From contig NW_024881972.1 of the NCBI RefSeq assembly GCF_019059575.1, positions 434,001 to 498,000 of the forward strand: a stretch of 64,000 nucleotides of DNA, read 5' to 3'. Shown here in pieces: positions 1 to 64,000 of the stretch (the first letter of the stretch is position 1; each line of letters starts with the position of its first letter). The position numbers and the translations under genes are program-made. The stretch is from Amphibalanus amphitrite. Taxonomy: Eukaryota > Arthropoda > Thecostraca > Balanomorpha > Balanidae. The notes below the pieces were generated by a model, which made no database searches, was not told the DNA's origin, and saw only the letters and a program-made list of their open reading frames with translations.

Positions 1-183
1 CCCACTGAAGTTTGGTTAGCTGAAAAACAGCACAATAACGAAACAAAAGTGTTTGTAGACCCCCGAAAATGGAATGCTGGATGCTACTTTATGTTTTATC
101 CTAGAAACAAGGCACTAGGGCCGAGGGCGAATTGGGAGACATTTATTGATCTAGAAGAAGAATGGATAAGGGTGATTAATTAA
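1..183 (+). CDS. Probable terminal coding exon of an unidentified gene (5' end outside window)
   Basis: Frame 1 is open from the window edge for 60 codons and ends at a TAA at 181-183. The predicted peptide runs PTEVWLAEKQ... and contains DPRKWNAGCYFMFYPR, then a tail ending LEEEWIRVIN. The mix of Trp, Cys, Tyr, Phe and charged residues looks like a folded protein rather than chance translation, and the DNA turns AT-rich and stop-filled straight after the stop. I do not recognise the family. No canonical AATAAA follows closely; a weak AATAAT-like stretch lies near 205-214. The exon may start at a splice acceptor outside the window or inside the first few codons. A chance open frame remains possible. 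Confidence 0.42.
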   Translation, partial: PTEVWLAEKQHNNETKVFVDPRKWNAGCYFMFYPRNKALGPRANWETFIDLEEEWIRVIN

Positions 184-2786
184 GTTTATTTGTAAGACTA
201 ATCAATAATAAGATATGATTCAGAACTCACCTAGTCGTCTAACGACAATAACAAAGACATATGTGTTTTTCGCTTATCACTAAGATATGCGGATACACGA
301 TATACATGTAAATCACAAACACAAAGTTGCATCTAATATCAATATTGACAAGTACTTCCATAGGCATCTTCAAAAGCTTACAAGAAGGTTAATGACTTGA
401 CGACTTTTCCTTCTTTCTAGGTTCACTGATATCAGCTTAGCGTTGTCTACAACCGTGAACAACTGAAAGGAAGCACACAGTGAACCAGAAACAGCGGTAA
501 CGGCGGCGTCACTGTCGCCGAAAATTGCCGGTACATAACTCATCCACGTTCCAGAAACTCCCACGTTTCCATTTTTCATTGTACTCCTACTCATTGACTC
601 AAACCACCGCCAAGTCTGGGGGCGTGTCCAAAATCGAGACCGTAACGTAACGGAAGAACAGGGCGTGACCGTGCGTGACGTGACGGATAGTCACGAGTGA
701 TGATCCAAGGGTGGCATGGAATGTCACACTTTCCAGGGGGCGGCTCCGAGACGTCACCGGGAGACGGTGAGACATGACGTTCGTCATCAGCTTATTGCCG
801 TCCCGGTCATTTGCCGAGGGAGGGGAAGCCACAGGGACAGGTAAGGTATGCAACGGTGTAATTAACGATGAGAGCTGCACCTGAGCCATGTGTGATGGCT
901 TTCTGGCTGATGAGGCTTGAAGGGTTAGAAATATATTCCCCAGTATACTCTAGCTTATCGCCAGTATTACAAGGGGCGCTGTACGAAGAAAGTTGCATGC
1001 TTTCAAGCTGCATATTCCTAAATTTGCCTAAGCCATCAAGCTTTGTTATCGAAGCTTAGTCATTCGTGAACATCCCTTGCTGGGGCTCTTCAGTTCTGTC
1101 TGGTTGCCAATTCATTATGATTATTCTCTTCGCTGATGTAATCGTACTCGTCTTCTTGCACGTGAGTTTTGTCCGTTGCTTTACATTCAGTCTGTGTGTG
1201 CGTAGTCGATGCATATTTGCATAAGTCGTGTATCTTCATCATCATGTGTAATGTGTAGCATAAGATGACCTAATTTCTAAGCTGCACGACTGGCTTCTGT
1301 TAACTGTAGCTGTAGCTATTAGAAAGGGTGCTGGAAGATATTATCCGAGTTTTTTTTCGGTCGCATGAATGATGGAGACAAGTTGTAAAACAACGCAATT
1401 AAGTCTACACTATAGTGCCTGTCCTGAAGTGACAAAAACCTCCGATTACCAAAAATGTCTGTAGTTCCATTCATTCATGTCATTTCTTTGACATGCTCTT
1501 TCCTGGCGGTCGCCATGTCACCATTCATCAGCGGCTATCAGTTGGATCGAATCTTGTCATCAACGATGTCGCATGTTCTCGTTTCTTGGCTCATCAAGTT
1601 GTAAGTCGTCAGCGGAGATCAAAGTTAACCCGGTTTTTATTAGGTACTTCATTAACTGTTCTGTTAACACCATCAATTACGTCCAAAGATCTACCTGCAT
1701 CTCGATACAATGTTCGTAGTCTACGTGGTCTACATAGCGACATTGTATTGGCAATCATGAATGGTTCCCTTTTGTAGACCATCCATGGGTTGGGCAGACA
1801 ATGTAGGAATGCGCGAAGGCACTGAGGTATAGTCTGCTTTACCGCTAACTGTAAACAATACAGACATTGCAATGCTATCACACTATAATGGCTGCCAAGT
1901 GCCAAGTGCCCATTTTGTTACAGAAAAACGTCCAAAAGTTACCACATCTTGGCACAGCGCTCGCTATGTGTGACAGATGAGACCCCTTCTAAATGACCTC
2001 TAGATATGTCACTTGACACAATAGACTACATCACTCAGACCATCGGCCGTGAGAAAAAACTGCCTCATTAAACTGGGATCGCTTGTTTGTCTGAGGCTGC
2101 CCCCGTGCTCTGGGGTGATCTGATAATGACCCTGGGTTCTTCGGTCAATTACAAATGCTACTGCGCCCGAACCGTGCGCCCTATCATCTAATTAGTGTCA
2201 AAGTCCGACCGACAAAAACCGAATTGAAGGCCTGGCCGCCGGATGAAACGTTTTCAGGCCATAGCAAGCTTAGCTTTTGAGAAGTATGATGGAGAGCTGT
2301 TTCACATATGCAGCTTTCGCCTCATTATGGATGTTTCGGAAGTCGAAGGGGATTTGTATCCATCAACTAGACGTATGGTTAATGATTGAGGAGGGACTAG
2401 GCGTGCAATGTGTAGCGCATTGCAAGATGCACTGATCCCCTCGCCTGCATATTGTTTGTTGAACGTTGGTTGAGCGTTGTTCCAAAAACATGGGCCACGT
2501 ACGCTACATTTTTTGTTTGTTTGTTCGAAAAGCAATCAGTTTTGTTGTGTTCAGATTACCTTATACAAGTTACAACTATCCTGAATCATATGCGAGAACA
2601 GAGATGCACTGAACCTTTCCATTTGTATTACCTACGTATCTAATTTCGATGGCGCAAACATCCCAGTTAGAAGAATATTGGAACAGCACCCAGTTCCATG
2701 TTTAGTGAGAAAAAGGGAACAAACATATGAAAATACTTACCAAGAGATGGACAAAAGACAATGAGACAATGGAGACCACAATTGAT
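184..2786. other. Non-coding stretch, no gene recognised
   Basis: I see no convincing coding region, RNA gene or bounded mobile element here. Open frames are short and lack family motifs. A moderately GC-rich part (about 640-860) holds several TGACGT/CGTGAC motifs. Another part (about 2040-2260) mixes GC-rich words with TAATTA-type homeodomain words. These could be regulatory but nothing in the sequence proves it. Confidence 0.5.
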
Positions 2787-3441
2787 TTAACCCTCGCCGG
2801 CCGAGGGGGGGGGGGCGGGTTCCGCCCCCCATAGGTTTTTCGCGATAGCTCCGAACACGCTGGCGATAGAAAGCTGAAACTTGGCATACCTGACCTTTGA
2901 TCCAAGCCGCATCTTTTGACACCAACCGCATTTTTGGGTCAGGTCAGGTCACTGACCTATGACGTCATAAGTGAACTTCTGCACGGTCTTCGGATGTCGC
3001 AACTTCGCAGCGCCCTCACTGCCAGAGGAGATGTCACAGGGAAATGAAACTTGCAGGATCTAGTATCCATTATGAGGCTCACAACTTGTATATCTCGGAT
3101 TTTTCCTAAAGGTCATATGAGGTCAGGTCATTTTCGTGACCTCACCATTATAAGTCAATGGGGAAAATGAAAACTGCTATTCTGGCGCCGGGAACGATCT
3201 TTAACTATCTTAAGCACACAGAATCGTGATTTGATGCACTCCTTGCAAGGTTAGATGCGTCACCGTCATCAAGGTCATATTAGTTTTTCGTCAATAACTC
3301 TTGATCAAATTGAGCTAGCGAGTCGGGAAAGCCACCAATGAACTCAGGAAGACCTGCCGAATCGAATGATATGCGACGTGACCTCTTTCGACCACAGGGC
3401 GTATTTTAACATGTTAACTGGGTCGGCAATTGCCGACCCAG

Positions 3442-4879
3442 TCACGGAGAATGCCGACCCAGTGACAGCCGTTTGCCGACCCAGTTGCCGCCCCCTCTAG
3501 GATGCAGCACGCACATGTAGGCTAGGTGCCGTCATTCATAGTGAGACTGCTGCCCTCCGAAATGATAATGCCGCCTCTTAAAGTGAAGCAGCCGTCTATA
3601 GAAAGTGATGATCCCGCAACTCAATGCGACAGTGCCGCCCCTAAACCTGTTAGTAGCCCCACTCAATGTAATGGTGCCGCCCTTCTAAGCATCTATGGAG
3701 CCCCTCAATGTGATGATACCGCCCCACAAGAAGATGATGCCGCCCCTTTCAGTATCGGTGGCGCCCCTCAATGTGATGGTGCCGCCCTCAAAGTGCCGTT
3801 GGCGCCCCTGAATGTGATGGCGCTGCCCGCCAACGAGTCGGTGGCGCCCCTCAAAATGATGCTGCCGCCCCTTAAAGTGTTGGCGCCGCCCCTCTAGGTG
3901 TCCACATAGCCCCTCATTGTGATGGAGCCGCCCCTCAAGCAGATGATGCCGCCCCTCAAGAAGATGATGCCGCCCCTGAATGTGATGGTGCTGCCCGCCA
4001 ACGAGTCGGTGGCGCCCCTCAAAATGATGCTGCCGCCCCTTATAGTGTCAGTGACGCTCTTCGAAGTGTCAGAGGAACCCACCAATATAATGGTGCCGCC
4101 CCTCTAGGTATCCACATAGCCCCTCATTGTGATGGAGCTGCCCCTCAAGCAGATGATGCCGCCCCTTTCAGTATCGGTGGCGCCCCTCAATGTGATGATG
4201 CCTCCCTCAAAGTGCCCGTGACGCCCCTAAATGTGATGGTGTCTCCTGTCAACGAGTCGGTGGCGGCCTTCAAAATGATGCTGCCGCCCCTAAAAGTGCT
4301 GGTGCCGCCCCTTACAGTGTCAGTGGCGCCCTTCAGAGTTTTGGAGGAACTCATCAATACAATGTTGCCGCCCTCTAAGTTTCTGTAGCGTCCCTCCATA
4401 TACATACATAATGGTGCCGCTTCTCAAACCATCCGAGACGCCCCTCAAAGTGATGGTGCCGCCCCGTACAGTGTCGGTGGTGTCTCCTCAAAAGTCAAGG
4501 CGCCGCCTCTATAAGATATACTGATTACTGGTGTCCCTCGAAGTGTTGGAGGCGCTCCTCAATGTCATGTTGCCGCCCCTCAAACCTTCCGTAACGCCCC
4601 TCCACGTCATGGTGCCGCCGCTCAATATGCTCACGGCGCCCTTAAATGTGATAGAAGCGCCGGTCAAAGTGATGACTGTGCTCCTGGCAGTGTCGGTGGC
4701 GCCCCTTATAGCGTCGATGGCGCCCCGAACAGTATCGGTGGTGCCCTTCAAAGTGATGATGTCACCCTCAAGGCTCAAACAAACGGTGGCGCCCTTCGAA
4801 GTATCGGAGTCCCTAAATATCATACCTATTGCCGCCCATTAACGATCTGTAGCGCCCCTCCATATGATGGAGCCGCCCC
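3442..4879. repeat. 21-bp minisatellite, array 1
   Basis: The unit is close to GCCCCTCAANNTGATGGTGCC, repeated with a 21-bp period over about 1.4 kb. Higher-order copies are visible. The segment starting CAACGAGTCG occurs at 3831, 3999 and 4250, spaced 168 bp (8 units) and 251 bp (12 units less one base). The TCTAGG-containing segment recurs 210 bp apart (10 units), at about 3893 and 4103. The first part (3442-3500) consists of TGCCGACCCAGT subterminal repeats that grade into the GCCGCCCC units, suggesting the array grew from the element's own subterminal repeats. Because 21 is divisible by 3, frames through the array stay open and give meaningless heptad proteins. Confidence 0.85.
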
Positions 4880-4883
4880 TTAA

Positions 4884-5887
4884 CCCTATTCCTGGCGGGG
4901 GGGGGCCTCAGGAGCCCCCCCTGAGGTTTTTTGGTTATTTCTCCCAAACGCTTTGAGCTAGGAAGCTCAAATTTTCTGACTTTTACTAAAAGGCTTTTAC
5001 GCAACATTTCTGAAAATTTTGAGTTGATCTGACCTCAGGTCAGGTCACCAGAGGCGGTTTGGTGACCCTACCTCAGAAAAGTTTGCAATCACGCCAGAGC
5101 TAGAGTTTTTGACCGATCAATTTCTTCTCTTCAGGCTTTAGTTAGGGTACCAGTATGTGCAATTTGTATATCTCAGAATTTTCATATCTGTGACCTGAGG
5201 TCAGGCCAGACTCGTGACCTTTACATTGCAAGCCAATGGGAAAATATTGAAACGCCTCCTGCTTCGTGTAAACGAGTCAAAACCACCCAATTCTTTCAGT
5301 ATTATGGAAGATTATCTCATCGGTGATGATCCTGGTGCCGCTAATTGACAGGGGCACCGGCAAAGGTCATCTGAGGTCATGTGACATCATAAATCGTTTT
5401 TTCTGTAAATAAATCACGACATGATGGTGCTAAAGACTTGCAAGTGGTACCAAACTGCTCGCCTGGTCAAGGCGCGTCGTTTGGTATGCAGCATGACCAT
5501 ACCCCACAACCTCATTGATGAATAACCTGACCTTGACCTCAGGTCAAATTTCAAATTGACCTGTGAAGGTCATCACATACTTATTTCGCATTGCCTCGGC
5601 GAGAGCAACAAAAAATGTATTGGTTTTATGTCTCTATGTTTCTTAGTTTAAAAGTTATATAGGTAACTAATTCCAAAACATTTTATCGTTGATGACCTCT
5701 GGTGACCTCAATATTGACCTGACCTGAAAATGTTTTTTGTAAAAGTTGTAGATCTTTAAACGACCTATGAAACGCCGTTCGCCGTTTGTCGCTGCGATGT
5801 GTAGTTTTTGAGATCTGAAGGGGGGGCCGAATCGGCCCCCCCCCCCCCGCCAGTTTCTTGTCCCGGCGGAGCCCGCCAGGAATAGGG
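4884..5887. mobile_element. piggyBac-like non-autonomous element, family B
   Basis: Flanked by TTAA at 4880-4883 and 5888-5891. The terminal repeats are CCCTATTCCTGGCGGG, perfect over 16 bp. The left end is compact. The right end has about 26 extra bp separating two copies of the CTGGCGGG part, the spacer asymmetry shared by all families here. G-tract/C-tract hairpins lie beside both ends. The interior holds TGACCT-N-AGGTCA everted repeats (for example near 5195) and many half-sites. It interrupts the minisatellite and shares its right TTAA with element C. No coding capacity. Confidence 0.82.
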
Positions 5888-6194
5888 TTAACCCGGCAGT
5901 TGCTGGGGTATTTCGCCACCCACCGTTTGCTGGGGGGGGGGGGGGCGTTAAACGCCCCCAGCCGATAACTGGAGAACCAATAGGCGCAGCGAACTGCACG
6001 AGGCGGCAAACGAAAAAACGCGACGGGACGCTTCAGATGAGTACTTTAAAGTTGAATTTTGAAGTCACAGATCGGGTCAAGGTCAGGTCAAACACCTAAA
6101 ATCGGGCTTTCAGTAGCATGGACTTCAGGACTTCGCAATGGGCGCCTCTCGTCATAAACTCTGTCAAAACGGTGCTCAAGCCATCAAATAAGGT

Positions 6195-6434
6195 TGTAGT
6201 GTAGTACCCCTCCCCGGGCCCCCCGCCGGCTGGCAGCGGCGGCCGGAGCCAGTCCGACCTTTAGCCGGCCGGGTCAGGTAACCGGGACGGCCGCACCGCG
6301 GCGCCGCGCCCGGGCCGGCCGGGAGACGGAGTCGGGTGCCCGCCGGCGAGCCGTCGGCAAGGGCGCGGGGCACATTAGTTCTGTATGTTCAGTCTTGAGT
6401 GCGAGTGATGAATGTGTGAGTGCAATACACTACA
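6195..6434 (+). repeat. Left LTR of Gypsy-1
   Basis: 240 bp, TGTAG...CTACA, identical by eye to 10530-10769. The first two thirds are extremely GC-rich without a clear TATA box. An arthropod-type initiator TCAGTC lies at 6389-6394, a plausible transcription start and so the U3/R border. Confidence 0.93.
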
Positions 6435-6436
6435 AG

Positions 6437-6449
6437 TGGCGACAAGAGG
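6437..6449 (+). other. Putative primer-binding site of Gypsy-1
   Basis: TGGCGACAAGAGG begins two bases after the left LTR. It starts with the TGG expected for pairing with a tRNA CCA end and roughly resembles the complement of serine tRNA 3' ends, the primer class known for mag elements. The tRNA assignment is tentative. Confidence 0.5.
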
Positions 6450-6479
6450 CTGAGATAAGCGGACTGCATTCAAGACGAC

Positions 6480-9400
6480 ATGTTCCAGTCACCGGCGCCA
6501 CCGGAGTTCCTGTCGCGGCCGGGACAGCGTCCTGGGAGCTGGCGACAATGGTACGAGGACTTCCTGGTCTTCGCTGAGGCCAGCGGGTGGTTGGACTGGA
6601 CGGACGGTCGTCGGACAGCGTTCCTGTTGACAGCAGTCGGAGCGGAGGCACGTCGACTCTACCGAGCTGCTGCTTCAGCTACCAAGCAGGAGAACATCGA
6701 ACCTGGAGTAAGTGACACTGACGCCGGCGGCGCTGGTGCTGCAATTGTGTCTCAGTTCGATGCTGCTGTAGCTGTTTTCAAGAAACTGTTTGAGAGCGAT
6801 TCTGATGTTCGTTCTGCACGCTTGAAATTCCGGAAATGCACCCAAGGCCCTGATGAGTCATGCGTGATTTTCCTGGCCAACCTCCGCGAGGCAGTGGCCT
6901 GTTGCAGTTATGGTGCCCTGACTGACGACATACTGCGTGATCAGTTTATCGAGGGTTGTCGCTCTGACCAGCTTCGTGACAAGCTGATAATGATTGATGA
7001 CCTATCTCTCTCCAAGCTAGAGGCTGTCGCCGAGGCCCACGACCGGGGCTTGCGGCGAAAAGCTCTACTGCAAGACTCATCTGCCGGTGCGACTTCACCT
7101 TCAGCTCCTGCGGTGGAGGTGGCGTATACTGGGCAGCGGCGCAGCACGAGCCGCAGTGACTCAGCGCGTAAGCAGACGCAGCGTCAGCCTCCTGTGAAGA
7201 AGTCAGGTACGTGTCGTGCCTGTGGTCGACCGGGTCACTGGGCAAATGACAAGGAGTGCAGAGCGAGGAACCTGAAATGTTTCAAGTGTAACACTGTCGG
7301 ACACTTAAGCAAGTGTTGTCCTCGTTCTAACAAGACCGGTGCTGTTGACAATGTGCAAATTTTGTCCGTGTCTGCTAAGGATGACGTATGTCCTGTCGTT
7401 CAGACAGTGTCGTGCCCGTACTATGATGCCTTCATTGAGATGAAGCGTGTCAGGATGCTGGTTGACACCGGCTCGGCGGTCAGCATCGTCCCAGCGAGGA
7501 CGTACTGGCAGCTCTTCAGTCACGTCCCTCTCCGTCCTGCGGGTAAGCTCGCCCAGTGGAACGGCAGCGGCATTAAGGTGCTGGGTAAGATGTCAGCTGA
7601 CGTCACAGGACCGGACCAGCTCTCCGTTCCAGCGGAACTGTACGTGGCGGTGGGTGATGTACCGATCATGGGCCGTGATCTCCAGCATCAGCTCGGAGTC
7701 ACGGTGAGCCGTGGCAGTGTCGTCTGCCAGGTGAAGCAGGATCAGGTGCTGCCAGCCATCAAGGGATTCATCCACAAGGTGCGTCTGATTCCCGGAGCTG
7801 TGCCCAGCACGCCACACCTGAGGACTCTACCGTACGCTGTGAGGCAGGAGGTCAGTGACCATCTGGAGTCCCTGGAAGCCCAAGGAGTCATCGAGAAGGT
7901 ACCCTGTGGCTCTTCGCCCTGGTTGTCTCCGATTGTCGTGGTCCGGAAGCGAGGAGGTGAGGGCCTGAGGATCTGTCTCGATCTGACGGCGGTGAACAAA
8001 GCCATTGTCGCAAACGGCTACCCCATCCCTCCGATGCAGGAGATGCTGGACAAGCTCCGAGGTGCCAAGGTGATGTCCAAGCTCGACATGAAGTCAGCCT
8101 ATCATCAACTGGAGCTGCACGAGGAGTCCAGGAACCTCACTGCTTTCGTGCATGAGGGTCAGACCTGGAGGTACAAGCGGTGCTGCTTTGGGCTCAAAAG
8201 TCTTCCGCAGTGTTTCCAGAAGCTCATGGAGACTGTTCTGCAAGGCATCCCTGGTGTTCAAGTCTACCTGGATGACGTACTGGTCACAGCGCCCACCCGT
8301 GCAGAGCACGACGCGAGGCTCAGCACCGTCATGAAGCGGCTGAAGGACTACGACATCACGCTAAACAGGGAAAAGTGTCTGCTAGGTGTTGTGTCGCTGG
8401 AGTTCCTGGGGTTCGTCGTGTCGGAGCGTGGGATCGAAATCTCACCAGATCGGGTCCAAGGTCTTCGAGACATGGGACAACCCCAGAACACCAAGGAGCT
8501 CCAGGCTGCACTGGGGTCCCTCGCGTTCTACAGCAAGTTCGTGCCCAACTTCAGCTCTCGGGTAGAACCTCTGCGGCAGCCGCTGAGGAAAGACGCCCCA
8601 GCCTTCCGATGGACGGAGGAGATGACAGCTGCGCTGGAGGATGTGAAGTCGGCGATCCTGAACTCGTCTGCGCTGGCACCGTTCGACCCCAGTCTGCAGA
8701 CGTTCGTCACGACCGACGCCAGCGACGTTGGTCTCGGGGCCGTTCTCTCACAGATCCACCCAGATGGAGAGAGAGTGGTGGCATTCGCCTCCAGCACGCT
8801 CAGCGCAGCACAGCGCAAGTACAGCGTAACTGACAGAGAGGGCCTGGCATGCGTCTGGGCGTGTCAGAAGTGGCACAAGTACCTGTGGGGCAAGGAGTTC
8901 GTTTTGCGGACGGACCACGCTGCCCTTCGCTCTCTGCTGTCTGCCAAGGGCATCGGTCGGGCCAGTATGCGAATGTCTCGCTGGGCCGTCAAGCTGATGA
9001 ACTATGCGTTTCAGGTTCAGCACATCGAGGGGAAGTTGAACCAGGCTGATGGCATCTCACGCCTTCCCGGCAGTCATGGGGTTGCAGAAGACGAGGACCA
9101 GCTGGTCGCAGCCCTGGAGGAGATGATGCCGGCGGTGAGCAGCGCTGATATCGCCGCAGCAGGCCTTGAAGATGACGAGGTCAAGGCGCTGATCTCGCAG
9201 ATCCCACAGCGCTGGCCGTCGAAACTGAGGGAGGTGCCGCCTGTGCTGAAGCCCTACTTCAGGTACAGGAACGAGCTGAGCATCGAGAAGGGTGTGGTGT
9301 TCAGAGGTGAGAGGATACTTGTTCCTTCTGCCCTCAGAACCCGCGTGGTGACAGTTGCCCACGAAAGCCATCCCGGGATAGTGCGCACGAAGCAGCGTCT

Positions 9401-10427
9401 GCGCGCAGTCTTCTGGTGGCCAGGGATGGACGGCGAGGTGGAGACAGCCGTCAAGAACTGTCCCACCTGCTCTGTTGCGGACAAGTCGACCAAGACGTCC
9501 AGGACGCCTCTCATCCCGGTCTCGCTGCCTACTGCGCCGTGGGACAAGGTGGGAGTGGACTTCATTGGTCCGATGCAGGGTCCGGCAAATCAGAGGTACG
9601 GCATAGTGCTCACAGACTACTACTCCAAGTGGCCGGAGGTGGCGTTTGTATCAGAGCCAAGTACAGACGCCGTGATTGACTTCCTGAAGTCAGTGGCGAC
9701 CAGAGAAGGCTGGCCGAAAGAGCTGGTGAGTGATAATGGAACCCATTTCACGTCAGCACGGTTTGCATCGTTCTTGCAGGCTAACGGGATCAAACACATC
9801 AAGGTGTCCCCGTATCACCCAGCAGGTTCCGGAGCTGTGGAACGCTTCAACCGCAGTCTGAAGTCTGCCATCCAGATAGGTGAGCAGCAGAAAGCAGACA
9901 GGCGGCGGCACGTTCAGCAGTTCCTGATGGTGTACCGGGCGACGCCGCACGCCACGACGGGACGCAGCCCGTCAGAGCTGCTGCACGGACGCCAGCTGCG
10001 GACGTCACTGGAGAACGCCGTGGTGCAGAGCAGTGACTGCAGAGGTGACGGCGCCATCCAACAGCACGTCCGGAAGAAGCAGCGAAAGATGAAGCGGTAT
10101 CATGACCGAACGGCAAGGAAGCCCGACATAAAGGTAGGCGATCTCGTTCGCTATCGCCTGATGCCAAGGCCGCGCAAGGGAAAACCTCGGTTTTCCAAGC
10201 CATGTGTCGTCACCGCACAGCGTGGTCCCGTGTCGTTCGAGCTGGAGGGTGGCATCAGAGTCCATGCCGAGCGACTCTCCCCGTGTCATACATCTGTCCG
10301 CCGGCCTGACGTTCCCGGAGGAGGCGGGCGAGAACAGGCTGACGAGCCTGATCTGCTTCCTGACGACGCCGGCGGCGGCGCCGAGACTGTCGGCGTGGAG
10401 ACAGCCGACTGCCGGAAATGCCTCTAA
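6480..10427 (+). CDS. Gypsy-1 Gag-Pol polyprotein
   Basis: A single open frame of 1315 codons. The first ~230 residues are Gag-like. Two CCHC zinc knuckles follow, CRACGRPGHW (about 244) and CFKCNTVGHL (about 265). The aspartic protease motif MLVDTGSAVS is near 325. Reverse transcriptase spans roughly 450-640 with LDMKSAYHQL and the catalytic YLDD near 594. RNase H begins near TTDASDVGLGAVL (about 744). Integrase has an HHCC finger (about 960-1000), the VDFIGPM and SDNGTHFTS catalytic segments and HPAGSGAVERFNR, then a GPF-like C-terminal module. The ATG at 6480 gives the full Gag N-terminus shortly after the primer site. Function is copying and inserting its own element; no host role is suggested. 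Confidence 0.95.
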   Translation: MFQSPAPPEFLSRPGQRPGSWRQWYEDFLVFAEASGWLDWTDGRRTAFLLTAVGAEARRLYRAAASATKQENIEPGVSDTDAGGAGAAIVSQFDAAVAVFKKLFESDSDVRSARLKFRKCTQGPDESCVIFLANLREAVACCSYGALTDDILRDQFIEGCRSDQLRDKLIMIDDLSLSKLEAVAEAHDRGLRRKALLQDSSAGATSPSAPAVEVAYTGQRRSTSRSDSARKQTQRQPPVKKSGTCRACGRPGHWANDKECRARNLKCFKCNTVGHLSKCCPRSNKTGAVDNVQILSVSAKDDVCPVVQTVSCPYYDAFIEMKRVRMLVDTGSAVSIVPARTYWQLFSHVPLRPAGKLAQWNGSGIKVLGKMSADVTGPDQLSVPAELYVAVGDVPIMGRDLQHQLGVTVSRGSVVCQVKQDQVLPAIKGFIHKVRLIPGAVPSTPHLRTLPYAVRQEVSDHLESLEAQGVIEKVPCGSSPWLSPIVVVRKRGGEGLRICLDLTAVNKAIVANGYPIPPMQEMLDKLRGAKVMSKLDMKSAYHQLELHEESRNLTAFVHEGQTWRYKRCCFGLKSLPQCFQKLMETVLQGIPGVQVYLDDVLVTAPTRAEHDARLSTVMKRLKDYDITLNREKCLLGVVSLEFLGFVVSERGIEISPDRVQGLRDMGQPQNTKELQAALGSLAFYSKFVPNFSSRVEPLRQPLRKDAPAFRWTEEMTAALEDVKSAILNSSALAPFDPSLQTFVTTDASDVGLGAVLSQIHPDGERVVAFASSTLSAAQRKYSVTDREGLACVWACQKWHKYLWGKEFVLRTDHAALRSLLSAKGIGRASMRMSRWAVKLMNYAFQVQHIEGKLNQADGISRLPGSHGVAEDEDQLVAALEEMMPAVSSADIAAAGLEDDEVKALISQIPQRWPSKLREVPPVLKPYFRYRNELSIEKGVVFRGERILVPSALRTRVVTVAHESHPGIVRTKQRLRAVFWWPGMDGEVETAVKNCPTCSVADKSTKTSRTPLIPVSLPTAPWDKVGVDFIGPMQGPANQRYGIVLTDYYSKWPEVAFVSEPSTDAVIDFLKSVATREGWPKELVSDNGTHFTSARFASFLQANGIKHIKVSPYHPAGSGAVERFNRSLKSAIQIGEQQKADRRRHVQQFLMVYRATPHATTGRSPSELLHGRQLRTSLENAVVQSSDCRGDGAIQQHVRKKQRKMKRYHDRTARKPDIKVGDLVRYRLMPRPRKGKPRFSKPCVVTAQRGPVSFELEGGIRVHAERLSPCHTSVRRPDVPGGGGREQADEPDLLPDDAGGGAETVGVETADCRKCL

Positions 10428-10516
10428 CGTCGACGTCGAGGACGCCGGAAACATGGAGGGCCCGTACCGCACGCGAGCGGGACGGGCAACGAGGCGCTGG
10501 TGGAGATGAGCGCTTC

Positions 10517-10529
10517 GGGGGGAAGGGAA
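10517..10529 (+). other. Polypurine tract of Gypsy-1
   Basis: A purine run GGGGGGAAGGGAA directly abuts the right LTR, the expected position for the plus-strand primer. Confidence 0.75.
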
Positions 10530-10769
10530 TGTAGTGTAGTACCCCTCCCCGGGCCCCCCGCCGGCTGGCAGCGGCGGCCGGAGCCAGTCCGACCTTTAGC
10601 CGGCCGGGTCAGGTAACCGGGACGGCCGCACCGCGGCGCCGCGCCCGGGCCGGCCGGGAGACGGAGTCGGGTGCCCGCCGGCGAGCCGTCGGCAAGGGCG
10701 CGGGGCACATTAGTTCTGTATGTTCAGTCTTGAGTGCGAGTGATGAATGTGTGAGTGCAATACACTACA
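10530..10769 (+). repeat. Right LTR of Gypsy-1
   Basis: 240 bp, matching 6195-6434 without a difference that I can see. It is followed by AAGGT, the target duplication. Confidence 0.93.
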
Positions 10770-11407
10770 AAGGTCTACAAGAGTGTCAGCTCCATGTAGG
10801 GGTCAGTCAAGCATAGGTCAGGGTCAAGGTCAGGTCAACCGGGTAGGCACATATCCCCGAAAATCTAAACTGATATTCGCAGCCTGTGACACATGTTTTA
10901 TGGGTAATTTGGGGCGTAGAACACGATGGTGACATTCATTTTGTCATATGTGTACGTGTTTGGCTCAAAAAGTTCAATTTAAGAAATGCATGTATCATGG
11001 TCGTGAAGAAGTCACGAGAAATTGACAAGGTTCAGTTCAAGATTTTGGAAAATGCGGAACGATAATCAATAATCGAAGATAGCTATTTCATTGTTCAAAG
11101 TATTGGCAGTCTAATGGCGTTTACGACATGTCTGTATGTCTATTTTGTGATTTTATATGATTTTTGAACATATGCCGTTTTTGGTCATAAACTCATAAAT
11201 CATCACGTCACTAAAACGGAACCTCGATATCTAAAAAATTTTCTGACCGATTTTTTTTGAAACTTTTAAAATCAATGACCTTCAATCAATTTCCTACAGG
11301 TACCCAAAATTTGGCGCGCCTGCGGCCCGCCGTTTTTATGCTATGACCCGGCGAAAAAAGTGGGGGCGTTCAACGCCCCCCCCCCCCCCCAGCAACTCGC
11401 GGGTTAA

Positions 11408-11747
11408 AGTATACGCGGTGGTCCTTAAAGTTACAGTGCCGCCCCTTACAATGTGGTGGTGTCCTTAAAATAAAATTGATGTTGCCCCCCGAGTAATGTT
11501 GGCGTCTCTTCTTTAAGTATCGGAGGCACTCCTCATTGTCATTTTGCCCCACATCACTACGCACATGGCGCCCTCCAATGTAATGTTGCCACCCCCAACG
11601 CTCAAAGAGATAATTGCGCTTCTCACAGTGTCGGTGGTGCCCCTCAAAGTGGTTTAAGTGCCCTAAAAAAAGTTGGTGGCGCGCCTCAAAATGATGCTGT
11701 CGTCCCTTAGCATATCTGCAGCGCCCCCAAAATGATAGTGCCTTCCC
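11408..11747. repeat. 21-bp minisatellite, array 2 (degenerate)
   Basis: Continuation of array 1 beyond the B/C insertion. Words such as GCCGCCCCTTACAATG, GCGCCCTCCAATGTAATG and GCCCCTCAAAGTG recur with roughly 21-bp spacing but more drift. The stretch ends at TTAA (11748-11751), where a decayed family D element begins. Confidence 0.7.
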
Positions 11748-11751
11748 TTAA

Positions 11752-12860
11752 CCGGCGCCGGGCTGAGGCTGTTTGAACCCCCCTCCCGACCCCTATAACT
11801 TGGCTACTGGGCCACGTAGCGACACGCGGTAAGCGGCATTCGAAAGAGTGTCAAAAACTACTTGGGTTAGTTGGTTAACCGTACTTTGGTTAGGTCAAGT
11901 CAAATGTCAAATATCAGGTGACCAGAGGTCATCAAAGGTGAAATGTGCGTGAAATGTTGTCTGTTTCAACATTTATTGACAAACTGGCGTATAATTCGGG
12001 GAAGAATAGAACTATGTACAGCACCGCGAAAAAAAGCGCATTCGATAGCTCTTCAACGTTCCTATAAAGTCCTCAGACTTGACCTAACATCAACGGCTTA
12101 ACCTCCAGAGCACAACTAGTTTAACCCGTGCCGGGCCGGGGAGGGTTGGAGTGGACAGTGGACCCCCTCCACCCCTCTACTGAGCTGTTTTAATGAAGAA
12201 CCTTTTTACTGTAATAATTATTACAGTAAATAATAATAATAATTATTATTATTATTATAATTATTGACTCACGAAAGTTATGACATTGTTTTTTTCAGTA
12301 CTGTGCTCCTCTCGTCGAGATGCGTCGAATGAACTATAATTTGACATTCAAATGTCATTTGGGAAATTTGAGCTCAGGTCCAGGTCATGACCTGACTAGT
12401 AAAGGTCATGTTGCATATCAGTCGATTTGTATCGTCAAACTGAAATCATCTAAGGTGTTTTCATCGCTCAGGCATGTCGCATGTCTCTATCAGAAGTTAT
12501 TGAAAAAAAACTGCTGGAGGCCTTCCATGACCTGACATGACCTCAAGGACATAACGAGGGGTCGTGGTCGTGGGTGGCAATTTTCCGATTAAGTGTGTCA
12601 TTTTTAATTGTTTTATGATGTTTAAATTCGTTAACTTTGTCTTTGACATTTCTCTACCTATAAAAGAGGCACATGCCCTGATTTTCTCCCATTTCCTTAT
12701 ACCTAATGGAAGGGTCGCAAAATTGTCCTTACCTTTGGTCAAAGACATAGCAATTTCGAGACTTACATTTTATATATACAGTTACACACTGTTTGTCTTA
12801 TCAATCGCTGACGTTATAAAGGGATCGTTCAGTCGGTGTATCTATGGTGAGCATTTGCCT
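11752..12860 (+). mobile_element. Decayed piggyBac-like element, family D copy 1, right end lost
   Basis: After TTAA (11748-11751) the sequence CCGGCGCCGGGCTGAG... follows family D (38288-39466). It has the same CACGTAGCGACACGCGGTAA subterminal motif (11813-11832) and the same middle section with GAATGAACTATAATTTGAC (about 12328) and GTTGCATATCAGTCGAT (about 12409). Similarity fades near 12855 and the right terminus is not found. An internal stretch (about 12120-12270) differs from the intact copy and includes a second GCCGGGCCGGGG-like word and an AT-rich palindrome. It is clearly older than the other copies. Confidence 0.7.
12205..12267. repeat. AT palindrome and TAA/TTA microsatellite
   Basis: 12205-12230 is a perfect 26-bp palindrome (arms TTTACTGTAATAA) followed by (TAA)n/(TTA)n repeats to about 12267. 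It lies inside the decayed D element and replaces sequence present in the intact copy. Confidence 0.7.
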
Positions 12861-12892
12861 GTTCCGTAGCTCAGTTGGTAGAGCACCGGACT
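12861..12892 (+). pseudogene. tRNA 5'-half fragment
   Basis: GTTCCGTAGCTCAGTTGG then TAGAGCACCGGACT matches a tRNA acceptor start, D-arm and first anticodon-stem strand, including an A-box (TRGCTCAGTTGG). No matching anticodon loop closure, TpsiC arm or B-box (GGTTCGAATCC) follows. It is probably a fragment or the head of a lost tRNA-derived SINE, not a functional gene. Confidence 0.45.
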
Positions 12893-13359
12893 CCCCGCAT
12901 TGTCTTCGCTTGCGTTTTGTCCGCCGGCCGAGCCGGAGAGAAAGTTACCGAGTGAAGTTCATTCAAATTTCAAAAACTCAATGAAAATGTCACTGGGGTC
13001 ACGAAAATATTTGAGTAGGTAGGTATACCATTCATTAACGTGGGGGGGGGGGGGGGTGAACGTATCGTTGCAATACGCTGTTCATCACGCGAGTAACTAA
13101 TAAATAAAAAATGTATGAGTTCATCCTTACTCCACCCGCTCTCCCTCTCCATAAAAAAGAGTTAATTGTGTTGCATTTTATTTATATGCAGAAAAATAGA
13201 TGCGTCAAAGGGTATGGCCGAATATCAGCGACCCTTGCTGTGTAAGCAATGGGGTATGATTAGTGGGGGTAATGGCCCCGTCCAGCGCCCATAAAGTGGA
13301 CACCACTCGCGCGACCTGCCGACCACTGTTCTATGTATAGATAGAGCCATAAAACACCG

Positions 13360-13600
13360 TGAATGTTTTAAGCTTGACGATACGAATCGACTGGTATGCA
13401 ACACGTTTTATTTCTGGTGAGGTCATGAACTTGACCTCAGGTAAAATTTTTAAATTAATATTTGTAAAGTCAAATTATAGTTCATTTATCGCATTATGAC
13501 GAGAGAAATACTATATCCCGGAAAATAAACATAATACCGCTGAGCTTAGGTTGAATCTGAAATCATTACTTAGAAGGAGCTATAAAAGAACCGTCGAACA
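13360..13600. mobile_element. Decayed fragment of a D/F-type TTAA element
   Basis: The stretch ACGATACGAATCGACTGGTATGCAACACG, GAGGTCATGAACTTGACCTCAGG and CAAATTATAGTTCATT parallels the middle of element F (about 37535-37640). No ends are identifiable. A G-tract after a TTAA at about 13036-13058 may be its degraded terminus. The intervening 12900-13360 holds nothing I can name. Confidence 0.5.
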
Positions 13601-13627
13601 TTTCTTTTTTGGTCATTAAATATCAGT

Positions 13628-13712
13628 AGGTATGCCGCCCCCCTCAGATGCCAAGTGCCGCCCCTATGAGTGCGAAATGCCGCCCCTAATTGTGATTGCC
13701 GACCCAGTGAAA
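13628..13712. repeat. Right subterminal repeats of the hAT-like element
   Basis: Three TGCCGCCCC units of 19-23 bp and one TGCCGACCCAGT unit mirror the left subterminal region at 3418-3500, just inside the right terminal inverted repeat. Confidence 0.75.
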
Positions 13713-14131
13713 ATCCCTTAAAATATGCCCTGTTCGACCAGCTTCGTGACCTGGGGGTGCTGACCTGTCCTTGACCTAGGTCAACAGCCTAAGTTGACCT
13801 GACCCGAACAAAAATTACATCATTCGACGCGCCTGAGCGAGGCGAACACGATGCTGCCAAAATCGCGGCTCTGCGGCCGTTTTTTTGCGAAGTTATTCAC
13901 CAAAAACTGAACCGCACCTTGGGGCACTTGACCTGACCTCAGAGGTCACCGGTTGATCTGGGACCTTACAATCGGGTACCAATCTTTGCGTCTCGTAACG
14001 GCGCACACGCTCGTTTTTTTCCGCGACGCGCTAGCTCCACCAGGGGCGAAACCGCGAGGGGGGTCGTACCCCCCCCCCCTTCCCCTCGGCCGGCGCGTAT
14101 GTAGAAAACCAATAGGTCCGGCGAGGGCTAA

Positions 14132-16699
14132 ATCAGTTTGTCGCCTCAGAAAATATAAATCCTTATTTGGGTACATGCAAAACACATTTGCCTAACCATA
14201 ATGCCTAACGAATAAGCCAGCCATAGTCCGCCAGAGAAAAGACCTTCGTGAAATGTTCTGTGATTCGTTATCGCAGATCATCAGCAACCAGATCTTGGCA
14301 TTTTCAAGTTGACAACGAAAATGGCTTATCCTGTTCCAATAGTGCAGCATTGCAACCAGAACCTATCTTTCAGTTTAAATGAAATGTGTACAGCGTAACG
14401 CGAAACCACAGGCTGTTGCAAATGGTAGATCAATTGACAATGAAATTACCAGTCTGCATTAATTGATGGATGAATTACTTACAACGATGCTAGTGATAAA
14501 AATGGTTGCACTGAAGACGACACAGTTTTGACCTTCAATATTACACCATCACATCAATCCTGTGCAGTTCGCAGACACAAAATACCGCGGTAGCATTACC
14601 AAATCCCATTCACTTCCAATGGGATATCGATTTTTATCCACATACAATGACAGGTTTCCCGAGGCAGTATTTCTCTAAAATTATCGTCTACAGAGCCCGA
14701 TTAATAACGGGATCAATACCGAATAAAATTAAGCAAAAATGAAAAATCATTAGGCAACATCACGGTGTGCGATTTTGATGAACTTTTCCCGTCCGTCTCA
14801 CGAAAACATGCATTTGTAAGCATTTGCATCTAACACCACGCTGCATAAGCGACACACCATACCAGAATCTTCAGAGCACCAAGGTCCTCCTGACCTCTGT
14901 CGGCAGCACCCCCCACCACGTCGCCGTGACCAGGGATCGCTCGAGCGTGCCCCCGGTGTATCCTGCCCGCGGCGCCGTTTCACCGTTCACTGCGCACGCC
15001 AATGGAGGTACGCTAATGAGTCGATAATGAGCCGAGACACGCAACAGCGCACCAGCTGGTCAGAGGCCACCGAGCCAAACGAACCTCTCACACGGTGGTG
15101 GGCAGACCCTCTCACATCGTCTCGTGAGTTATCTCTCCGTCTTACATCGTGTCGGTGATCAGGCTTCTCAAATGATCGTTTTTAAAGTAAATTTGATCGT
15201 GAAGATAAAAAATATCTGAGAATAGAGAAAAGAAAAGCCAGACCTTTGACTGTTCCAAAGAATAAGCAGCTGTCCAGCGAGTTTACCTGACTGAAGGAAG
15301 ACCTTCTTACACTGCACTGAAAACTTCTACATTTGAAATCTGCGTGAAAATTCACCAGCTTACAGTAAAAATACTGTTGAAGCTCGACGTTGTGCGTTGT
15401 AGCGACCTCGCAGCTTGTTACACTGCTCGCCGCGCATACATAGAGCACAGAGCGGTACTCGTAATAGTCGATATTTCCGGTGGGTGGCCAGAGCGGCACG
15501 CGGCCAATTGTCTCTTTCCGGATCGAGCAGAGGGGCTGCAGGGCCGCACGCCAATCTGAAGACCCGGTGAGAGGACGGAACAGGAGCTATACGGACTGCG
15601 ATAGGAAAAGGAATGCAGATGCAGTGGTGAGTTGCGGATAAAAGCTTGTGATCGTGGTTAGATACTAAACCAATGATGAGCCTCCATCGGCCGCCGCGTA
15701 GGTCTGAGATTTTGTGAGTTACGAGCTATCTTTTGGCCTGATTTTTCCACCCATTTTTTCTTGACTACAGGTCTGCGTAGCACAAAGTAGATTGAGAGAA
15801 GTAAGATAATTGATAAAAAATAAAAGAATCCTATCTTCGCTAATTAAAAACTTCATTTCAATCGCATCTCCATAAAAGCATATCTCCAAATTATCCTCAC
15901 TGTAGTTCATTAGCCACGACATATTTCGACAGCTGCCATTGAGGATATTCAAAAAATAAAGTGCAGTGTATGGGGCACCTGGTGGACCTATCAATCAGCA
16001 CCTGCGGGTCTCAGCTCCCTCCCGAAGATGGTCGCTCCGATAGCCCTCTGTCTCCACCTGGTGCCCGCCCATCAGACCCAGCGCCTCCACGGGCTCCCGT
16101 CTCCTCCACAATGCCTCTGAGCGGCGTTTCCGTCGTTTGTCGCCGCCGGTTTCACGGGCAGACGGGCTATCTGCGCCACCATCGCCGCATTGTCACTGCG
16201 ACGCGCCGCGCTCGCCTCACTGGGCCCAAGAAAACTCGCGGCGGAGATGGGAGTGAATGCACCTCTGGTGTTTTACTTTTAGTTGTTGGTTTTTTAGTAG
16301 AAGGGCTCCATGATTTTAGGTGAAGCAATAGGTCGGTACCTAATCATTATTCGATTGCTTATGAAAGACTAACGAACAAAGCGATCTAGTTTTTCATCAC
16401 TCGAAAGGTTACAGTCATCTAATGATAACATAAAAATTTATCGTTGCTGACTATTGTACGAGTTGCAAGGTGTTTCGTAAAATATGCCAAAGACAATGTT
16501 TGAAAATGCAGGCAGATGAACTGACAACGGCAATAAACAGCTTTTACCAAAACTGCAAATATATGTAAAGCCAAAAAATTGTTTTTGTTTTTCATGCCTA
16601 TAGAATTATCATCAGGCATTGACACAACTGTAGCCACAACTATACCTATAGTATAACCCCTCACTCACCGCAAAGACACATTGCCAAGCTTTTTTTGCT
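14132..16699. other. Non-coding stretch, no gene recognised
   Basis: Unassigned sequence with a GC-rich patch at about 15970-16260. A plus-strand frame there (15961-16323) has no convincing domain. I see no bounded repeats. Confidence 0.5.
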
Positions 16700-16703
16700 T
16701 TAT

Positions 16704-17733
16704 CCCTCGCCGGACCTATTGGTTTTCTACATACGCGCCGGCCGAGGGGGGGGGGGGGGGCGGGTACGACCCTCCCTCGCCGTTTCGCCCCTGGTGGAGC
16801 TAGCGCGTCGCGGAAAAAACGAGCGTGTGCGCCGTTACGAGACGCAGAGATTGGTACCCGATTTTAAGGTCCTAGGTCAACCGGTGACCTCTGAGGTCAG
16901 GTCAAGTGCCCCAAGGTACGGTTCAGTTTTTGGTGAATAACTTCGCAAAAAACGGCCGCAGAGCGCCGATTTTGGCAGCATCGTGTTCGTCTCGCTCAGG
17001 CGCGTCGAATTATATACTTTTTGTCCGGGTCAGGTCAATTTGGGGTGTTGACCTCAGGTCAAGGTCAGGTCAGCACCCCCAGGTTACGAAGTTGGTCGAA
17101 AGAGGTCATGTCGCATATCATTCGATTCGGCAGGTCTTCCTGAGTCCATTGGTGGCTTTCCCGACTCGCTAGCTCAATTTGATCAAGAGTTATTGACGAA
17201 AAACTAATATGACCTTGATGACGTCATAAATGACGTCACGCAAGGTCAACATTGCAAAAGTGACGCATCTAACCTTGCAAGGAGTGCATCAAATCACGAT
17301 TCTGTGTGCTTGAGATAGTTGGAGATCGTTCCCGGTGCCAGAATAGCAGTTTTCATTTTTCCCCATTGACTTATAATGGTGAAGTCACGAAAATGACCTG
17401 ACCTCATATGACCTTTAGGAAAAATCCGAGATATACAAGTTGTGGGACTCATAATGGATACTACATCCTGCAAGTTTCATTTCCCTGTGACATCTCCTCT
17501 GGCAGTGAGGGCGTTGCGAAGTTGCGACATCTGAAGACCGTGCAGAGGTTCACTTATGACGTCATAGGTCAGTGACCTGACCTGACCCAAAAATGCGGTT
17601 GGTGTCAAAAGATCCGGCTTGGATCAAAGGTCAGGTATGCCAAGTTTCAGCTCTCTATCGCCAGCGTGTTCGGAGCTATCGCGAAAAAAACCTATGGGGG
17701 GGCGGCACCCGCCCCCCCCTCGGCCGGCGAGGG
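16704..17733 (+). mobile_element. piggyBac-like non-autonomous element, family A copy 2
   Basis: 1030 bp bounded by CCCTCGCCGG...CCGGCGAGGG and flanked on both sides by TTAT (16700-16703 and 17734-17737), a non-standard target. The left end carries the extra 28 bp (ACCTATTGGTTTTCTACATA...) between two GCCGG copies. I count roughly 18 AGGTCA/TGACCT words by eye, against about 0.5 expected for random DNA of this length. They include TCAAGGTCA (17059-17067, an FTZ-F1/ERR-type site) and the perfect inverted repeat AGGTCA-G-TGACCT (17566-17578). The core CCATTGACTTATAATGG is at 17363-17379. No coding capacity. Confidence 0.88.
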
Positions 17734-17737
17734 TTAT

Positions 17738-18410
17738 GCTATTTGCAGTATTTACATTTTCCGAATCGCTAAGCCCACCACGGCCACCCAGGCGGCAGAC
17801 CGCAGGTCACACCACCTCCGCCACGTGCTCCGATTAGACCTGTGACGTCAGAGATGATCCGTCTCCGTTTGTGGCGACTTGTCACACCAATTAGTCACAG
17901 GCCATATTCACGCAGATTTATCGGCCACACAATCTTTCCGGCGCGTCGTCCGCTGTGACAGAAGCCAACACCTGCGTCGCGCTGACGACAAATTAAAACA
18001 TTCTTGGTACACTTGGACCCGGCTCAAGGAGCTCCGCTGTGTTGGAAAGATCGGTACCGTATAGCTGAGTTCCAGCTAACCTCTGATGTGTGGCGAACCG
18101 AGCGAAGATAGCCTGCAGCCTAAATAATGTTGCCTAAGCTGCGGTTGGCCGTTGAATCCCTCGAGGAATGCTGAAGGCTCGGGCGGGCGCGGTTTGAAAA
18201 GCAAATCCTTCTCTGTGGTGGGAAGGTAATGGAGTACTTAGTGCACATGTCAGCCCGGATAATCACCATGACGGAGGTGATGTTCAGACCACCTCTATGC
18301 ACACAAGATGACACAGGCAGCTGATGTTGGGTGGGTCACCTTTTAGCAAACCTCAGAAGCCTGACTAACAGTTTGAGCTTGATTGACCTGGAAAATGGCT
18401 TGCACGGATC
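17738..18410. other. Non-coding stretch
   Basis: Unique-looking sequence between two transposable elements. GC-moderate, with CACGTG/TGACGTCA-type words near 17820-17850. No gene seen. Confidence 0.5.
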
Positions 18411-18412
18411 CA

Positions 18413-18709
18413 CACTGAAAACAATTTAACCCAAGGCCGGCGAGTAAACCGGTGTTTCACGGGTACCCCTACCCGCAACCATTTTTAACCACCCTCCCAG
18501 GAGTAGTGCTAGGTCTCATTGCGGTGTAGTCGTACTTGCACTGAGCGGATATAACCGCTGTCAGCGAACATATCCACTGAGAGCAGGGACGACTACACTG
18601 CAATGGGACCTTACTGTACTCTTGGGAGGGTGGTTAAAAATGGTTGCGGATAGAGGTACCCGCGAAACACCGGTTTACTCGCCGGCCTTGGGTTAAATTG
18701 TTTTCAGTG
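18413..18709. mobile_element. Palindromic MITE / foldback element, 297 bp
   Basis: The two arms are complementary over most of their length: CACTGAAAACAATTTAACCC at the left and its inverse at the right, continuing through GGCCGGCGAGTAAACCGGTG and the GGGAGGGTGGTTAAAAATGG arm, with a loop near 18540-18590. A 2-bp CA lies on each side (18411-18412, 18710-18711). TTAA followed by CCC occurs inside the arms at 18426-18432, but the symmetry extends beyond it, so it need not be a TTAA insertion. Superfamily unassigned. Confidence 0.75.
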
Positions 18710-18711
18710 CA

Positions 18712-21700
18712 GTGAACGATCAAAAGCAAGGAATCAAAGATCGGACGATGTGAAGGGCAGGTCTTGAATTGAATCTGATAAAGATAAAGGAAATAAAACG
18801 TGGATCGATGAAGGGCAAGATCATGCAGCAGCCAGGTGGCGCCTGGCATTCAATCTGTCTGGGTGTGGAGACGTCAAAGAACCTTTGAGGGACAAGGGAG
18901 CTTGCAACGGCCACTGTGAAGGACGAGGAAGCCTTCAGCTCGCTGTGAGGGGGCGAGGAGAGAGCCTTCGGGTCACTGTGAGGGGAGATGAGGGTGTCAG
19001 AAGCGGGCTGGCGTGTCCGATGTTTGGGAGCGGCGCTCGCAGCGCGCAGGGTGGAGTGCTCCGCACTAATCCCCCTCGGACAGCGGTGTCAGAGTGCGTG
19101 GGAGGCGACGCTAAGTGCTCTCCGACGTCGTCCAGCCTCCCTGAGCCAGCAGTGAACAGGTATGAACGATGCAACGCCGGTGCTGACTGTAAAGTGCACT
19201 TCCTGCTCCCTGTTCACCGCCTCCCTGTTATAGATCCAAGGTCTGGCGTCCGCACTAGCTGCGCCAGGTCTCAGTTCCTGCAACTTTGTCTCTCCCGTCA
19301 CAGAGTTTGGCTCCTACAGCCATTTCTCATTTTCCCATCATCTCCCTCTATCCCAACTCTTACTACTTGAGTTCAGCCTGTAGTTTCCTATACATTGTCT
19401 CCTGCAGACAATAGATAGGAGAGGCGTCGAACTAGGAAGTAAGCCGCCACACCGCGTCCGTCGTCGGATCCTGGGTCGTTTCCCGCAATGTTAACTCCGT
19501 CCGGCTAGCGCAATAGTGCATCGAAGTTCTCCGTGGACTGCTAATGGTCATTTCAACCAGATTTCAACTACACTGGAACCGAAGAGTTGTGAAATCTGGA
19601 CAGTCGAAGCTCAATGCCAGCGTCTAACTGTTGTGATGATTCCAGGAATCTGGGAGACATCAGCTGGATTTGATTTCATCACAACCTGTCTGGATGACAA
19701 AAAGATGCACGACTTTCAGCTTCCAGATACAAAATCAACCTACACGTAATCTGAGGTCTTCATTTATATGCAAAGTTCCCGAATGGGATTAGCATTAGCC
19801 AGTAGCGCTGTGACAATTGTCAAGGGTGTCGGCTGGTCGAGTGTTTTGAGGGCCGCACAAGAGTTTCCCGTAGAGCTGAGCGACAGCTCTGATTGGCTTC
19901 TGGTAAGCCATTCAGTCTGCTGTGAGGCGACGTATACAGAAATTAGCAGCTGTGAATCGCGCCCGTCGACTGGGAGCCATTCATCTGACAAACCAGTTAC
20001 GGCTGATTTATGGGCTACGGCCTTGAGAAATAGGATGTCACTGATTGCAGTAATTGACCAGTGCGGTTAGGGTGTCGCTCTGTTAAGTAATAGCTGTGCT
20101 TCGCAATGACGAATGCGAGCTTCACATAATCACATACCTGGAGAGCTGTGGATGTCTGGCTGAAATCGATTCCATTCGTCAGGTCATGTATCCCAAAAAT
20201 AGCTTGAGAGCTCAAGAGCAAACTATAATGAAGGAGAATGTTGCATGACGCACTGGTTTTTATTCTCTAAGGGCAAGGAAAAATACTTTCATAAAAAAAA
20301 CACCCAGTATAGTCGTGTTCCTTTGGGGTGGGCTGACGTTCCCTCTGTAAGAGATCCAGTTAAATGTAGCGTGAAATCGTCCCACGTTTCTCAGCCTCTG
20401 CGGTTCCAGGTAGGTATCACCTTTCATTGCGTGCTTATTGCGGTCTGTCTCACCCGCGGTCGGTCCCGGGGCACGTCAGCTCACATCCTGCGGTCAGTAC
20501 CGTCGCAGAGGTGCCCAGGTGGTCACCGTCGCGCGCTGGTCCCGGCCGAGGTCAGTTTTTGCGCCCCTCGTGCGCCGGCGACCGGCTCCTGTCAGCGGGA
20601 CGCAGGTCAGGCCGCCGGCGCTGCCGCCAGCCGGCCTTGGATCTGGGCACATGTAATGGGCTGTGAAATTGAGCCACGAAACTCGGGCGCTAGACCGTGA
20701 GGTTAGAGAGAACACCGCATTCACTAATGGATAAAAATGTAGAGATGAAGGTCGAGAAGTCAGGATATTACTCGTGAGATAGTAGATGTTAAAAGAGGTT
20801 TCTTTGATGCATTTTCAAATATGTGCAACCAGAGTTACCCAAGTATACTTGCAGCAAAGCCCACAGCCTATAATGTGCTGCCTATGATTCATTACCAAAA
20901 GTGATGAAAAACTCAGATATGTTGAGTTCATGAGGCATTACTGTCTCATTCAGGTTTGTGAGCATAGATGGCTGCGTTGCACAATGCAGAAGTACACATG
21001 GAGTATAAGAGGATACATGACTAGGATCGATGTTGGGCTAGAAGACAATATCCCCAATGTGAGAACAAACAACCTTCATTTCCTTACTGCAGTCGTTTGT
21101 TTTATTGAAAAAAGACATATCATCCACATCGAGTCGCCTTGTCTCCGTCCTCGGCCGTTCGTTGGTGTTCATCTTCCCAATATGGGAGACACTTTATCTT
21201 TCATCTCGATGGTATCAATAGCACGCTTGGACGGGAACAACAAGGACATTATTCAGGGGAGCTGCTGATTAATGACCAATAGTCCAGGATGTGGCCTGTA
21301 ATTTTGGCCGGTTATTAGAGCTGGAAGTGAAAGTGAAGACCAATGAAATTGAGAAAGATGTTCAGTGATGGTATTAATGTTACAACTTAGATGTGTCCTG
21401 TAATATCGCCATAATAAAAAGTAGTTTGTGATTGAGTCAAACGAAGCGCTGTGAATAAATTATGCTTAGCTTAGGTAAAGCTTTTAAAATACCAATCCTA
21501 GCGATCCTCGATCTATTATCGATTGAATGCACCAAAAGATGAACACCAAACAAAACAAGTATTATATATTCAGATCCAGAAAAAAAGACCAAGAATCATG
21601 GCCAAGACCAAGAATCAATTATCATGTATCCTTTCTTGCGGATACACGCGGAAATATTTCAAACTCAGTGACATTTACCAATTTTTAAACGCTGGACGAT

Positions 21701-23359
21701 TGCCTGCACAATACCCAAAATCCGAAGTTTGACGTGGCCACGACTCACGAACCACGAGCCATGAACCACAAAGAGCGAGAATCATGGACCACGAACCACG
21801 GCCAAGGACCAGGGACCACAAACCGATAACCAGTGTCCACGCAGCACATCCGCTCCTATCAGCGCATCAGTCGTGCCGCCGCCCCCATGTCGCCATGTGG
21901 CTACCGTCGGTCTATGGTGGCGAGACAACTGCCCGGATCATGTCGCTAAATAAGCAGAGTCGACCGACCCGCACCGCCTGCCCGCCCATTGTGTGGGGCT
22001 TCACGCGCGCCGTGGGGAGCTAATCCGTGGACCGGCTCCCGGCAGCTGTCAGCTCCCCTGTCAGCTGGAGCCGCTCAGGAGCACGGCTCTGAGCTCCCCA
22101 TGGGACACGCGCAGACAAGTCGAAGGCGAGAATAGGTATTCTTCTTACATGCACTTCTTGCATATTATCATATACGCGGACAATGCCATTTATCAACTCT
22201 TGCTCTCCCTATAAGCGCTCTTCAGTCTTTGCACAATGCGTCAGCCGTTTTCCCCAGCTCTGTGTGCCGCCTTGTGCCGGTTGTCGCAGTTGTCACCTGA
22301 TGCGGAAGGTGGGGACAGCGTGGTCCCCTGAGTGCAGGCCGCTGTCTGTGAGGTCTACACCGCCGCGGACGTCGCTCTACACCCCGCCGACCTGTCATAA
22401 CATCCGCCTCTTGGGCACGGACAGCAGGGTTGCAACACACGCGACCCTGGCGGTCGCGCACCGGCAGTGCACCCTCCATCGACAGCTCTTCGGGGCTGCG
22501 CCCTGCCAGGCCGGAACAGGCTCCTCCGGTCGCGACAGAAAACACGGGATTAGAAAGGGAAACGACCTTGATTGGCAGCGCTTGGTCGGTTCCCACGCTC
22601 TGCGAAAGGAAGCTCCCGAGAGGAACAGGTTTGGGTGGGTTGACGAAAAGCGTGCAGGCGACAATTAGCTGTAAAGATGTGCGGTGCATCTGCAAAAGAC
22701 AGATGATGGATCATATTGTTAAGTTGGATCTTATATAACCAAATAAATCTACTGTGCCATTCAACTTTGTCAAGATTTCGCTGGAGCCTCCGTGAGTAGT
22801 ATTACATGAACGGGCATGGGAGACGCCCAAAGACAGTTCGCGTTATATTACCCATGCAGGCTGGTTTCTTGGCAAGAGCAGCTCATGCACAATGCACCCT
22901 GTAGAAATCGGGTGATATCCGAAGGTTGGGACTTTTCAATGAAGACAATCAGCATTCTTTAGAATTGTGATTTTCTTTTGAAAATCCCAACCTGAGCTAC
23001 GTCTCTATAGGGGGACTTTTGCGTTTCTGCCGCGATTTGGGTCATTTTGCTTCCGAGAAAAACGGCTAGTTCGATTTTCTAGTTATAATTTACGCTAACT
23101 TTATGGACATATTTTCTTGCCATTTTCAGCGTTTGGTTCCGTATTGTAAGCAGTACCAGTTTTGTTGATCCTCACTTGGCTTATTAGCTTACTGCTAGTA
23201 AGTTGCTAATAAGTTGTAGGAGTCTGCAATGTTTTTTTAATTATCTAAGCGTGCCAGCACTATTTCTCACTGATTTGGCAAGATTCTACCCCAGAAAGCG
23301 TAGATTTACTTTATTCATGCATCTGTTTAACAATGCATTCCTATACCAGAATATACATT
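18712..23359. other. Non-coding stretch with GC-rich islands
   Basis: No gene recognised in 4.6 kb. GC-rich islands lie at about 18890-19270, 20430-20690 and 21990-22560, separated by AT-rich DNA. The islands give long open frames on both strands that share no family motif and are best read as CpG-rich composition. They could be promoters or regulatory modules. Confidence 0.45.
21737..21822. repeat. Degenerate short tandem repeat, ACCACGA-like
   Basis: Words CCACGAACCACGAGCCATGA, ACCACAAAG, ACCACGAACCACGGCC and GGACCAGGGACCACAAACC form an irregular 7-14 bp repeat. A related pair GACCAAGAATCA lies just upstream (about 21587-21617). Confidence 0.55.
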
Positions 23360-23492
23360 CTTGGACGATACCGCGAAAATGAAATATTTCTATCGAGAAT
23401 TTTCAAAGGATTTCATGCACGAGGCCTTGGCCGAGTGCATGAAATTCTTTGAAAACTCGAGATAGAAATATTTCGTCGCGGTAGAGTCCAAG
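23360..23492. repeat. Foldback palindrome, 133 bp
   Basis: A near-complete inverted repeat. The left arm (23360-23420) contains CTTGGAC, ACCGCG, GAAATATTTCTATC and TTTCATGCAC. The right arm (23435-23492) is its complement with few mismatches, around the centre GAGGCCTTGGCCGA. It is probably a small MITE or foldback. A second, smaller stem (CCATCCAAGAAAAC, 23691-23704, with 23718-23730) lies 200 bp downstream. Confidence 0.75.
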
Positions 23493-26400
23493 ATATTATT
23501 TCCTTTATGTTTCTTAATATCCTTCGTTATCTGCTTAAAAAGGCCGAAATATGCTTAAATAAAATACAGTAACAATAACTACACGTTAGATACTGAAATA
23601 CTGGCAGATCTAATCACTTAACAGTTCAGCAAAGCTTACAAATTTTCTTTAAAACAGAAGCCCTCGATGAAATCAAGCTATCCAAGAAAACCATCCAAGA
23701 AAACGTCTCGCGCAAAGTTTCTTGGATGGCTGGATTGCATTGCAAGACTGCATCAAACATACAGGAAATCAGTAAACCTCACATTTATGTCGCTTTGAAT
23801 GCCTGTCTGCTAGTTTCATGAATTTTATCTTACCACGATATCTGCAAGTTCGCTGTAATATGCATATACTCGCGAAGCATCCTTGAAGTGTCTGGGCTTC
23901 TTTGACGGTGCATTCTCAGAGTATTGCTGAATGTGTGGTGTCATCGGAGAGCTCAGTTTTCGGTAGATAGTGCAACTAGCGTAAGCCATAAAAATCAAAC
24001 TTATATGAACTGTGGAAATATATAATAGTCCGCCGCGCGCAAGAATAGTTAGTTATGCCTAGTTGATAGAATTAGTAGGCATGAATAACATAAAACAAAT
24101 TCACATACACTACTGCTTCAAAACTCAGAAGCCAAATTTTCCTAAACATGCAGCACATCACTCCCCTCCCCTCCAGCGCTCCCCCAAACCGTCCCCCCAC
24201 CCTCTCCCCTCTGCACGATCACGACCGCATCCCGATGCCATCTGGCGGCGTGGGGCCGCACCCCGCGCTGCCCGGCTGCACGCGAAGTCAGACAGATAGT
24301 TATCGGGGGCTGAGCTTTGATCGCGGCAGTGTCCGCCTGTTTGCCTTGTCGAGCTGCGGGCCGATTCACTAATGATTGCACTCTGTGATGTACGACCGCA
24401 GAGCCGGATGGTCATTAATAACGTAACGTGGGACGAGCGCCCCGCCCCCGCTCCTCCTTGGTTTGAAAGAGGTGCTCGGTCGCGGAGCGAGACGGACAGG
24501 GGCTTATTGAATGTGCAGTGTCCATTCAATCTGCAAAGTAGGACAGCTAGACGGAGACATATTTTTTTCGAAGTTCAACTGCAGACATGCCACGCCGTTG
24601 AAAGTGCCTTACTGCTTTTTTAGGTTTATCTGCCACTGTTCCACTTTTTCTATGCGTTGCTGCTTGCATATTTTTCTAAAATCTTTTAAAATTAAAAGTA
24701 GTTTGGAAAATATGAGCTGCTAAACGGCGGGCTGGCCCGGATAAGCTACACCACACCTACCGTAACGCGCCGTGTGTGGCGACCACTGAAATACCAGCGT
24801 CCGGTCCAACCGGTTTAACCCCCACCCCTGCATCCCCGGCCCGTCCGTCTGTCCGTCCGTCTACTGCCAGCGTGTCGTCAAGCAGCAGTGGAAGGCACAC
24901 CGTACTATCCCAACACGGGCAGCGGGCGCAGTTCAGATACTGAGCAAACTGCAGAAGCGCGATCGACTGAAGTGACAGACCCAAACTCTTTGACACAACA
25001 TATCATTTCAACGAATGTCACAACTCAACTGGATGTGATCGTGCCACGGGGCCATTAAACGTGTGCCACGTGAACATTCAAAAGGTAACGTGACACGTGT
25101 CAGAGGCGATCAGCCTTGACAGGAGAGGCATGTATGTCAGGTGCCTGTTCTAAGCGGAAAATCCAGAGTGTCATGTATAAATAGCTCAGCAAAACAGGAA
25201 CATTACTTGCTGACAATACTTGTTACCTGTGACGTTTTGCAAGTACCAGTTTCAGCTATGTTCTATCCTCCATGCCCATCACCCTAAATCCCGAAAACTC
25301 ATGTCCCATCCTCACCCGCGATTCGGTGTGAACTGGGGATGACACTGAACCAGTGCAGTGGCCATTTTTACCGGTACCGTGTCCTCCCACGGCCCTTCGT
25401 TCGAGCGGCCGTGTCTTCGTGTCGCGGTATACCGGTACAAGGCATTGTGTGTTGAACGCTACACGGTGCTCGCCGACAGTCCCCAGCGCTGGCAGTGGTC
25501 GACAGTTCGACATAGGTCGTTGTAGACATGTCGAACGGCTTAGCGGCGCGGAGACAGCAGCTCAGGAAGTGGTGGGTCCCAGTGAGAAATGTCTCGTTCT
25601 CACGGCTCTAGATTAGTGTTGTGCTCGCGGCATTTTGATCAAAACTTCTTTGAGAGGCGGATACATACCAGGTCGTTGCACCTGTTACTTGTACTTGTTG
25701 CGGATTTTGGCATGGGTGATGGGACTGTTATTTAGAGTTCAGACATCCCTTACCTCACACAAAAACTTTCGAACATAGCTCGTTAGACCGTATGTCTGAC
25801 AGCTTGAGCATTCAGGATGATGCTCTCTGCGTGACGTCATCCCGATTCAAGCTCCACCGAGTTTTCACTATTTCTTGGAACTTCCGATGCTATTTCTATG
25901 CATTTCATAATCACCCGCCCATGTCTGTCTTCCCAAACGCTCATTTCCGGCGCACCGGTGGTCCTGTTTTTGACCTCAGGGAGGCCATGCTGGGTCGCTG
26001 GGAGGGGACACAGCGGGAGTCGGATCATAGACGGCAGCCGCCGCTGCTCGTCATCATCTGACAGGCGTCATCATCGACCGTGACTGACGCCTGTCCGCCC
26101 CCGTGGGTGACCCTTTGGAAGTCCCACCCGCACTGTCCACCCGCAATAACCACTTGGGTATTCATTTAGGGGCCGCTCCGGAACCTTTTAGGACCTGCTG
26201 AGAACGGCTCCTCCCCGATTACACAGAGCAGTGGGTACCAAATGTGGGAACCTCGCCGATGTCATGGCGATGACTTGTTTTGGGAGCCAAAAATTCATGC
26301 CCGTCTGTATCGGCATAGGTCAAAGTCACATGATGAAAAATATTTATTATGTGTCTGTATACTGCTTCAGCATCAGTTTCTCATTGCCAATATTTTCCCA

Positions 26401-28323
26401 ACAGTGCCTGTTTCGCAGTCACGGCAGAACTGATTCAATAACTTCTTGGTTTCCAAATATCATCAAGTGAGTAAATGAAAACCGACATTATTCTTGGATT
26501 ATTTGGCAATGGGTATACGGAATATGCAATATGTTTCGTTAAAAGACCGACCTATGTCAACCTCAAGACAACCTCAGCACTTTCATGTTCATGGGGCCAC
26601 GTATTATTTTCAACTGGCAACGATCACCGTCTCTTTTAACCATTGTTATAATGGCATTCCTTTGCACCATCCATTGATGTCCTTCTGTTGTATTTTGCCT
26701 CGTAATTTCCGTTCAATTCTGCATGTAGCATTTTACCTACATATCAGCTGGACATAAGACAAGGAAAATTCACACGCAACATGACATTTGCTTGTGCGTT
26801 TTTCTTACACATTTCAGTAACGCACCTTCTGCCTCTGATATGCCGCCGCTCTCAACAATCTGAATGGGTATGCCCCACGTGCCCTCTGCCCACTCGGTGC
26901 ACCCTCTGTACCGACCTCTGTACCGCCACCTCCCTCCCCGGGCCCTTTGAGCCGTGCTTGTCGAAGTCAGCGCCTGTGATTGACAGTTTAGAATGGCAGC
27001 CGGCGCAGATCTCATGATCGGGCACAATGGCGGCCCGGCTAATGGCGCACCAACGGACGGACGGACGGACACCGCCGGCTCACCGGAGAGGGTGTTTGTG
27101 AGGTTCAGTCAGCGGCGCACAATACGCGCACAGCAGTCACTGGGGTTCAGGTGGGCCCGCAGGTCGGGTGTGTTGCTGCCGTCGCCGCCACCGCCACCGC
27201 CACCGCCGCCAACAACATGGAGGGCAGCTTTGGCATTCGCAGAGTCTGATCGACAAGCGTGACAAAAGCGACGCGCGGGTCGAATGACGGCGTTGACGGC
27301 GCATGGCTCGCCGCCTGTACCGTAACGCCGCTCTAGAATGGTAAACGGGCGCTGTTTTTGGCGAAAGCTGCAGAGGCCACTGGCTGCTACTGTAAGAACA
27401 ACTTAGGCGTGCTTCACAGGATCTGATATAAGCTAACATGGAGTCCAACACTTGCCGGACAAGAAGTCTCCCAAAATCTACAAGACATCTTCGCTCCCCA
27501 TGTGCCTGACTTGTTCGATCTCTGGTCTGCCTGTGGAAGAACTCGTGCCTTAGAAATGAACAGCCACTATGATCTCGGCTAATGCACTGTATTTTCAGGT
27601 CGACCTAGTCGATTGATCAGGTCGATGATCGGTGCGATTTGAGTGGTGTTTGCTGTGGTGGCAGCCTTCTGAAAAGCCAAAGGAGATGTAAAAATGTATA
27701 TAGTTGTCGTTACCCATAAACTGGCTGATAACATTAATGTGTTGGGCTGCTTAAATCAAAATGTTGTATAACAAAATAAGGATGTTGCGAGGACAAAGCA
27801 TCACTGTAAGATGTTCTTAGTGAGAACGTTATTATGCAGATGATGCAGGCATGACATCTGCTGATGAGTTGTGCGAAATATGTTCGAGCGCCTATCGCGT
27901 GACAATACACGCAAAATGTCTAAAATTTCCTCTGAAGCTCCTGCTTATCAACCCACCAACTGTCTCAAAGGGTGCCTGCATAATTAGTAACCTAACCCGT
28001 CTCTGCTATCCAATAGCATTACACCACAGCTGCCTTTCGGGGTCTTCTGCGTGCGGAGTGAGACGCCGGCGCCTTCTAGCGATTTTTAGCCTTTTTAGAG
28101 AAAGGGCTGTCTGATCATGTGAGGTCTCATGTATTGCGATGAAGTGCTGTAATTTCACGCCCCTTTCTTGTAAGATTTCAGCCTCAACAGTTCGCTTTCC
28201 TGCATAAATAAACTGTATTAGTCCCCTCTTTGGATACTAGAGTGCAAAATCATGTCCTGATATTTCAATCCGATTCGATCACTTTCCAAATGTATCCCTT
28301 TCTTTTTTCCAACTGCTAACGAC
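23493..28323. other. Non-coding stretch with GC-rich islands
   Basis: No gene recognised. GC-rich islands at about 24160-24500, 25310-25600, 26060-26200 and 26850-27320. The last includes a short CCGCCA run (27183-27209) and GGAC tetranucleotides (27054-27070). Homeodomain-like TAATGA/TTAATAA words flank the first island (24371-24425). Open frames are compositional. Confidence 0.45.
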
Positions 28324-28327
28324 TTAA

Positions 28328-29355
28328 CCCTCGCCGGACCTATTGGTTTTCTACATACGCGCCGGCCGAGGGGGGGGGGGGGCGGGTACGACCCCCCTCG
28401 CCGTTTCGCCCCTGGTAGAGCTAGCGCGTCGCGGAAAAAACGAGCGTGTGCGCCGTTACGAGACGCAGAGATTGGTACCCGATTTTAAGGTCCTAGGTCA
28501 ACCGGTGACCTCTGAGGTCAGGTCAAGTGCCCCAGGGTACGGTTCAGTTTTTGGTGAATAACTTCGCAAAAAAACGGCCGCAGAGCCGCGATTTTGGCAG
28601 CATCGTGTTCGCCTCGCGCAGGCGCGTCGAATGATATACTTTTTGTTCGGGTCAGGTCAACTTAGGGTGTTGACCTCAGGTCAAGGTCAGGTCAGCACCC
28701 CCAGGTCACGAAGCTGGTCAAAAGAGGTCATGTCGCATATCATTCGATTCGACAGGTCTTCCTGAGTCCATTGGTGGCTTTCTCGACTCGCTAGCTCAAT
28801 TTGATCGGGAGTTATTGACGAAAAACTAATATGACCTTGATGACATCATAAATGACGTCACGGAAGGTCAACATTGCAAAAGTGACGCATCTAACCTTGC
28901 AAGGAGTGCATCAAATCACGATTCTGTGTGCTTGAGATAGTTTGAGATCGTTCCCGGCGCCAGAATAGCGGTTTTCATTTTTCCCCATTGACTTATAATG
29001 GTGAGGTCACGAAAATGACCTGACCTTATATGACCTTTAGGAAAAATCAAAGATATACACGTTGTGAGACTCATAATGGATACTAGATCCTGCAAGTTTC
29101 ATTTCCCTGTGACATCTCCTCTGGCAGTAAGGGCGTTGCGAAGTTGCGACATCTGAAGACCGTGCAGAGGTTCACTTGTGACGTCATAGGTCAGTGACCT
29201 GACCTGACCCAAAATGCGGCTGGTTTCAAAAGATGCGGCTTGGAACAAAGGTCAGGTATGCCAAGTTTCAGCTCTCTATCGCCAGCGTGTTCGGAGCTAT
29301 CGCGAAAAAACCCTATGGGGGGCGGCACCCGCCCCCCCCCCTCGGCCGGCGAGGG
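28328..29355 (+). mobile_element. piggyBac-like non-autonomous element, family A copy 3
   Basis: 1028 bp, CCCTCGCCGG...CCGGCGAGGG, flanked by exact TTAA (28324-28327 and 29356-29359). It is nearly collinear with copy 2 and only modestly diverged, so both are fairly recent. The left end has the long spacer. It carries AGGTCA-G-TGACCT at 29188-29200, the conserved CCATTGACTTATAATGG core (about 28984-29000) and G-tract hairpins next to both ends. The uninterrupted site at 28715-28722 shows that the 10.3 kb insertion in copy 1 is secondary. Confidence 0.9.
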
Positions 29356-29359
29356 TTAA

Positions 29360-29742
29360 CATATACGTTACATAAAGTGCAACATCCAGCATAAAGTCAC
29401 ACTATCCTTTCAGACTCTGTAACTCAAACCCCTCCACCTCTCCCGGTCGACCAGCACCCGCGGCACTGAGAGTGTCGGCTGGGCCCGCCCGGGCCTGACA
29501 GATCACCTCAGTGGCCGCAGGCACCAATGGACTGACTGAATATGCATCGGCAGTCGAACGGGGCGTTCCCAGTAGCGCCGGCACCGGTGTGGGCGGGTCA
29601 CCGCCAGAGGGCGGGGCCGTCGAGGTCATGGGAACGGACGAACCCGATCGGACACACTGATTGATGAATGGCGGTGACGGGGAGAGCATTATGCCGGTCC
29701 GCTGTGCTCGCGATATAATGGCGAAAAGATGAATATAAGGGA
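29360..29742. other. Non-coding GC-rich stretch
   Basis: GC-rich, no recognised gene. It ends in AATATAAGGGA (29732-29742), the left copy of the target duplication of the retroelement that follows. Confidence 0.5.
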
Positions 29743-30067
29743 ACAACCGTTCCGTGCTTCTATCCTCAGGATACTGAAATCCTTCTCCTCCACGCCGCAA
29801 CCCGGCCCTTCCGGGCTGGACAGGCAACTTTATCTCATGCGGGCTGCTCCCTTGGAGCGGCACCGCTGCTCCCGAGGGAGCGCACCCCGTAGCCGGGTGC
29901 AGTGAGTGCCTTGGGGCTGGGTGGCCTGTCCTATGGACGGGCTCAGCCCCGGCGACTCACATGCCTGCCGAGACCAATGTCTCCCCCTATATCCTATCAT
30001 CCTCCCGGCTCTGAAATGGTCCCATTGGACCGAAAGGGCCTAACCCAACAAAACAAACAAACAAACA
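29743..30067 (+). mobile_element. 3' end of a non-LTR retrotransposon, or SINE, with AAAC tail
   Basis: A 325-bp GC-rich segment ending in a (AAAC)n tail (about 30044-30067) and flanked by an 11-bp direct repeat AATATAAGGGA (29732-29742 and 30068-30078). A variable-length target duplication plus a simple 3' tail is the signature of target-primed reverse transcription. No pol III A/B boxes and no reverse transcriptase are visible, so a 5'-truncated LINE 3' UTR is more likely than a SINE. Confidence 0.72.
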
Positions 30068-30078
30068 AATATAAGGGA

Positions 30079-30784
30079 CCATGACGTAGGCTACGTGATG
30101 CAGTCCGCTGAAAAAGTCGTGTCTAAATAACTCATGTAAAAAAAATCATTGAAAACAAGCTATTATGACAGAGCTAACATCAAATCAGGGGGAGTACATA
30201 TACGACTTACGTATGTCATAGCTTATACGTCTGATGCCGTTAAATTCTTTTTTGTTCTGTCCAATAATTATTTCGTATATCATTTTAAGTGGACATTCCG
30301 GCCGGCTCCTGTATTGCAACGCACCTCCTACGTGATTTATGCGGTTTTAATTTCATGTTGAGTTTCAACATCAATGCTGTTGTTTCGTGGAGACGAACAT
30401 ATGAACTATAATAGGCTTTCGACTCTACAATGCCTGAAAAGTGTATTGTTCTGTTCTTTCATCCAAATAAGGCGAGCATAATTCGCATTCAACACTCGAA
30501 AGAATGTCACCTGCATCTCACTTGTCGTCTGATTTCATCAGAAACAAATATGGCGCATTGGTTTTACCGGTGTTTCTATTTGTGGTATTGTGGCATTGTA
30601 TTGTGGTACATATACGACCGCCTGCTATATCAACACGGATTATGTAACTTAAAAGCGCTCCTTTTAGCGCTTCCAGGTATACCAAGGTAATGACATATAT
30701 GATTTATTTGTAAAGTAATGACCGAAACTCGCATCAGTTTCGTCCGCTGTCTGCACGCCTTGTGGCCACCTGGATAGAATCCAG
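30079..30784. other. Non-coding AT-rich stretch
   Basis: AT-rich, with no gene or bounded repeat recognised. Confidence 0.5.
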
Positions 30785-30788
30785 TTAA

Positions 30789-31788
30789 AGGGACAGTATC
30801 ATCGAAAAAAAATCAATGTATGGAGCTGATTTTTTTTTTTACTAGCATTTCTTGTTTTTCTGAATCAGAAAAACATAGTTTGAGGACCGAACTCGGTGAA
30901 AAATATTGCAACCACATTTCATTTTCATGATTCATTTTCATGAGCGAACCACCACTATACAAGCATGGCCGCCAGTTTGGAAGCATGCAAAATTACTACA
31001 GAACTGGCGCAGATAATACATTATTGACGCTACGCTTACGCGGTCGTTCTTCTGATTGAGTTGTCCTTACGGAGAGGTAGCCTTAGGTATTTGTAGCGTG
31101 TCGCACTCACTTGTATTTGCTTCCCGATCAAGATAACACTTCAGTACAGGTGCCGCACTCTCTGCGCTCGGCTCCGATCACACACTGCCCTGCGACCGGT
31201 CAGCGACCTCCGCCGGCAGGCAGATAGGCCCGCCCTCTACGATCGAACACCGAAAGTTGCAGTTCTTACTCTTAACACTAGTTGAACGCCTACATATTGC
31301 CTATAAAAATATCACGTGACAATTGGAGGGAGTGACAATTGGACGTGACAATTGACAATGGGAGAAAATATCACGTGACAATCACGTGATAAACGTCATA
31401 CATTGGAGGGAGATTGTGATTCAAGCTGGAGGAATTCCTTTGTTGAGCCGCTAGAATCCGAAGGAAACAGCGGAAATTGCCTACGACTATTTAATGAATT
31501 TAACGGTGATGAATAAGTGCGAAAAACGTTTTGGCTTTATAAAATTTGATGAAATGACCAGGGTAAAAGTTTTATTACTGGCGGTCAATTCAAAACGGCG
31601 CAAACATTTAAAAAGTGAAGATAGTGAAGCACGATTCAGCACGATTCAAAGTGTGGTACACCTTTCGTACTTTGAGCGGCGATAGCGGGATAACGGTGTG
31701 GAGCTTCGAGGATCGGTCTTCAGTTCCCGGACCAGAAAGGTGGGGCCTATGCAATGTCAAATTTCATCAAAATGGTGATACTGTCCCT
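30789..31788. mobile_element. TTAA-flanked MITE with AGGGACAGTATCA termini, 1.0 kb
   Basis: The terminal inverted repeats are AGGGACAGTATCA at both ends, flanked by TTAA (30785-30788 and 31789-31792). The element is exactly 1000 bp and non-coding. Inside are repeated CACGTGACAATTGG-like words (31310-31415). It lacks the AGGTCA arrays and G-tract hairpins of families A-H, so it is a separate family. TTAA flanks suggest a piggyBac-type target, but TTAA could instead be part of a longer terminal repeat. Confidence 0.7.
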
Positions 31789-31792
31789 TTAA

Positions 31793-34572
31793 CCTGATCA
31801 TGTTAGGCCATCAATAAATCAAACGCGGGATTTAACAAATCGCCTCCTGCATAATGGATGCGACCGGGTCGGTTTCAATTAGCGACCCTCACTGTGTGTT
31901 TTTACAGTCATACATATGTAAGTGGTGCGGAGCTGTCGGCTTGAACGGATTCCCTCACCCTTGTGCCATGCTAGAGTCACGGGAGGTGCCATCCCGCCCC
32001 CATAGCCACTGAAGTCTCGTGGGGCTGTTGAAATAGCACGTAAAACACACACACAGTGGTCCGCCCACCGGGTAGCGCGATCGTTGTTGAAGTATGGAAA
32101 TGTATGCACGTATCTGACTGCCTAAAGTAGGAGCGAGTGTGTGGGGGCGTGTTCACTAATGACCTAACGGAGGCAGAAGGGCTGGATTAATCGCACGCGG
32201 CTATTGTTTTAACAGCTGTTCAGCAGCGGTTTTAAATCAAATCCGATATGCATTTGTTCATAATCTGTTTACGGTAAATAGGTCCAATTTGAATCTCTTT
32301 GTTCTCCTAGAGAGTCGTTGAGGGTGGCCCCGTGGAAAGAATGACTGGCACCGGTGAATCAGCGGTAAAACTCTACTGGTTGGGGGCATACCACATTCAT
32401 ATTGTCTAGTTAGCGAGTCAGGAATGCCATTTGGCCGAAAATTACACGCGCGGATTCTTGTTCCGAGGGCGGCTATCATCGCTGATGGCTTAATTGGCAG
32501 GCCGTCAACAAAACAGGCCGTGTGTCGGCGCTCGGTGCCGGCCGGGCTGGGGGCTGGACCGTCTGTGTGGTCCTCCCCACAGACGCGCCGAAGAATTCTG
32601 ACAGTCTGACGGCCGTCCCATGACTGCTGAAAACTCTATGAGGTTCTACGATGAATGGCAAGACGAGGAACCAACCAGGACAACTGGATTTTGTAGACAT
32701 GACCAGCAGCTATCGAAGCCTTTTGGAAAAAGTAAATTGCACAGGCAATCTCAAGAAAACATGTTTTGAAACAATGATCAGCGGTATGTGGTTTCTTTTT
32801 CTGTGATATGAAACGGGCATTATTTTTCAAGAAAAAAACGCTCAGCTGTGCTCTTTATCGTTTTCATCATAGCAAACAACCTAACATCGTGTTTCAGGCT
32901 CTCCACTGCATCACGCTACGAAAAGCACCGGACTCTCTGTGGCATGTGTCGAGTGTGCCTCCACGTCCCGTAACAAAACCGCAAACAAACAACCATTGCG
33001 CCCAGCAAGGAGGGGGTTACCGTCCGTAAACCAACAGGGGCCCGCGAGCAGGGACATACTCCACCATGGAGAGGGTCGATATTGGGGAATGTTTTACATC
33101 GTTTCTCTCTGATGGTCTGCTCTACCCAGCAGCAGTCCCTCAGCCCTGTAACCGCTCTGTGTAACCGCCAGTGTCGATGACGAGGTTTGTTTGCTGGGCG
33201 TGTCCCTTTGATGCCCGCGTCATTAGAGATTATTGGTGCCCCGGGGCAGGCGCCACACAGCACAGGGCATGTTTACCGAGCTGATGGGTAAAGAATGCCG
33301 AACGGGTGGGGAGTGCCATGAAACCGGGCGTATCATCCCGACTAATGTTACTGGCGTGTGGTTACCGTTATTAATGATATGCCTGATGACAATAGGACTA
33401 ACTACATGGAACGCCGAACGGGAATGTGATCATGGTTTTTTCTCTAAATACCCATTGTTATGTCAGTACAAAAACGACAGTTTTGCATAGCTTTTTGAGT
33501 GATTTGTCTGATATTTTCAGATATCATGTTTGTTATCGAAAACGTTGTAATCATGCACTGTAGCACAATCAACACCCATTTTTTACAAACCAGTTGAATA
33601 TTGAAATTAACTGAAAAAAATGTGTGACAGTGTGATGTGGATATAGATCGTTAAGGCAGCATAAGACAAAGCAGCGTTATATGTAAGTAACAACAATGTT
33701 TGTGAGAGTGTTTGGATAAAAAACAAAATTATTCGGCTTACAGTCTCGCATTATACATAAATACATTTACAAACAAACATCCTTCATGCTCTCTGGTATG
33801 TGAGGCGCTGAAAGACCACCCCAAGATATCGAGAGTCAAGTGACACTAAGCCCGTGTTGAACCCTATTCACGATTCGCTGCGCACGACAACATAAAATAT
33901 CGCGACCATAAATATCCCATCTCAAATAGGTCTTTTATGGACGTTGGCATGGATTCGCCACACCATAGCCGGGCGCGATTGTTATTCAAACTAAAGCGAC
34001 GCTTCCCATTGGTCGGCTATGGCTCGTGGGGCGCCTCTGTCAAAGGCGGTGCCGGGAGGAGGCATACCGCACCCGGGAGGTCTATCCCGGGGGGGGGGGG
34101 GCGAACCGCGTGCCAGCCGACATTTATTCAGTCTGAATTTGGGGGACAATGGCTTCCGATAGTCGCCACCATCGCCGCCGCTGCGGCATCTGCTCTATTG
34201 GCACGTGCTGCTCAGGTCAACGATGTTGGGTTCAATGGTCAAAGCCACCTCTGGGGATAGAGGAAGAACAGAAAAAGGCGATGGAAGCCGTTCGTTTCGC
34301 CACTAGCCCTCATTGTGTGATCACCAAAAGCGATGGATTCGGTAGAATTCAAAACCTTTAGACATAAAGGGAATAGGTAGGAAATGGGCGAATGATATGC
34401 TTATTGCCTTTCTCGCATGCATTGACCGTCTATACTGAATGAAAAAAGGAAAAATAGAATCATCATGCATCTGAATAGCTTGATCTTGCGGGTACATTTT
34501 GCAGTCGTTTATTTGATAAATCAATTAAATTTATATTTGGTTAAAAATGACATCCACCTCACAAAACTATGC
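31793..34572. other. Non-coding stretch with possible regulatory clusters
   Basis: No gene recognised. The segment 32140-32240 packs ACTAATGACC, GGATTAATC and the E-box palindrome AACAGCTGTT (32211-32220) into unique sequence, resembling a developmental enhancer. GC-rich patches occur at 32500-32600 and 33940-34120. These are suggestions from composition only. Confidence 0.4.
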
Positions 34573-34580
34573 ATTGCAGC

Positions 34581-34881
34581 CAGGGCTGCGGAGTCGATGG
34601 ATTTTCGGCGACTCCGACTCCGACTCCGACTCCGGCTTTCAAAAACCAGCTCCGACTCCGACTCCGACTCCGGGCAGAATTGTCGACTCCGACCGACTCC
34701 AACTCCCGACTCCGACTCCGCAGACCTATCAGGGCTGCGGAGTCGACAGATTTTCGGTGACTCCGACTCCGACTCCGGCTCGGGTTTCTAAAATCGACTC
34801 CGACTTCGACTCCGACTCCGGTCACAACTGTCGACTCCGACCGACTCCGACTCCGACTCTGACTCCGACTCCGCAGCCCTG
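34581..34881. mobile_element. hAT MITE built of GACTCC hexanucleotides, tandem double
   Basis: The ends are CAGGGCTGCGGAGTC and its inverse, flanked by an imperfect 8-bp duplication (ATTGCAGC at 34573-34580, ATTGCAAC at 34882-34889). The interior is almost entirely GACTCC repeats. A second CAGGGCTGCGGAGTCG start at 34730 shows that it consists of two ~150-bp modules in tandem, the first with a degraded end. Hexanucleotide-rich hAT MITEs of this kind are widespread in animals. Confidence 0.8.
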
Positions 34882-34889
34882 ATTGCAAC

Positions 34890-36077
34890 TTATGGTGGAT
34901 GCTGGTTACGGACAATAATAGTATGACATATCACAAATCAACTTCATATATAACAACGCCCCAATTAACCGTTTGTCATTCCAATGAAACAAGAGGGAAC
35001 AAGGCGAAACGTGACGCCTGTGTACGCCTGTGTACAATGGCTGTCTTTACCATGACGTGCAGTTCATATAAAGCTGTCAAATATTTCCTGAGTCAGGAGC
35101 ATGTGAGGAAAACGTTCCCAGTCATGTATTGACCACACGAAAAACTGTGCCGGATTACAACTCCCGGCGCCAATGGCGCGTTATTCCAACATGGCGCAAA
35201 GCAACTCTTACCTGTGAGACATTCACCGGGAAACAATGCCGAGACCCTGACTGTTCAGACTGACACCACGTGTGGTGCTAAGAAAGCTCCAGAGCATAGC
35301 TTTGCAGCGACACCTCGATCTATTGTAAGGTCACCGTTTTGAAATGTTTACGTGCAATGTGCATGACGATGCAATGTGCAGCACCAACAATATAGGCGCC
35401 GATATATGCACAACTTGTGCTACTATACATTTTGAATCAGCTTTGTAGCCTGCTGTTTGCTCTAACGCCCTTCGAAAGGCATATGAAAGCTATTCTCTAA
35501 AGTTTCTGCTTTACGTTATAAAGCAGAAACTTTAGAGAATGGCCTTGCATCAGCCGCACCTGAAATAGAATATATCCTGGCAATTACAAAGGCGTTATGC
35601 CATTGGCTTGCACAAGCCAGACATTTGCGTGATGGAATGCATCACGGGCCGACAGCTGAAGTTGTTAGCTAAATTATATAGCCAAACAAAATATGCTCAT
35701 TTCTAAGGGATAAGAAACGAATGCGATTGTAACTGCATGAATGTGGTACTCCGACAGCGACCTTGGGGTGGTAGTACCTAGTATTTGCCCGAGCGTGTTT
35801 GTCTGCATGCATGCATCCATTCCAAGGAGGCATACATGATCTTTATTGTCTTGTCCTCTTCCAAAGCACTGATTATATGCAGGTGCGTTCCTAGGCGAGA
35901 CACACATAACTGATTTCTTTCAGTAGCAGAGCGATAGTTTTTTTCGCTTTCACTGATCTTTAGTCAAATTTACAAAGAACAATAAAAATATATCACACCA
36001 TGGTTATGATAAATCCTGGAAAAAAAACTTCAACGTCAGCTCAAAGTTTTATTTCGATAAATATATATAGAATACTT
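34890..36077. other. Non-coding stretch
   Basis: No gene recognised. It contains the short perfect hairpin described separately at 35492-35540 and otherwise unremarkable AT-moderate sequence. Confidence 0.5.
35492..35540. repeat. Perfect hairpin, 22-bp stem, 5-nt loop
   Basis: The arm ATTCTCTAAAGTTTCTGCTT (35492-35511) is exactly complementary to 35521-35540, and two more pairs close toward a 5-nt loop. The stem is shorter than a typical miRNA precursor. It may be a remnant foldback or a hairpin-forming replication error. Confidence 0.7.
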
Positions 36078-36081
36078 TTAA

Positions 36082-38283
36082 CCCGCGCACCGACGGGGGT
36101 CTGCGCCAACTTAGTACCGACGGGGGGGGGGGGGGGGGGTGGGGGGGGGGCGGATGACCGCCCCCCCCTGAGATCTCGAGAACGAAGCAAGATAGCGACA
36201 AGCGGTAAACGGCATCGGATACGCACGGACAAGGTCTACAATTTTTACAAAGGTCATTTTCAGGTCAGGTCAAAGATGACGTCACAGGGGTCGAAAAAGT
36301 CAAAATGGCGGCGCTAGATATGGAGAGGGTTTTTCTCGAATAACTTTCGAAGTAGTCAAGATAGGAACAAACTAAGGGCATCATCGTGATCCTCTCGTCA
36401 ATCCACATCGAATGATATGTATGTTGACCTCGAAAGGTCAAGGTCAAAGGTTGACCTCAGGTCACGTGACCTCGAGGTCATCATGTATATCATTCGATGC
36501 GTCTTGACGAGCTGAACACAATGAGACCATCCGCGCGGCTGTATCTTGTTCCTGTAAGGAGTTATTGGCAAAAAACCTTTGGTGACCTTTGATGACGTCA
36601 CATGACCTTACAGCTGCCCAACAGCAAAACAGACCTCAAGGTAGTGAAGGTTGATCGTATGTGAAGTCATGTATGGTATATGGGGCCATTCCGACCCGTT
36701 TTAGTGGTAAAAACAGGGAGTTGATTTTTCCCCCATTGACTTATAATGGGGAGGTCGCGAAATTGACCTGACCTTAGGTCACCGACATCAAAATTCCGAG
36801 ATAAACAAATTGTAGCTACTAATGACCTAATAACATCCTGCAACTTTCAAAGGCCTCCGACATCTACTGTAGCTCTGGCACGGTGACAAAGTTGCAAAAA
36901 AGTGACTTGAGGTTGGGTCATTCAAAGTAACCTGGTGACCTGACCTTAACCTTCGCCCCAGTGGGGGGGGGCATATGTTACCACCCTGTCGCGTTTTTCG
37001 CGTGTAAATAAAAAAGCGCGGCGCGTAGCGCCGCGCCGCTTGGGGTAGCTTTTTGTACAACAATTTTGGACAATGTGTGAAATTTTTGACCCCAGGTCAT
37101 GTCAGGTCAGGTCACCAGGTCAAGTTAACTGACCAAGCCTAAAAAAGTTTGCAATCATGTCCAGCCTGCAGTGTTTGTCAGAAAGGTTTCAAACTTGGTG
37201 GATTGCATGCTGTTATGGGCGCCTACAATTTGTATATCTCGGATTTTTTTTATATCCGTGACCTAAGGTCAGGTCAGTGGCTTGACCTTACCATTATAAG
37301 GCAATGGAGAAAAATGAAAATGCCTCTAGATCCGTGTGTACGCATAGGAACAGTCCAAATATTTCAGAATCACAATGATTTAGTCCACTCGTGATGACCA
37401 AGGTGTCATTTTTGCTGATAGCCTCTACACAGGTCATCCGAGGTCACTTGAGGCTACAAACAGTTTTTTGCCAATAACTCGCGATTGGAAAGAGATAGAA
37501 CGCTGGGGATGGTCTCATTGTGTTTGTCTTGTTGAGACGCATCGACTGATATGCAACATGACCTTTTCCGGTCAGGTCATGACCTTGACCTGAGGTCAAA
37601 TTTTCAAGTTGACCTTTCAAGGTCAAATTATAGTTCATTCGACGCGTCTCGGCAAGGGGAACACGATTCTGGCAATAGAAATGCCGTGGCTTTTTGTAGT
37701 CAAAAGTTATTGTCGAAAAACACTTTTCGTAAAAACAGCTATTTTTGGAGTTTTTGCCCTCTGGAGGCTAAACCGTTGACCTGAGGTCAATATTGATAAT
37801 GACCTTTTCAAAAGAAGAGCTCAAAAGCTATCGTTTGCTGTTCCATGCGTTTTTCTAGCTAGCATAGTTCCTGAGATAGCGGCATGTTTTCTGAAAAATA
37901 TAATGACAATTGGCAAATTTTGACCTTTGATGACCTCTGGTGACCCCAATATTGCTCTAAGGTGAAAAATGACTGAAATACTTTCAAACGTACGCATTAA
38001 GAGCTATCGACTGCTTTTTACCGCGTCTTTCTATCCCTCTTAGTTTTTGAGTTAGAGGTGGGTGGTAACATATGCCCCCCCCCCCCACTAGGGCGAAGTT
38101 GGCTGAGACCGCCACTGGGGCGCGGGTTAAAAGTTAGGAGGTTCAAACTTGCACACCATGTGTAAAATTGATAAGAGAATAGTCATACCAAATTTCGCGG
38201 CGCTACGCGCCGCGGTTTTCCCGCTATCCGCGAAAAACCTCAGGGGGGGGGGCGGATATCCGCCCCCCCCGTCGGTGCGCGGG
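36082..38283 (+). mobile_element. piggyBac-like non-autonomous element, family E, interrupted by F
   Basis: Flanked by TTAA (36078-36081 and 38284-38287) with perfect 18-bp terminal repeats CCCGCGCACCGACGGGGG. The left end has the long spacer: ACCGACGGGGG is repeated after about 27 bp, then comes a G-tract of about 19 nt. The subterminal motif AGCGACAAGCGGTAAACGGC is at 36195-36214. Removing F and one TTAA leaves about 1.02 kb. The core CCATTGACTTATAATGG is at about 36752-36768. Many AGGTCA/TGACCT words. It shares its right TTAA with element D copy 2. Confidence 0.85.
36950..38126 (-). mobile_element. piggyBac-like non-autonomous element, family F, nested in E
   Basis: TTAA at 36946-36949 and 38127-38130. 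The ends are CCTTCGCCCCAGTGG (left) and, inverted, CCCGCGCCCCAGTGG (right). The right end has the long spacer, with a second CGCCCTAGTGG copy before the C-tract. 1177 bp, no coding capacity. It contains the CCATTATAAGGCAATGG core variant (about 37288-37304) and the AGGTCATGACCT-type inverted repeat near 37574. Being inside E, it is the younger of the two. Confidence 0.82.
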
Positions 38284-38287
38284 TTAA

Positions 38288-39466
38288 CCCGCGCCGGGCC
38301 GGTGCTCTGAGATTCCGCGCCGGGCCGCGGGGGGGTGTTTGAACACCCCCCCCCCTTCTAACTCGGCTCCTGGGCCACGTAGCGACACGCGGTAAGCGGC
38401 AATCGAAAGAACGTCAAAAATAAGGACGAAAACACTTCGGTCATTTTTTGGGTCAGGTCAAAGGTCAGGTCACCAGAGGTCACCAAAGGTAAAATGTTGA
38501 CTATTTCAACATTTTGGAAACTGCCAACGGCTATCTCGGGAACCGATAGAGCTACAGCGCCGCAGAAAAGCGCATTCGATAGCCCTTTTACAGACCTTTC
38601 TGAGTAATGTTCTCAGATTTGACCTCAGGTCAACGGTTTAGCCTCCAGAGGGCAAAAACTCCAAAAATAGCCGTTTTTACGAAAAACGTTTTTTTTTTAC
38701 AATAACTTTTGACTCAAAAAGTTATGACATTACTTTTGCCAGCATCGTGTTCCTCTCGTCGAGACGCGTCGAATGAACTATAATTTGACCTTGAACGGTC
38801 AACTTGAAAATTTGACCTCAGGTCAAGGTCATGACCTGACCGGAAAAGGTCATGTTGCATATCAGTCGATCCGCAACGTCGAGGCGAACACATCTAAGGC
38901 GTTTTCAGCGCTCCAGCACGCCTCTATCAGAAGTTATCATCGAAAAACTGTTAGATTCTGTTCGTGACCTGAGATGACCTCGGGGACATAACGAGGGGTC
39001 ACAGTTGCCATTTTCTGGTTCAGTGTATCTATTTTACCTACACCTCGATGTTTGAGAGTGTCTAGAATAGCGTTCGTGCAAAACAGACGCTTTTCAATTT
39101 TCTCCCATTGACTTATAATGGAGAGGCCGCAAAATTGACCTGACCTTAGGTCACCGATATCGAAATTCCGAGATATGCATTTTATAGATAGTGTTGCTCT
39201 AATCAATCGCTGAAAGTTTCAAGGCAATCGTTCAGTCGGTGTAGCTATGACAAGCATTCTTATTTTTTCTGAGGTGAGCTCACTTGGCGTGACCTGGTGA
39301 CCTGACCTAAGGTGACCTGGGTCTGAAATTTTCACAACATGTGCGGAAAAGATGCACAAACAGGTGTTCCAAAAACGGCGGCGCTCCGCGCTGCCGTTTT
39401 TGAGATATCCGCGAAAAACCGCAAGGGGGGGTGTTCAAACACCCCCCCCCCCCGGCCCGGCGCGGG
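38288..39466 (+). mobile_element. piggyBac-like non-autonomous element, family D copy 2
   Basis: 1179 bp, CCCGCGCCGGGCC...GGCCCGGCGCGGG, TTAA at 38284-38287 and 39467-39470. The left end is the long-spacer end (CGCGCCGGGCCG occurs twice). Hairpins with G-tract, TGTTTGAACA and C-tract lie at both ends. It has the subterminal motif CACGTAGCGACACGCGGTAA (38375-38394), the core CCATTGACTTATAATGG (39105-39121), TCAAGGTCA (38823-38831) and the IR0 site AGGTCATGACCT (38826-38837). It is intact compared with the decayed copy at 11752. Confidence 0.88.
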
Positions 39467-39470
39467 TTAA

Positions 39471-40065
39471 ATTTTGTTTTGCAGGGCCACAATGCGTGCA
39501 ATTGTGGTTTTAAACTCAGCACAAGGCCATATATAGTACTCAGCATTACAATCGATGCTACTGTTCCAGTGTTTTTCTTCTTGTTCAGCGTGTGTACGTT
39601 CTTTACAGTGTGCTGCATCACCTCTGCAGAGAAACCTCCCCGCGCGCGTAGTCGTGTCTCGCCGCGTATCTTCTACATTCGTTATTGGGGAGCGACGTCC
39701 GTGGCCTATCACCCACCAGACCACAACCATCCTGCTTCTGCCTGTTCCGCAGCCCACCGTTTCTTCTCCAATATTCCTTCTTTTCTTAGATTGTATGCTG
39801 TGTGGTCGCCTGCTCCGCTTTTGCCCCTTATACACAAACGTTTCGTTGGTGCACTGAGCTGTGAGAGCCGGGTATAATATACACGAGGATTTTATAGTAA
39901 GGACTGGGCAGTGACTGCCGCTGCCATCGATGACTGGGTAGTGGGTGGAGGTAATGGCCCCCTGCTGGAAGAGTGTGTTGGATGACACTCACAGCACAGC
40001 TCAGCTGACGCATAGGGTGACTGTGTTCCACATTGTGCTATGAAGTATGAAGTCCCGCACATATG
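39471..40065. other. Non-coding stretch
   Basis: No gene recognised; frames on both strands lack domains. Confidence 0.5.
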
Positions 40066-40067
40066 TA

Positions 40068-40865
40068 CAGGGTGATTTTTTTAACTGTTAAAAAGTAAAC
40101 GTCAATGGTGGTCCCTAAATCGAAAAATCTTGTGCAAAAAAGCAATGCACGTGGTAGATGAATCTGGGACATTTTGTATGGTGTCATGATTTGTCCCTTT
40201 TAACCGAAGGGCTCGGCCCCAATGGGGCCTGAAAATGTCCCACCAATCGAGCACGCATGGTCCACCGCCGTTCAGTAAGGAACGACACAAAACGATGATT
40301 TTGAAGCATTGAGGAAGTTCGAAGCATACGATCATTAAGGAGATACCTCAGAAAGACGTTAAATAATGCACGAACAAGCTTGTAGTCATAAATAAGCTTC
40401 AAACGGTCCATCTGGCGTATGTGCAGCCTCTGAAGAATCAGTCTTCAGGGAGAAACAAAAACAGCGAATCAGACACCACCAGGGCCGCCAGTAGCAAAAT
40501 CCTCGACCTACCCTTTCTAGACTTCTAGTTTTTGGACCCAGGTATGGCAGATATAACAAGAAAACATTGGAAATATCTGGCAGAGCTGAAAATGGGTGAT
40601 AGGAGCCTTTTCAGTCCGCCTAATGAGTCTGGGAGTCCATGGTGCTGTTCAACACGTGCCCAGGCGGGCTGATTCGTGTCGGTGAGAGAGGGGGTAACTT
40701 CAAGCACAATAAAAATACACGATGGACGTTCCTTCACATTGTGTCTGCATGAAATCAAAATGTCCCAGAATGCTCGTCATGCTGGTATATAATTTTACAA
40801 TATATATTAGCATTTTAACCCCACTAAACCTCATTACTTTTTAACAAGTAAAAAAAATCACCCTG
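40068..40865. mobile_element. Tc1/mariner-like non-autonomous or decayed element
   Basis: The ends are CAGGGTGATTTTTTTAAC and its near-inverse at 40846-40865, with a further TTAAAAAGTAA / TTACTTTTTAA inverted pair inside. TA flanks both sides (40066-40067 and 40866-40867). At 798 bp it is shorter than an autonomous mariner, and I see no D,D34D-type transposase motif in any frame. Confidence 0.72.
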
Positions 40866-40867
40866 TA

Positions 40868-41840
40868 CATTCACACGGCCGACGAAAAATGGCAGGTATA
40901 TGTAGTGGGTGTGATTGGAACCGTCACTAATGTGAAATTCGTATGTCTAGTCGGGAATTGTTCTACGCATGACTACGTGATCGATGTGACGTAGGCTTCT
41001 TGATACGTGAGTACAGTCACGAAAAATATCCCCCCTATCTGTGTAATGGTTCGTCGTGTCTTAGTCCATGTTCCCCATCAGTTTTCCCATGTGTTTTTTC
41101 ACGCTTTTTAGCTTTTGCTGTCATGATGAGACAAGAAATGTTTTACACGGTGATCAAAGTGCATGAGTTTTACTGGAATAGATTTACTGACACTTGTGTG
41201 TTTTAATATGTAAGAAAATTTTTAAATACTGCAGAGTACTAACGATACCTGCTTCGCAAACTCAATGCACCACTGTGTTTGCATACTCCAATATTGGTTG
41301 GAGTAATATTTATCAGCTCGTTGATTGCAGAACACTGAAAAAATAATGTCGGTATGGTTTCGATTCAACATCAAGCCACGAATCCACTTTGGGAGCTTCC
41401 TTCCAGCGGCTTACCTACAACTGAAGTGCTTCACACCTCATCCCAGTACAATACCCCTCATTAATTTTGCTCGGTTCTGCATAATTCCAACCTGAACATC
41501 CCCTATACCCACAAACTCGCTTCAGCGTGTGTAACACCCTCAGACACTTACACAGCCCGAGCGGACGGACTAACCGGCTTAGCGGCTGCTGAGCGGGAAA
41601 CACGAGCGTTAGCGGCTCGCTGGGACAGAGCGCGATCGAGGGGACTGGCCCGGGTCTTGTTACGGGTCTTGTTCTAGGGGAGCTGTTGGTGCGGAGACCG
41701 GCCCGCTCAGCAGATGACGGGACGAAGGAGAGACGATGGAACTAGCACGCGAGCGTCGTGCACTCAGAAATGAGCGTGCTTCCATGGCCTTAAGTGTTGT
41801 ATCGATTTTTTTGGGGGGAAGAGGTGTTAGATATCGCTCA
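40868..41840. other. Non-coding stretch
   Basis: No gene or bounded repeat recognised. Confidence 0.5.
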
Positions 41841-41844
41841 TTAA

Positions 41845-42744
41845 CCCTCGCCGGCACAGGGGGGGGGGGTTGATGCAACCCCCCCTAAGGTTTTTCGCGA
41901 ATAACTCGCGTAAAAAGCGGCCGATCGCGACGAAACTTTCAGTACCCTCGCATTGATCAATTTTACACCTACCCTGAAAATTTCATGACCCTGACCCCAA
42001 TGACCTTTGACCTGTGACCTCTTTTCTGTGACCATGTTTGGCCGAAATCGCGGTTCGGCGCATGTCGGCTCGCATCAGCCGCGCGTTTGCAAGCTTTTCG
42101 TGGTTTCAAACGTTCAAACATGTGATTTGATGTTGCTCCCATGCATTAGGGTGGGTGTCAAGGTCACCTGAAGGTCAGGTCAGGTCACTGACCTTTGGTG
42201 ACCTCGGGTGACCTCGGTTCACTTTTTCGAGTTTTACATGTTTCTAGGCTAGTTTTTGGAGCTGAATTCGAATTTAGCAACCATTTGAACATTTACGAAG
42301 TAGTTTTGGTGCCTTCGTAACATGTTACGAAGCTGTCCGAGGCGGTTGACACGTATTACGAATACCCGTCACAACCCCTACCGGTTGACCTGACCTGACC
42401 TGACCTGACCTGGTCTAAATGCTTATAGACATCATCTCTGATCAAAACTAACACGATATTCGTGATCAGCACCCCGGAAAACCACATAGAAGCCACACTT
42501 TACGACTTTCTAACAGGTCCCGATTTTCCCGGTTTTCGGGTCATTGACCTGACCTGGAAGGTCACCCGATGACCTAGGACCTTAAAATTGGGTATCATCG
42601 GCTTCCTCTCGTGACGGGCAACACGCTCGTTTTTTTTTCGCGAAGCTCTAGCTCGATCAGGGGCCAAACGCGAGGGGGGTCGTACCACCACCCCCCCCCC
42701 CTTTGTGCCGTCGAAGGACTCAAAATGGCCTGTGCCGGCGAGGG
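41845..42744 (-). mobile_element. piggyBac-like non-autonomous element, family G
   Basis: 900 bp with perfect 16-bp ends CCCTCGCCGGCACAGG, flanked by TTAA (41841-41844 and 42745-42748). The right end has the long spacer. It contains AGGTCA-C-TGACCT (42182-42194) and five tandem TGACC units (42386-42411). The right interior resembles family A (CACGCTCGTTTTTTT... near 42611), so A and G form one subgroup. Non-coding. Confidence 0.87.
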
Positions 42745-42748
42745 TTAA

Positions 42749-43208
42749 TAGCTGAAATTTCTGCTTTGTAAATATCACTTCTAGCTCCTCATTTCAAATA
42801 TTCATTTATGCTTCCGTTTGTTCTCCTTTCTTACCGAGTCTAGAATCCACATGTTATCCATCAATGCACTTACCTCGTCAATATTGCCTGAGCTCCCGAC
42901 TCTCCGAGCTGCATTTTGACCTTATGTTTACGCCACAGTATGTCTACACTCTACAGCATAGTTTTCTGCAGTTTAATTAACTTCTCAAGATTTTAGTCTG
43001 CTGAAATGTCTTGCGATGAAACAAGGCGTTTGTGACTGACAACACTTAAACAAGTGTCATAATTTAATGATTCATTAGAAAGTTCTTATGTACCGTGGAA
43101 TAGGAAGCATTAAACATTTAATTAATTTTACGAAGTAAAAAAGGAAGATCAGGAAAACGGGGTTTGTCGCTCAGAAAAATATTTTGGTTGATACCAGACT
43201 GGACTGAT
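42749..43208. other. Non-coding AT-rich stretch
   Basis: No gene recognised. It leads into a GATA/GA-rich transition (43209-43260) and the AG microsatellite. Confidence 0.5.
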
Positions 43209-43261
43209 AGATATTTAGCTAGAGATAGAGATAGATATATAGAGAAAGAAAAGTAGAGTAC

Positions 43262-43613
<352 letters not shown>

Positions 43614-44019
43614 GGGGAGATGCAAAGAGCCACAAGATCGGCAGGCAGACAACTGAACAAGGCTGATTGAGAGATAAAGAACTGACATTAGTTGCCGAAT
43701 AGGTTTTGGGATCGATCGAACACATTTCTAAGCTGACACGGACTAAATTGGCTTTGAACAATCTCCTGTTTTCTTCATAATAAGTGAGTGTGATTAATAA
43801 GATGATATCCGAATAATTATAAAATGAAAATCGTTGGTCATATCAATTATGGTTTGCCTTAGTGTAATGCTAGTTGTGCTACACTGAACATGCCCATGAG
43901 GAACATGTAAGGGGTGGGAGGGTACAAACACTAGCGTCTTTTAATTCAGATATCGCGTTATCATGAAGCGTTCCAAATCGAGTGATTATTGAGCGCGATG
44001 GCATATCTGACGAAGAGCG

Positions 44020-44067
<48 letters not shown>

Positions 44068-44255
44068 GGCGGATGGACGGACAGACAGACAGACAGACAG
44101 ACGGACGGACGGACAGAAGGACGGATGGACAGACGGATGGACGAACAGACGACGGTCGGAAGGACAGAAGGACGGACGGACTAACGGATGGACGGACGGA
44201 CAGACGGTCGGAAGGACGGCCGGTCGGACGGACGGACGGACGGGTAGATGGATAG
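44020..44255 (+). repeat. (GACA)n / (GACG)n minisatellite
   Basis: Twelve or so perfect GACA units (44020-44068) followed by drifting GGAC, GACG, GATG and GAAG tetranucleotides to about 44255. Confidence 0.9.
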
Positions 44256-47200
44256 ATGGCCGGATGAAATGCATCATTCTGTAAGGACGGGAGTGACTTT
44301 CCTGCACATCTCTTCTAACACACGTCAGTGCGGACCTGTTCGCCAAGATAATAATAAGGACTGGGAGAGCTTGCTATTGCTAATGAGGGTTTCTTATCTC
44401 ATTTACCCTTAGAGTTGTGATTTTGATGGTGTTCCTGTCTTGTTTTGATGTAGATCATAGAGCATAGAGCATGTAGGAGGAGCATTTTAAAATCTAGGTG
44501 CATGATAAGTCGCAAAAGCAATGCATTTGACTTTCTCGCTACTTGAGCTTGATCTATGTGGCGCAAGTGTCGTTGAGCAAAGCCAATCGCGCTCTTTATC
44601 ATTTTGGTGCGCAGTTGGCACTTTTTTTCTCAAACCCTGAAGATGGATTGCCTCATCAAATAAAGTTACCCAGCCACGACCTCATACATCTTTCTGCGTA
44701 GATGACTATATATTCGTGTATTTACGTCACTGAGCTGGGCTGTCGCATGTGGGTGAGTGAATGAATGTAGGTGAGCGAAGTACGTGCTCTCTAGTGACGT
44801 AACTTAGTTGACAGCAACATGAAAAACAAACAAACTAATTGGTACACCTTTCAGAGTTCCTGGACACAACTAAAAAACTGTCTGATATTTCATTGCTGCG
44901 CTGGTTTCTCTAAGGAATGCATTGATAAGTTTCCACATTACCAGTATGACACTGTGTGCTGAACCCTGACGATAAACTTATTTATCAATCTCTCCAAACC
45001 TTATCTAAAACTAAGAAGCGTGAAGTTTCTGCTACATTCAGAGGGGCATCATCATATGTCCTGCAATGTTTAATCGTCACGCTCCTGTACTCTGAACACA
45101 CTGAAAGATGGCTGCAAATGACTGTAAGCTCATAGAAGAAAGCTAGCGGCCGGCGGAGAGATTTAACTTCGTTAGCAAAGCGCCGTTACGGCTGGTAGCT
45201 GAGAGGACAGACCAAAGGAAGTGGCAAATTATCCACAGCTGTACCCGGATAAGTGCCGTTTCCGCCCCACTCAATGATAGGAATAAATCCCGTCTTGGCT
45301 AATCAGCCTGTCTGAAGCTCATTTAGCGGCAAAATGACTTCCTCAGGGGCTGGATATTACTTGAATGTAGGTGTGGACTGTAGACATTTATTTCATGCAG
45401 CCCCTAACTGAATTTCAGGTTTCAATAAACTGGATAAATTATCCCTCTGATTAGCTTCTCTGTTTTATTGTTACTAAACGAAGTGAAGCTATTTTCTTTT
45501 TACATTGATTGGAGGCGCAGACCTTCATAACTTCTTTAAAGTTATTTAATCTATTTCATACGCCTACCAAAATAGTCTGATGTCGATCCAGTTTTGATGG
45601 TTGGGTTTCTACCCAGTGCATGCTATTTGGAGGTCAAGGAACGTTATAATGACGGGTGGGCCGAGCATGTCTTGTGACCATAGTTGTTGTGATTCGACGG
45701 GCGACCGAATCGAAACACACATTTGAGCCACCGACTCGAGGGCCCTCAATCTATAGATAGCGAAAAAAGAGAGAAAAAGCGCCGTTGATTTCAGGGATAT
45801 ACGGGTCATTATTAGATCATCTGGCAGTGATGCTGAGCTGTTCGGTGCGTGTGTGACAGTCAGCGCACCTATCACTCGATACTTTCACATCCAGTATGCA
45901 TTGGAAGTACATGGAAGTCACAGCGAAAGACACTAACTGCCCCCCACCCCCACCCGTTGTAATAATTCCTTTGGTGAAACACTATAGCTCAATTGCCGCC
46001 TTTCGGCATCACAGACTGCACTGTAACAGGCGCAACTGCAGCTGTTGCAGCTGCTCAGCTATTTTTCTCAGTGAGAGGAGCGTGAGGGCGAGCACCCATC
46101 CCTCCACAGCATCCTCACGTGGACGAGCGGCAATGATGGGCCGTTTCTCGGCCGGGGCAGGGCGGATGAGAAGGCAATTAATGATGAGCCAGCTTCATGA
46201 CGTCATCACAAAAGAATCCGACTGACTCATGTCCCCTGTTACGCGATACCGATTATATACGTAGAATTATACACGGCACGGCCCATTCAGAGACGCAAGA
46301 ATTCCCGGTGCGTCCTATAGGACCGTATCCGACCCACAGTAATTGCGTCATTAGTCCCGTAATAGTCCAATCAGACTCGAGCGGCCCCGCATTTTCCATG
46401 TCGCACTTCGTAGCACCTGGCTAACTACCAGCTTCTGCCGGCAGCGTAATTTCTGCAACGTAAACGTCACCAAAGAGTATTTCACTACAAGCGCTCTAGT
46501 GATTCATTTCCCACACCGCACCGCGGACGGTGTATCACACAGCGGCAGAATGACCCGCAGGCTACCACTACTCGGTAAACCAGACATCTGCAATGCACCG
46601 GCTTCCCTGAAGCGAGCTAACAAAGCAGAGCGAAATCAATAACGCGTTCTCTAATAACTGGGCAGCAGATATCATCGTTATGCCTCGTTGCGCGCGGCAG
46701 CCGGTATTTATCCGGCAATTATCCTGTTTTCTGTATGCACAAACAGCAGCAGACTCTCAGACAATGTGCCAGCCTGTCGATGATGTGCCGGTGGCAGGCG
46801 GCGGCAGAGGGGGGCTCTATGACGAGGGGGGGTCGGCAGGCCGTTGCCGGCAGGGGCTGTGCCGTTAATTGGCGGCCCGTGAGGGTGCACGAGCCTGTAA
46901 TCACGCGAGAGGTGCGTCACTTCCTGTCTGTGGCCCAGAGGTACCGGTGAGGTCAGGGGTCCCGAGTCCCGCCGGGATGGGGAGATGGGGTGCTCAGACG
47001 CTACCCGACTTAGCTCATGTGCTTATGTAGCTATTTCACCACATAGCTGGGCGGTGGGTAAGGGGTATCGCCATTTTAGCTGGTTGGAAGGGGCTGCGTA
47101 GATGTAGTTTGTGCGCTTAGGTTGCATTTGAGACAGGCAATAGGCAGCCGGCAGCAGCGGCGGGCATTTGACAGTCATGAGGCGGAATGCGGTGGCAGCT

Positions 47201-48748
47201 GAGGCGGGCAGTTAGGCGGCTGGCGGCAGCTGCGGCAGGCACTCGAAGGCGGGCTGACAGAAGCTCCAAAGTGCAAGCCGTCTGCCCGTGTCCGAGGCTG
47301 TCTGGAATACCAGCGCTGCCGGACGCGTCTGAGCCGGCCTCCTGTTGGTTTTTCATGGCCACATGGCACGAATGGCACGTGAACAGGCTCGTGCAGTCTG
47401 CAGGGACATTGTAAGCCGCACCTGCGCTCAGAGGGGGTCTGGCTCCGGCTGCACGATTGATGCGCGGAAATGTAGCTGCTTGCATAGGTAAACATGTGCT
47501 AAGTGAAAAGTGTGATTGCTGTGAGTGGACGTTTGCATGTGGAGTGCCTGAAGGGCGTGCAACGCGATATCCCTTTGCTCGAAGAATACAATGAAACATA
47601 CAAGCCTTTCGGGTTTCGAATGCTGCGTTTTATGCTGGCAATCGCCTTCCATGTAATTCGTAACGTTACAAGTACTGATATAACAGCTATCACATCCAGC
47701 CCTCAACGCCACCACGGGCCTCTACAACAGAAACATATAATGCAAAAAGAGCAAAAAAGGAAAAGTCATACCATCCAAAAATACGGTTAACTTGAAACAT
47801 TACAGCGGCCACAGGCTGCTTCTTGAAATCTCTAATTCAAAGCGTATATCAAATTCCGTTTTATTACGTTGATCTGTCCTGTAATACTCGTATTGATGGC
47901 GTCGGACTGAGGCTGCCTTTTTAGTTTCCGTTCACTGGTCCCCGCACTCCCCGAGTCGTTCGGTTTAGTGAAGCCAAGCTCTCAGGCGCAGAGACCTTTT
48001 AGCCTCTCTATTAGGCCTCTCGGATGGATGAGACCGCGCAGCCCATTGTAAAACCATCCGAAATCACTTTACCGCGCAGAACCGCGGGTCTCGCGGTCTG
48101 GTAATGGCTGACCAATGCCAATCTCATGGAACATCACTCTGATGGTGGCATAAAAAGGCTTGAGTGGAGGAGAGGCAAATTAACTCAAACACTAGATGGA
48201 GAGAATAGATAAGGAACAAGACGACGCTTTGGAGATGCAGTCATCAGTTTCTTAGTAATCTGAAGACAATTCCAATATTACAGCAATTCCTTTGATATGG
48301 CCTGCCGATTATGAAACAATGCGGCAAAATATTTTCGGTGAACGACTATTTGATTGTATGTTGTTTGTCAGTTTACTTCCGACAACAACCTCTTGTAGAT
48401 TCAGCTGAGGTCTGGCACATTGACTCCATATCGGGAATGCCCTTGGAGTGGACCACTGTGTAGTACACCGTCCGGTGACCACTGTGGAATGCTATTGCAA
48501 ACTTTACTCGTTGCAAGTGGCCGTGGTGCAGACGGTGACGTGCGTCGTGCACCCGTCTTACGATCCAGGTGGCGCCACCTGCCGCCGTCAGCGGCGGCTC
48601 AGACCGGTCGTTCGCCGGCGCCGTCAGTCAGCTGTGGCCGGCGGCCGGTGAAGGAGCGGGTCACGCGCCGTGGCCGTGTCACCTGTGTGAGTGCGTGTCC
48701 GCGTGCGATGTCCGCCTGAAAGCAGCAGAGGCGGCCTGCTGCTGCGCG
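44256..48748. promoter_or_regulatory. Region upstream of Toll; promoter and 5' UTR expected but not located
   Basis: 4.5 kb without recognisable coding. It mixes AT-rich DNA with GC-rich islands at about 46070-46170, 46780-46980 and 47130-47330. At 46170-46205 GGCAATTAATGATGAGCC is followed by a perfect CRE palindrome TGACGTCA (46198-46205), a plausible regulatory cluster. The Toll 5' UTR, promoter and any upstream non-coding exon probably lie here or farther left; no convincing TATA or initiator can be chosen by eye. Confidence 0.35.
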
Positions 48749-50827
48749 ATGCGCCCGCGGGTGGCCGTGGTGCGGTGGCGAGCGCTGCTGGCCGCCGCGG
48801 CGGTGATGACGCTCCGGTGCGCCGCCGATGTCTGTGAGGAACCGGCTGAGGGCGAGGTGGTGTGCTCTGTGGCAAATCTGGACTCGGGATTGGTGAACGC
48901 GTCACGACCGGCGGCTGTGAGGCGGCTGGAGCTGCGGTGCAGCGACAGAGCGCACCTGCACGACGCCACGGAGCTGGCGCTGCTGCGGCACCTGCCGGCG
49001 CTCGAGTCGCTCGCCCTGCGGGACTGTCAGTTCAGTGAGCTGCGGCGCAGCACGCTGAGGCATGTGGCCGGTCTGAGAGAGCTCAGTGTGAGGACGTTTC
49101 AGTCCGAGTGGCTGTCAGACGAGCTGAAACTGGCGGCGGATTGTTTTGAGGACATGCAGGAGCTCGAGACTCTGGACATCAGTGGGAACAACATGTGGTC
49201 ACTGCAGCCCGGGCTGCTGCAGAAGCTGCCACTGCTGAAAGTTCTCAACGTGTCTGGCAACCACCTGCAGCAGATGTCTGCTCTGAAAGAGACCGGCGTC
49301 GGCCCTGGTTTGCAGGTGCTGGACATCTCCAACAACGGTCTCACTGAGGTCGGGACGTCCGACTTCCACGAGTTCGTCAACCTGAAGGAGCTGTCGCTCA
49401 GCTCCAACTCGCTGTCCGTGCTTCAAGACGGCTGGCTGACTGGTCTGAGCCGGCTGGAACGGTTGGATATCTCCCAAAACCAGCTCACGACCCTGCCGGC
49501 GCTGATGCTGAACGAGACGAAGGCGCTGAAGGCAGTGATGGTTCAGGGAAACAACATCACTGTCCTTCCGCCGGGTCTGCTGGCCGATCTGCCGCAACTG
49601 CAAACCGTCAACATGTCCGGAAACAGTCTAAGCGCGCAATGGATCAGGAAGGACACCTTTGCTGGCCTGCTTCGTCTGATCGTGTTGGACCTCTCGAGGA
49701 ATGTATTGGACTCTTTGAGCCCAGATGTGTTTGAAGACCTCTCCAGTCTGCAGGTCCTGGATCTCAGCAACAACCAGTTGGAGACAATGCCTGCGGGTTT
49801 GTTCACATCGCTGAGCAATCTGCACACATTGACATTGTCCGGCAACAGCCTGAGTCGCCTGGAACCGGGCTTCCTGGCTGGTCTGCACGTACTGAGCCGG
49901 CTCAGCCTCGATAACAACCGACTGGCTTCAGTTGATGACGATGTGTTTGCCAACATTACCAGCATTCAGAACCTCCGCATGCAGAAGAATGAACTGACTT
50001 CCATCCCAAGCTCTCTGCGCCGCCTGACAAATCTTCAAGAGCTAAACGTGGCAGAAAATAATATATCTGACGACACTCATGGTGTGCTACAAGCTCTTCC
50101 ACATCTGGGGCTGTTGAACTTGGCTGGAAACAAGCTCAGAAACGTATCGGTGGAATTCCTGGCCAACCTGACCGACGTATCAATGCTTGACCTGTCAAGA
50201 AACGAAATTGAAAACGTTGACAGTGGAGCTTTCGACAAGGCCACCAATCTGATGGCAGTCCGTCTGGACGCCAACAAGCTCCGCAATATCAACGGCCTAT
50301 TTGCCAAACTGCCGTCGCTGCTGTGGCTGAACGTGTCCGACAATCAGATCGAGTTCTTCGACTATGCCCTCATCCCGGGAGAACTGCGGTGGCTGGACAT
50401 GCACAAGAACCAGGTGCGAGAGATCGGCAACTTTTACAACATCGAGTCCGTCATCCGTTTGGAGACTCTGGACATCAGCCACAACCAGGTCTCGCTCATC
50501 GGTAGCTCGTCCGTTCCTGATAGCATCAAGTACTTCATCATCGCCAGCAACCAGCTGACCACCGTAGAGCCGGGAACGTTCGAGAACAAGCGACAGCTGA
50601 TCCGTGCCGACCTCTCGTCCAACCAGCTCAGCGAACTGGCACAGGACGCTGTGACTCTGCCGAGAGACGACGATGAGGGTTCTGTCACAGTGAACACTGC
50701 GCCAGACGATGCGGAAGGATCGACAAAGCATGCTGAGCTTCTGCTGGCCGGCAACCCCTTCGTCTGCAACTGCCACATGGATTGGCTTTTGGCCAAAAAT
50801 GCGACATCCAGCAAACGCTACCCAAAG
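48749..50827 (+). CDS. Toll: Toll-family receptor, coding exon 1 (signal peptide and leucine-rich repeats)
   Basis: Encodes residues 1-693 of a predicted 1361-residue type I membrane receptor. I chose the ATG at 48749 because it begins a good signal peptide (MRPRVAVVRWR followed by ALLAAAAVMTLRCAA, cleavage near residue 26). The frame stays open upstream to an ATG at 48569, but that extension is Cys- and Gly-rich and unlike a Toll N-terminus. About twenty LRRs follow (LxxLxLxxNxL pattern), then the first C-terminal cap starts with CNCHMDW near 672. The exon ends CCAAAG before GTAAGA (donor 50828), phase 0. Long Tolls act at the plasma membrane, in insects in epithelial patterning and some immunity. 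N-x-S/T sites suggest glycosylation. Confidence 0.93.
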
Positions 50828-53800
50828 GTAAGATACATACATTCCTATCATGTCCGACGTTTAAATTGCCCCTCTCAATTGTTGGAACATCATATTCCAT
50901 GCGTGAGAGATTGTGTTTGTGCTCCTTGCCGTTTGATGCATGAAATTATTGATGGGGTGGTTTACGATTGATGGGAGCAGACGTGACCATTATAAGTCAA
51001 TATGTTGGATGAATCGCCTGTGGCTCTGGGGCACCCTGAAATTTAGCTTCTGCGAATTTTCGGACTATCCGTAGTTTCCCAATTGGTCAAGACCTGTACA
51101 AGAAGCTCTACCTTGGTGGCTTTTGGCTGTCATTGCTTTTCTGCAAATGCTTGGTTAAATTTTACGAGTATATAAAGGTGTCTGAAATCCGTTCCAATTA
51201 ATGTACATATTCAATGACTAACCGCCCACTGGAACGGCTGGTTATGATATTAATCCCAAGGGACTTTAGAGCTTGATATTACCCGTAACGGTGAATGGCG
51301 ATTCCTTCGGTTGTCTGGCGGTATGGCAGGCCTGATAAGGTCAACATGCAGTATACATATACCTACCTTCCTAGCCTACCTAGCCATAAGGCGCCAATTT
51401 CCAGCATAGTGACGTCTAGGAATCTAAATGAATCACCCGTTCTGAGGAATATTGACGCACTGCATAAATTATGGCTTCAGTAGCTTTCTGTCGGAGTTTT
51501 ACGTTGTATAGTGTAGCATCCACGCCAGTATGTAGTGCGAAGGGTAACATGTCAATGTCATGCTAGTGCATTGAACACCGAACGCAACTTATGGACAAAT
51601 TTGCCGTTGGGTTCATCGATTTGACATTCAACTGGAATGTTACACAGTACACACTGTGCTAACGTCATTTTACTTTAGCTGAAAATAACAGTAGACCTTG
51701 GTGCACCACCATCGCTCTATCTTCAACAATCAACATGAATCACTGGATTTTTGGCATTCCATCAGAGCCGACGCTTTCTCAATCCGGTTTTGTGGACACG
51801 TGATCCGCCTGCGATGTTGAATGGTGTATCATAAAACGAGTACCTATATAAGTAGCGTTAAATAGTGGCAGCAGGACAGTGTTGTTCACGTTCAGTGTGA
51901 TTTTCGGTTATATTCGAGAGAAAAAAATTCCAGGAGTGTGCCTATAGAGTCTCGGGTGAAATGGCGTCTTGGAAAAGCGACGCTTCAACGTCATTTATGC
52001 TTTAGATGACACAATACAAACATAGCATATACATTGCGAGATCGTCCTCCCCAACCACTTGCGCCATCATGCAAAACAGGGAGACAGGTCTTTATTCAAA
52101 ACGTCATGTGCCAAAAATCGCACGATCTGCTTCTAGCTTTGTAACGCAGCGCAGTCACCATCACAGGCCGCAGACGACCACGCGGACTGCGGCTATCGGT
52201 CACGTTTCGAGTTTCGACTGCGGAGCACGATGGTCCTCGCTGGTGTGGGGCCCGTCAAGGACATCTCCAAATCTCGCGCATGACGCGTCCTTTATTTCGT
52301 CTTTTATGTGCTCGAAGTCGTTGCTGGCCGGGCGAGCTGTGACCTGTAACGGCTTTCGATAGTGCATTGCAGCATTGATAGATTCCAGCTGTTAAGACCA
52401 GCTGATCTGGTACCGATACTTAAATTTATGATAGGCATATTGAATTCAGACTTAGCCTTTCGAAAAAAACTGCAATGCAGCATTCCTAGCTAGTGTAGAG
52501 GTTAACGCAATCGCGTGGAAAGCAGGCCGAGACATTGGATCAGCTATTTATGTGGGCCGGCTATTAGCCAAAACCTAAAGTAACTCATCAGCGCAAAAAC
52601 AAATACATTGTGCTCCATCGAAAATGGCGCCTCACTGATTGATGCATTGCAGAGCGGATTTGTCGGTCGGAGGCTGCTGCCGTGCTGCTCAGTTCGTTAA
52701 CACGCGCACTGCAGGGGGGGGGTTGTTTTCAACCCCCCCCCTGTGGTTTTTCGCAAATTGCGAGAAAACGGCGGCGCGTAGCGCCGCCAAATTTTGTATA
52801 CCTGTTCTCACAACTTTTGCACACCTTGAGCAAAAATTTTGACCCCAGGTGACCTATGGTCAGGTCACCAGGTCAGGTCAAGTGACCCTACCTCGAAACG
52901 TAAATTTCGAAGTTTGCAATCCCACCAAGCCCACAGTTGTTGAGATATGATCTTAAAACCCACAGGAAATAGTAAAGTCATCACGAGCTACAACTTGTAT
53001 ATCTCGGAATTTTTATATCGATGACCTAAGGTCAGGTCATTTTTGCGACCGGCCCATTATAAGTCAATGGGAGAAATTTCAACTTACTCTGAATGCCATC
53101 CTATGACTTCAATACGCTCAGGATCATAGTATTACAGGTCCCTGTTGGTGATTTCACCGAAACATATCACTTATGACCTTTGGAAGGTGATCTCCAGGTC
53201 ATCTTAGGTCACCTGAGGTCACCAGCGGTTTTTCTTCAATAACTTGAGATTGAGTAGAGATAGAGACTCCGTTCGACGTTTATCGTGTTTTTCTCGTCAA
53301 TGCGGATCGAATTGACCTATTTCGGTCAGGTCATGACCTTGACCTGAGGTCAAATTTTCAACTTGACCTTTCGAGGTCATATTATATATCATTCGATGCG
53401 CCTTGACGAGCTAAGAACGATGGCGTTCGAATCGATCCTCTGTCTTGTGTGCAAGACAAGTTATTCAAGAAAAACTACCGCGAAATTCCTGTTGTGAAAA
53501 TCGTAACATTTTGTCTTCGGTGACCTCTGGTGACCTCGTTTTTGACCTGACCCAAAAATGATCTTAGTATTTCTTGTCGATCTCATGAGATCGACAAGAA
53601 GATATCTTAAGATATCTTAAGATATCTTAAGATATCTTAACCTATCCAACGCCGTTTACCGCTTGTCGCTACGTTGCGCCGTTTTCGAGATCTCAGGGGG
53701 GGTTGTTTTCAACCCCCCCCCCCTGCAGTTTGTGTTCGGCTCAGACCCGCTGCAGTGCGCGTGTTAAAACACACGCAACTCGGCTCCCTCGCACCGCTCT

Positions 53801-54196
53801 CCGGCCGTGTCGAAACACCGGCGACTTTTTCGGCGCGGCATCGATAAGGCCGCTGTCGGTATCCCAGTTAATCGGTTTAGGTTTTTATGTCGTGTTTTAC
53901 GGAGCACCGTCGGGGTCTGACGTTCGTCAGTGGCGGCTGTCTTTTTACGGCACCTGCATCGGCTTTCTGCCAGAGGAGCGAGCCCTTCAGTCTCCTTCGA
54001 GATTGAACTCATTTACATTTATTTTGCATCACACAGTATCGATTAGGGGCCCGCCTTAAAAGGTTCACACTTCTAACGATCATAAAAAGAGCGGGATGTA
54101 TTTTATGGCGTGCTTTCCCAGCGCATTGGCTGTGTCGTATATTTGATGGTATACCAGGGATGTCCACTAATAAGACGATTTTTTTTCTTTTGGCAG
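50828..54196 (+). other. Toll intron, 3369 bp, phase 0
   Basis: Donor GTAAGAT at 50828 and acceptor TTTTTTTTCTTTTGGCAG ending 54196. Joining gives SSKRYPK-VLDGDRVMC, which restores the expected spacing of the cap cysteines. The intron falls inside the first LRR C-terminal cap. It contains element H (52701-53763). The exon 1 frame remains open into the intron for 48 codons before a stop at 50969-50971. A 15-bp match to the transposon core (CCATTATAAGTCAAT, near 50987) lies just after that stop. The rest is unassigned. Confidence 0.88.
52701..53763 (-). mobile_element. piggyBac-like non-autonomous element, family H, inside the Toll intron
   Basis: TTAA at 52697-52700 and 53764-53767, with perfect 14-bp ends CACGCGCACTGCAG (starting CAC instead of CCC). 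The right end has the long spacer. G-tract, TTGTTTTCAA and C-tract hairpins occur at both ends. It contains the core CCATTATAAGTCAATGG (about 53054-53070), IR0 AGGTCATGACCT (53328-53339), ER1 TGACCT-G-AGGTCA (53340-53352) and the subterminal motif TTACCGCTTGTCGCTAC (53655-53671). A perfect 26-bp palindrome at 53573-53598 is followed by four GATATCTTAA units (53601-53640). The end lies about 430 bp before the exon 2 acceptor. Confidence 0.87.
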
Positions 54197-56203
54197 GTTC
54201 TGGACGGAGATCGGGTCATGTGTCGGCTGCTGCACTCTCCGAACCACCTCACCCCGCTCCAGAACACCAAGCCGTCCGACTTCCTCTGCGACTACGAGCG
54301 CCACTGCTTCGCCCTCTGCCATTGCTGCAACTACGTGGCCTGCGACTGCGAGATGAAGTGCCCTAGCGGGTGCACGTGCTACCACGACCCCACGTGGAAT
54401 ACCAACATCGTAGACTGCAGCCGCAAAGAGCAGGTGGTGATCTCACGCGAAATCCCAATGGACGCCACGGCTGTGTTCGCAGACGGCAACAACATCCGCA
54501 GCCTTGACAGCCACACCTTCATCGGCAGAAAACGCATCAAGGTGCTGCATGTCAACGGTTCCAATGTCGAAGAGATCCAGAATCGTAGCCTAAACGGTCT
54601 CTCTGCACTTCAAGTTCTTCGCTTGGAGAACAACCAGCTCACCACATTCCGCGGCTTCGAGTTTGACGGTCTCCAGTCTCTTCGTGAGCTCTACCTTCAC
54701 AGCAATCGCCTGCGGGTGATCCATCAGAGTACCTTCTCCCGGTTGGCGGCGCTGGAGGTGCTCACCCTGCACGACAACCAGCTGGCGAGCTTCCCTGTCT
54801 GGCAGCTGGTCAACCCATACCTGGTACACATCTCCCTCGCTGACAACCAGTGGTCCTGCGCCTGTGTGCCTGCCGCAAAGCTCGCGGCCTTCCTGGCGGA
54901 GCGAGGCGACAAGGTGATCGACGCGGACACTGTGAGGTGCTCGGAGGGGGACCGGCCAGACCTGTGTGGAGACGGAGACCCACCGCCGCCAGTGGTGCAA
55001 CATGACGGCTCTGGTGGTGTTCTGCCTGCCGCGATAGTCTCCGCTGCTGTGCTGGCCGTGGCGGCGCTGGTCGCGGTGCTGGTGTTCAGGTTCCGAGCGC
55101 GACTATGTCGTGGTAAGGTCCCTCCCGCGGCGCCGCCATCGGTGGCTGGAAGCCGAGGCTTCGCTGGTGGCCACTACAGCGTGGCAGTGGTGACGCCGGA
55201 GGTGGAAAAGCTGTACGATGCGTTCGTCACGTACAGTGCCCAGGACACGCGCTTCGTGAACGAGGTATTAGCTCCGGAGCTGGAGCAGGCGACGCCGGCA
55301 CTGCGACTGTGTCTGCTGCGCCGTGACGCACCCAACACCAGCTACCTGGGTGACGCCGTGCACCACTGCGTGCAGGCCTCGCGCAAGACGCTGCTCGTCA
55401 TCTCGAGGAACTTTCTCGACAACGAGTGGTGCCGGTTCGACTTCAAGGCGTCACACCTGGACGCTCTGCGGACTTCTCGTGGAATCGTGGTGCTTCTATA
55501 CGGTGTAGATCGCAGTGCCGTTGAAGGCGAGCTAAAAACCCTCCTCAAGGGCGCCGCTTGGGTGAGTTTCGGTGACCTAGAACCGTGGCGAAAGGTGAGG
55601 GACCTCATCCCGTCGCGTCAAGCGTTCTTGCCGTTTTCGTACGGCAAGCAGACGCCCCTGCGGTCGTCACATCGTCTGCGGGCAAACGACCTGCCGATGG
55701 CGCTACCCGATGGCGACTCTCCATCGCCGACGTGTTCCACGGGCATGTCAGATGGGGAGTCTGACGCCTCGGGCCGTCTGAGGCTGGACCCGTCCCGCCT
55801 GCCGACGGGGAGGGACAGCATGCAGCAGAGCGAGCACCCGTACGACGTCATCGATGAGTACGGCGCTGCTTCAGGTGTGAGGGCTGACAGTGAGCTGTAC
55901 TGCCACGCTGTGGAACCGGGAACCCAGATGCAGAGGCCGCTTGGCCTGGAACGTCTGGGACACGTAGGACCCGGGGGGCGTTTGGGTCCTCAGGGCCATC
56001 TGGGACCTCCACCGTACCCGTCCGCGCCCCCGTGTCATTCCGTTGAGCCGGTCCACCGTCACTATCCGTCCGACCCGTCCCATCCTCAGCACCATGGTCC
56101 CCAAGCGCAGTTTCCCAGCCGTGCCGGCGTGGTACACCAGCACTATCCCTCTGATCCCAGTCACCACCAGAACAGGTCATTGTCGCATTCACTATGGGTG
56201 TGA
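54197..56203 (+). CDS. Toll: Toll-family receptor, coding exon 2 (cysteine clusters, LRRs, membrane span, TIR)
   Basis: Residues 694-1361. It completes the first LRR C-terminal cap, then an N-terminal-cap Cys cluster (CHCCNYVACDCEMKCPSGCTCYH), characteristic of multi-cysteine-cluster Tolls such as Toll-6, Toll-7, Tollo and 18-wheeler. Three or four LRRs and a second cap (WSCACVP, near 914) follow. A transmembrane segment is near 968-992 (VLPAAIVSAAVLAVAALVAV). The cytoplasmic TIR domain (about 1032-1175) has box 1 YDAFVTYS and the SRNFLDNEWCRFDF strand. Box 2 is RRDAPNTSYLG, lacking the usual glycine of the BB loop. A ~185-residue Pro/His/Ser-rich tail ends SLSHSLWV. Lengths fit long Tolls. 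Exact orthology is not decidable by eye. Confidence 0.94.
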   Translation, partial: VLDGDRVMCRLLHSPNHLTPLQNTKPSDFLCDYERHCFALCHCCNYVACDCEMKCPSGCTCYHDPTWNTNIVDCSRKEQVVISREIPMDATAVFADGNNIRSLDSHTFIGRKRIKVLHVNGSNVEEIQNRSLNGLSALQVLRLENNQLTTFRGFEFDGLQSLRELYLHSNRLRVIHQSTFSRLAALEVLTLHDNQLASFPVWQLVNPYLVHISLADNQWSCACVPAAKLAAFLAERGDKVIDADTVRCSEGDRPDLCGDGDPPPPVVQHDGSGGVLPAAIVSAAVLAVAALVAVLVFRFRARLCRGKVPPAAPPSVAGSRGFAGGHYSVAVVTPEVEKLYDAFVTYSAQDTRFVNEVLAPELEQATPALRLCLLRRDAPNTSYLGDAVHHCVQASRKTLLVISRNFLDNEWCRFDFKASHLDALRTSRGIVVLLYGVDRSAVEGELKTLLKGAAWVSFGDLEPWRKVRDLIPSRQAFLPFSYGKQTPLRSSHRLRANDLPMALPDGDSPSPTCSTGMSDGESDASGRLRLDPSRLPTGRDSMQQSEHPYDVIDEYGAASGVRADSELYCHAVEPGTQMQRPLGLERLGHVGPGGRLGPQGHLGPPPYPSAPPCHSVEPVHRHYPSDPSHPQHHGPQAQFPSRAGVVHQHYPSDPSHHQNRSLSHSLWV

Positions 56204-56723
56204 AACAGGCTTCAGCGTTGGGCTGTATGCTACAGCTCTGGATGAGGTCAGTGCATTGTCTGAGCCTAAGGTCGTTCAAAACGATTGCAATGTTGTCGTT
56301 TTGGGGGCGGGTTGTCCTCTCATGTGTCACGTTGACTTTTTAATTGTGTCAGACTGGCGGATTGGTGGTGTTCCAACTTCGATGCTTTCACTGGCAATGC
56401 TGTTGCCTGAATGGTATGGTTGCTTAACAAAGAAGTCAATTGAATGCAATGAGCACTAGGGTGTCGTATCGTGTAAATAAGTCATTTATAAGTGTTTCAT
56501 AATGTGTATGCTATACTTGTGATATATTTACCAATGCTGCATGTGATCATGTGAAAATGTGATACAATATATGCAAACGAAGCTTCTTTTTTGCGTTTGC
56601 TAGCTTCATAACAATGCTAAAACACAAGAGTTTTCGTTAGCATGCGCTCATTACAATCCTCAAAAGGTAGGTATGCCTAACTCTTTTATGATTAGCGTGC
56701 ACTCCGTTGTTTGAGTCGATATT
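56204..56723 (+). other. Toll 3' flank / presumed 3' UTR
   Basis: AT-rich after the stop. I find no canonical AATAAA before the Gypsy-2 insertion at 56728; AAATAAG-like and ATATATTTA words are present (56476, 56523). The Toll 3' UTR may use a variant signal or have been split by the retrotransposon. Confidence 0.45.
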
Positions 56724-56727
56724 CATG

Positions 56728-57250
56728 TATAGGCGGTGTGCCGCGCAGCAATCCGGCGGCTCTACGCCGGTTGCGGGAAAATCAGGTCATGTGACTCAGG
56801 TCATGTGACTCCCGCGGGTCGGGAGCCACCAATCGCTGCGCGCCACGATTGGCCGGCGGGTCGGCCGTCCGGGCCGCGCGGCGGCGACCCCGCCATTCGT
56901 GCACTGGTTCTGTGTGGTTCGTGACGTGTGCGTCTGCGTGAACGGTAAGATTTGCTTTTTTGTTACTATGAATTGTTGTAAACCCTCATTTGTTGTTAAC
57001 TTTGCTTTGCTTAGTGGTTATTTTTATCGTTGTCTGCAGTTGTGCGTTGTTAAGTTAATTTTAATCTGTTGCAGGACGCGGGCTAGTCTGTAGGGCTAGT
57101 CTGTGGAGCTAATAGCAAGTTGATAGCGGAGCTTATGTCTGAGATTTGATATTTGAACTCCGCACCACAATATAAACTTGAAAGCATCAGCACCGTGTCG
57201 TGGATGGGAGGCAGCAATCGTGACGCAGAGCTCGGCACCCCGGCCCTACA
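56728..57250 (+). repeat. Left LTR of Gypsy-2
   Basis: 523 bp, TATAGGCGG...CCCTACA, not the usual TG...CA start. The start is fixed by the CATG duplication and the purine tract next to the other copy. It contains a tandem pair of CAGGTCATGTGACT (56783-56796 and 56797-56810), a candidate enhancer, a TATA-like CAATATAAAC (about 57168-57177), and an intron-like segment with donor GTAAGA (56945) and acceptor TCTGTTGCAG (ends 57074). Confidence 0.93.
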
Positions 57251-57252
57251 TC

Positions 57253-57266
57253 TGGTGGCAGCGGTG
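57253..57266 (+). other. Primer-binding site of Gypsy-2, tRNA-Leu type
   Basis: TGGTGGCAGCGGTG starts two bases after the LTR. It is complementary to the CACCGCTGCCA-CCA 3' end typical of animal leucine tRNAs (AAG/UAG type), from memory of those sequences. Confidence 0.75.
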
Positions 57267-58133
57267 TGCGTTCTCCTTCGCACCCACGTGGCCGAGTCTG
57301 AGCTGCGTCTTGCTGCCCTCCACTCGGGTGCTCGCTTGTTGGCACGTGGTACGTGGATCATGGAGCATCGCTTCCTGTTCGGCTGCCTGCATCCGGCTGT
57401 GGCGTGCGCGGGCGCTGATTGCGGGCCCCGCTGAGCGGCTCGCTATTCGGGCCTGTGTCGAGGCTCCGGTGCGGCACAGCTGACTGCGCCTGGCGCGCGG
57501 GCGGCCTCCCCGCTGGGACCCGCGGCGAGGCTACGGACTGGACCCAGCTGCCTCGGCCGGGCGGGCGACCGGGCGTCTGGGCCCCGAGGGCCGGTCGGTG
57601 ATTCGGTGCTGTGATTGGCGGACGGTCGGACGGGCGGACGGCCGGCCGTGCGGACGGTTGGTGGGCGCGGCGAGCGCCTACCGGTACCGCGTGGGGAGCG
57701 GCTCTGCGCGGCGGACCAGCTGACCAGCTGACGCGGCTGGGGGGCTGCCAACTGTCTCCGTGACCTGACGCGTGCGTACGTGGCGCACGGGTGGAGCGAG
57801 AGTTATGGACTTCATGGGGTGAGTGTTGAACTGTGTTACCTTGTATCATTGTTACTGTATATTGTACTTTCTTTGTGCGTACGTTACTTTAATTCGTTTT
57901 GGGGTCCTCAAACATTTGTGACTTTAACTGACTTCTGTGCAACGTTCGTTGTTTAGTTAGATGATTGTGAAAATTTGGTTTTTTTCTATCGATTTTCGAG
58001 ATTAGGCGCCTGGAGTTAGGATTTCACTGTGCCTCTGGGACAGAAATTACCTGCCTGAGTATTTGGTCTCTGATCTCTCGAATCCGTTGCTAATTTACCT
58101 GCAATCGTCCCGTTCACGTTATTACCATTTAAC

Positions 58134-59126
58134 ATGGCTCATCAGACTTTGGTTACACTGGGATTACCGTCATTTGGGGGTAACACTGGTTCAGTTTCTA
58201 GGTTTATTTCTGACTTTACGACGTACGCGGCTTTTCAAAACTGGGATAACGCTAAGCAGGCTAGCCTACTCCCTTTGTGCCTTACCGGTATCGCTCGTGA
58301 TGCGTATGATTGTCTCCCGGAGGCATCCAAAAAGTCGATTACTTTGGCTTTTGGTGGTCTCCGACAGGCCTTCCCTTCCCATGGCGTGATCGAGGCTCAG
58401 GTGCAGCTGAGGGGCTTGAGGTTTGACCCAAGGTCTGACCTGGATGCATTTGTCATCCGACTGAGGGGACTTGTTTGCGCTGCGTTCCCGGACAGTGAGG
58501 CTGATTGTCTGCTGTTCAACTACTTTATGCAGGCGCTACCCATGCAGTATCAGTCCCGTTTGATTTCTGACGGCATTGCGTCGTTTGATACCGCACTGGT
58601 CGCAGTCCGCAACATGTGTTGCGCGGCACGGCTGAACGTGAGTCAGCCTGCGCCGGTCCGGCAGGTCCAGTCTGAGAGCGACGTGCTCCGTCAGAGGGTC
58701 GAGGAGTTGGAGAAGGAGTTAGCTCGTCTGAAGGGAACCGGAGGTTCCAAGGCTACCGGCTGTTTCTGTTTTTGTTGTGGTGGTGAGGGCCATGTCCGTA
58801 GGAACTGTCGTAATAGGAACTCTGTCTGCTATCTCTGCGGCATCAAGGGTCACTTGGCTCGAGTCTGTGGACTTAGGGCTCCGGAAAACACGAGTGGGGC
58901 CGCCGGTTCCGCCCCACCGGGTCGGGCCCCGTACCCGCAGAGGGGGGCCAGGGGTGCTCCGGCATCAGGCAGCGCTCAGTGGCCGCCGCCGGTACCGCTG
59001 CAGGCGGACGCAGCTCTGCATCCACCGGGGATGGGTCCCTCGATGCATCAGCCGCGGTTCGTACGGCCGAATCCGGCTCCGGACTCGACGGGTCAACCGA
59101 GGACGTCGACCGCGTCGTCCTGCTGA
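58134..59126 (+). CDS. Gypsy-2 Gag
   Basis: 330 codons. An alpha-helical capsid-like region occupies about residues 15-180, then a short coiled-coil (LRQRVEELEKELARLKG, about 182-200) and two CCHC zinc knuckles, CFCCGGEGHVRRNC and CYLCGIKGHLARVC (about 212-245). A Pro/Gly/Ala-rich tail overlaps the start of pol. The ATG follows a long GC-rich leader. Confidence 0.9.
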   Translation: MAHQTLVTLGLPSFGGNTGSVSRFISDFTTYAAFQNWDNAKQASLLPLCLTGIARDAYDCLPEASKKSITLAFGGLRQAFPSHGVIEAQVQLRGLRFDPRSDLDAFVIRLRGLVCAAFPDSEADCLLFNYFMQALPMQYQSRLISDGIASFDTALVAVRNMCCAARLNVSQPAPVRQVQSESDVLRQRVEELEKELARLKGTGGSKATGCFCFCCGGEGHVRRNCRNRNSVCYLCGIKGHLARVCGLRAPENTSGAAGSAPPGRAPYPQRGARGAPASGSAQWPPPVPLQADAALHPPGMGPSMHQPRFVRPNPAPDSTGQPRTSTASSC

Positions 59127-62100
59127 GGCGTGATATGACTTTCGATGGCGTGGTGGGCGGTGTTCGGTGCTCCCTGCTACTTGACACCGGTAGCAGTATT
59201 AACTTGCTCAGTAAGTCTGTCTTTGATGTTTTGCCGAATCGTCCTCCACTGATGAAGACGTCTGCTGTGGCGAGCACAGCCACACAGGATCCTCTGCCGC
59301 TGCTGGGGAGGGTAAAGGTGTCTCTGAAGTTGGGAGGTCAGACCACAGTTGTGCCTTTCTTTGTTTCAGAGTGTATTGATGTGCCTGTCATGTTAGGTTT
59401 AGAGTTTTTGGCTGCGTGCCCATGCGTAATTGACATGTCTGCTGGCCAACTGGTTCTGACGCCATCGCGAGCGGTTCGTTCAGTTTCAGCTTCCGTCATT
59501 TCTGTGGGACGGGTGATTCTCCAGAATGACCTGTCTGTTCCTCCGGGACATGAGTTAGTTTTCTCTGGTTTTGTCCCGAATTCAGACTACCGTGGCCCGG
59601 CTATGATGGAGCCGTGCGCTGATATTGAGGGCCTTGAGTTTGTCCCCTCAATTGTGTCTGTATCTGGTCAGTCGGTTCCGTGTGTGGTTAGAAATGTGAC
59701 GACCCAGCCGGTGACGATTCCAAAGCGTTCAGAGGTCGGCCGGCTGGAGGTCGGTATCGCAGAGTGTCCGCTGTCGGGCGATCAGACCGCTGAGCGGGAT
59801 TGGCGTGATCGGCTCGACCTGTCCGGTAGTGATCTTTCTGACCAACAGCGTACCGCGCTCACTTCTCTGCTCGCTCGGTACGAGGATATGCTTGATGGTC
59901 GCCTTGGATACACGTCTCTCGTCCAGCATCACATAGACACAGGAGACGCCCCTCCTGTCAGGTGTGCTGCTCGTCGGGTTCCCCCTTTCCTCCAGGAGAA
60001 GGTAAAGACTGAGCTCGATCGTATGGTTGAGGCTGGTATTCTCGAGGAGAACTTTGGGAGTAGTTGGGGTTCTCCAATCTGTGTCGTTACCAAGAAGGAC
60101 GGCAGTGTTCGGATCTGCGCTGACCTGCGCAAGGTCAATGCAGTGACCCTGATTCCTGCATATGGCATTCCTCGAATTGATACCATTCTTGACTCTCTTG
60201 CGGGTCATTCCATGTTTTGTGTACTCGATCTTAAGCAGTGCTATTACCAGATCGGAGTAGCGCCTGAGGACTGTGACAAGACTACCATAGTCACTCCATT
60301 TGGTTCATATAAGCACAGGCGGCTTCCACTAGGAATTAATGGCGCCCCGATGACATGCGCTCGACTTCTAGATCTAGTGCTCCGTGATGTGCCTCCAGAT
60401 ACTGCTGTAGCATACTTTGACGATATTTTGATAGGTGGAAAAGATTTTGACGATGTCATGATCAAACTCGAGTTGGTTTTACAGAGGCTACGTGCTGCAG
60501 GCTTGACAATCAATCTGAGCAAATGCTCCCTGTTCCAAAGGTCTGTGAAATTCCTTGGGCACGTCATTTCTGCCGACGGTGTCGCAGTCGACCCTGAGAA
60601 GGTCGAAAAAGTCCGCAACTGGCCAGTTCCTCGAACCGCCAAGCAACTCGCTTCATTTCTTGGCATGGCCAGCTTTATGCGTAAACATGTCAGAGATTTT
60701 GCTAGCATTGCAGCCCCATTGCAGCGCCTGCTGCACAAGGACGTTCGTTTCGCGTGGACAGACGAGGCTCAGAACTCGTTCGATAGGCTACGCACAGCCC
60801 TTTGCGAGGCTCCGGTCCTCACCGTGCCGGATTTCAGTCCCAATGCTGGTGTGTTCATCCTGGAGACTGACGCGTCACAGGAGTCAGCGGGTGCTGTCCT
60901 GAAGCAGCGGGTCGGCGATGATGAGAAAGTCATTGCGTATGGCAGTCACAAGTTTTCAAAGGCGCAATCAAATTACAGCGTGACTAAACGTGAGTTACTT
61001 GCAGTGGTTTTGTTTGTTGATAAATTCGCTCCGTATTTGCTTGGTCGGCAGTTTTTAATCCGGACTGATCATGCCAGCCTCCGATGGTTGCTGAATTTCA
61101 AAAATCCATCTGGTATATTGGCCCGGTGGTATGAGATTCTTGGCCAATTTCAGTTCGTCATCGAGCACCGTCCAGGGTCAGAGCACGTCGTGCCTGACGC
61201 TCTCAGCCGCAGACCTCCAGATGTGGACGACAAGGCCTGTCAGACTGAAGGTCTTTCCGCTCCCGTGTTTCGTGTCAATGCTTCTGACTGGTCAGTAAGC
61301 TACATTCGCGCTGAACAGGACCAGGATCCAGACTTGTCTGAGATCAGCAGACACCTGTCTGCAGGTCGCAAACCGAAGAAGAAGGAATTGTCTGCGGCAG
61401 CAGGTCGGTTTCTGTCGCAGTGGCACCGACTACGACTTGTGAATGGGGTACTTTTTCGTCTGTACCGAAGGAGACCGTTTGACTCTGATCAGCTCCAGAT
61501 TGTGTTGCCCAGAGCTCTCATTTCCAGTGCCCTGGCGTCACTGCACGCTGGGCCTTCCGGTGGCCACTTCGCAGCTGACAAGCTGTTCGAACAGGCCAGA
61601 CTCCGGTTCTGGTGGCCACAGATGTTCACCGAGATAGAGTCCTTTTGTAAGAAATGTCCCCAGTGTGGTTCACGCAACGCCCCAATTCCGGCTCCGAGGG
61701 CTTCGCTTGGTGAGCTCTCGGCAACAGAACCACTCGAGGTAGTGGGTCTGGACATTCTGTCATCATTGCCAGAGACTCCAAGTGGTCACAAGAATCTTCT
61801 CGTTGTAGTAGATCACTTTTCACGCTGGGTAGAAGCATATCCGTTAAAGAGTCAAGAAGCAACTGAAGTTGCTACAGTGTTCGTTCGCGAGTTTGTTTCC
61901 CGATTCGGCTGTCCACGCCGGATTCATTCAGACCGCGGTGCTAACTTCACGGGTGAAGTCTTGAAAAAGACGTGCGAGCTTCTGGGTATCGCTCAATCCA
62001 AGACTACCGCGTTCCATCCCATGTCCAATTCTATCGTAGAACGCACCAACCGAACTCTGATTAACATGTTTGCAAAATTCCTTGAACAGCATGAGCACGC

Positions 62101-62995
62101 TGAATGGGATAGAAATCTCCCGTTACTTTTGCTTGGATTGCGAGCTCAAGTGCATCGATCTTTAGGTGTGTCACCCTATTGTGTCATGTTTGGAAGAGAG
62201 CCCCGGCTACCGATTCAGCTGGAGCTCGACACCCCTCTGAAGGGCCGAACCCGACCCATCACGGAATATCTTGATGAACTGCGATCAAATTTGCAGGCAC
62301 TTCATCGTCTCGCGTTTGACAATGCCAGGCTCAGTCATCGACGGAACAAGGCGGTTTATGATCGGAAGATAAATGACTTTAAGTTTGCCCCAGGTGACCG
62401 TGTTTATTTGCACAAGGGAGTGGTCCCAAAGGGATCATATTATAAGTTCCTCCGACCGTGGAAGCCCGCGGTTGTTATAGCCAAAGTCGGAGATATGAAT
62501 TATAGGATAAGGTTAGATGGTGCCAAAGCGACACTACTTGTGCACCACAACAGGCTCAAGCCACGAGCTGGACAGGATCCGGACCAGCCGCGGAGCGGTG
62601 TCGCGGCCGATCCCGCGACGGAGCCTGTGCAGCCCACAGGGGGGAGGGGACGTGTGGGTGACTGGTCTCGGGAGGTGGTGGGGGAGTCTCAGTGGAATGG
62701 CCATGCTGATGAGCCAGCTGTACTCACTTATCTTGCCCCTGATCAGTCGTATGTCCCATGTAGTTCGCATCCGGCACTGAATTTGAGCCCCACTGTGCCG
62801 CTCTTGACCAGCGGTGTCCCCGGTGATGAGGGAGATCAGAGACCTGACCCAGGCGCGGGAGACAGACTGAGTCCCGCTGGTAATCGTGAAGAGCGGACGG
62901 AGGGTTCGGAGACCACCGCATTAGGCGATGCGCCTCTGAGACGCTCTGCGCGGAGCAACAAAGGTGTGGCTCCTGAGCGGTTGACTTATGGGTAA
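58979..62995 (+). CDS. Gypsy-2 Pol polyprotein
   Basis: 1338 codons from the first Met of the frame, overlapping gag in another frame. Family members usually express pol by ribosomal frameshifting, so the Met may not be a true start. Protease LLLDTGSSINLLS lies near 66. Reverse transcriptase has LDLKQCYYQI and the catalytic YFDD near 478. RNase H begins at ETDASQESAGAVL (about 628). Integrase has an HHCC finger (about 855-895) and the VGLDILSS, HSDRGANFTG and HPMSNSIVERTNR catalytic segments. A C-terminal module RVYLHKG...RPWKPAVVIAK and a tail ending LRRSARSNKGVAPERLTYG follow, an ending common in metazoan Gypsy pol proteins. Confidence 0.94.
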   Translation: MAAAGTAAGGRSSASTGDGSLDASAAVRTAESGSGLDGSTEDVDRVVLLRRDMTFDGVVGGVRCSLLLDTGSSINLLSKSVFDVLPNRPPLMKTSAVASTATQDPLPLLGRVKVSLKLGGQTTVVPFFVSECIDVPVMLGLEFLAACPCVIDMSAGQLVLTPSRAVRSVSASVISVGRVILQNDLSVPPGHELVFSGFVPNSDYRGPAMMEPCADIEGLEFVPSIVSVSGQSVPCVVRNVTTQPVTIPKRSEVGRLEVGIAECPLSGDQTAERDWRDRLDLSGSDLSDQQRTALTSLLARYEDMLDGRLGYTSLVQHHIDTGDAPPVRCAARRVPPFLQEKVKTELDRMVEAGILEENFGSSWGSPICVVTKKDGSVRICADLRKVNAVTLIPAYGIPRIDTILDSLAGHSMFCVLDLKQCYYQIGVAPEDCDKTTIVTPFGSYKHRRLPLGINGAPMTCARLLDLVLRDVPPDTAVAYFDDILIGGKDFDDVMIKLELVLQRLRAAGLTINLSKCSLFQRSVKFLGHVISADGVAVDPEKVEKVRNWPVPRTAKQLASFLGMASFMRKHVRDFASIAAPLQRLLHKDVRFAWTDEAQNSFDRLRTALCEAPVLTVPDFSPNAGVFILETDASQESAGAVLKQRVGDDEKVIAYGSHKFSKAQSNYSVTKRELLAVVLFVDKFAPYLLGRQFLIRTDHASLRWLLNFKNPSGILARWYEILGQFQFVIEHRPGSEHVVPDALSRRPPDVDDKACQTEGLSAPVFRVNASDWSVSYIRAEQDQDPDLSEISRHLSAGRKPKKKELSAAAGRFLSQWHRLRLVNGVLFRLYRRRPFDSDQLQIVLPRALISSALASLHAGPSGGHFAADKLFEQARLRFWWPQMFTEIESFCKKCPQCGSRNAPIPAPRASLGELSATEPLEVVGLDILSSLPETPSGHKNLLVVVDHFSRWVEAYPLKSQEATEVATVFVREFVSRFGCPRRIHSDRGANFTGEVLKKTCELLGIAQSKTTAFHPMSNSIVERTNRTLINMFAKFLEQHEHAEWDRNLPLLLLGLRAQVHRSLGVSPYCVMFGREPRLPIQLELDTPLKGRTRPITEYLDELRSNLQALHRLAFDNARLSHRRNKAVYDRKINDFKFAPGDRVYLHKGVVPKGSYYKFLRPWKPAVVIAKVGDMNYRIRLDGAKATLLVHHNRLKPRAGQDPDQPRSGVAADPATEPVQPTGGRGRVGDWSREVVGESQWNGHADEPAVLTYLAPDQSYVPCSSHPALNLSPTVPLLTSGVPGDEGDQRPDPGAGDRLSPAGNREERTEGSETTALGDAPLRRSARSNKGVAPERLTYG

Positions 62996-63320
62996 TTTTG
63001 TTTGGTAGCTGCCGTTGAGCCGTGAGCACTGAGCATTGTCATGTGAAAGTTCTAGCCCGAGTCTCTGTGGTGAAAATAAAGTAGAGCGGACAATGTTGGG
63101 TCGAGGGCCCCGACTCCTTCATTTGTTATGTCTCTAGTGGGTTGAATGGAGACTCGTTCGATTATTGCCGCAGATTCAGAGAGATTTAGCTGGAATTTGT
63201 GCAGTGTTATGTGCTCCTCGATGGTGTCAATTGTCCGGCGCGTGTGTGATTGATTTCTGAATTGTGCTGCCGCTGTTCCGGCCGGTGTTAAGCTGACGTT
63301 GAGAGGACTGTATGCTCGTT

Positions 63321-63332
63321 AAGGGGGAAGAG
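63321..63332 (+). other. Polypurine tract of Gypsy-2
   Basis: AAGGGGGAAGAG directly abuts the right LTR start TATAGGCGG and supports that LTR boundary. Confidence 0.75.
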
Positions 63333-63855
63333 TATAGGCGGTGTGCCGCGCAGCAATCCGGCGGCTCTACGCCGGTTGCGGGAAAATCAGGTCATGTGAC
63401 TCAGGTCATGTGACTCCCGCGGGTCGGGAGCCACCAATCGCTGCGCGCCACGATTGGCCGGCGGGTCGGCCGTCCGGGCCGCGCGGCGGCGACCCCGCCA
63501 TTCGTGCACTGGTTCTGTGTGGTTCGTGACGTGTGCGTCTGCGTGAACGGTAAGATTTGCTTTTTTGTTACTATGAATTGTTGTAAACCCTCATTTGTTG
63601 TTAACTTTGCTTTGCTTAGTGGTTATTTTTATCGTTGTCTGCAGTTGTGCGTTGTTAAGTTAATTTTAATCTGTTGCAGGACGCGGGCTAGTCTGTAGGG
63701 CTAGTCTGTGGAGCTAATAGCAAGTTGATAGCGGAGCTTATGTCTGAGATTTGATATTTGAACTCCGCACCACAATATAAACTTGAAAGCATCAGCACCG
63801 TGTCGTGGATGGGAGGCAGCAATCGTGACGCAGAGCTCGGCACCCCGGCCCTACA
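63333..63855 (+). repeat. Right LTR of Gypsy-2
   Basis: 523 bp, identical by eye to 56728-57250, followed by CATG. The remaining 63860-64000 is unassigned host flank. Confidence 0.93.
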
Positions 63856-64000
63856 CATGCGTAACTCTGCAAGCATCATATTATGTACATGACAAGCCGC
63901 AAGCGCCAACAACAAAATGATGAGTTGTTTCTTTTAAAAACCACTAATAGCGCACACGATGGGTTTGAGCGGATTTGACTCTTGAGCGCAGTGTTCTAGA

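Follow-up and report, generated by a model that had tools for sequence, protein, structure and literature searches.

Non-coding TTAA-flanked elements of Amphibalanus amphitrite carry clusters of AGGTCA half-sites at a spacing of about 165-170 bp

CMITE, described from Acropora corals, has a TTAA target, a conserved interior behind terminal repeats that differ across families, piggyBac transposases in the same genome and some copies in tandem, all of which recur in the elements reported here (PMC2872659). The terminal motif of piggyBac-type elements is CC[C/T]T (PMC2872659). T2-MITEs of the Kolobok type in Xenopus also resemble our elements in being non-coding and in using a TTAA target, with AGGRR or RR at their termini, whereas the complete lattice elements described below begin with CC, or CA in element H (PMC6004289). 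Short non-autonomous HINE/Pearl elements of oysters share with them a nucleosome-sized internal periodicity, arising in Pearl from central repeats of ~160-170 bp present in up to six units (PMC7492417).

We analysed a stretch of 64,000 nucleotides of the Amphibalanus amphitrite genome (GCF_019059575.1, contig NW_024881972.1, positions 434,001 to 498,000), hereafter the window, in which a sequence-only reading had proposed eight element families, A to H, dense in the half-sites AGGTCA and TGACCT. The start coordinates given in that reading were correct, as each element begins just after TTAA. Seven complete lattice elements, B, D, E, F, G, H and A3, were bounded by TTAA target-site duplications, with terminal repeats matching at 14/14 positions in B, D, E, G and H, 12/14 in F and 11/14 in A3; A2 had a TTAT flank and a terminal repeat of 11/14. 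The first bases were CCCT in A, B and G, CCTT in F, CCCG in D and E and CACG in H, and none of the lattice elements of the window carried the AGGRR or RR end of Kolobok T2-MITEs. Rfam at gathering cut-offs and a tRNA search each returned 0 matches in the window.

A2 (16700..17737, + strand) was complete, with 5 clusters of half-sites and 3 copies of TGACGTCA, and the complete A3 (28324..29359, +) was ~96% identical to it. The A locus listed at 2791 was just one half of A1 (2787..3394, −); an insertion of ~10.3 kb interrupted this copy, and its remainder (13733..14131, −; 8 half-sites, counted as 13733-14135) ended in CTAA on the outer side. B (4880..5891, −), with cluster midpoints at element positions 160, 326, 492, 671 and 830, had one TTAA in common with C, which was divided by the insertion of a gypsy element into a left piece (5888..6194, +) and a right piece (10784..11407, +). 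A diverged D-like copy that the sequence-only reading had missed (11755..12870, +; 8 half-sites) gave local matches to D that were ~66-71% identical over long stretches. E (36078..38287, +; 2 copies of TGACGTCA; 1029 bp without its insert) contained F (36946..38130, −; 6 clusters), which had been listed as a locus of its own. D (38284..39470, +; 6 clusters) had one TTAA in common with E, and its central node (38786..38852, +) had a TGACCTcAGGTCAAGGTCA core with inverted arm modules of ~100 bp on either side. This core was present in A2, B, D, F and H, and E had TGACCTcAGGTCA only. G (41841..42748, +; 4 clusters) contained (TGACC)5 and resembled the other elements at its end regions only, and H (52697..53767, −; 5 clusters) sat between two Toll-like exon blocks.

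The claimed excess of AGGTCA and TGACCT was confirmed by counting against shuffled controls. TTAA-type elements A, B and D-H held 17-22 words per ~1 kb compared to ~0.5 in dinucleotide shuffles (mean of 300 shuffles per element, none of them above 4). The counts were 19 against 0.50 in A2, 21 against 0.47 in A3, 17 against 0.51 in B, 21 against 0.51 in D, 18 against 0.62 in E, 22 against 0.52 in F, 19 against 0.46 in G and 21 against 0.53 in H, and the first piece of A1 (counted as 2786-3399) had 10 against 0.31. The statement that all families are dense did not extend to C, which was sparse, with 2 half-sites in the left piece (counted as 5888-6200) and 4 in the right (counted as 10784-11410). 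The 52,027 bases of the window outside the elements counted contained 37 words, compared to a mean of 26.3 and a maximum of 44 in 50 shuffles. Counted on both strands, TCAAGGTCA was present 15 times in the window.

The same excess was found in 13 stretches of 10 kb each, placed arbitrarily in the 807-Mb host genome without regard to content, so that AGGTCA exceeded chance in the elements of the window and in these stretches alike. No other six-letter word in the 13 stretches was as strongly over-represented as AGGTCA when judged by a fourth-order Markov model, and 312/396 of its copies lay within runs of five or more. These runs covered 13.9% of the stretches (bootstrap 5.7-24.3%). As four of five patterns occurred there at 1.3-2.3 times their genome-wide rate, the stretches seem rich in elements, and 6-11% is therefore a fairer guess at the share of the genome that the elements occupy.

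Half-site clusters recurred every ~165-170 bp, close to the length of a nucleosome, a feature that the sequence-only reading had missed. The interiors of ~900-1200 bp consisted of mostly four to six nodes at this spacing, each node being a cluster of overlapping half-sites with a GGTCA core or, in some families, TGACGTCA. For the clusters of seven elements the best period was 169 bp with a power of 88, compared to a mean of 30.5 and a largest value of 50.4 in 2000 random placements, and each of the seven alone was more regular than random placements kept at least 100 bp apart (p <=0.0014). Pair distances in the 13 stretches peaked at 160-179 (261), 320-339 (158) and 480-499 bp (112), with troughs at 240-259 (11) and 400-419 bp (19). 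All 27 complete elements of 800-1300 bp had a best period of 150-188 bp, a range into which random placements also fall in 30%. When each was compared with 1000 random placements of its own clusters, periodicity reached p<0.05 in 25/27 and p<0.01 in 18/27; L019_4310 (p 0.076) and L021_3440 (p 0.147) were not more periodic than random placement. One homologous interval measured 160-163 bp in all six families that could be aligned, despite 47-60% identity, and two others were more variable (151-182 and 161-179 bp).

The free interval between nodes had a median of 136 bp. A/T runs flanked the nodes, often on both sides, and were rare at the nodes and in mid-interval (113 intervals). A 10-bp A/T periodicity between nodes exceeded the control, which is weak evidence because the elements are related. 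Helical phasing from node to node was considered and dropped, with p values of 0.082/0.006 in seven related elements but 0.77/0.18 in five representatives. The palindrome TGACGTCA, which we take to be a CREB/ATF-type word, occupied the same lattice: its distances to AGGTCA peaked at 160-179 bp, and it occurred 78 times in 264 kb compared to 13.3 expected. CACGTG was also enriched (160 vs 81.7 expected) but was rejected as a third lattice word, since its distances to AGGTCA lacked the ~165-bp rhythm.

The families had been presented as eight that differ in terminal sequence and yet are all dense in half-sites. Their termini do differ, but A, B, D, E, F and H had one homologous interior in common, alignable along its length behind the different terminal repeats, and the density is largely a matter of common descent. 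The densities of the families thus do not count as eight separate observations. At the cut-off used, the interiors of G and group 2 were set apart from the other groups, yet their spacing was the same; this separation is no proof of independence, because the same cut-off separates B, which aligns.

Half-sites were compared with their surroundings. Between the six families (ordered pairs) half-site bases were identical in 2701/3141 cases (86%) compared to 10053/17908 elsewhere (56%), and when the half-site mask was shifted randomly 500 times the mean was 0.605 and the largest value 0.702, against the observed 0.860. Hiding the half-sites from the aligner reduced the gap from 30 to 15 points (2234/3124, or 71.5%, vs 9993/17769 elsewhere). 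All six positions of AGGTCA were retained about equally, at 85-90%. In three families, represented by 6, 4 and 3 copies, there were 9/1557 substitutions in half-sites and 170/10921 elsewhere, which is 2.7-fold fewer (p 0.0013), and matching of the trinucleotide context gave 9/1557 vs 24/1434 (p 0.0046). Even the decayed D-like copy had kept 88/100 half-site bases compared to 502/704 elsewhere, and it is therefore unusable as a neutral baseline. That the words were kept while their surroundings changed suggests that they probably bind a protein that is important to these jumping genes.

The arrangement of the half-sites had been described as direct, inverted and everted repeats with 0-1 bp spacing. 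Everted pairs with a 1-bp gap were indeed frequent among adjacent pairs of seven elements (14), but the commonest pair was a direct repeat with a one-base overlap (AGGTCAGGTCA, 23), and direct pairs with a 4-bp gap numbered 14; direct pairs with gaps of 0 and 1 numbered 6 and 3, and inverted pairs with these gaps 3 and 2. Genome-wide, where four forms were counted, the overlapping one was again the most frequent, with 258,952 occurrences vs 1,178 for its reversal, followed by DR4 (150,840, including AGGTCAGGTCAGGTCA triples, vs 532 for the reversed control), the everted palindrome ER1, TGACCTnAGGTCA (56,977 vs 44), and IR1 (20,300 vs 27). The IR1 palindrome is the form used by ecdysone receptors. 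As the AGGTCAGGTCA overlap is commonest and IR1 is rarer than the everted form, the arrangement does not appear to be mainly that of a classical receptor dimer site. On structural grounds the overlapping form is not expected to accommodate two adjacent receptor domains, which speaks against the host-factor reading proposed below.

Nuclear receptors are known readers of AGGTCA, and 77 exon-level zf-C4 matches indicate that the genome encodes their DNA-binding domains. Together with the genome-wide excess of the words and their retention between and within families, this partly supports the earlier proposal of a nuclear-receptor link; receptors may bind the elements, and hormone-response elements may have spread with them. 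We tentatively favour a selfish element in which a host factor would bind sites placed at the spacing of nucleosome linkers. Each node would be bound by a host protein that reads AGGTCA, with an orphan or hormone-type nuclear receptor as the first candidate. If the nodes are placed in the linkers between nucleosomes, several factors could occupy one element without evicting nucleosomes. Their occupancy would keep the element open to transposase in germ cells, so that copies with intact nodes would multiply best. As a by-product, potential binding sites, of the order of one million if not more, would be distributed through the host genome as decoys or regulatory raw material. We count among the points for this reading that 12/50 TIR pairs enclosed just 0-2 half-sites. 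A bolder version, which we regard as doubtful, is that of a transposon with self-evolved chromatin, consisting of five to seven nucleosome-sized segments whose linkers carry docking arrays for a host factor, maintained by selection across families that swap their termini, and accounting for about a tenth of the host genome and most of its AGGTCA sites.

Transposases of the piggyBac superfamily are present in the genome, with 116 DDE_Tnp_1_7 matches, all 116 over the cut-off. The elements are non-coding, TTAA-flanked transposons that are probably mobilised by piggyBac. It is conceivable, though unlikely, that the mobilising transposase itself binds the half-sites, which would be kept for assembly of the transposition complex. 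Transposases of the piggyBac group use their cysteine-rich domain to bind palindromes close to the ends, and arrays of such sites are required in several transposon systems (PMC11707139). The many transposase genes and the abundance of the everted palindrome TGACCTnAGGTCA would fit such a role, but the nodes extend over the full length of the element, including a large one at its centre, and stand behind many different terminal repeats. Of 23/116 transposase loci examined, the 10 with a recognised TTAACCC end also argue against it: no lattice was found in the stretch read, and all 10 ends began with CCCA, unlike those of the lattice elements. None of the 10 matched the lattice-element ends CCCGCGC or CCCTCGCC. 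Two of these loci, seen between both ends, held 2 and 3 half-sites. A lattice-like row was present at L059, where two copies of TGACGTCA, a three-half-site cluster and a single half-site lay ~170-195 bp apart upstream of the transposase gene; L049, of the same transposase family, had the same row minus the first TGACGTCA. These rows would suit a transposase or a promoter role, but no TTAA end was identified for either locus. At the 3' end of the sequence read, L044, L045 and L047 each had two half-sites at a distance of 158 bp, which again favours the transposase.

The nodes could instead be bound by a host factor other than a nuclear receptor, such as a bZIP or zinc-finger protein reading the GTCA core, perhaps a silencing factor. 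This we consider improbable, although GTCA is common to TGACGTCA and AGGTCA, which occupy the same lattice, GGTCA outnumbered AGGTCA in nine elements of the window (186 vs 151), and the most frequent arrangement does not correspond to a receptor dimer; the nearly equal retention of all six positions is what a six-base site should give, and AGGTCA is the word that receptors are known to read. A neutral history, in which an ancestral ~165-bp tandem repeat or a spreading (AGGTC)n microsatellite was followed by common descent, appears less probable again. It would account for the homology of A, B, D, E, F and H, the inverted ~100-bp arm modules around the central node, a direct repeat at 176 bp in F and the (TGACC)n run in G, and monomer arrays of ~140-180 bp occur in Helentron-type elements of oysters (PMC7492417). 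However, with the nodes masked, a direct internal repeat of at least 40 bp was present in just 1/27 elements (inverted in 8/27), so that the units mostly lack the mutual similarity of those in a satellite. The retention of half-sites beyond their surroundings and the occupation of one lattice by two different words also argue against neutrality, as does the common spacing of G and group 2, whose separation was made at a cut-off that also sets apart the alignable B. A telomeric reading starts from the beetle telomere word TCAGG, which (AGGTC)n repeats in rotated form; the palindromic nodes argue against it. The genome has long TTAGG arrays (9,894 overlapping six-unit matches; reversed control 5). 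Three scans for exact patterns in viral contigs found 8, 0 and 0 matches, and a viral link was dropped, since by our estimate chance alone gives about 8 for a 17-mer in a collection of that size.

If the favoured host-factor reading is true, a mobile element has made a transcription-factor site into a structural unit that recurs at the spacing of nucleosomes, and the genome would offer natural tests of whether transposition is limited by access to chromatin and of the way in which a genome handles an excess of decoy sites for its own receptors. In this genome the elements would overwhelm any search for hormone targets that relies on motifs, and even under a neutral history they form a very large, ordered repeat family. 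Among the matches listed, we found no description of a lattice-type repeat family in the open-access literature, and no open-access full text uniting MITE, piggyBac and AGGTCA.

Transposons that carry host factor sites are known from other systems. Mouse RSINE1 spread nuclear-receptor-type motifs (RORE) with ChIP-seq support, but it is a SINE with few and imperfect motifs, which matured once it had inserted, whereas the elements described here hold ~20 perfect words each, retained between families (PMC8240256). Alu repeats spread AGGTCA-type elements as DR2 retinoic acid response elements, and the available part of that account mentions no lattice such as the present one (PMC1785376). Carrot MITEs with LHY/RVE sites have likewise been studied as carriers of host transcription-factor sites, although these are plant elements and the factor is a different one (PMC13102513). 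HINE/Pearl elements are of Helentron type and contain true tandem monomers, whereas ours are TTAA elements with mostly dissimilar units (PMC7492417). CMITE is ~100 bp long with a conserved interior of 75 bp, in contrast to ~900-1200 bp with mostly 4-6 nodes here, and the part of its description available to us reports no periodic lattice of binding sites like that of the Amphibalanus amphitrite elements (PMC2872659).

We delimited the window elements by their terminal inverted repeats and TTAA flanks and compared them pairwise. The analysis was then extended to the host assembly (807.55 Mb in 2644 contigs), where the window occupies 434001–498000 of its contig. Each full window element contained 17–22 half-sites (AGGTCA or TGACCT), compared to ~0.5 in 300 dinucleotide shuffles with a maximum of 4. 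Thus, the sequence-only reading that elements A–H are all dense in this word, and its expectation of an excess over shuffled controls, held for the full elements; the exception was C, whose two pieces together contained 6 half-sites. The remainder of the window contained 37 half-sites in 52 kb versus 26 expected. Half-sites were absent from two further TTAA-flanked elements with terminal inverted repeats, a 1008-bp element beginning AGGGACAGTATCA (30785–31792) and a 271-bp palindrome with 148-nt arms that are 88% complementary (18426–18696), indicating that half-site density is not general to TTAA elements. The AG terminus of the 1008-bp element is Kolobok-like.

The half-site clusters, or nodes, form a lattice. 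Nodes were ~165–170 bp apart in seven window elements, and the outer node was roughly one period (136–232 bp) from the element end. The best period was 169 bp with a power of 88, compared to a mean of 30.5 and a maximum of 50.4 when these clusters were placed at random 2000 times, and each of the seven elements was individually more regular than random. The lattice was clearest in B (gaps of 160, 167, 166, 178, 159 and 182). Element lengths corresponded to ~6 or 7 periods (1012–1036 and 1185–1187 bp), less exactly for G (908) and H (1071, microsatellite included). One homologous interval measured 160–163 bp across six families, while two others measured 151–182 and 161–179. The free interval between nodes had a median of 136 bp, and A/T runs were found beside nodes but were scarce at nodes and mid-interval.

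A, B, D, E, F and H could be aligned at full length; their interiors were homologous and their terminal repeats different, with local matches of ~65–88% identity between families. Matches of G to other elements were confined to its end regions. We therefore replace the eight families proposed from sequence alone by one superfamily plus G, and leave C unassigned. The central node reads TGACCT(c/g)AGGTCAAGGTCA in A2 (the second copy of A), B, D, F and H, and TGACCTcAGGTCAc in E. A ~100-bp module was present in inverted copies on either side of the center in A2, D, E, F and H, and was also matched by B and by a diverged relative of D (11755–12870); weaker matches to its outer part were seen at the ends of elements, with G the clearest case. 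G-run and C-run stretches, which are potential hairpins, were found just inside the terminal repeats at both ends of the window lattice elements (e.g. 52711–52741).

Several elements lie within or beside other features. A1, another copy of A, is split by a ~10.3-kb insertion (3395–13732). The insertion shows what looks like an 8-bp duplication, TTCGACCA, and its ends start with CAGGGC; by these features we take it to be hAT-like. This insertion carries 21-bp repeat arrays and contains B, C and the D-like copy. B and C (5888–5891), as well as E and D (38284–38287), have a single TTAA between them, as would arise if the TTAA created by one copy were the target of a later one. An LRR block (48539–50971) and an LRR plus TIR-domain block (54086–56203) look like one Toll-type gene with H in the intervening intron.

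We also screened 28 fetched loci and the window for TTAA/TTAT/ATAA pairs with terminal repeats of at least 11/14. The 50 pairs obtained comprised 38 rows with at least 6 half-sites, some overlapping or chance, and 12 with at most 2. Twenty-seven of the 38 were kept (800–1300 bp, termini starting CC or CA): 7 from the window, 7 from 13 stretches positioned blind, and 13 from loci or stretches chosen by a 17-mer. At the cut-off used their interiors fell into groups of 13, 6, 5, 2 and 1, yet members of groups 0, 1 and 4 were mutually alignable. The best period was 150–188 bp in all 27, a range also reached by 30% of random placements. Against 1000 random placements of its own clusters, p was <0.05 in 25 elements and <0.01 in 18; periodicity beyond random placement was absent from two, L019_4310 (p 0.076) and L021_3440 (p 0.147). 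Lattice units were mostly dissimilar, with a direct internal repeat in 1/27 elements and an inverted one in 8/27. In group 2, AGGTCA was absent from half of the element, where a second palindromic word, TGACGTCA, occupied lattice positions. This word occurred 78 times in 264 kb (13.3 expected); distances between it and AGGTCA were most frequent at 160–179 (103), with 5 at 200–219. In fetched stretch L036 (4968–7371), lattice-element parts are apparently tandemly duplicated, possibly by unequal exchange between nodes.

These elements are abundant in the genome. Twenty 10-kb stretches were fetched, 13 at positions set blind and 7 on pattern hits. The 13 blind stretches (130 kb) contained 396 half-sites (3.05 per kb; bootstrap 1.59–4.83) versus 61 for a same-composition word, and among the 4096 six-mers AGGTCA ranked first by over-representation and fifth by count. 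Half-site pair distances in these stretches showed four clear ~165 bp cycles, and runs of at least 5 half-sites covered 13.9% of the sequence (bootstrap 5.7–24.3%) and included 312 of the 396 half-sites. As the blind stretches are element-rich relative to the genome (ratios to genome-wide counts of 1.54, 1.32, 1.85, 0.92 and 2.26 for five patterns), we lower the raw figures of 13.9% genome coverage and 2.5 million words to fairer guesses of 6–11% and one to two million, respectively. Several zf-C4 nuclear-receptor exons occurred in equal-scoring pairs on different contigs, so both haplotypes may be present in the assembly. Block YCATTGACTTATAATGG had 16,488 exact copies in the assembly and its reversed control had none. 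Arrangements of half-sites were likewise counted genome-wide against reversed patterns, with both strands summed for the first two and the last two, which are palindromes, counted once: AGGTCAGGTCA, 258,952 versus 1,178; AGGTCAnnnnAGGTCA, 150,840 (triples of AGGTCAGGTCA included) versus 532; TGACCTnAGGTCA, 56,977 versus 44; and AGGTCAnTGACCT, 20,300 versus 27.

Half-sites are retained as the elements diverge. Over ordered pairs of the six families, half-site bases were 86.0% identical (2701/3141) versus 56.1% elsewhere (10053/17908); with half-sites hidden from the aligner the values were 71.5% (2234/3124) and 56.2% (9993/17769). Whole words were intact in 346/496 cases, or 266/498 with half-sites hidden, compared to 1428/14409 for other six-mers and 384/1761 for composition-matched six-mers. 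Within three families (6, 4 and 3 copies), with sites taken as independent though the copies are related, substitutions numbered 9/1557 in half-sites versus 170/10921 elsewhere (p 0.0013), or versus 24/1434 when sequence context was matched (p 0.0046); including every half-site present in any copy gave 10/1566 (p 0.003 and 0.009). Family by family, within-family retention was borderline or non-significant (p 0.047, 0.15, 1 and 0.24).

The piggyBac-type transposase profile DDE_Tnp_1_7 had 116 matches in the genome, all above cut-off, and we inspected 3 loci and 20 upstream stretches. A TTAACCC end was found at 10 transposase loci; all 10 start CCCA, none CCCG or CCCT. Two of these, read from one end to the other, contained 2 half-sites over 2681 bp and 3 over 3381 bp, respectively. 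Upstream of the transposase gene, locus L059 carries two TGACGTCA, a three-half-site cluster and a single half-site spaced ~170–195 bp apart, and L049 has the same row minus the first TGACGTCA; no TTAA-type end was identified in the sequence read at either locus. A C-like lattice element adjoins the transposase gene in L046. In each of L044, L045 and L047, a pair of half-sites separated by 158 bp lies near the gene. In L037, a half-site cluster (3557–3746) lies just past the point where a complete element carrying a transposase ends (3543), and is probably an adjacent lattice element. No autonomous partner of the lattice elements was found among these 23 loci and stretches; mobilization by a piggyBac transposase is likely.

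Our favored reading, held tentatively for the chain as a whole, is that a host factor reads AGGTCA in nucleosome linkers. A host protein would bind the half-sites of the nodes, the nodes would be placed in linkers between nucleosomes, and binding would benefit the element. It is rather unlikely that the half-sites are instead bound by the mobilizing transposase, and we give the same low weight to the nodes being read by a non-receptor host factor. A neutral history behind the lattice seems slightly less probable still.

A conserved block of E (CCATTGACTTATAATGG blocks, e.g. 36733–36750) has ten letters, CCCCATTGAC, in common with the 60-bp consensus of coral CMITEs (PMC2872659), which may be chance. 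As in the superfamily described here, the coral elements have variable termini and a conserved interior (PMC2872659).
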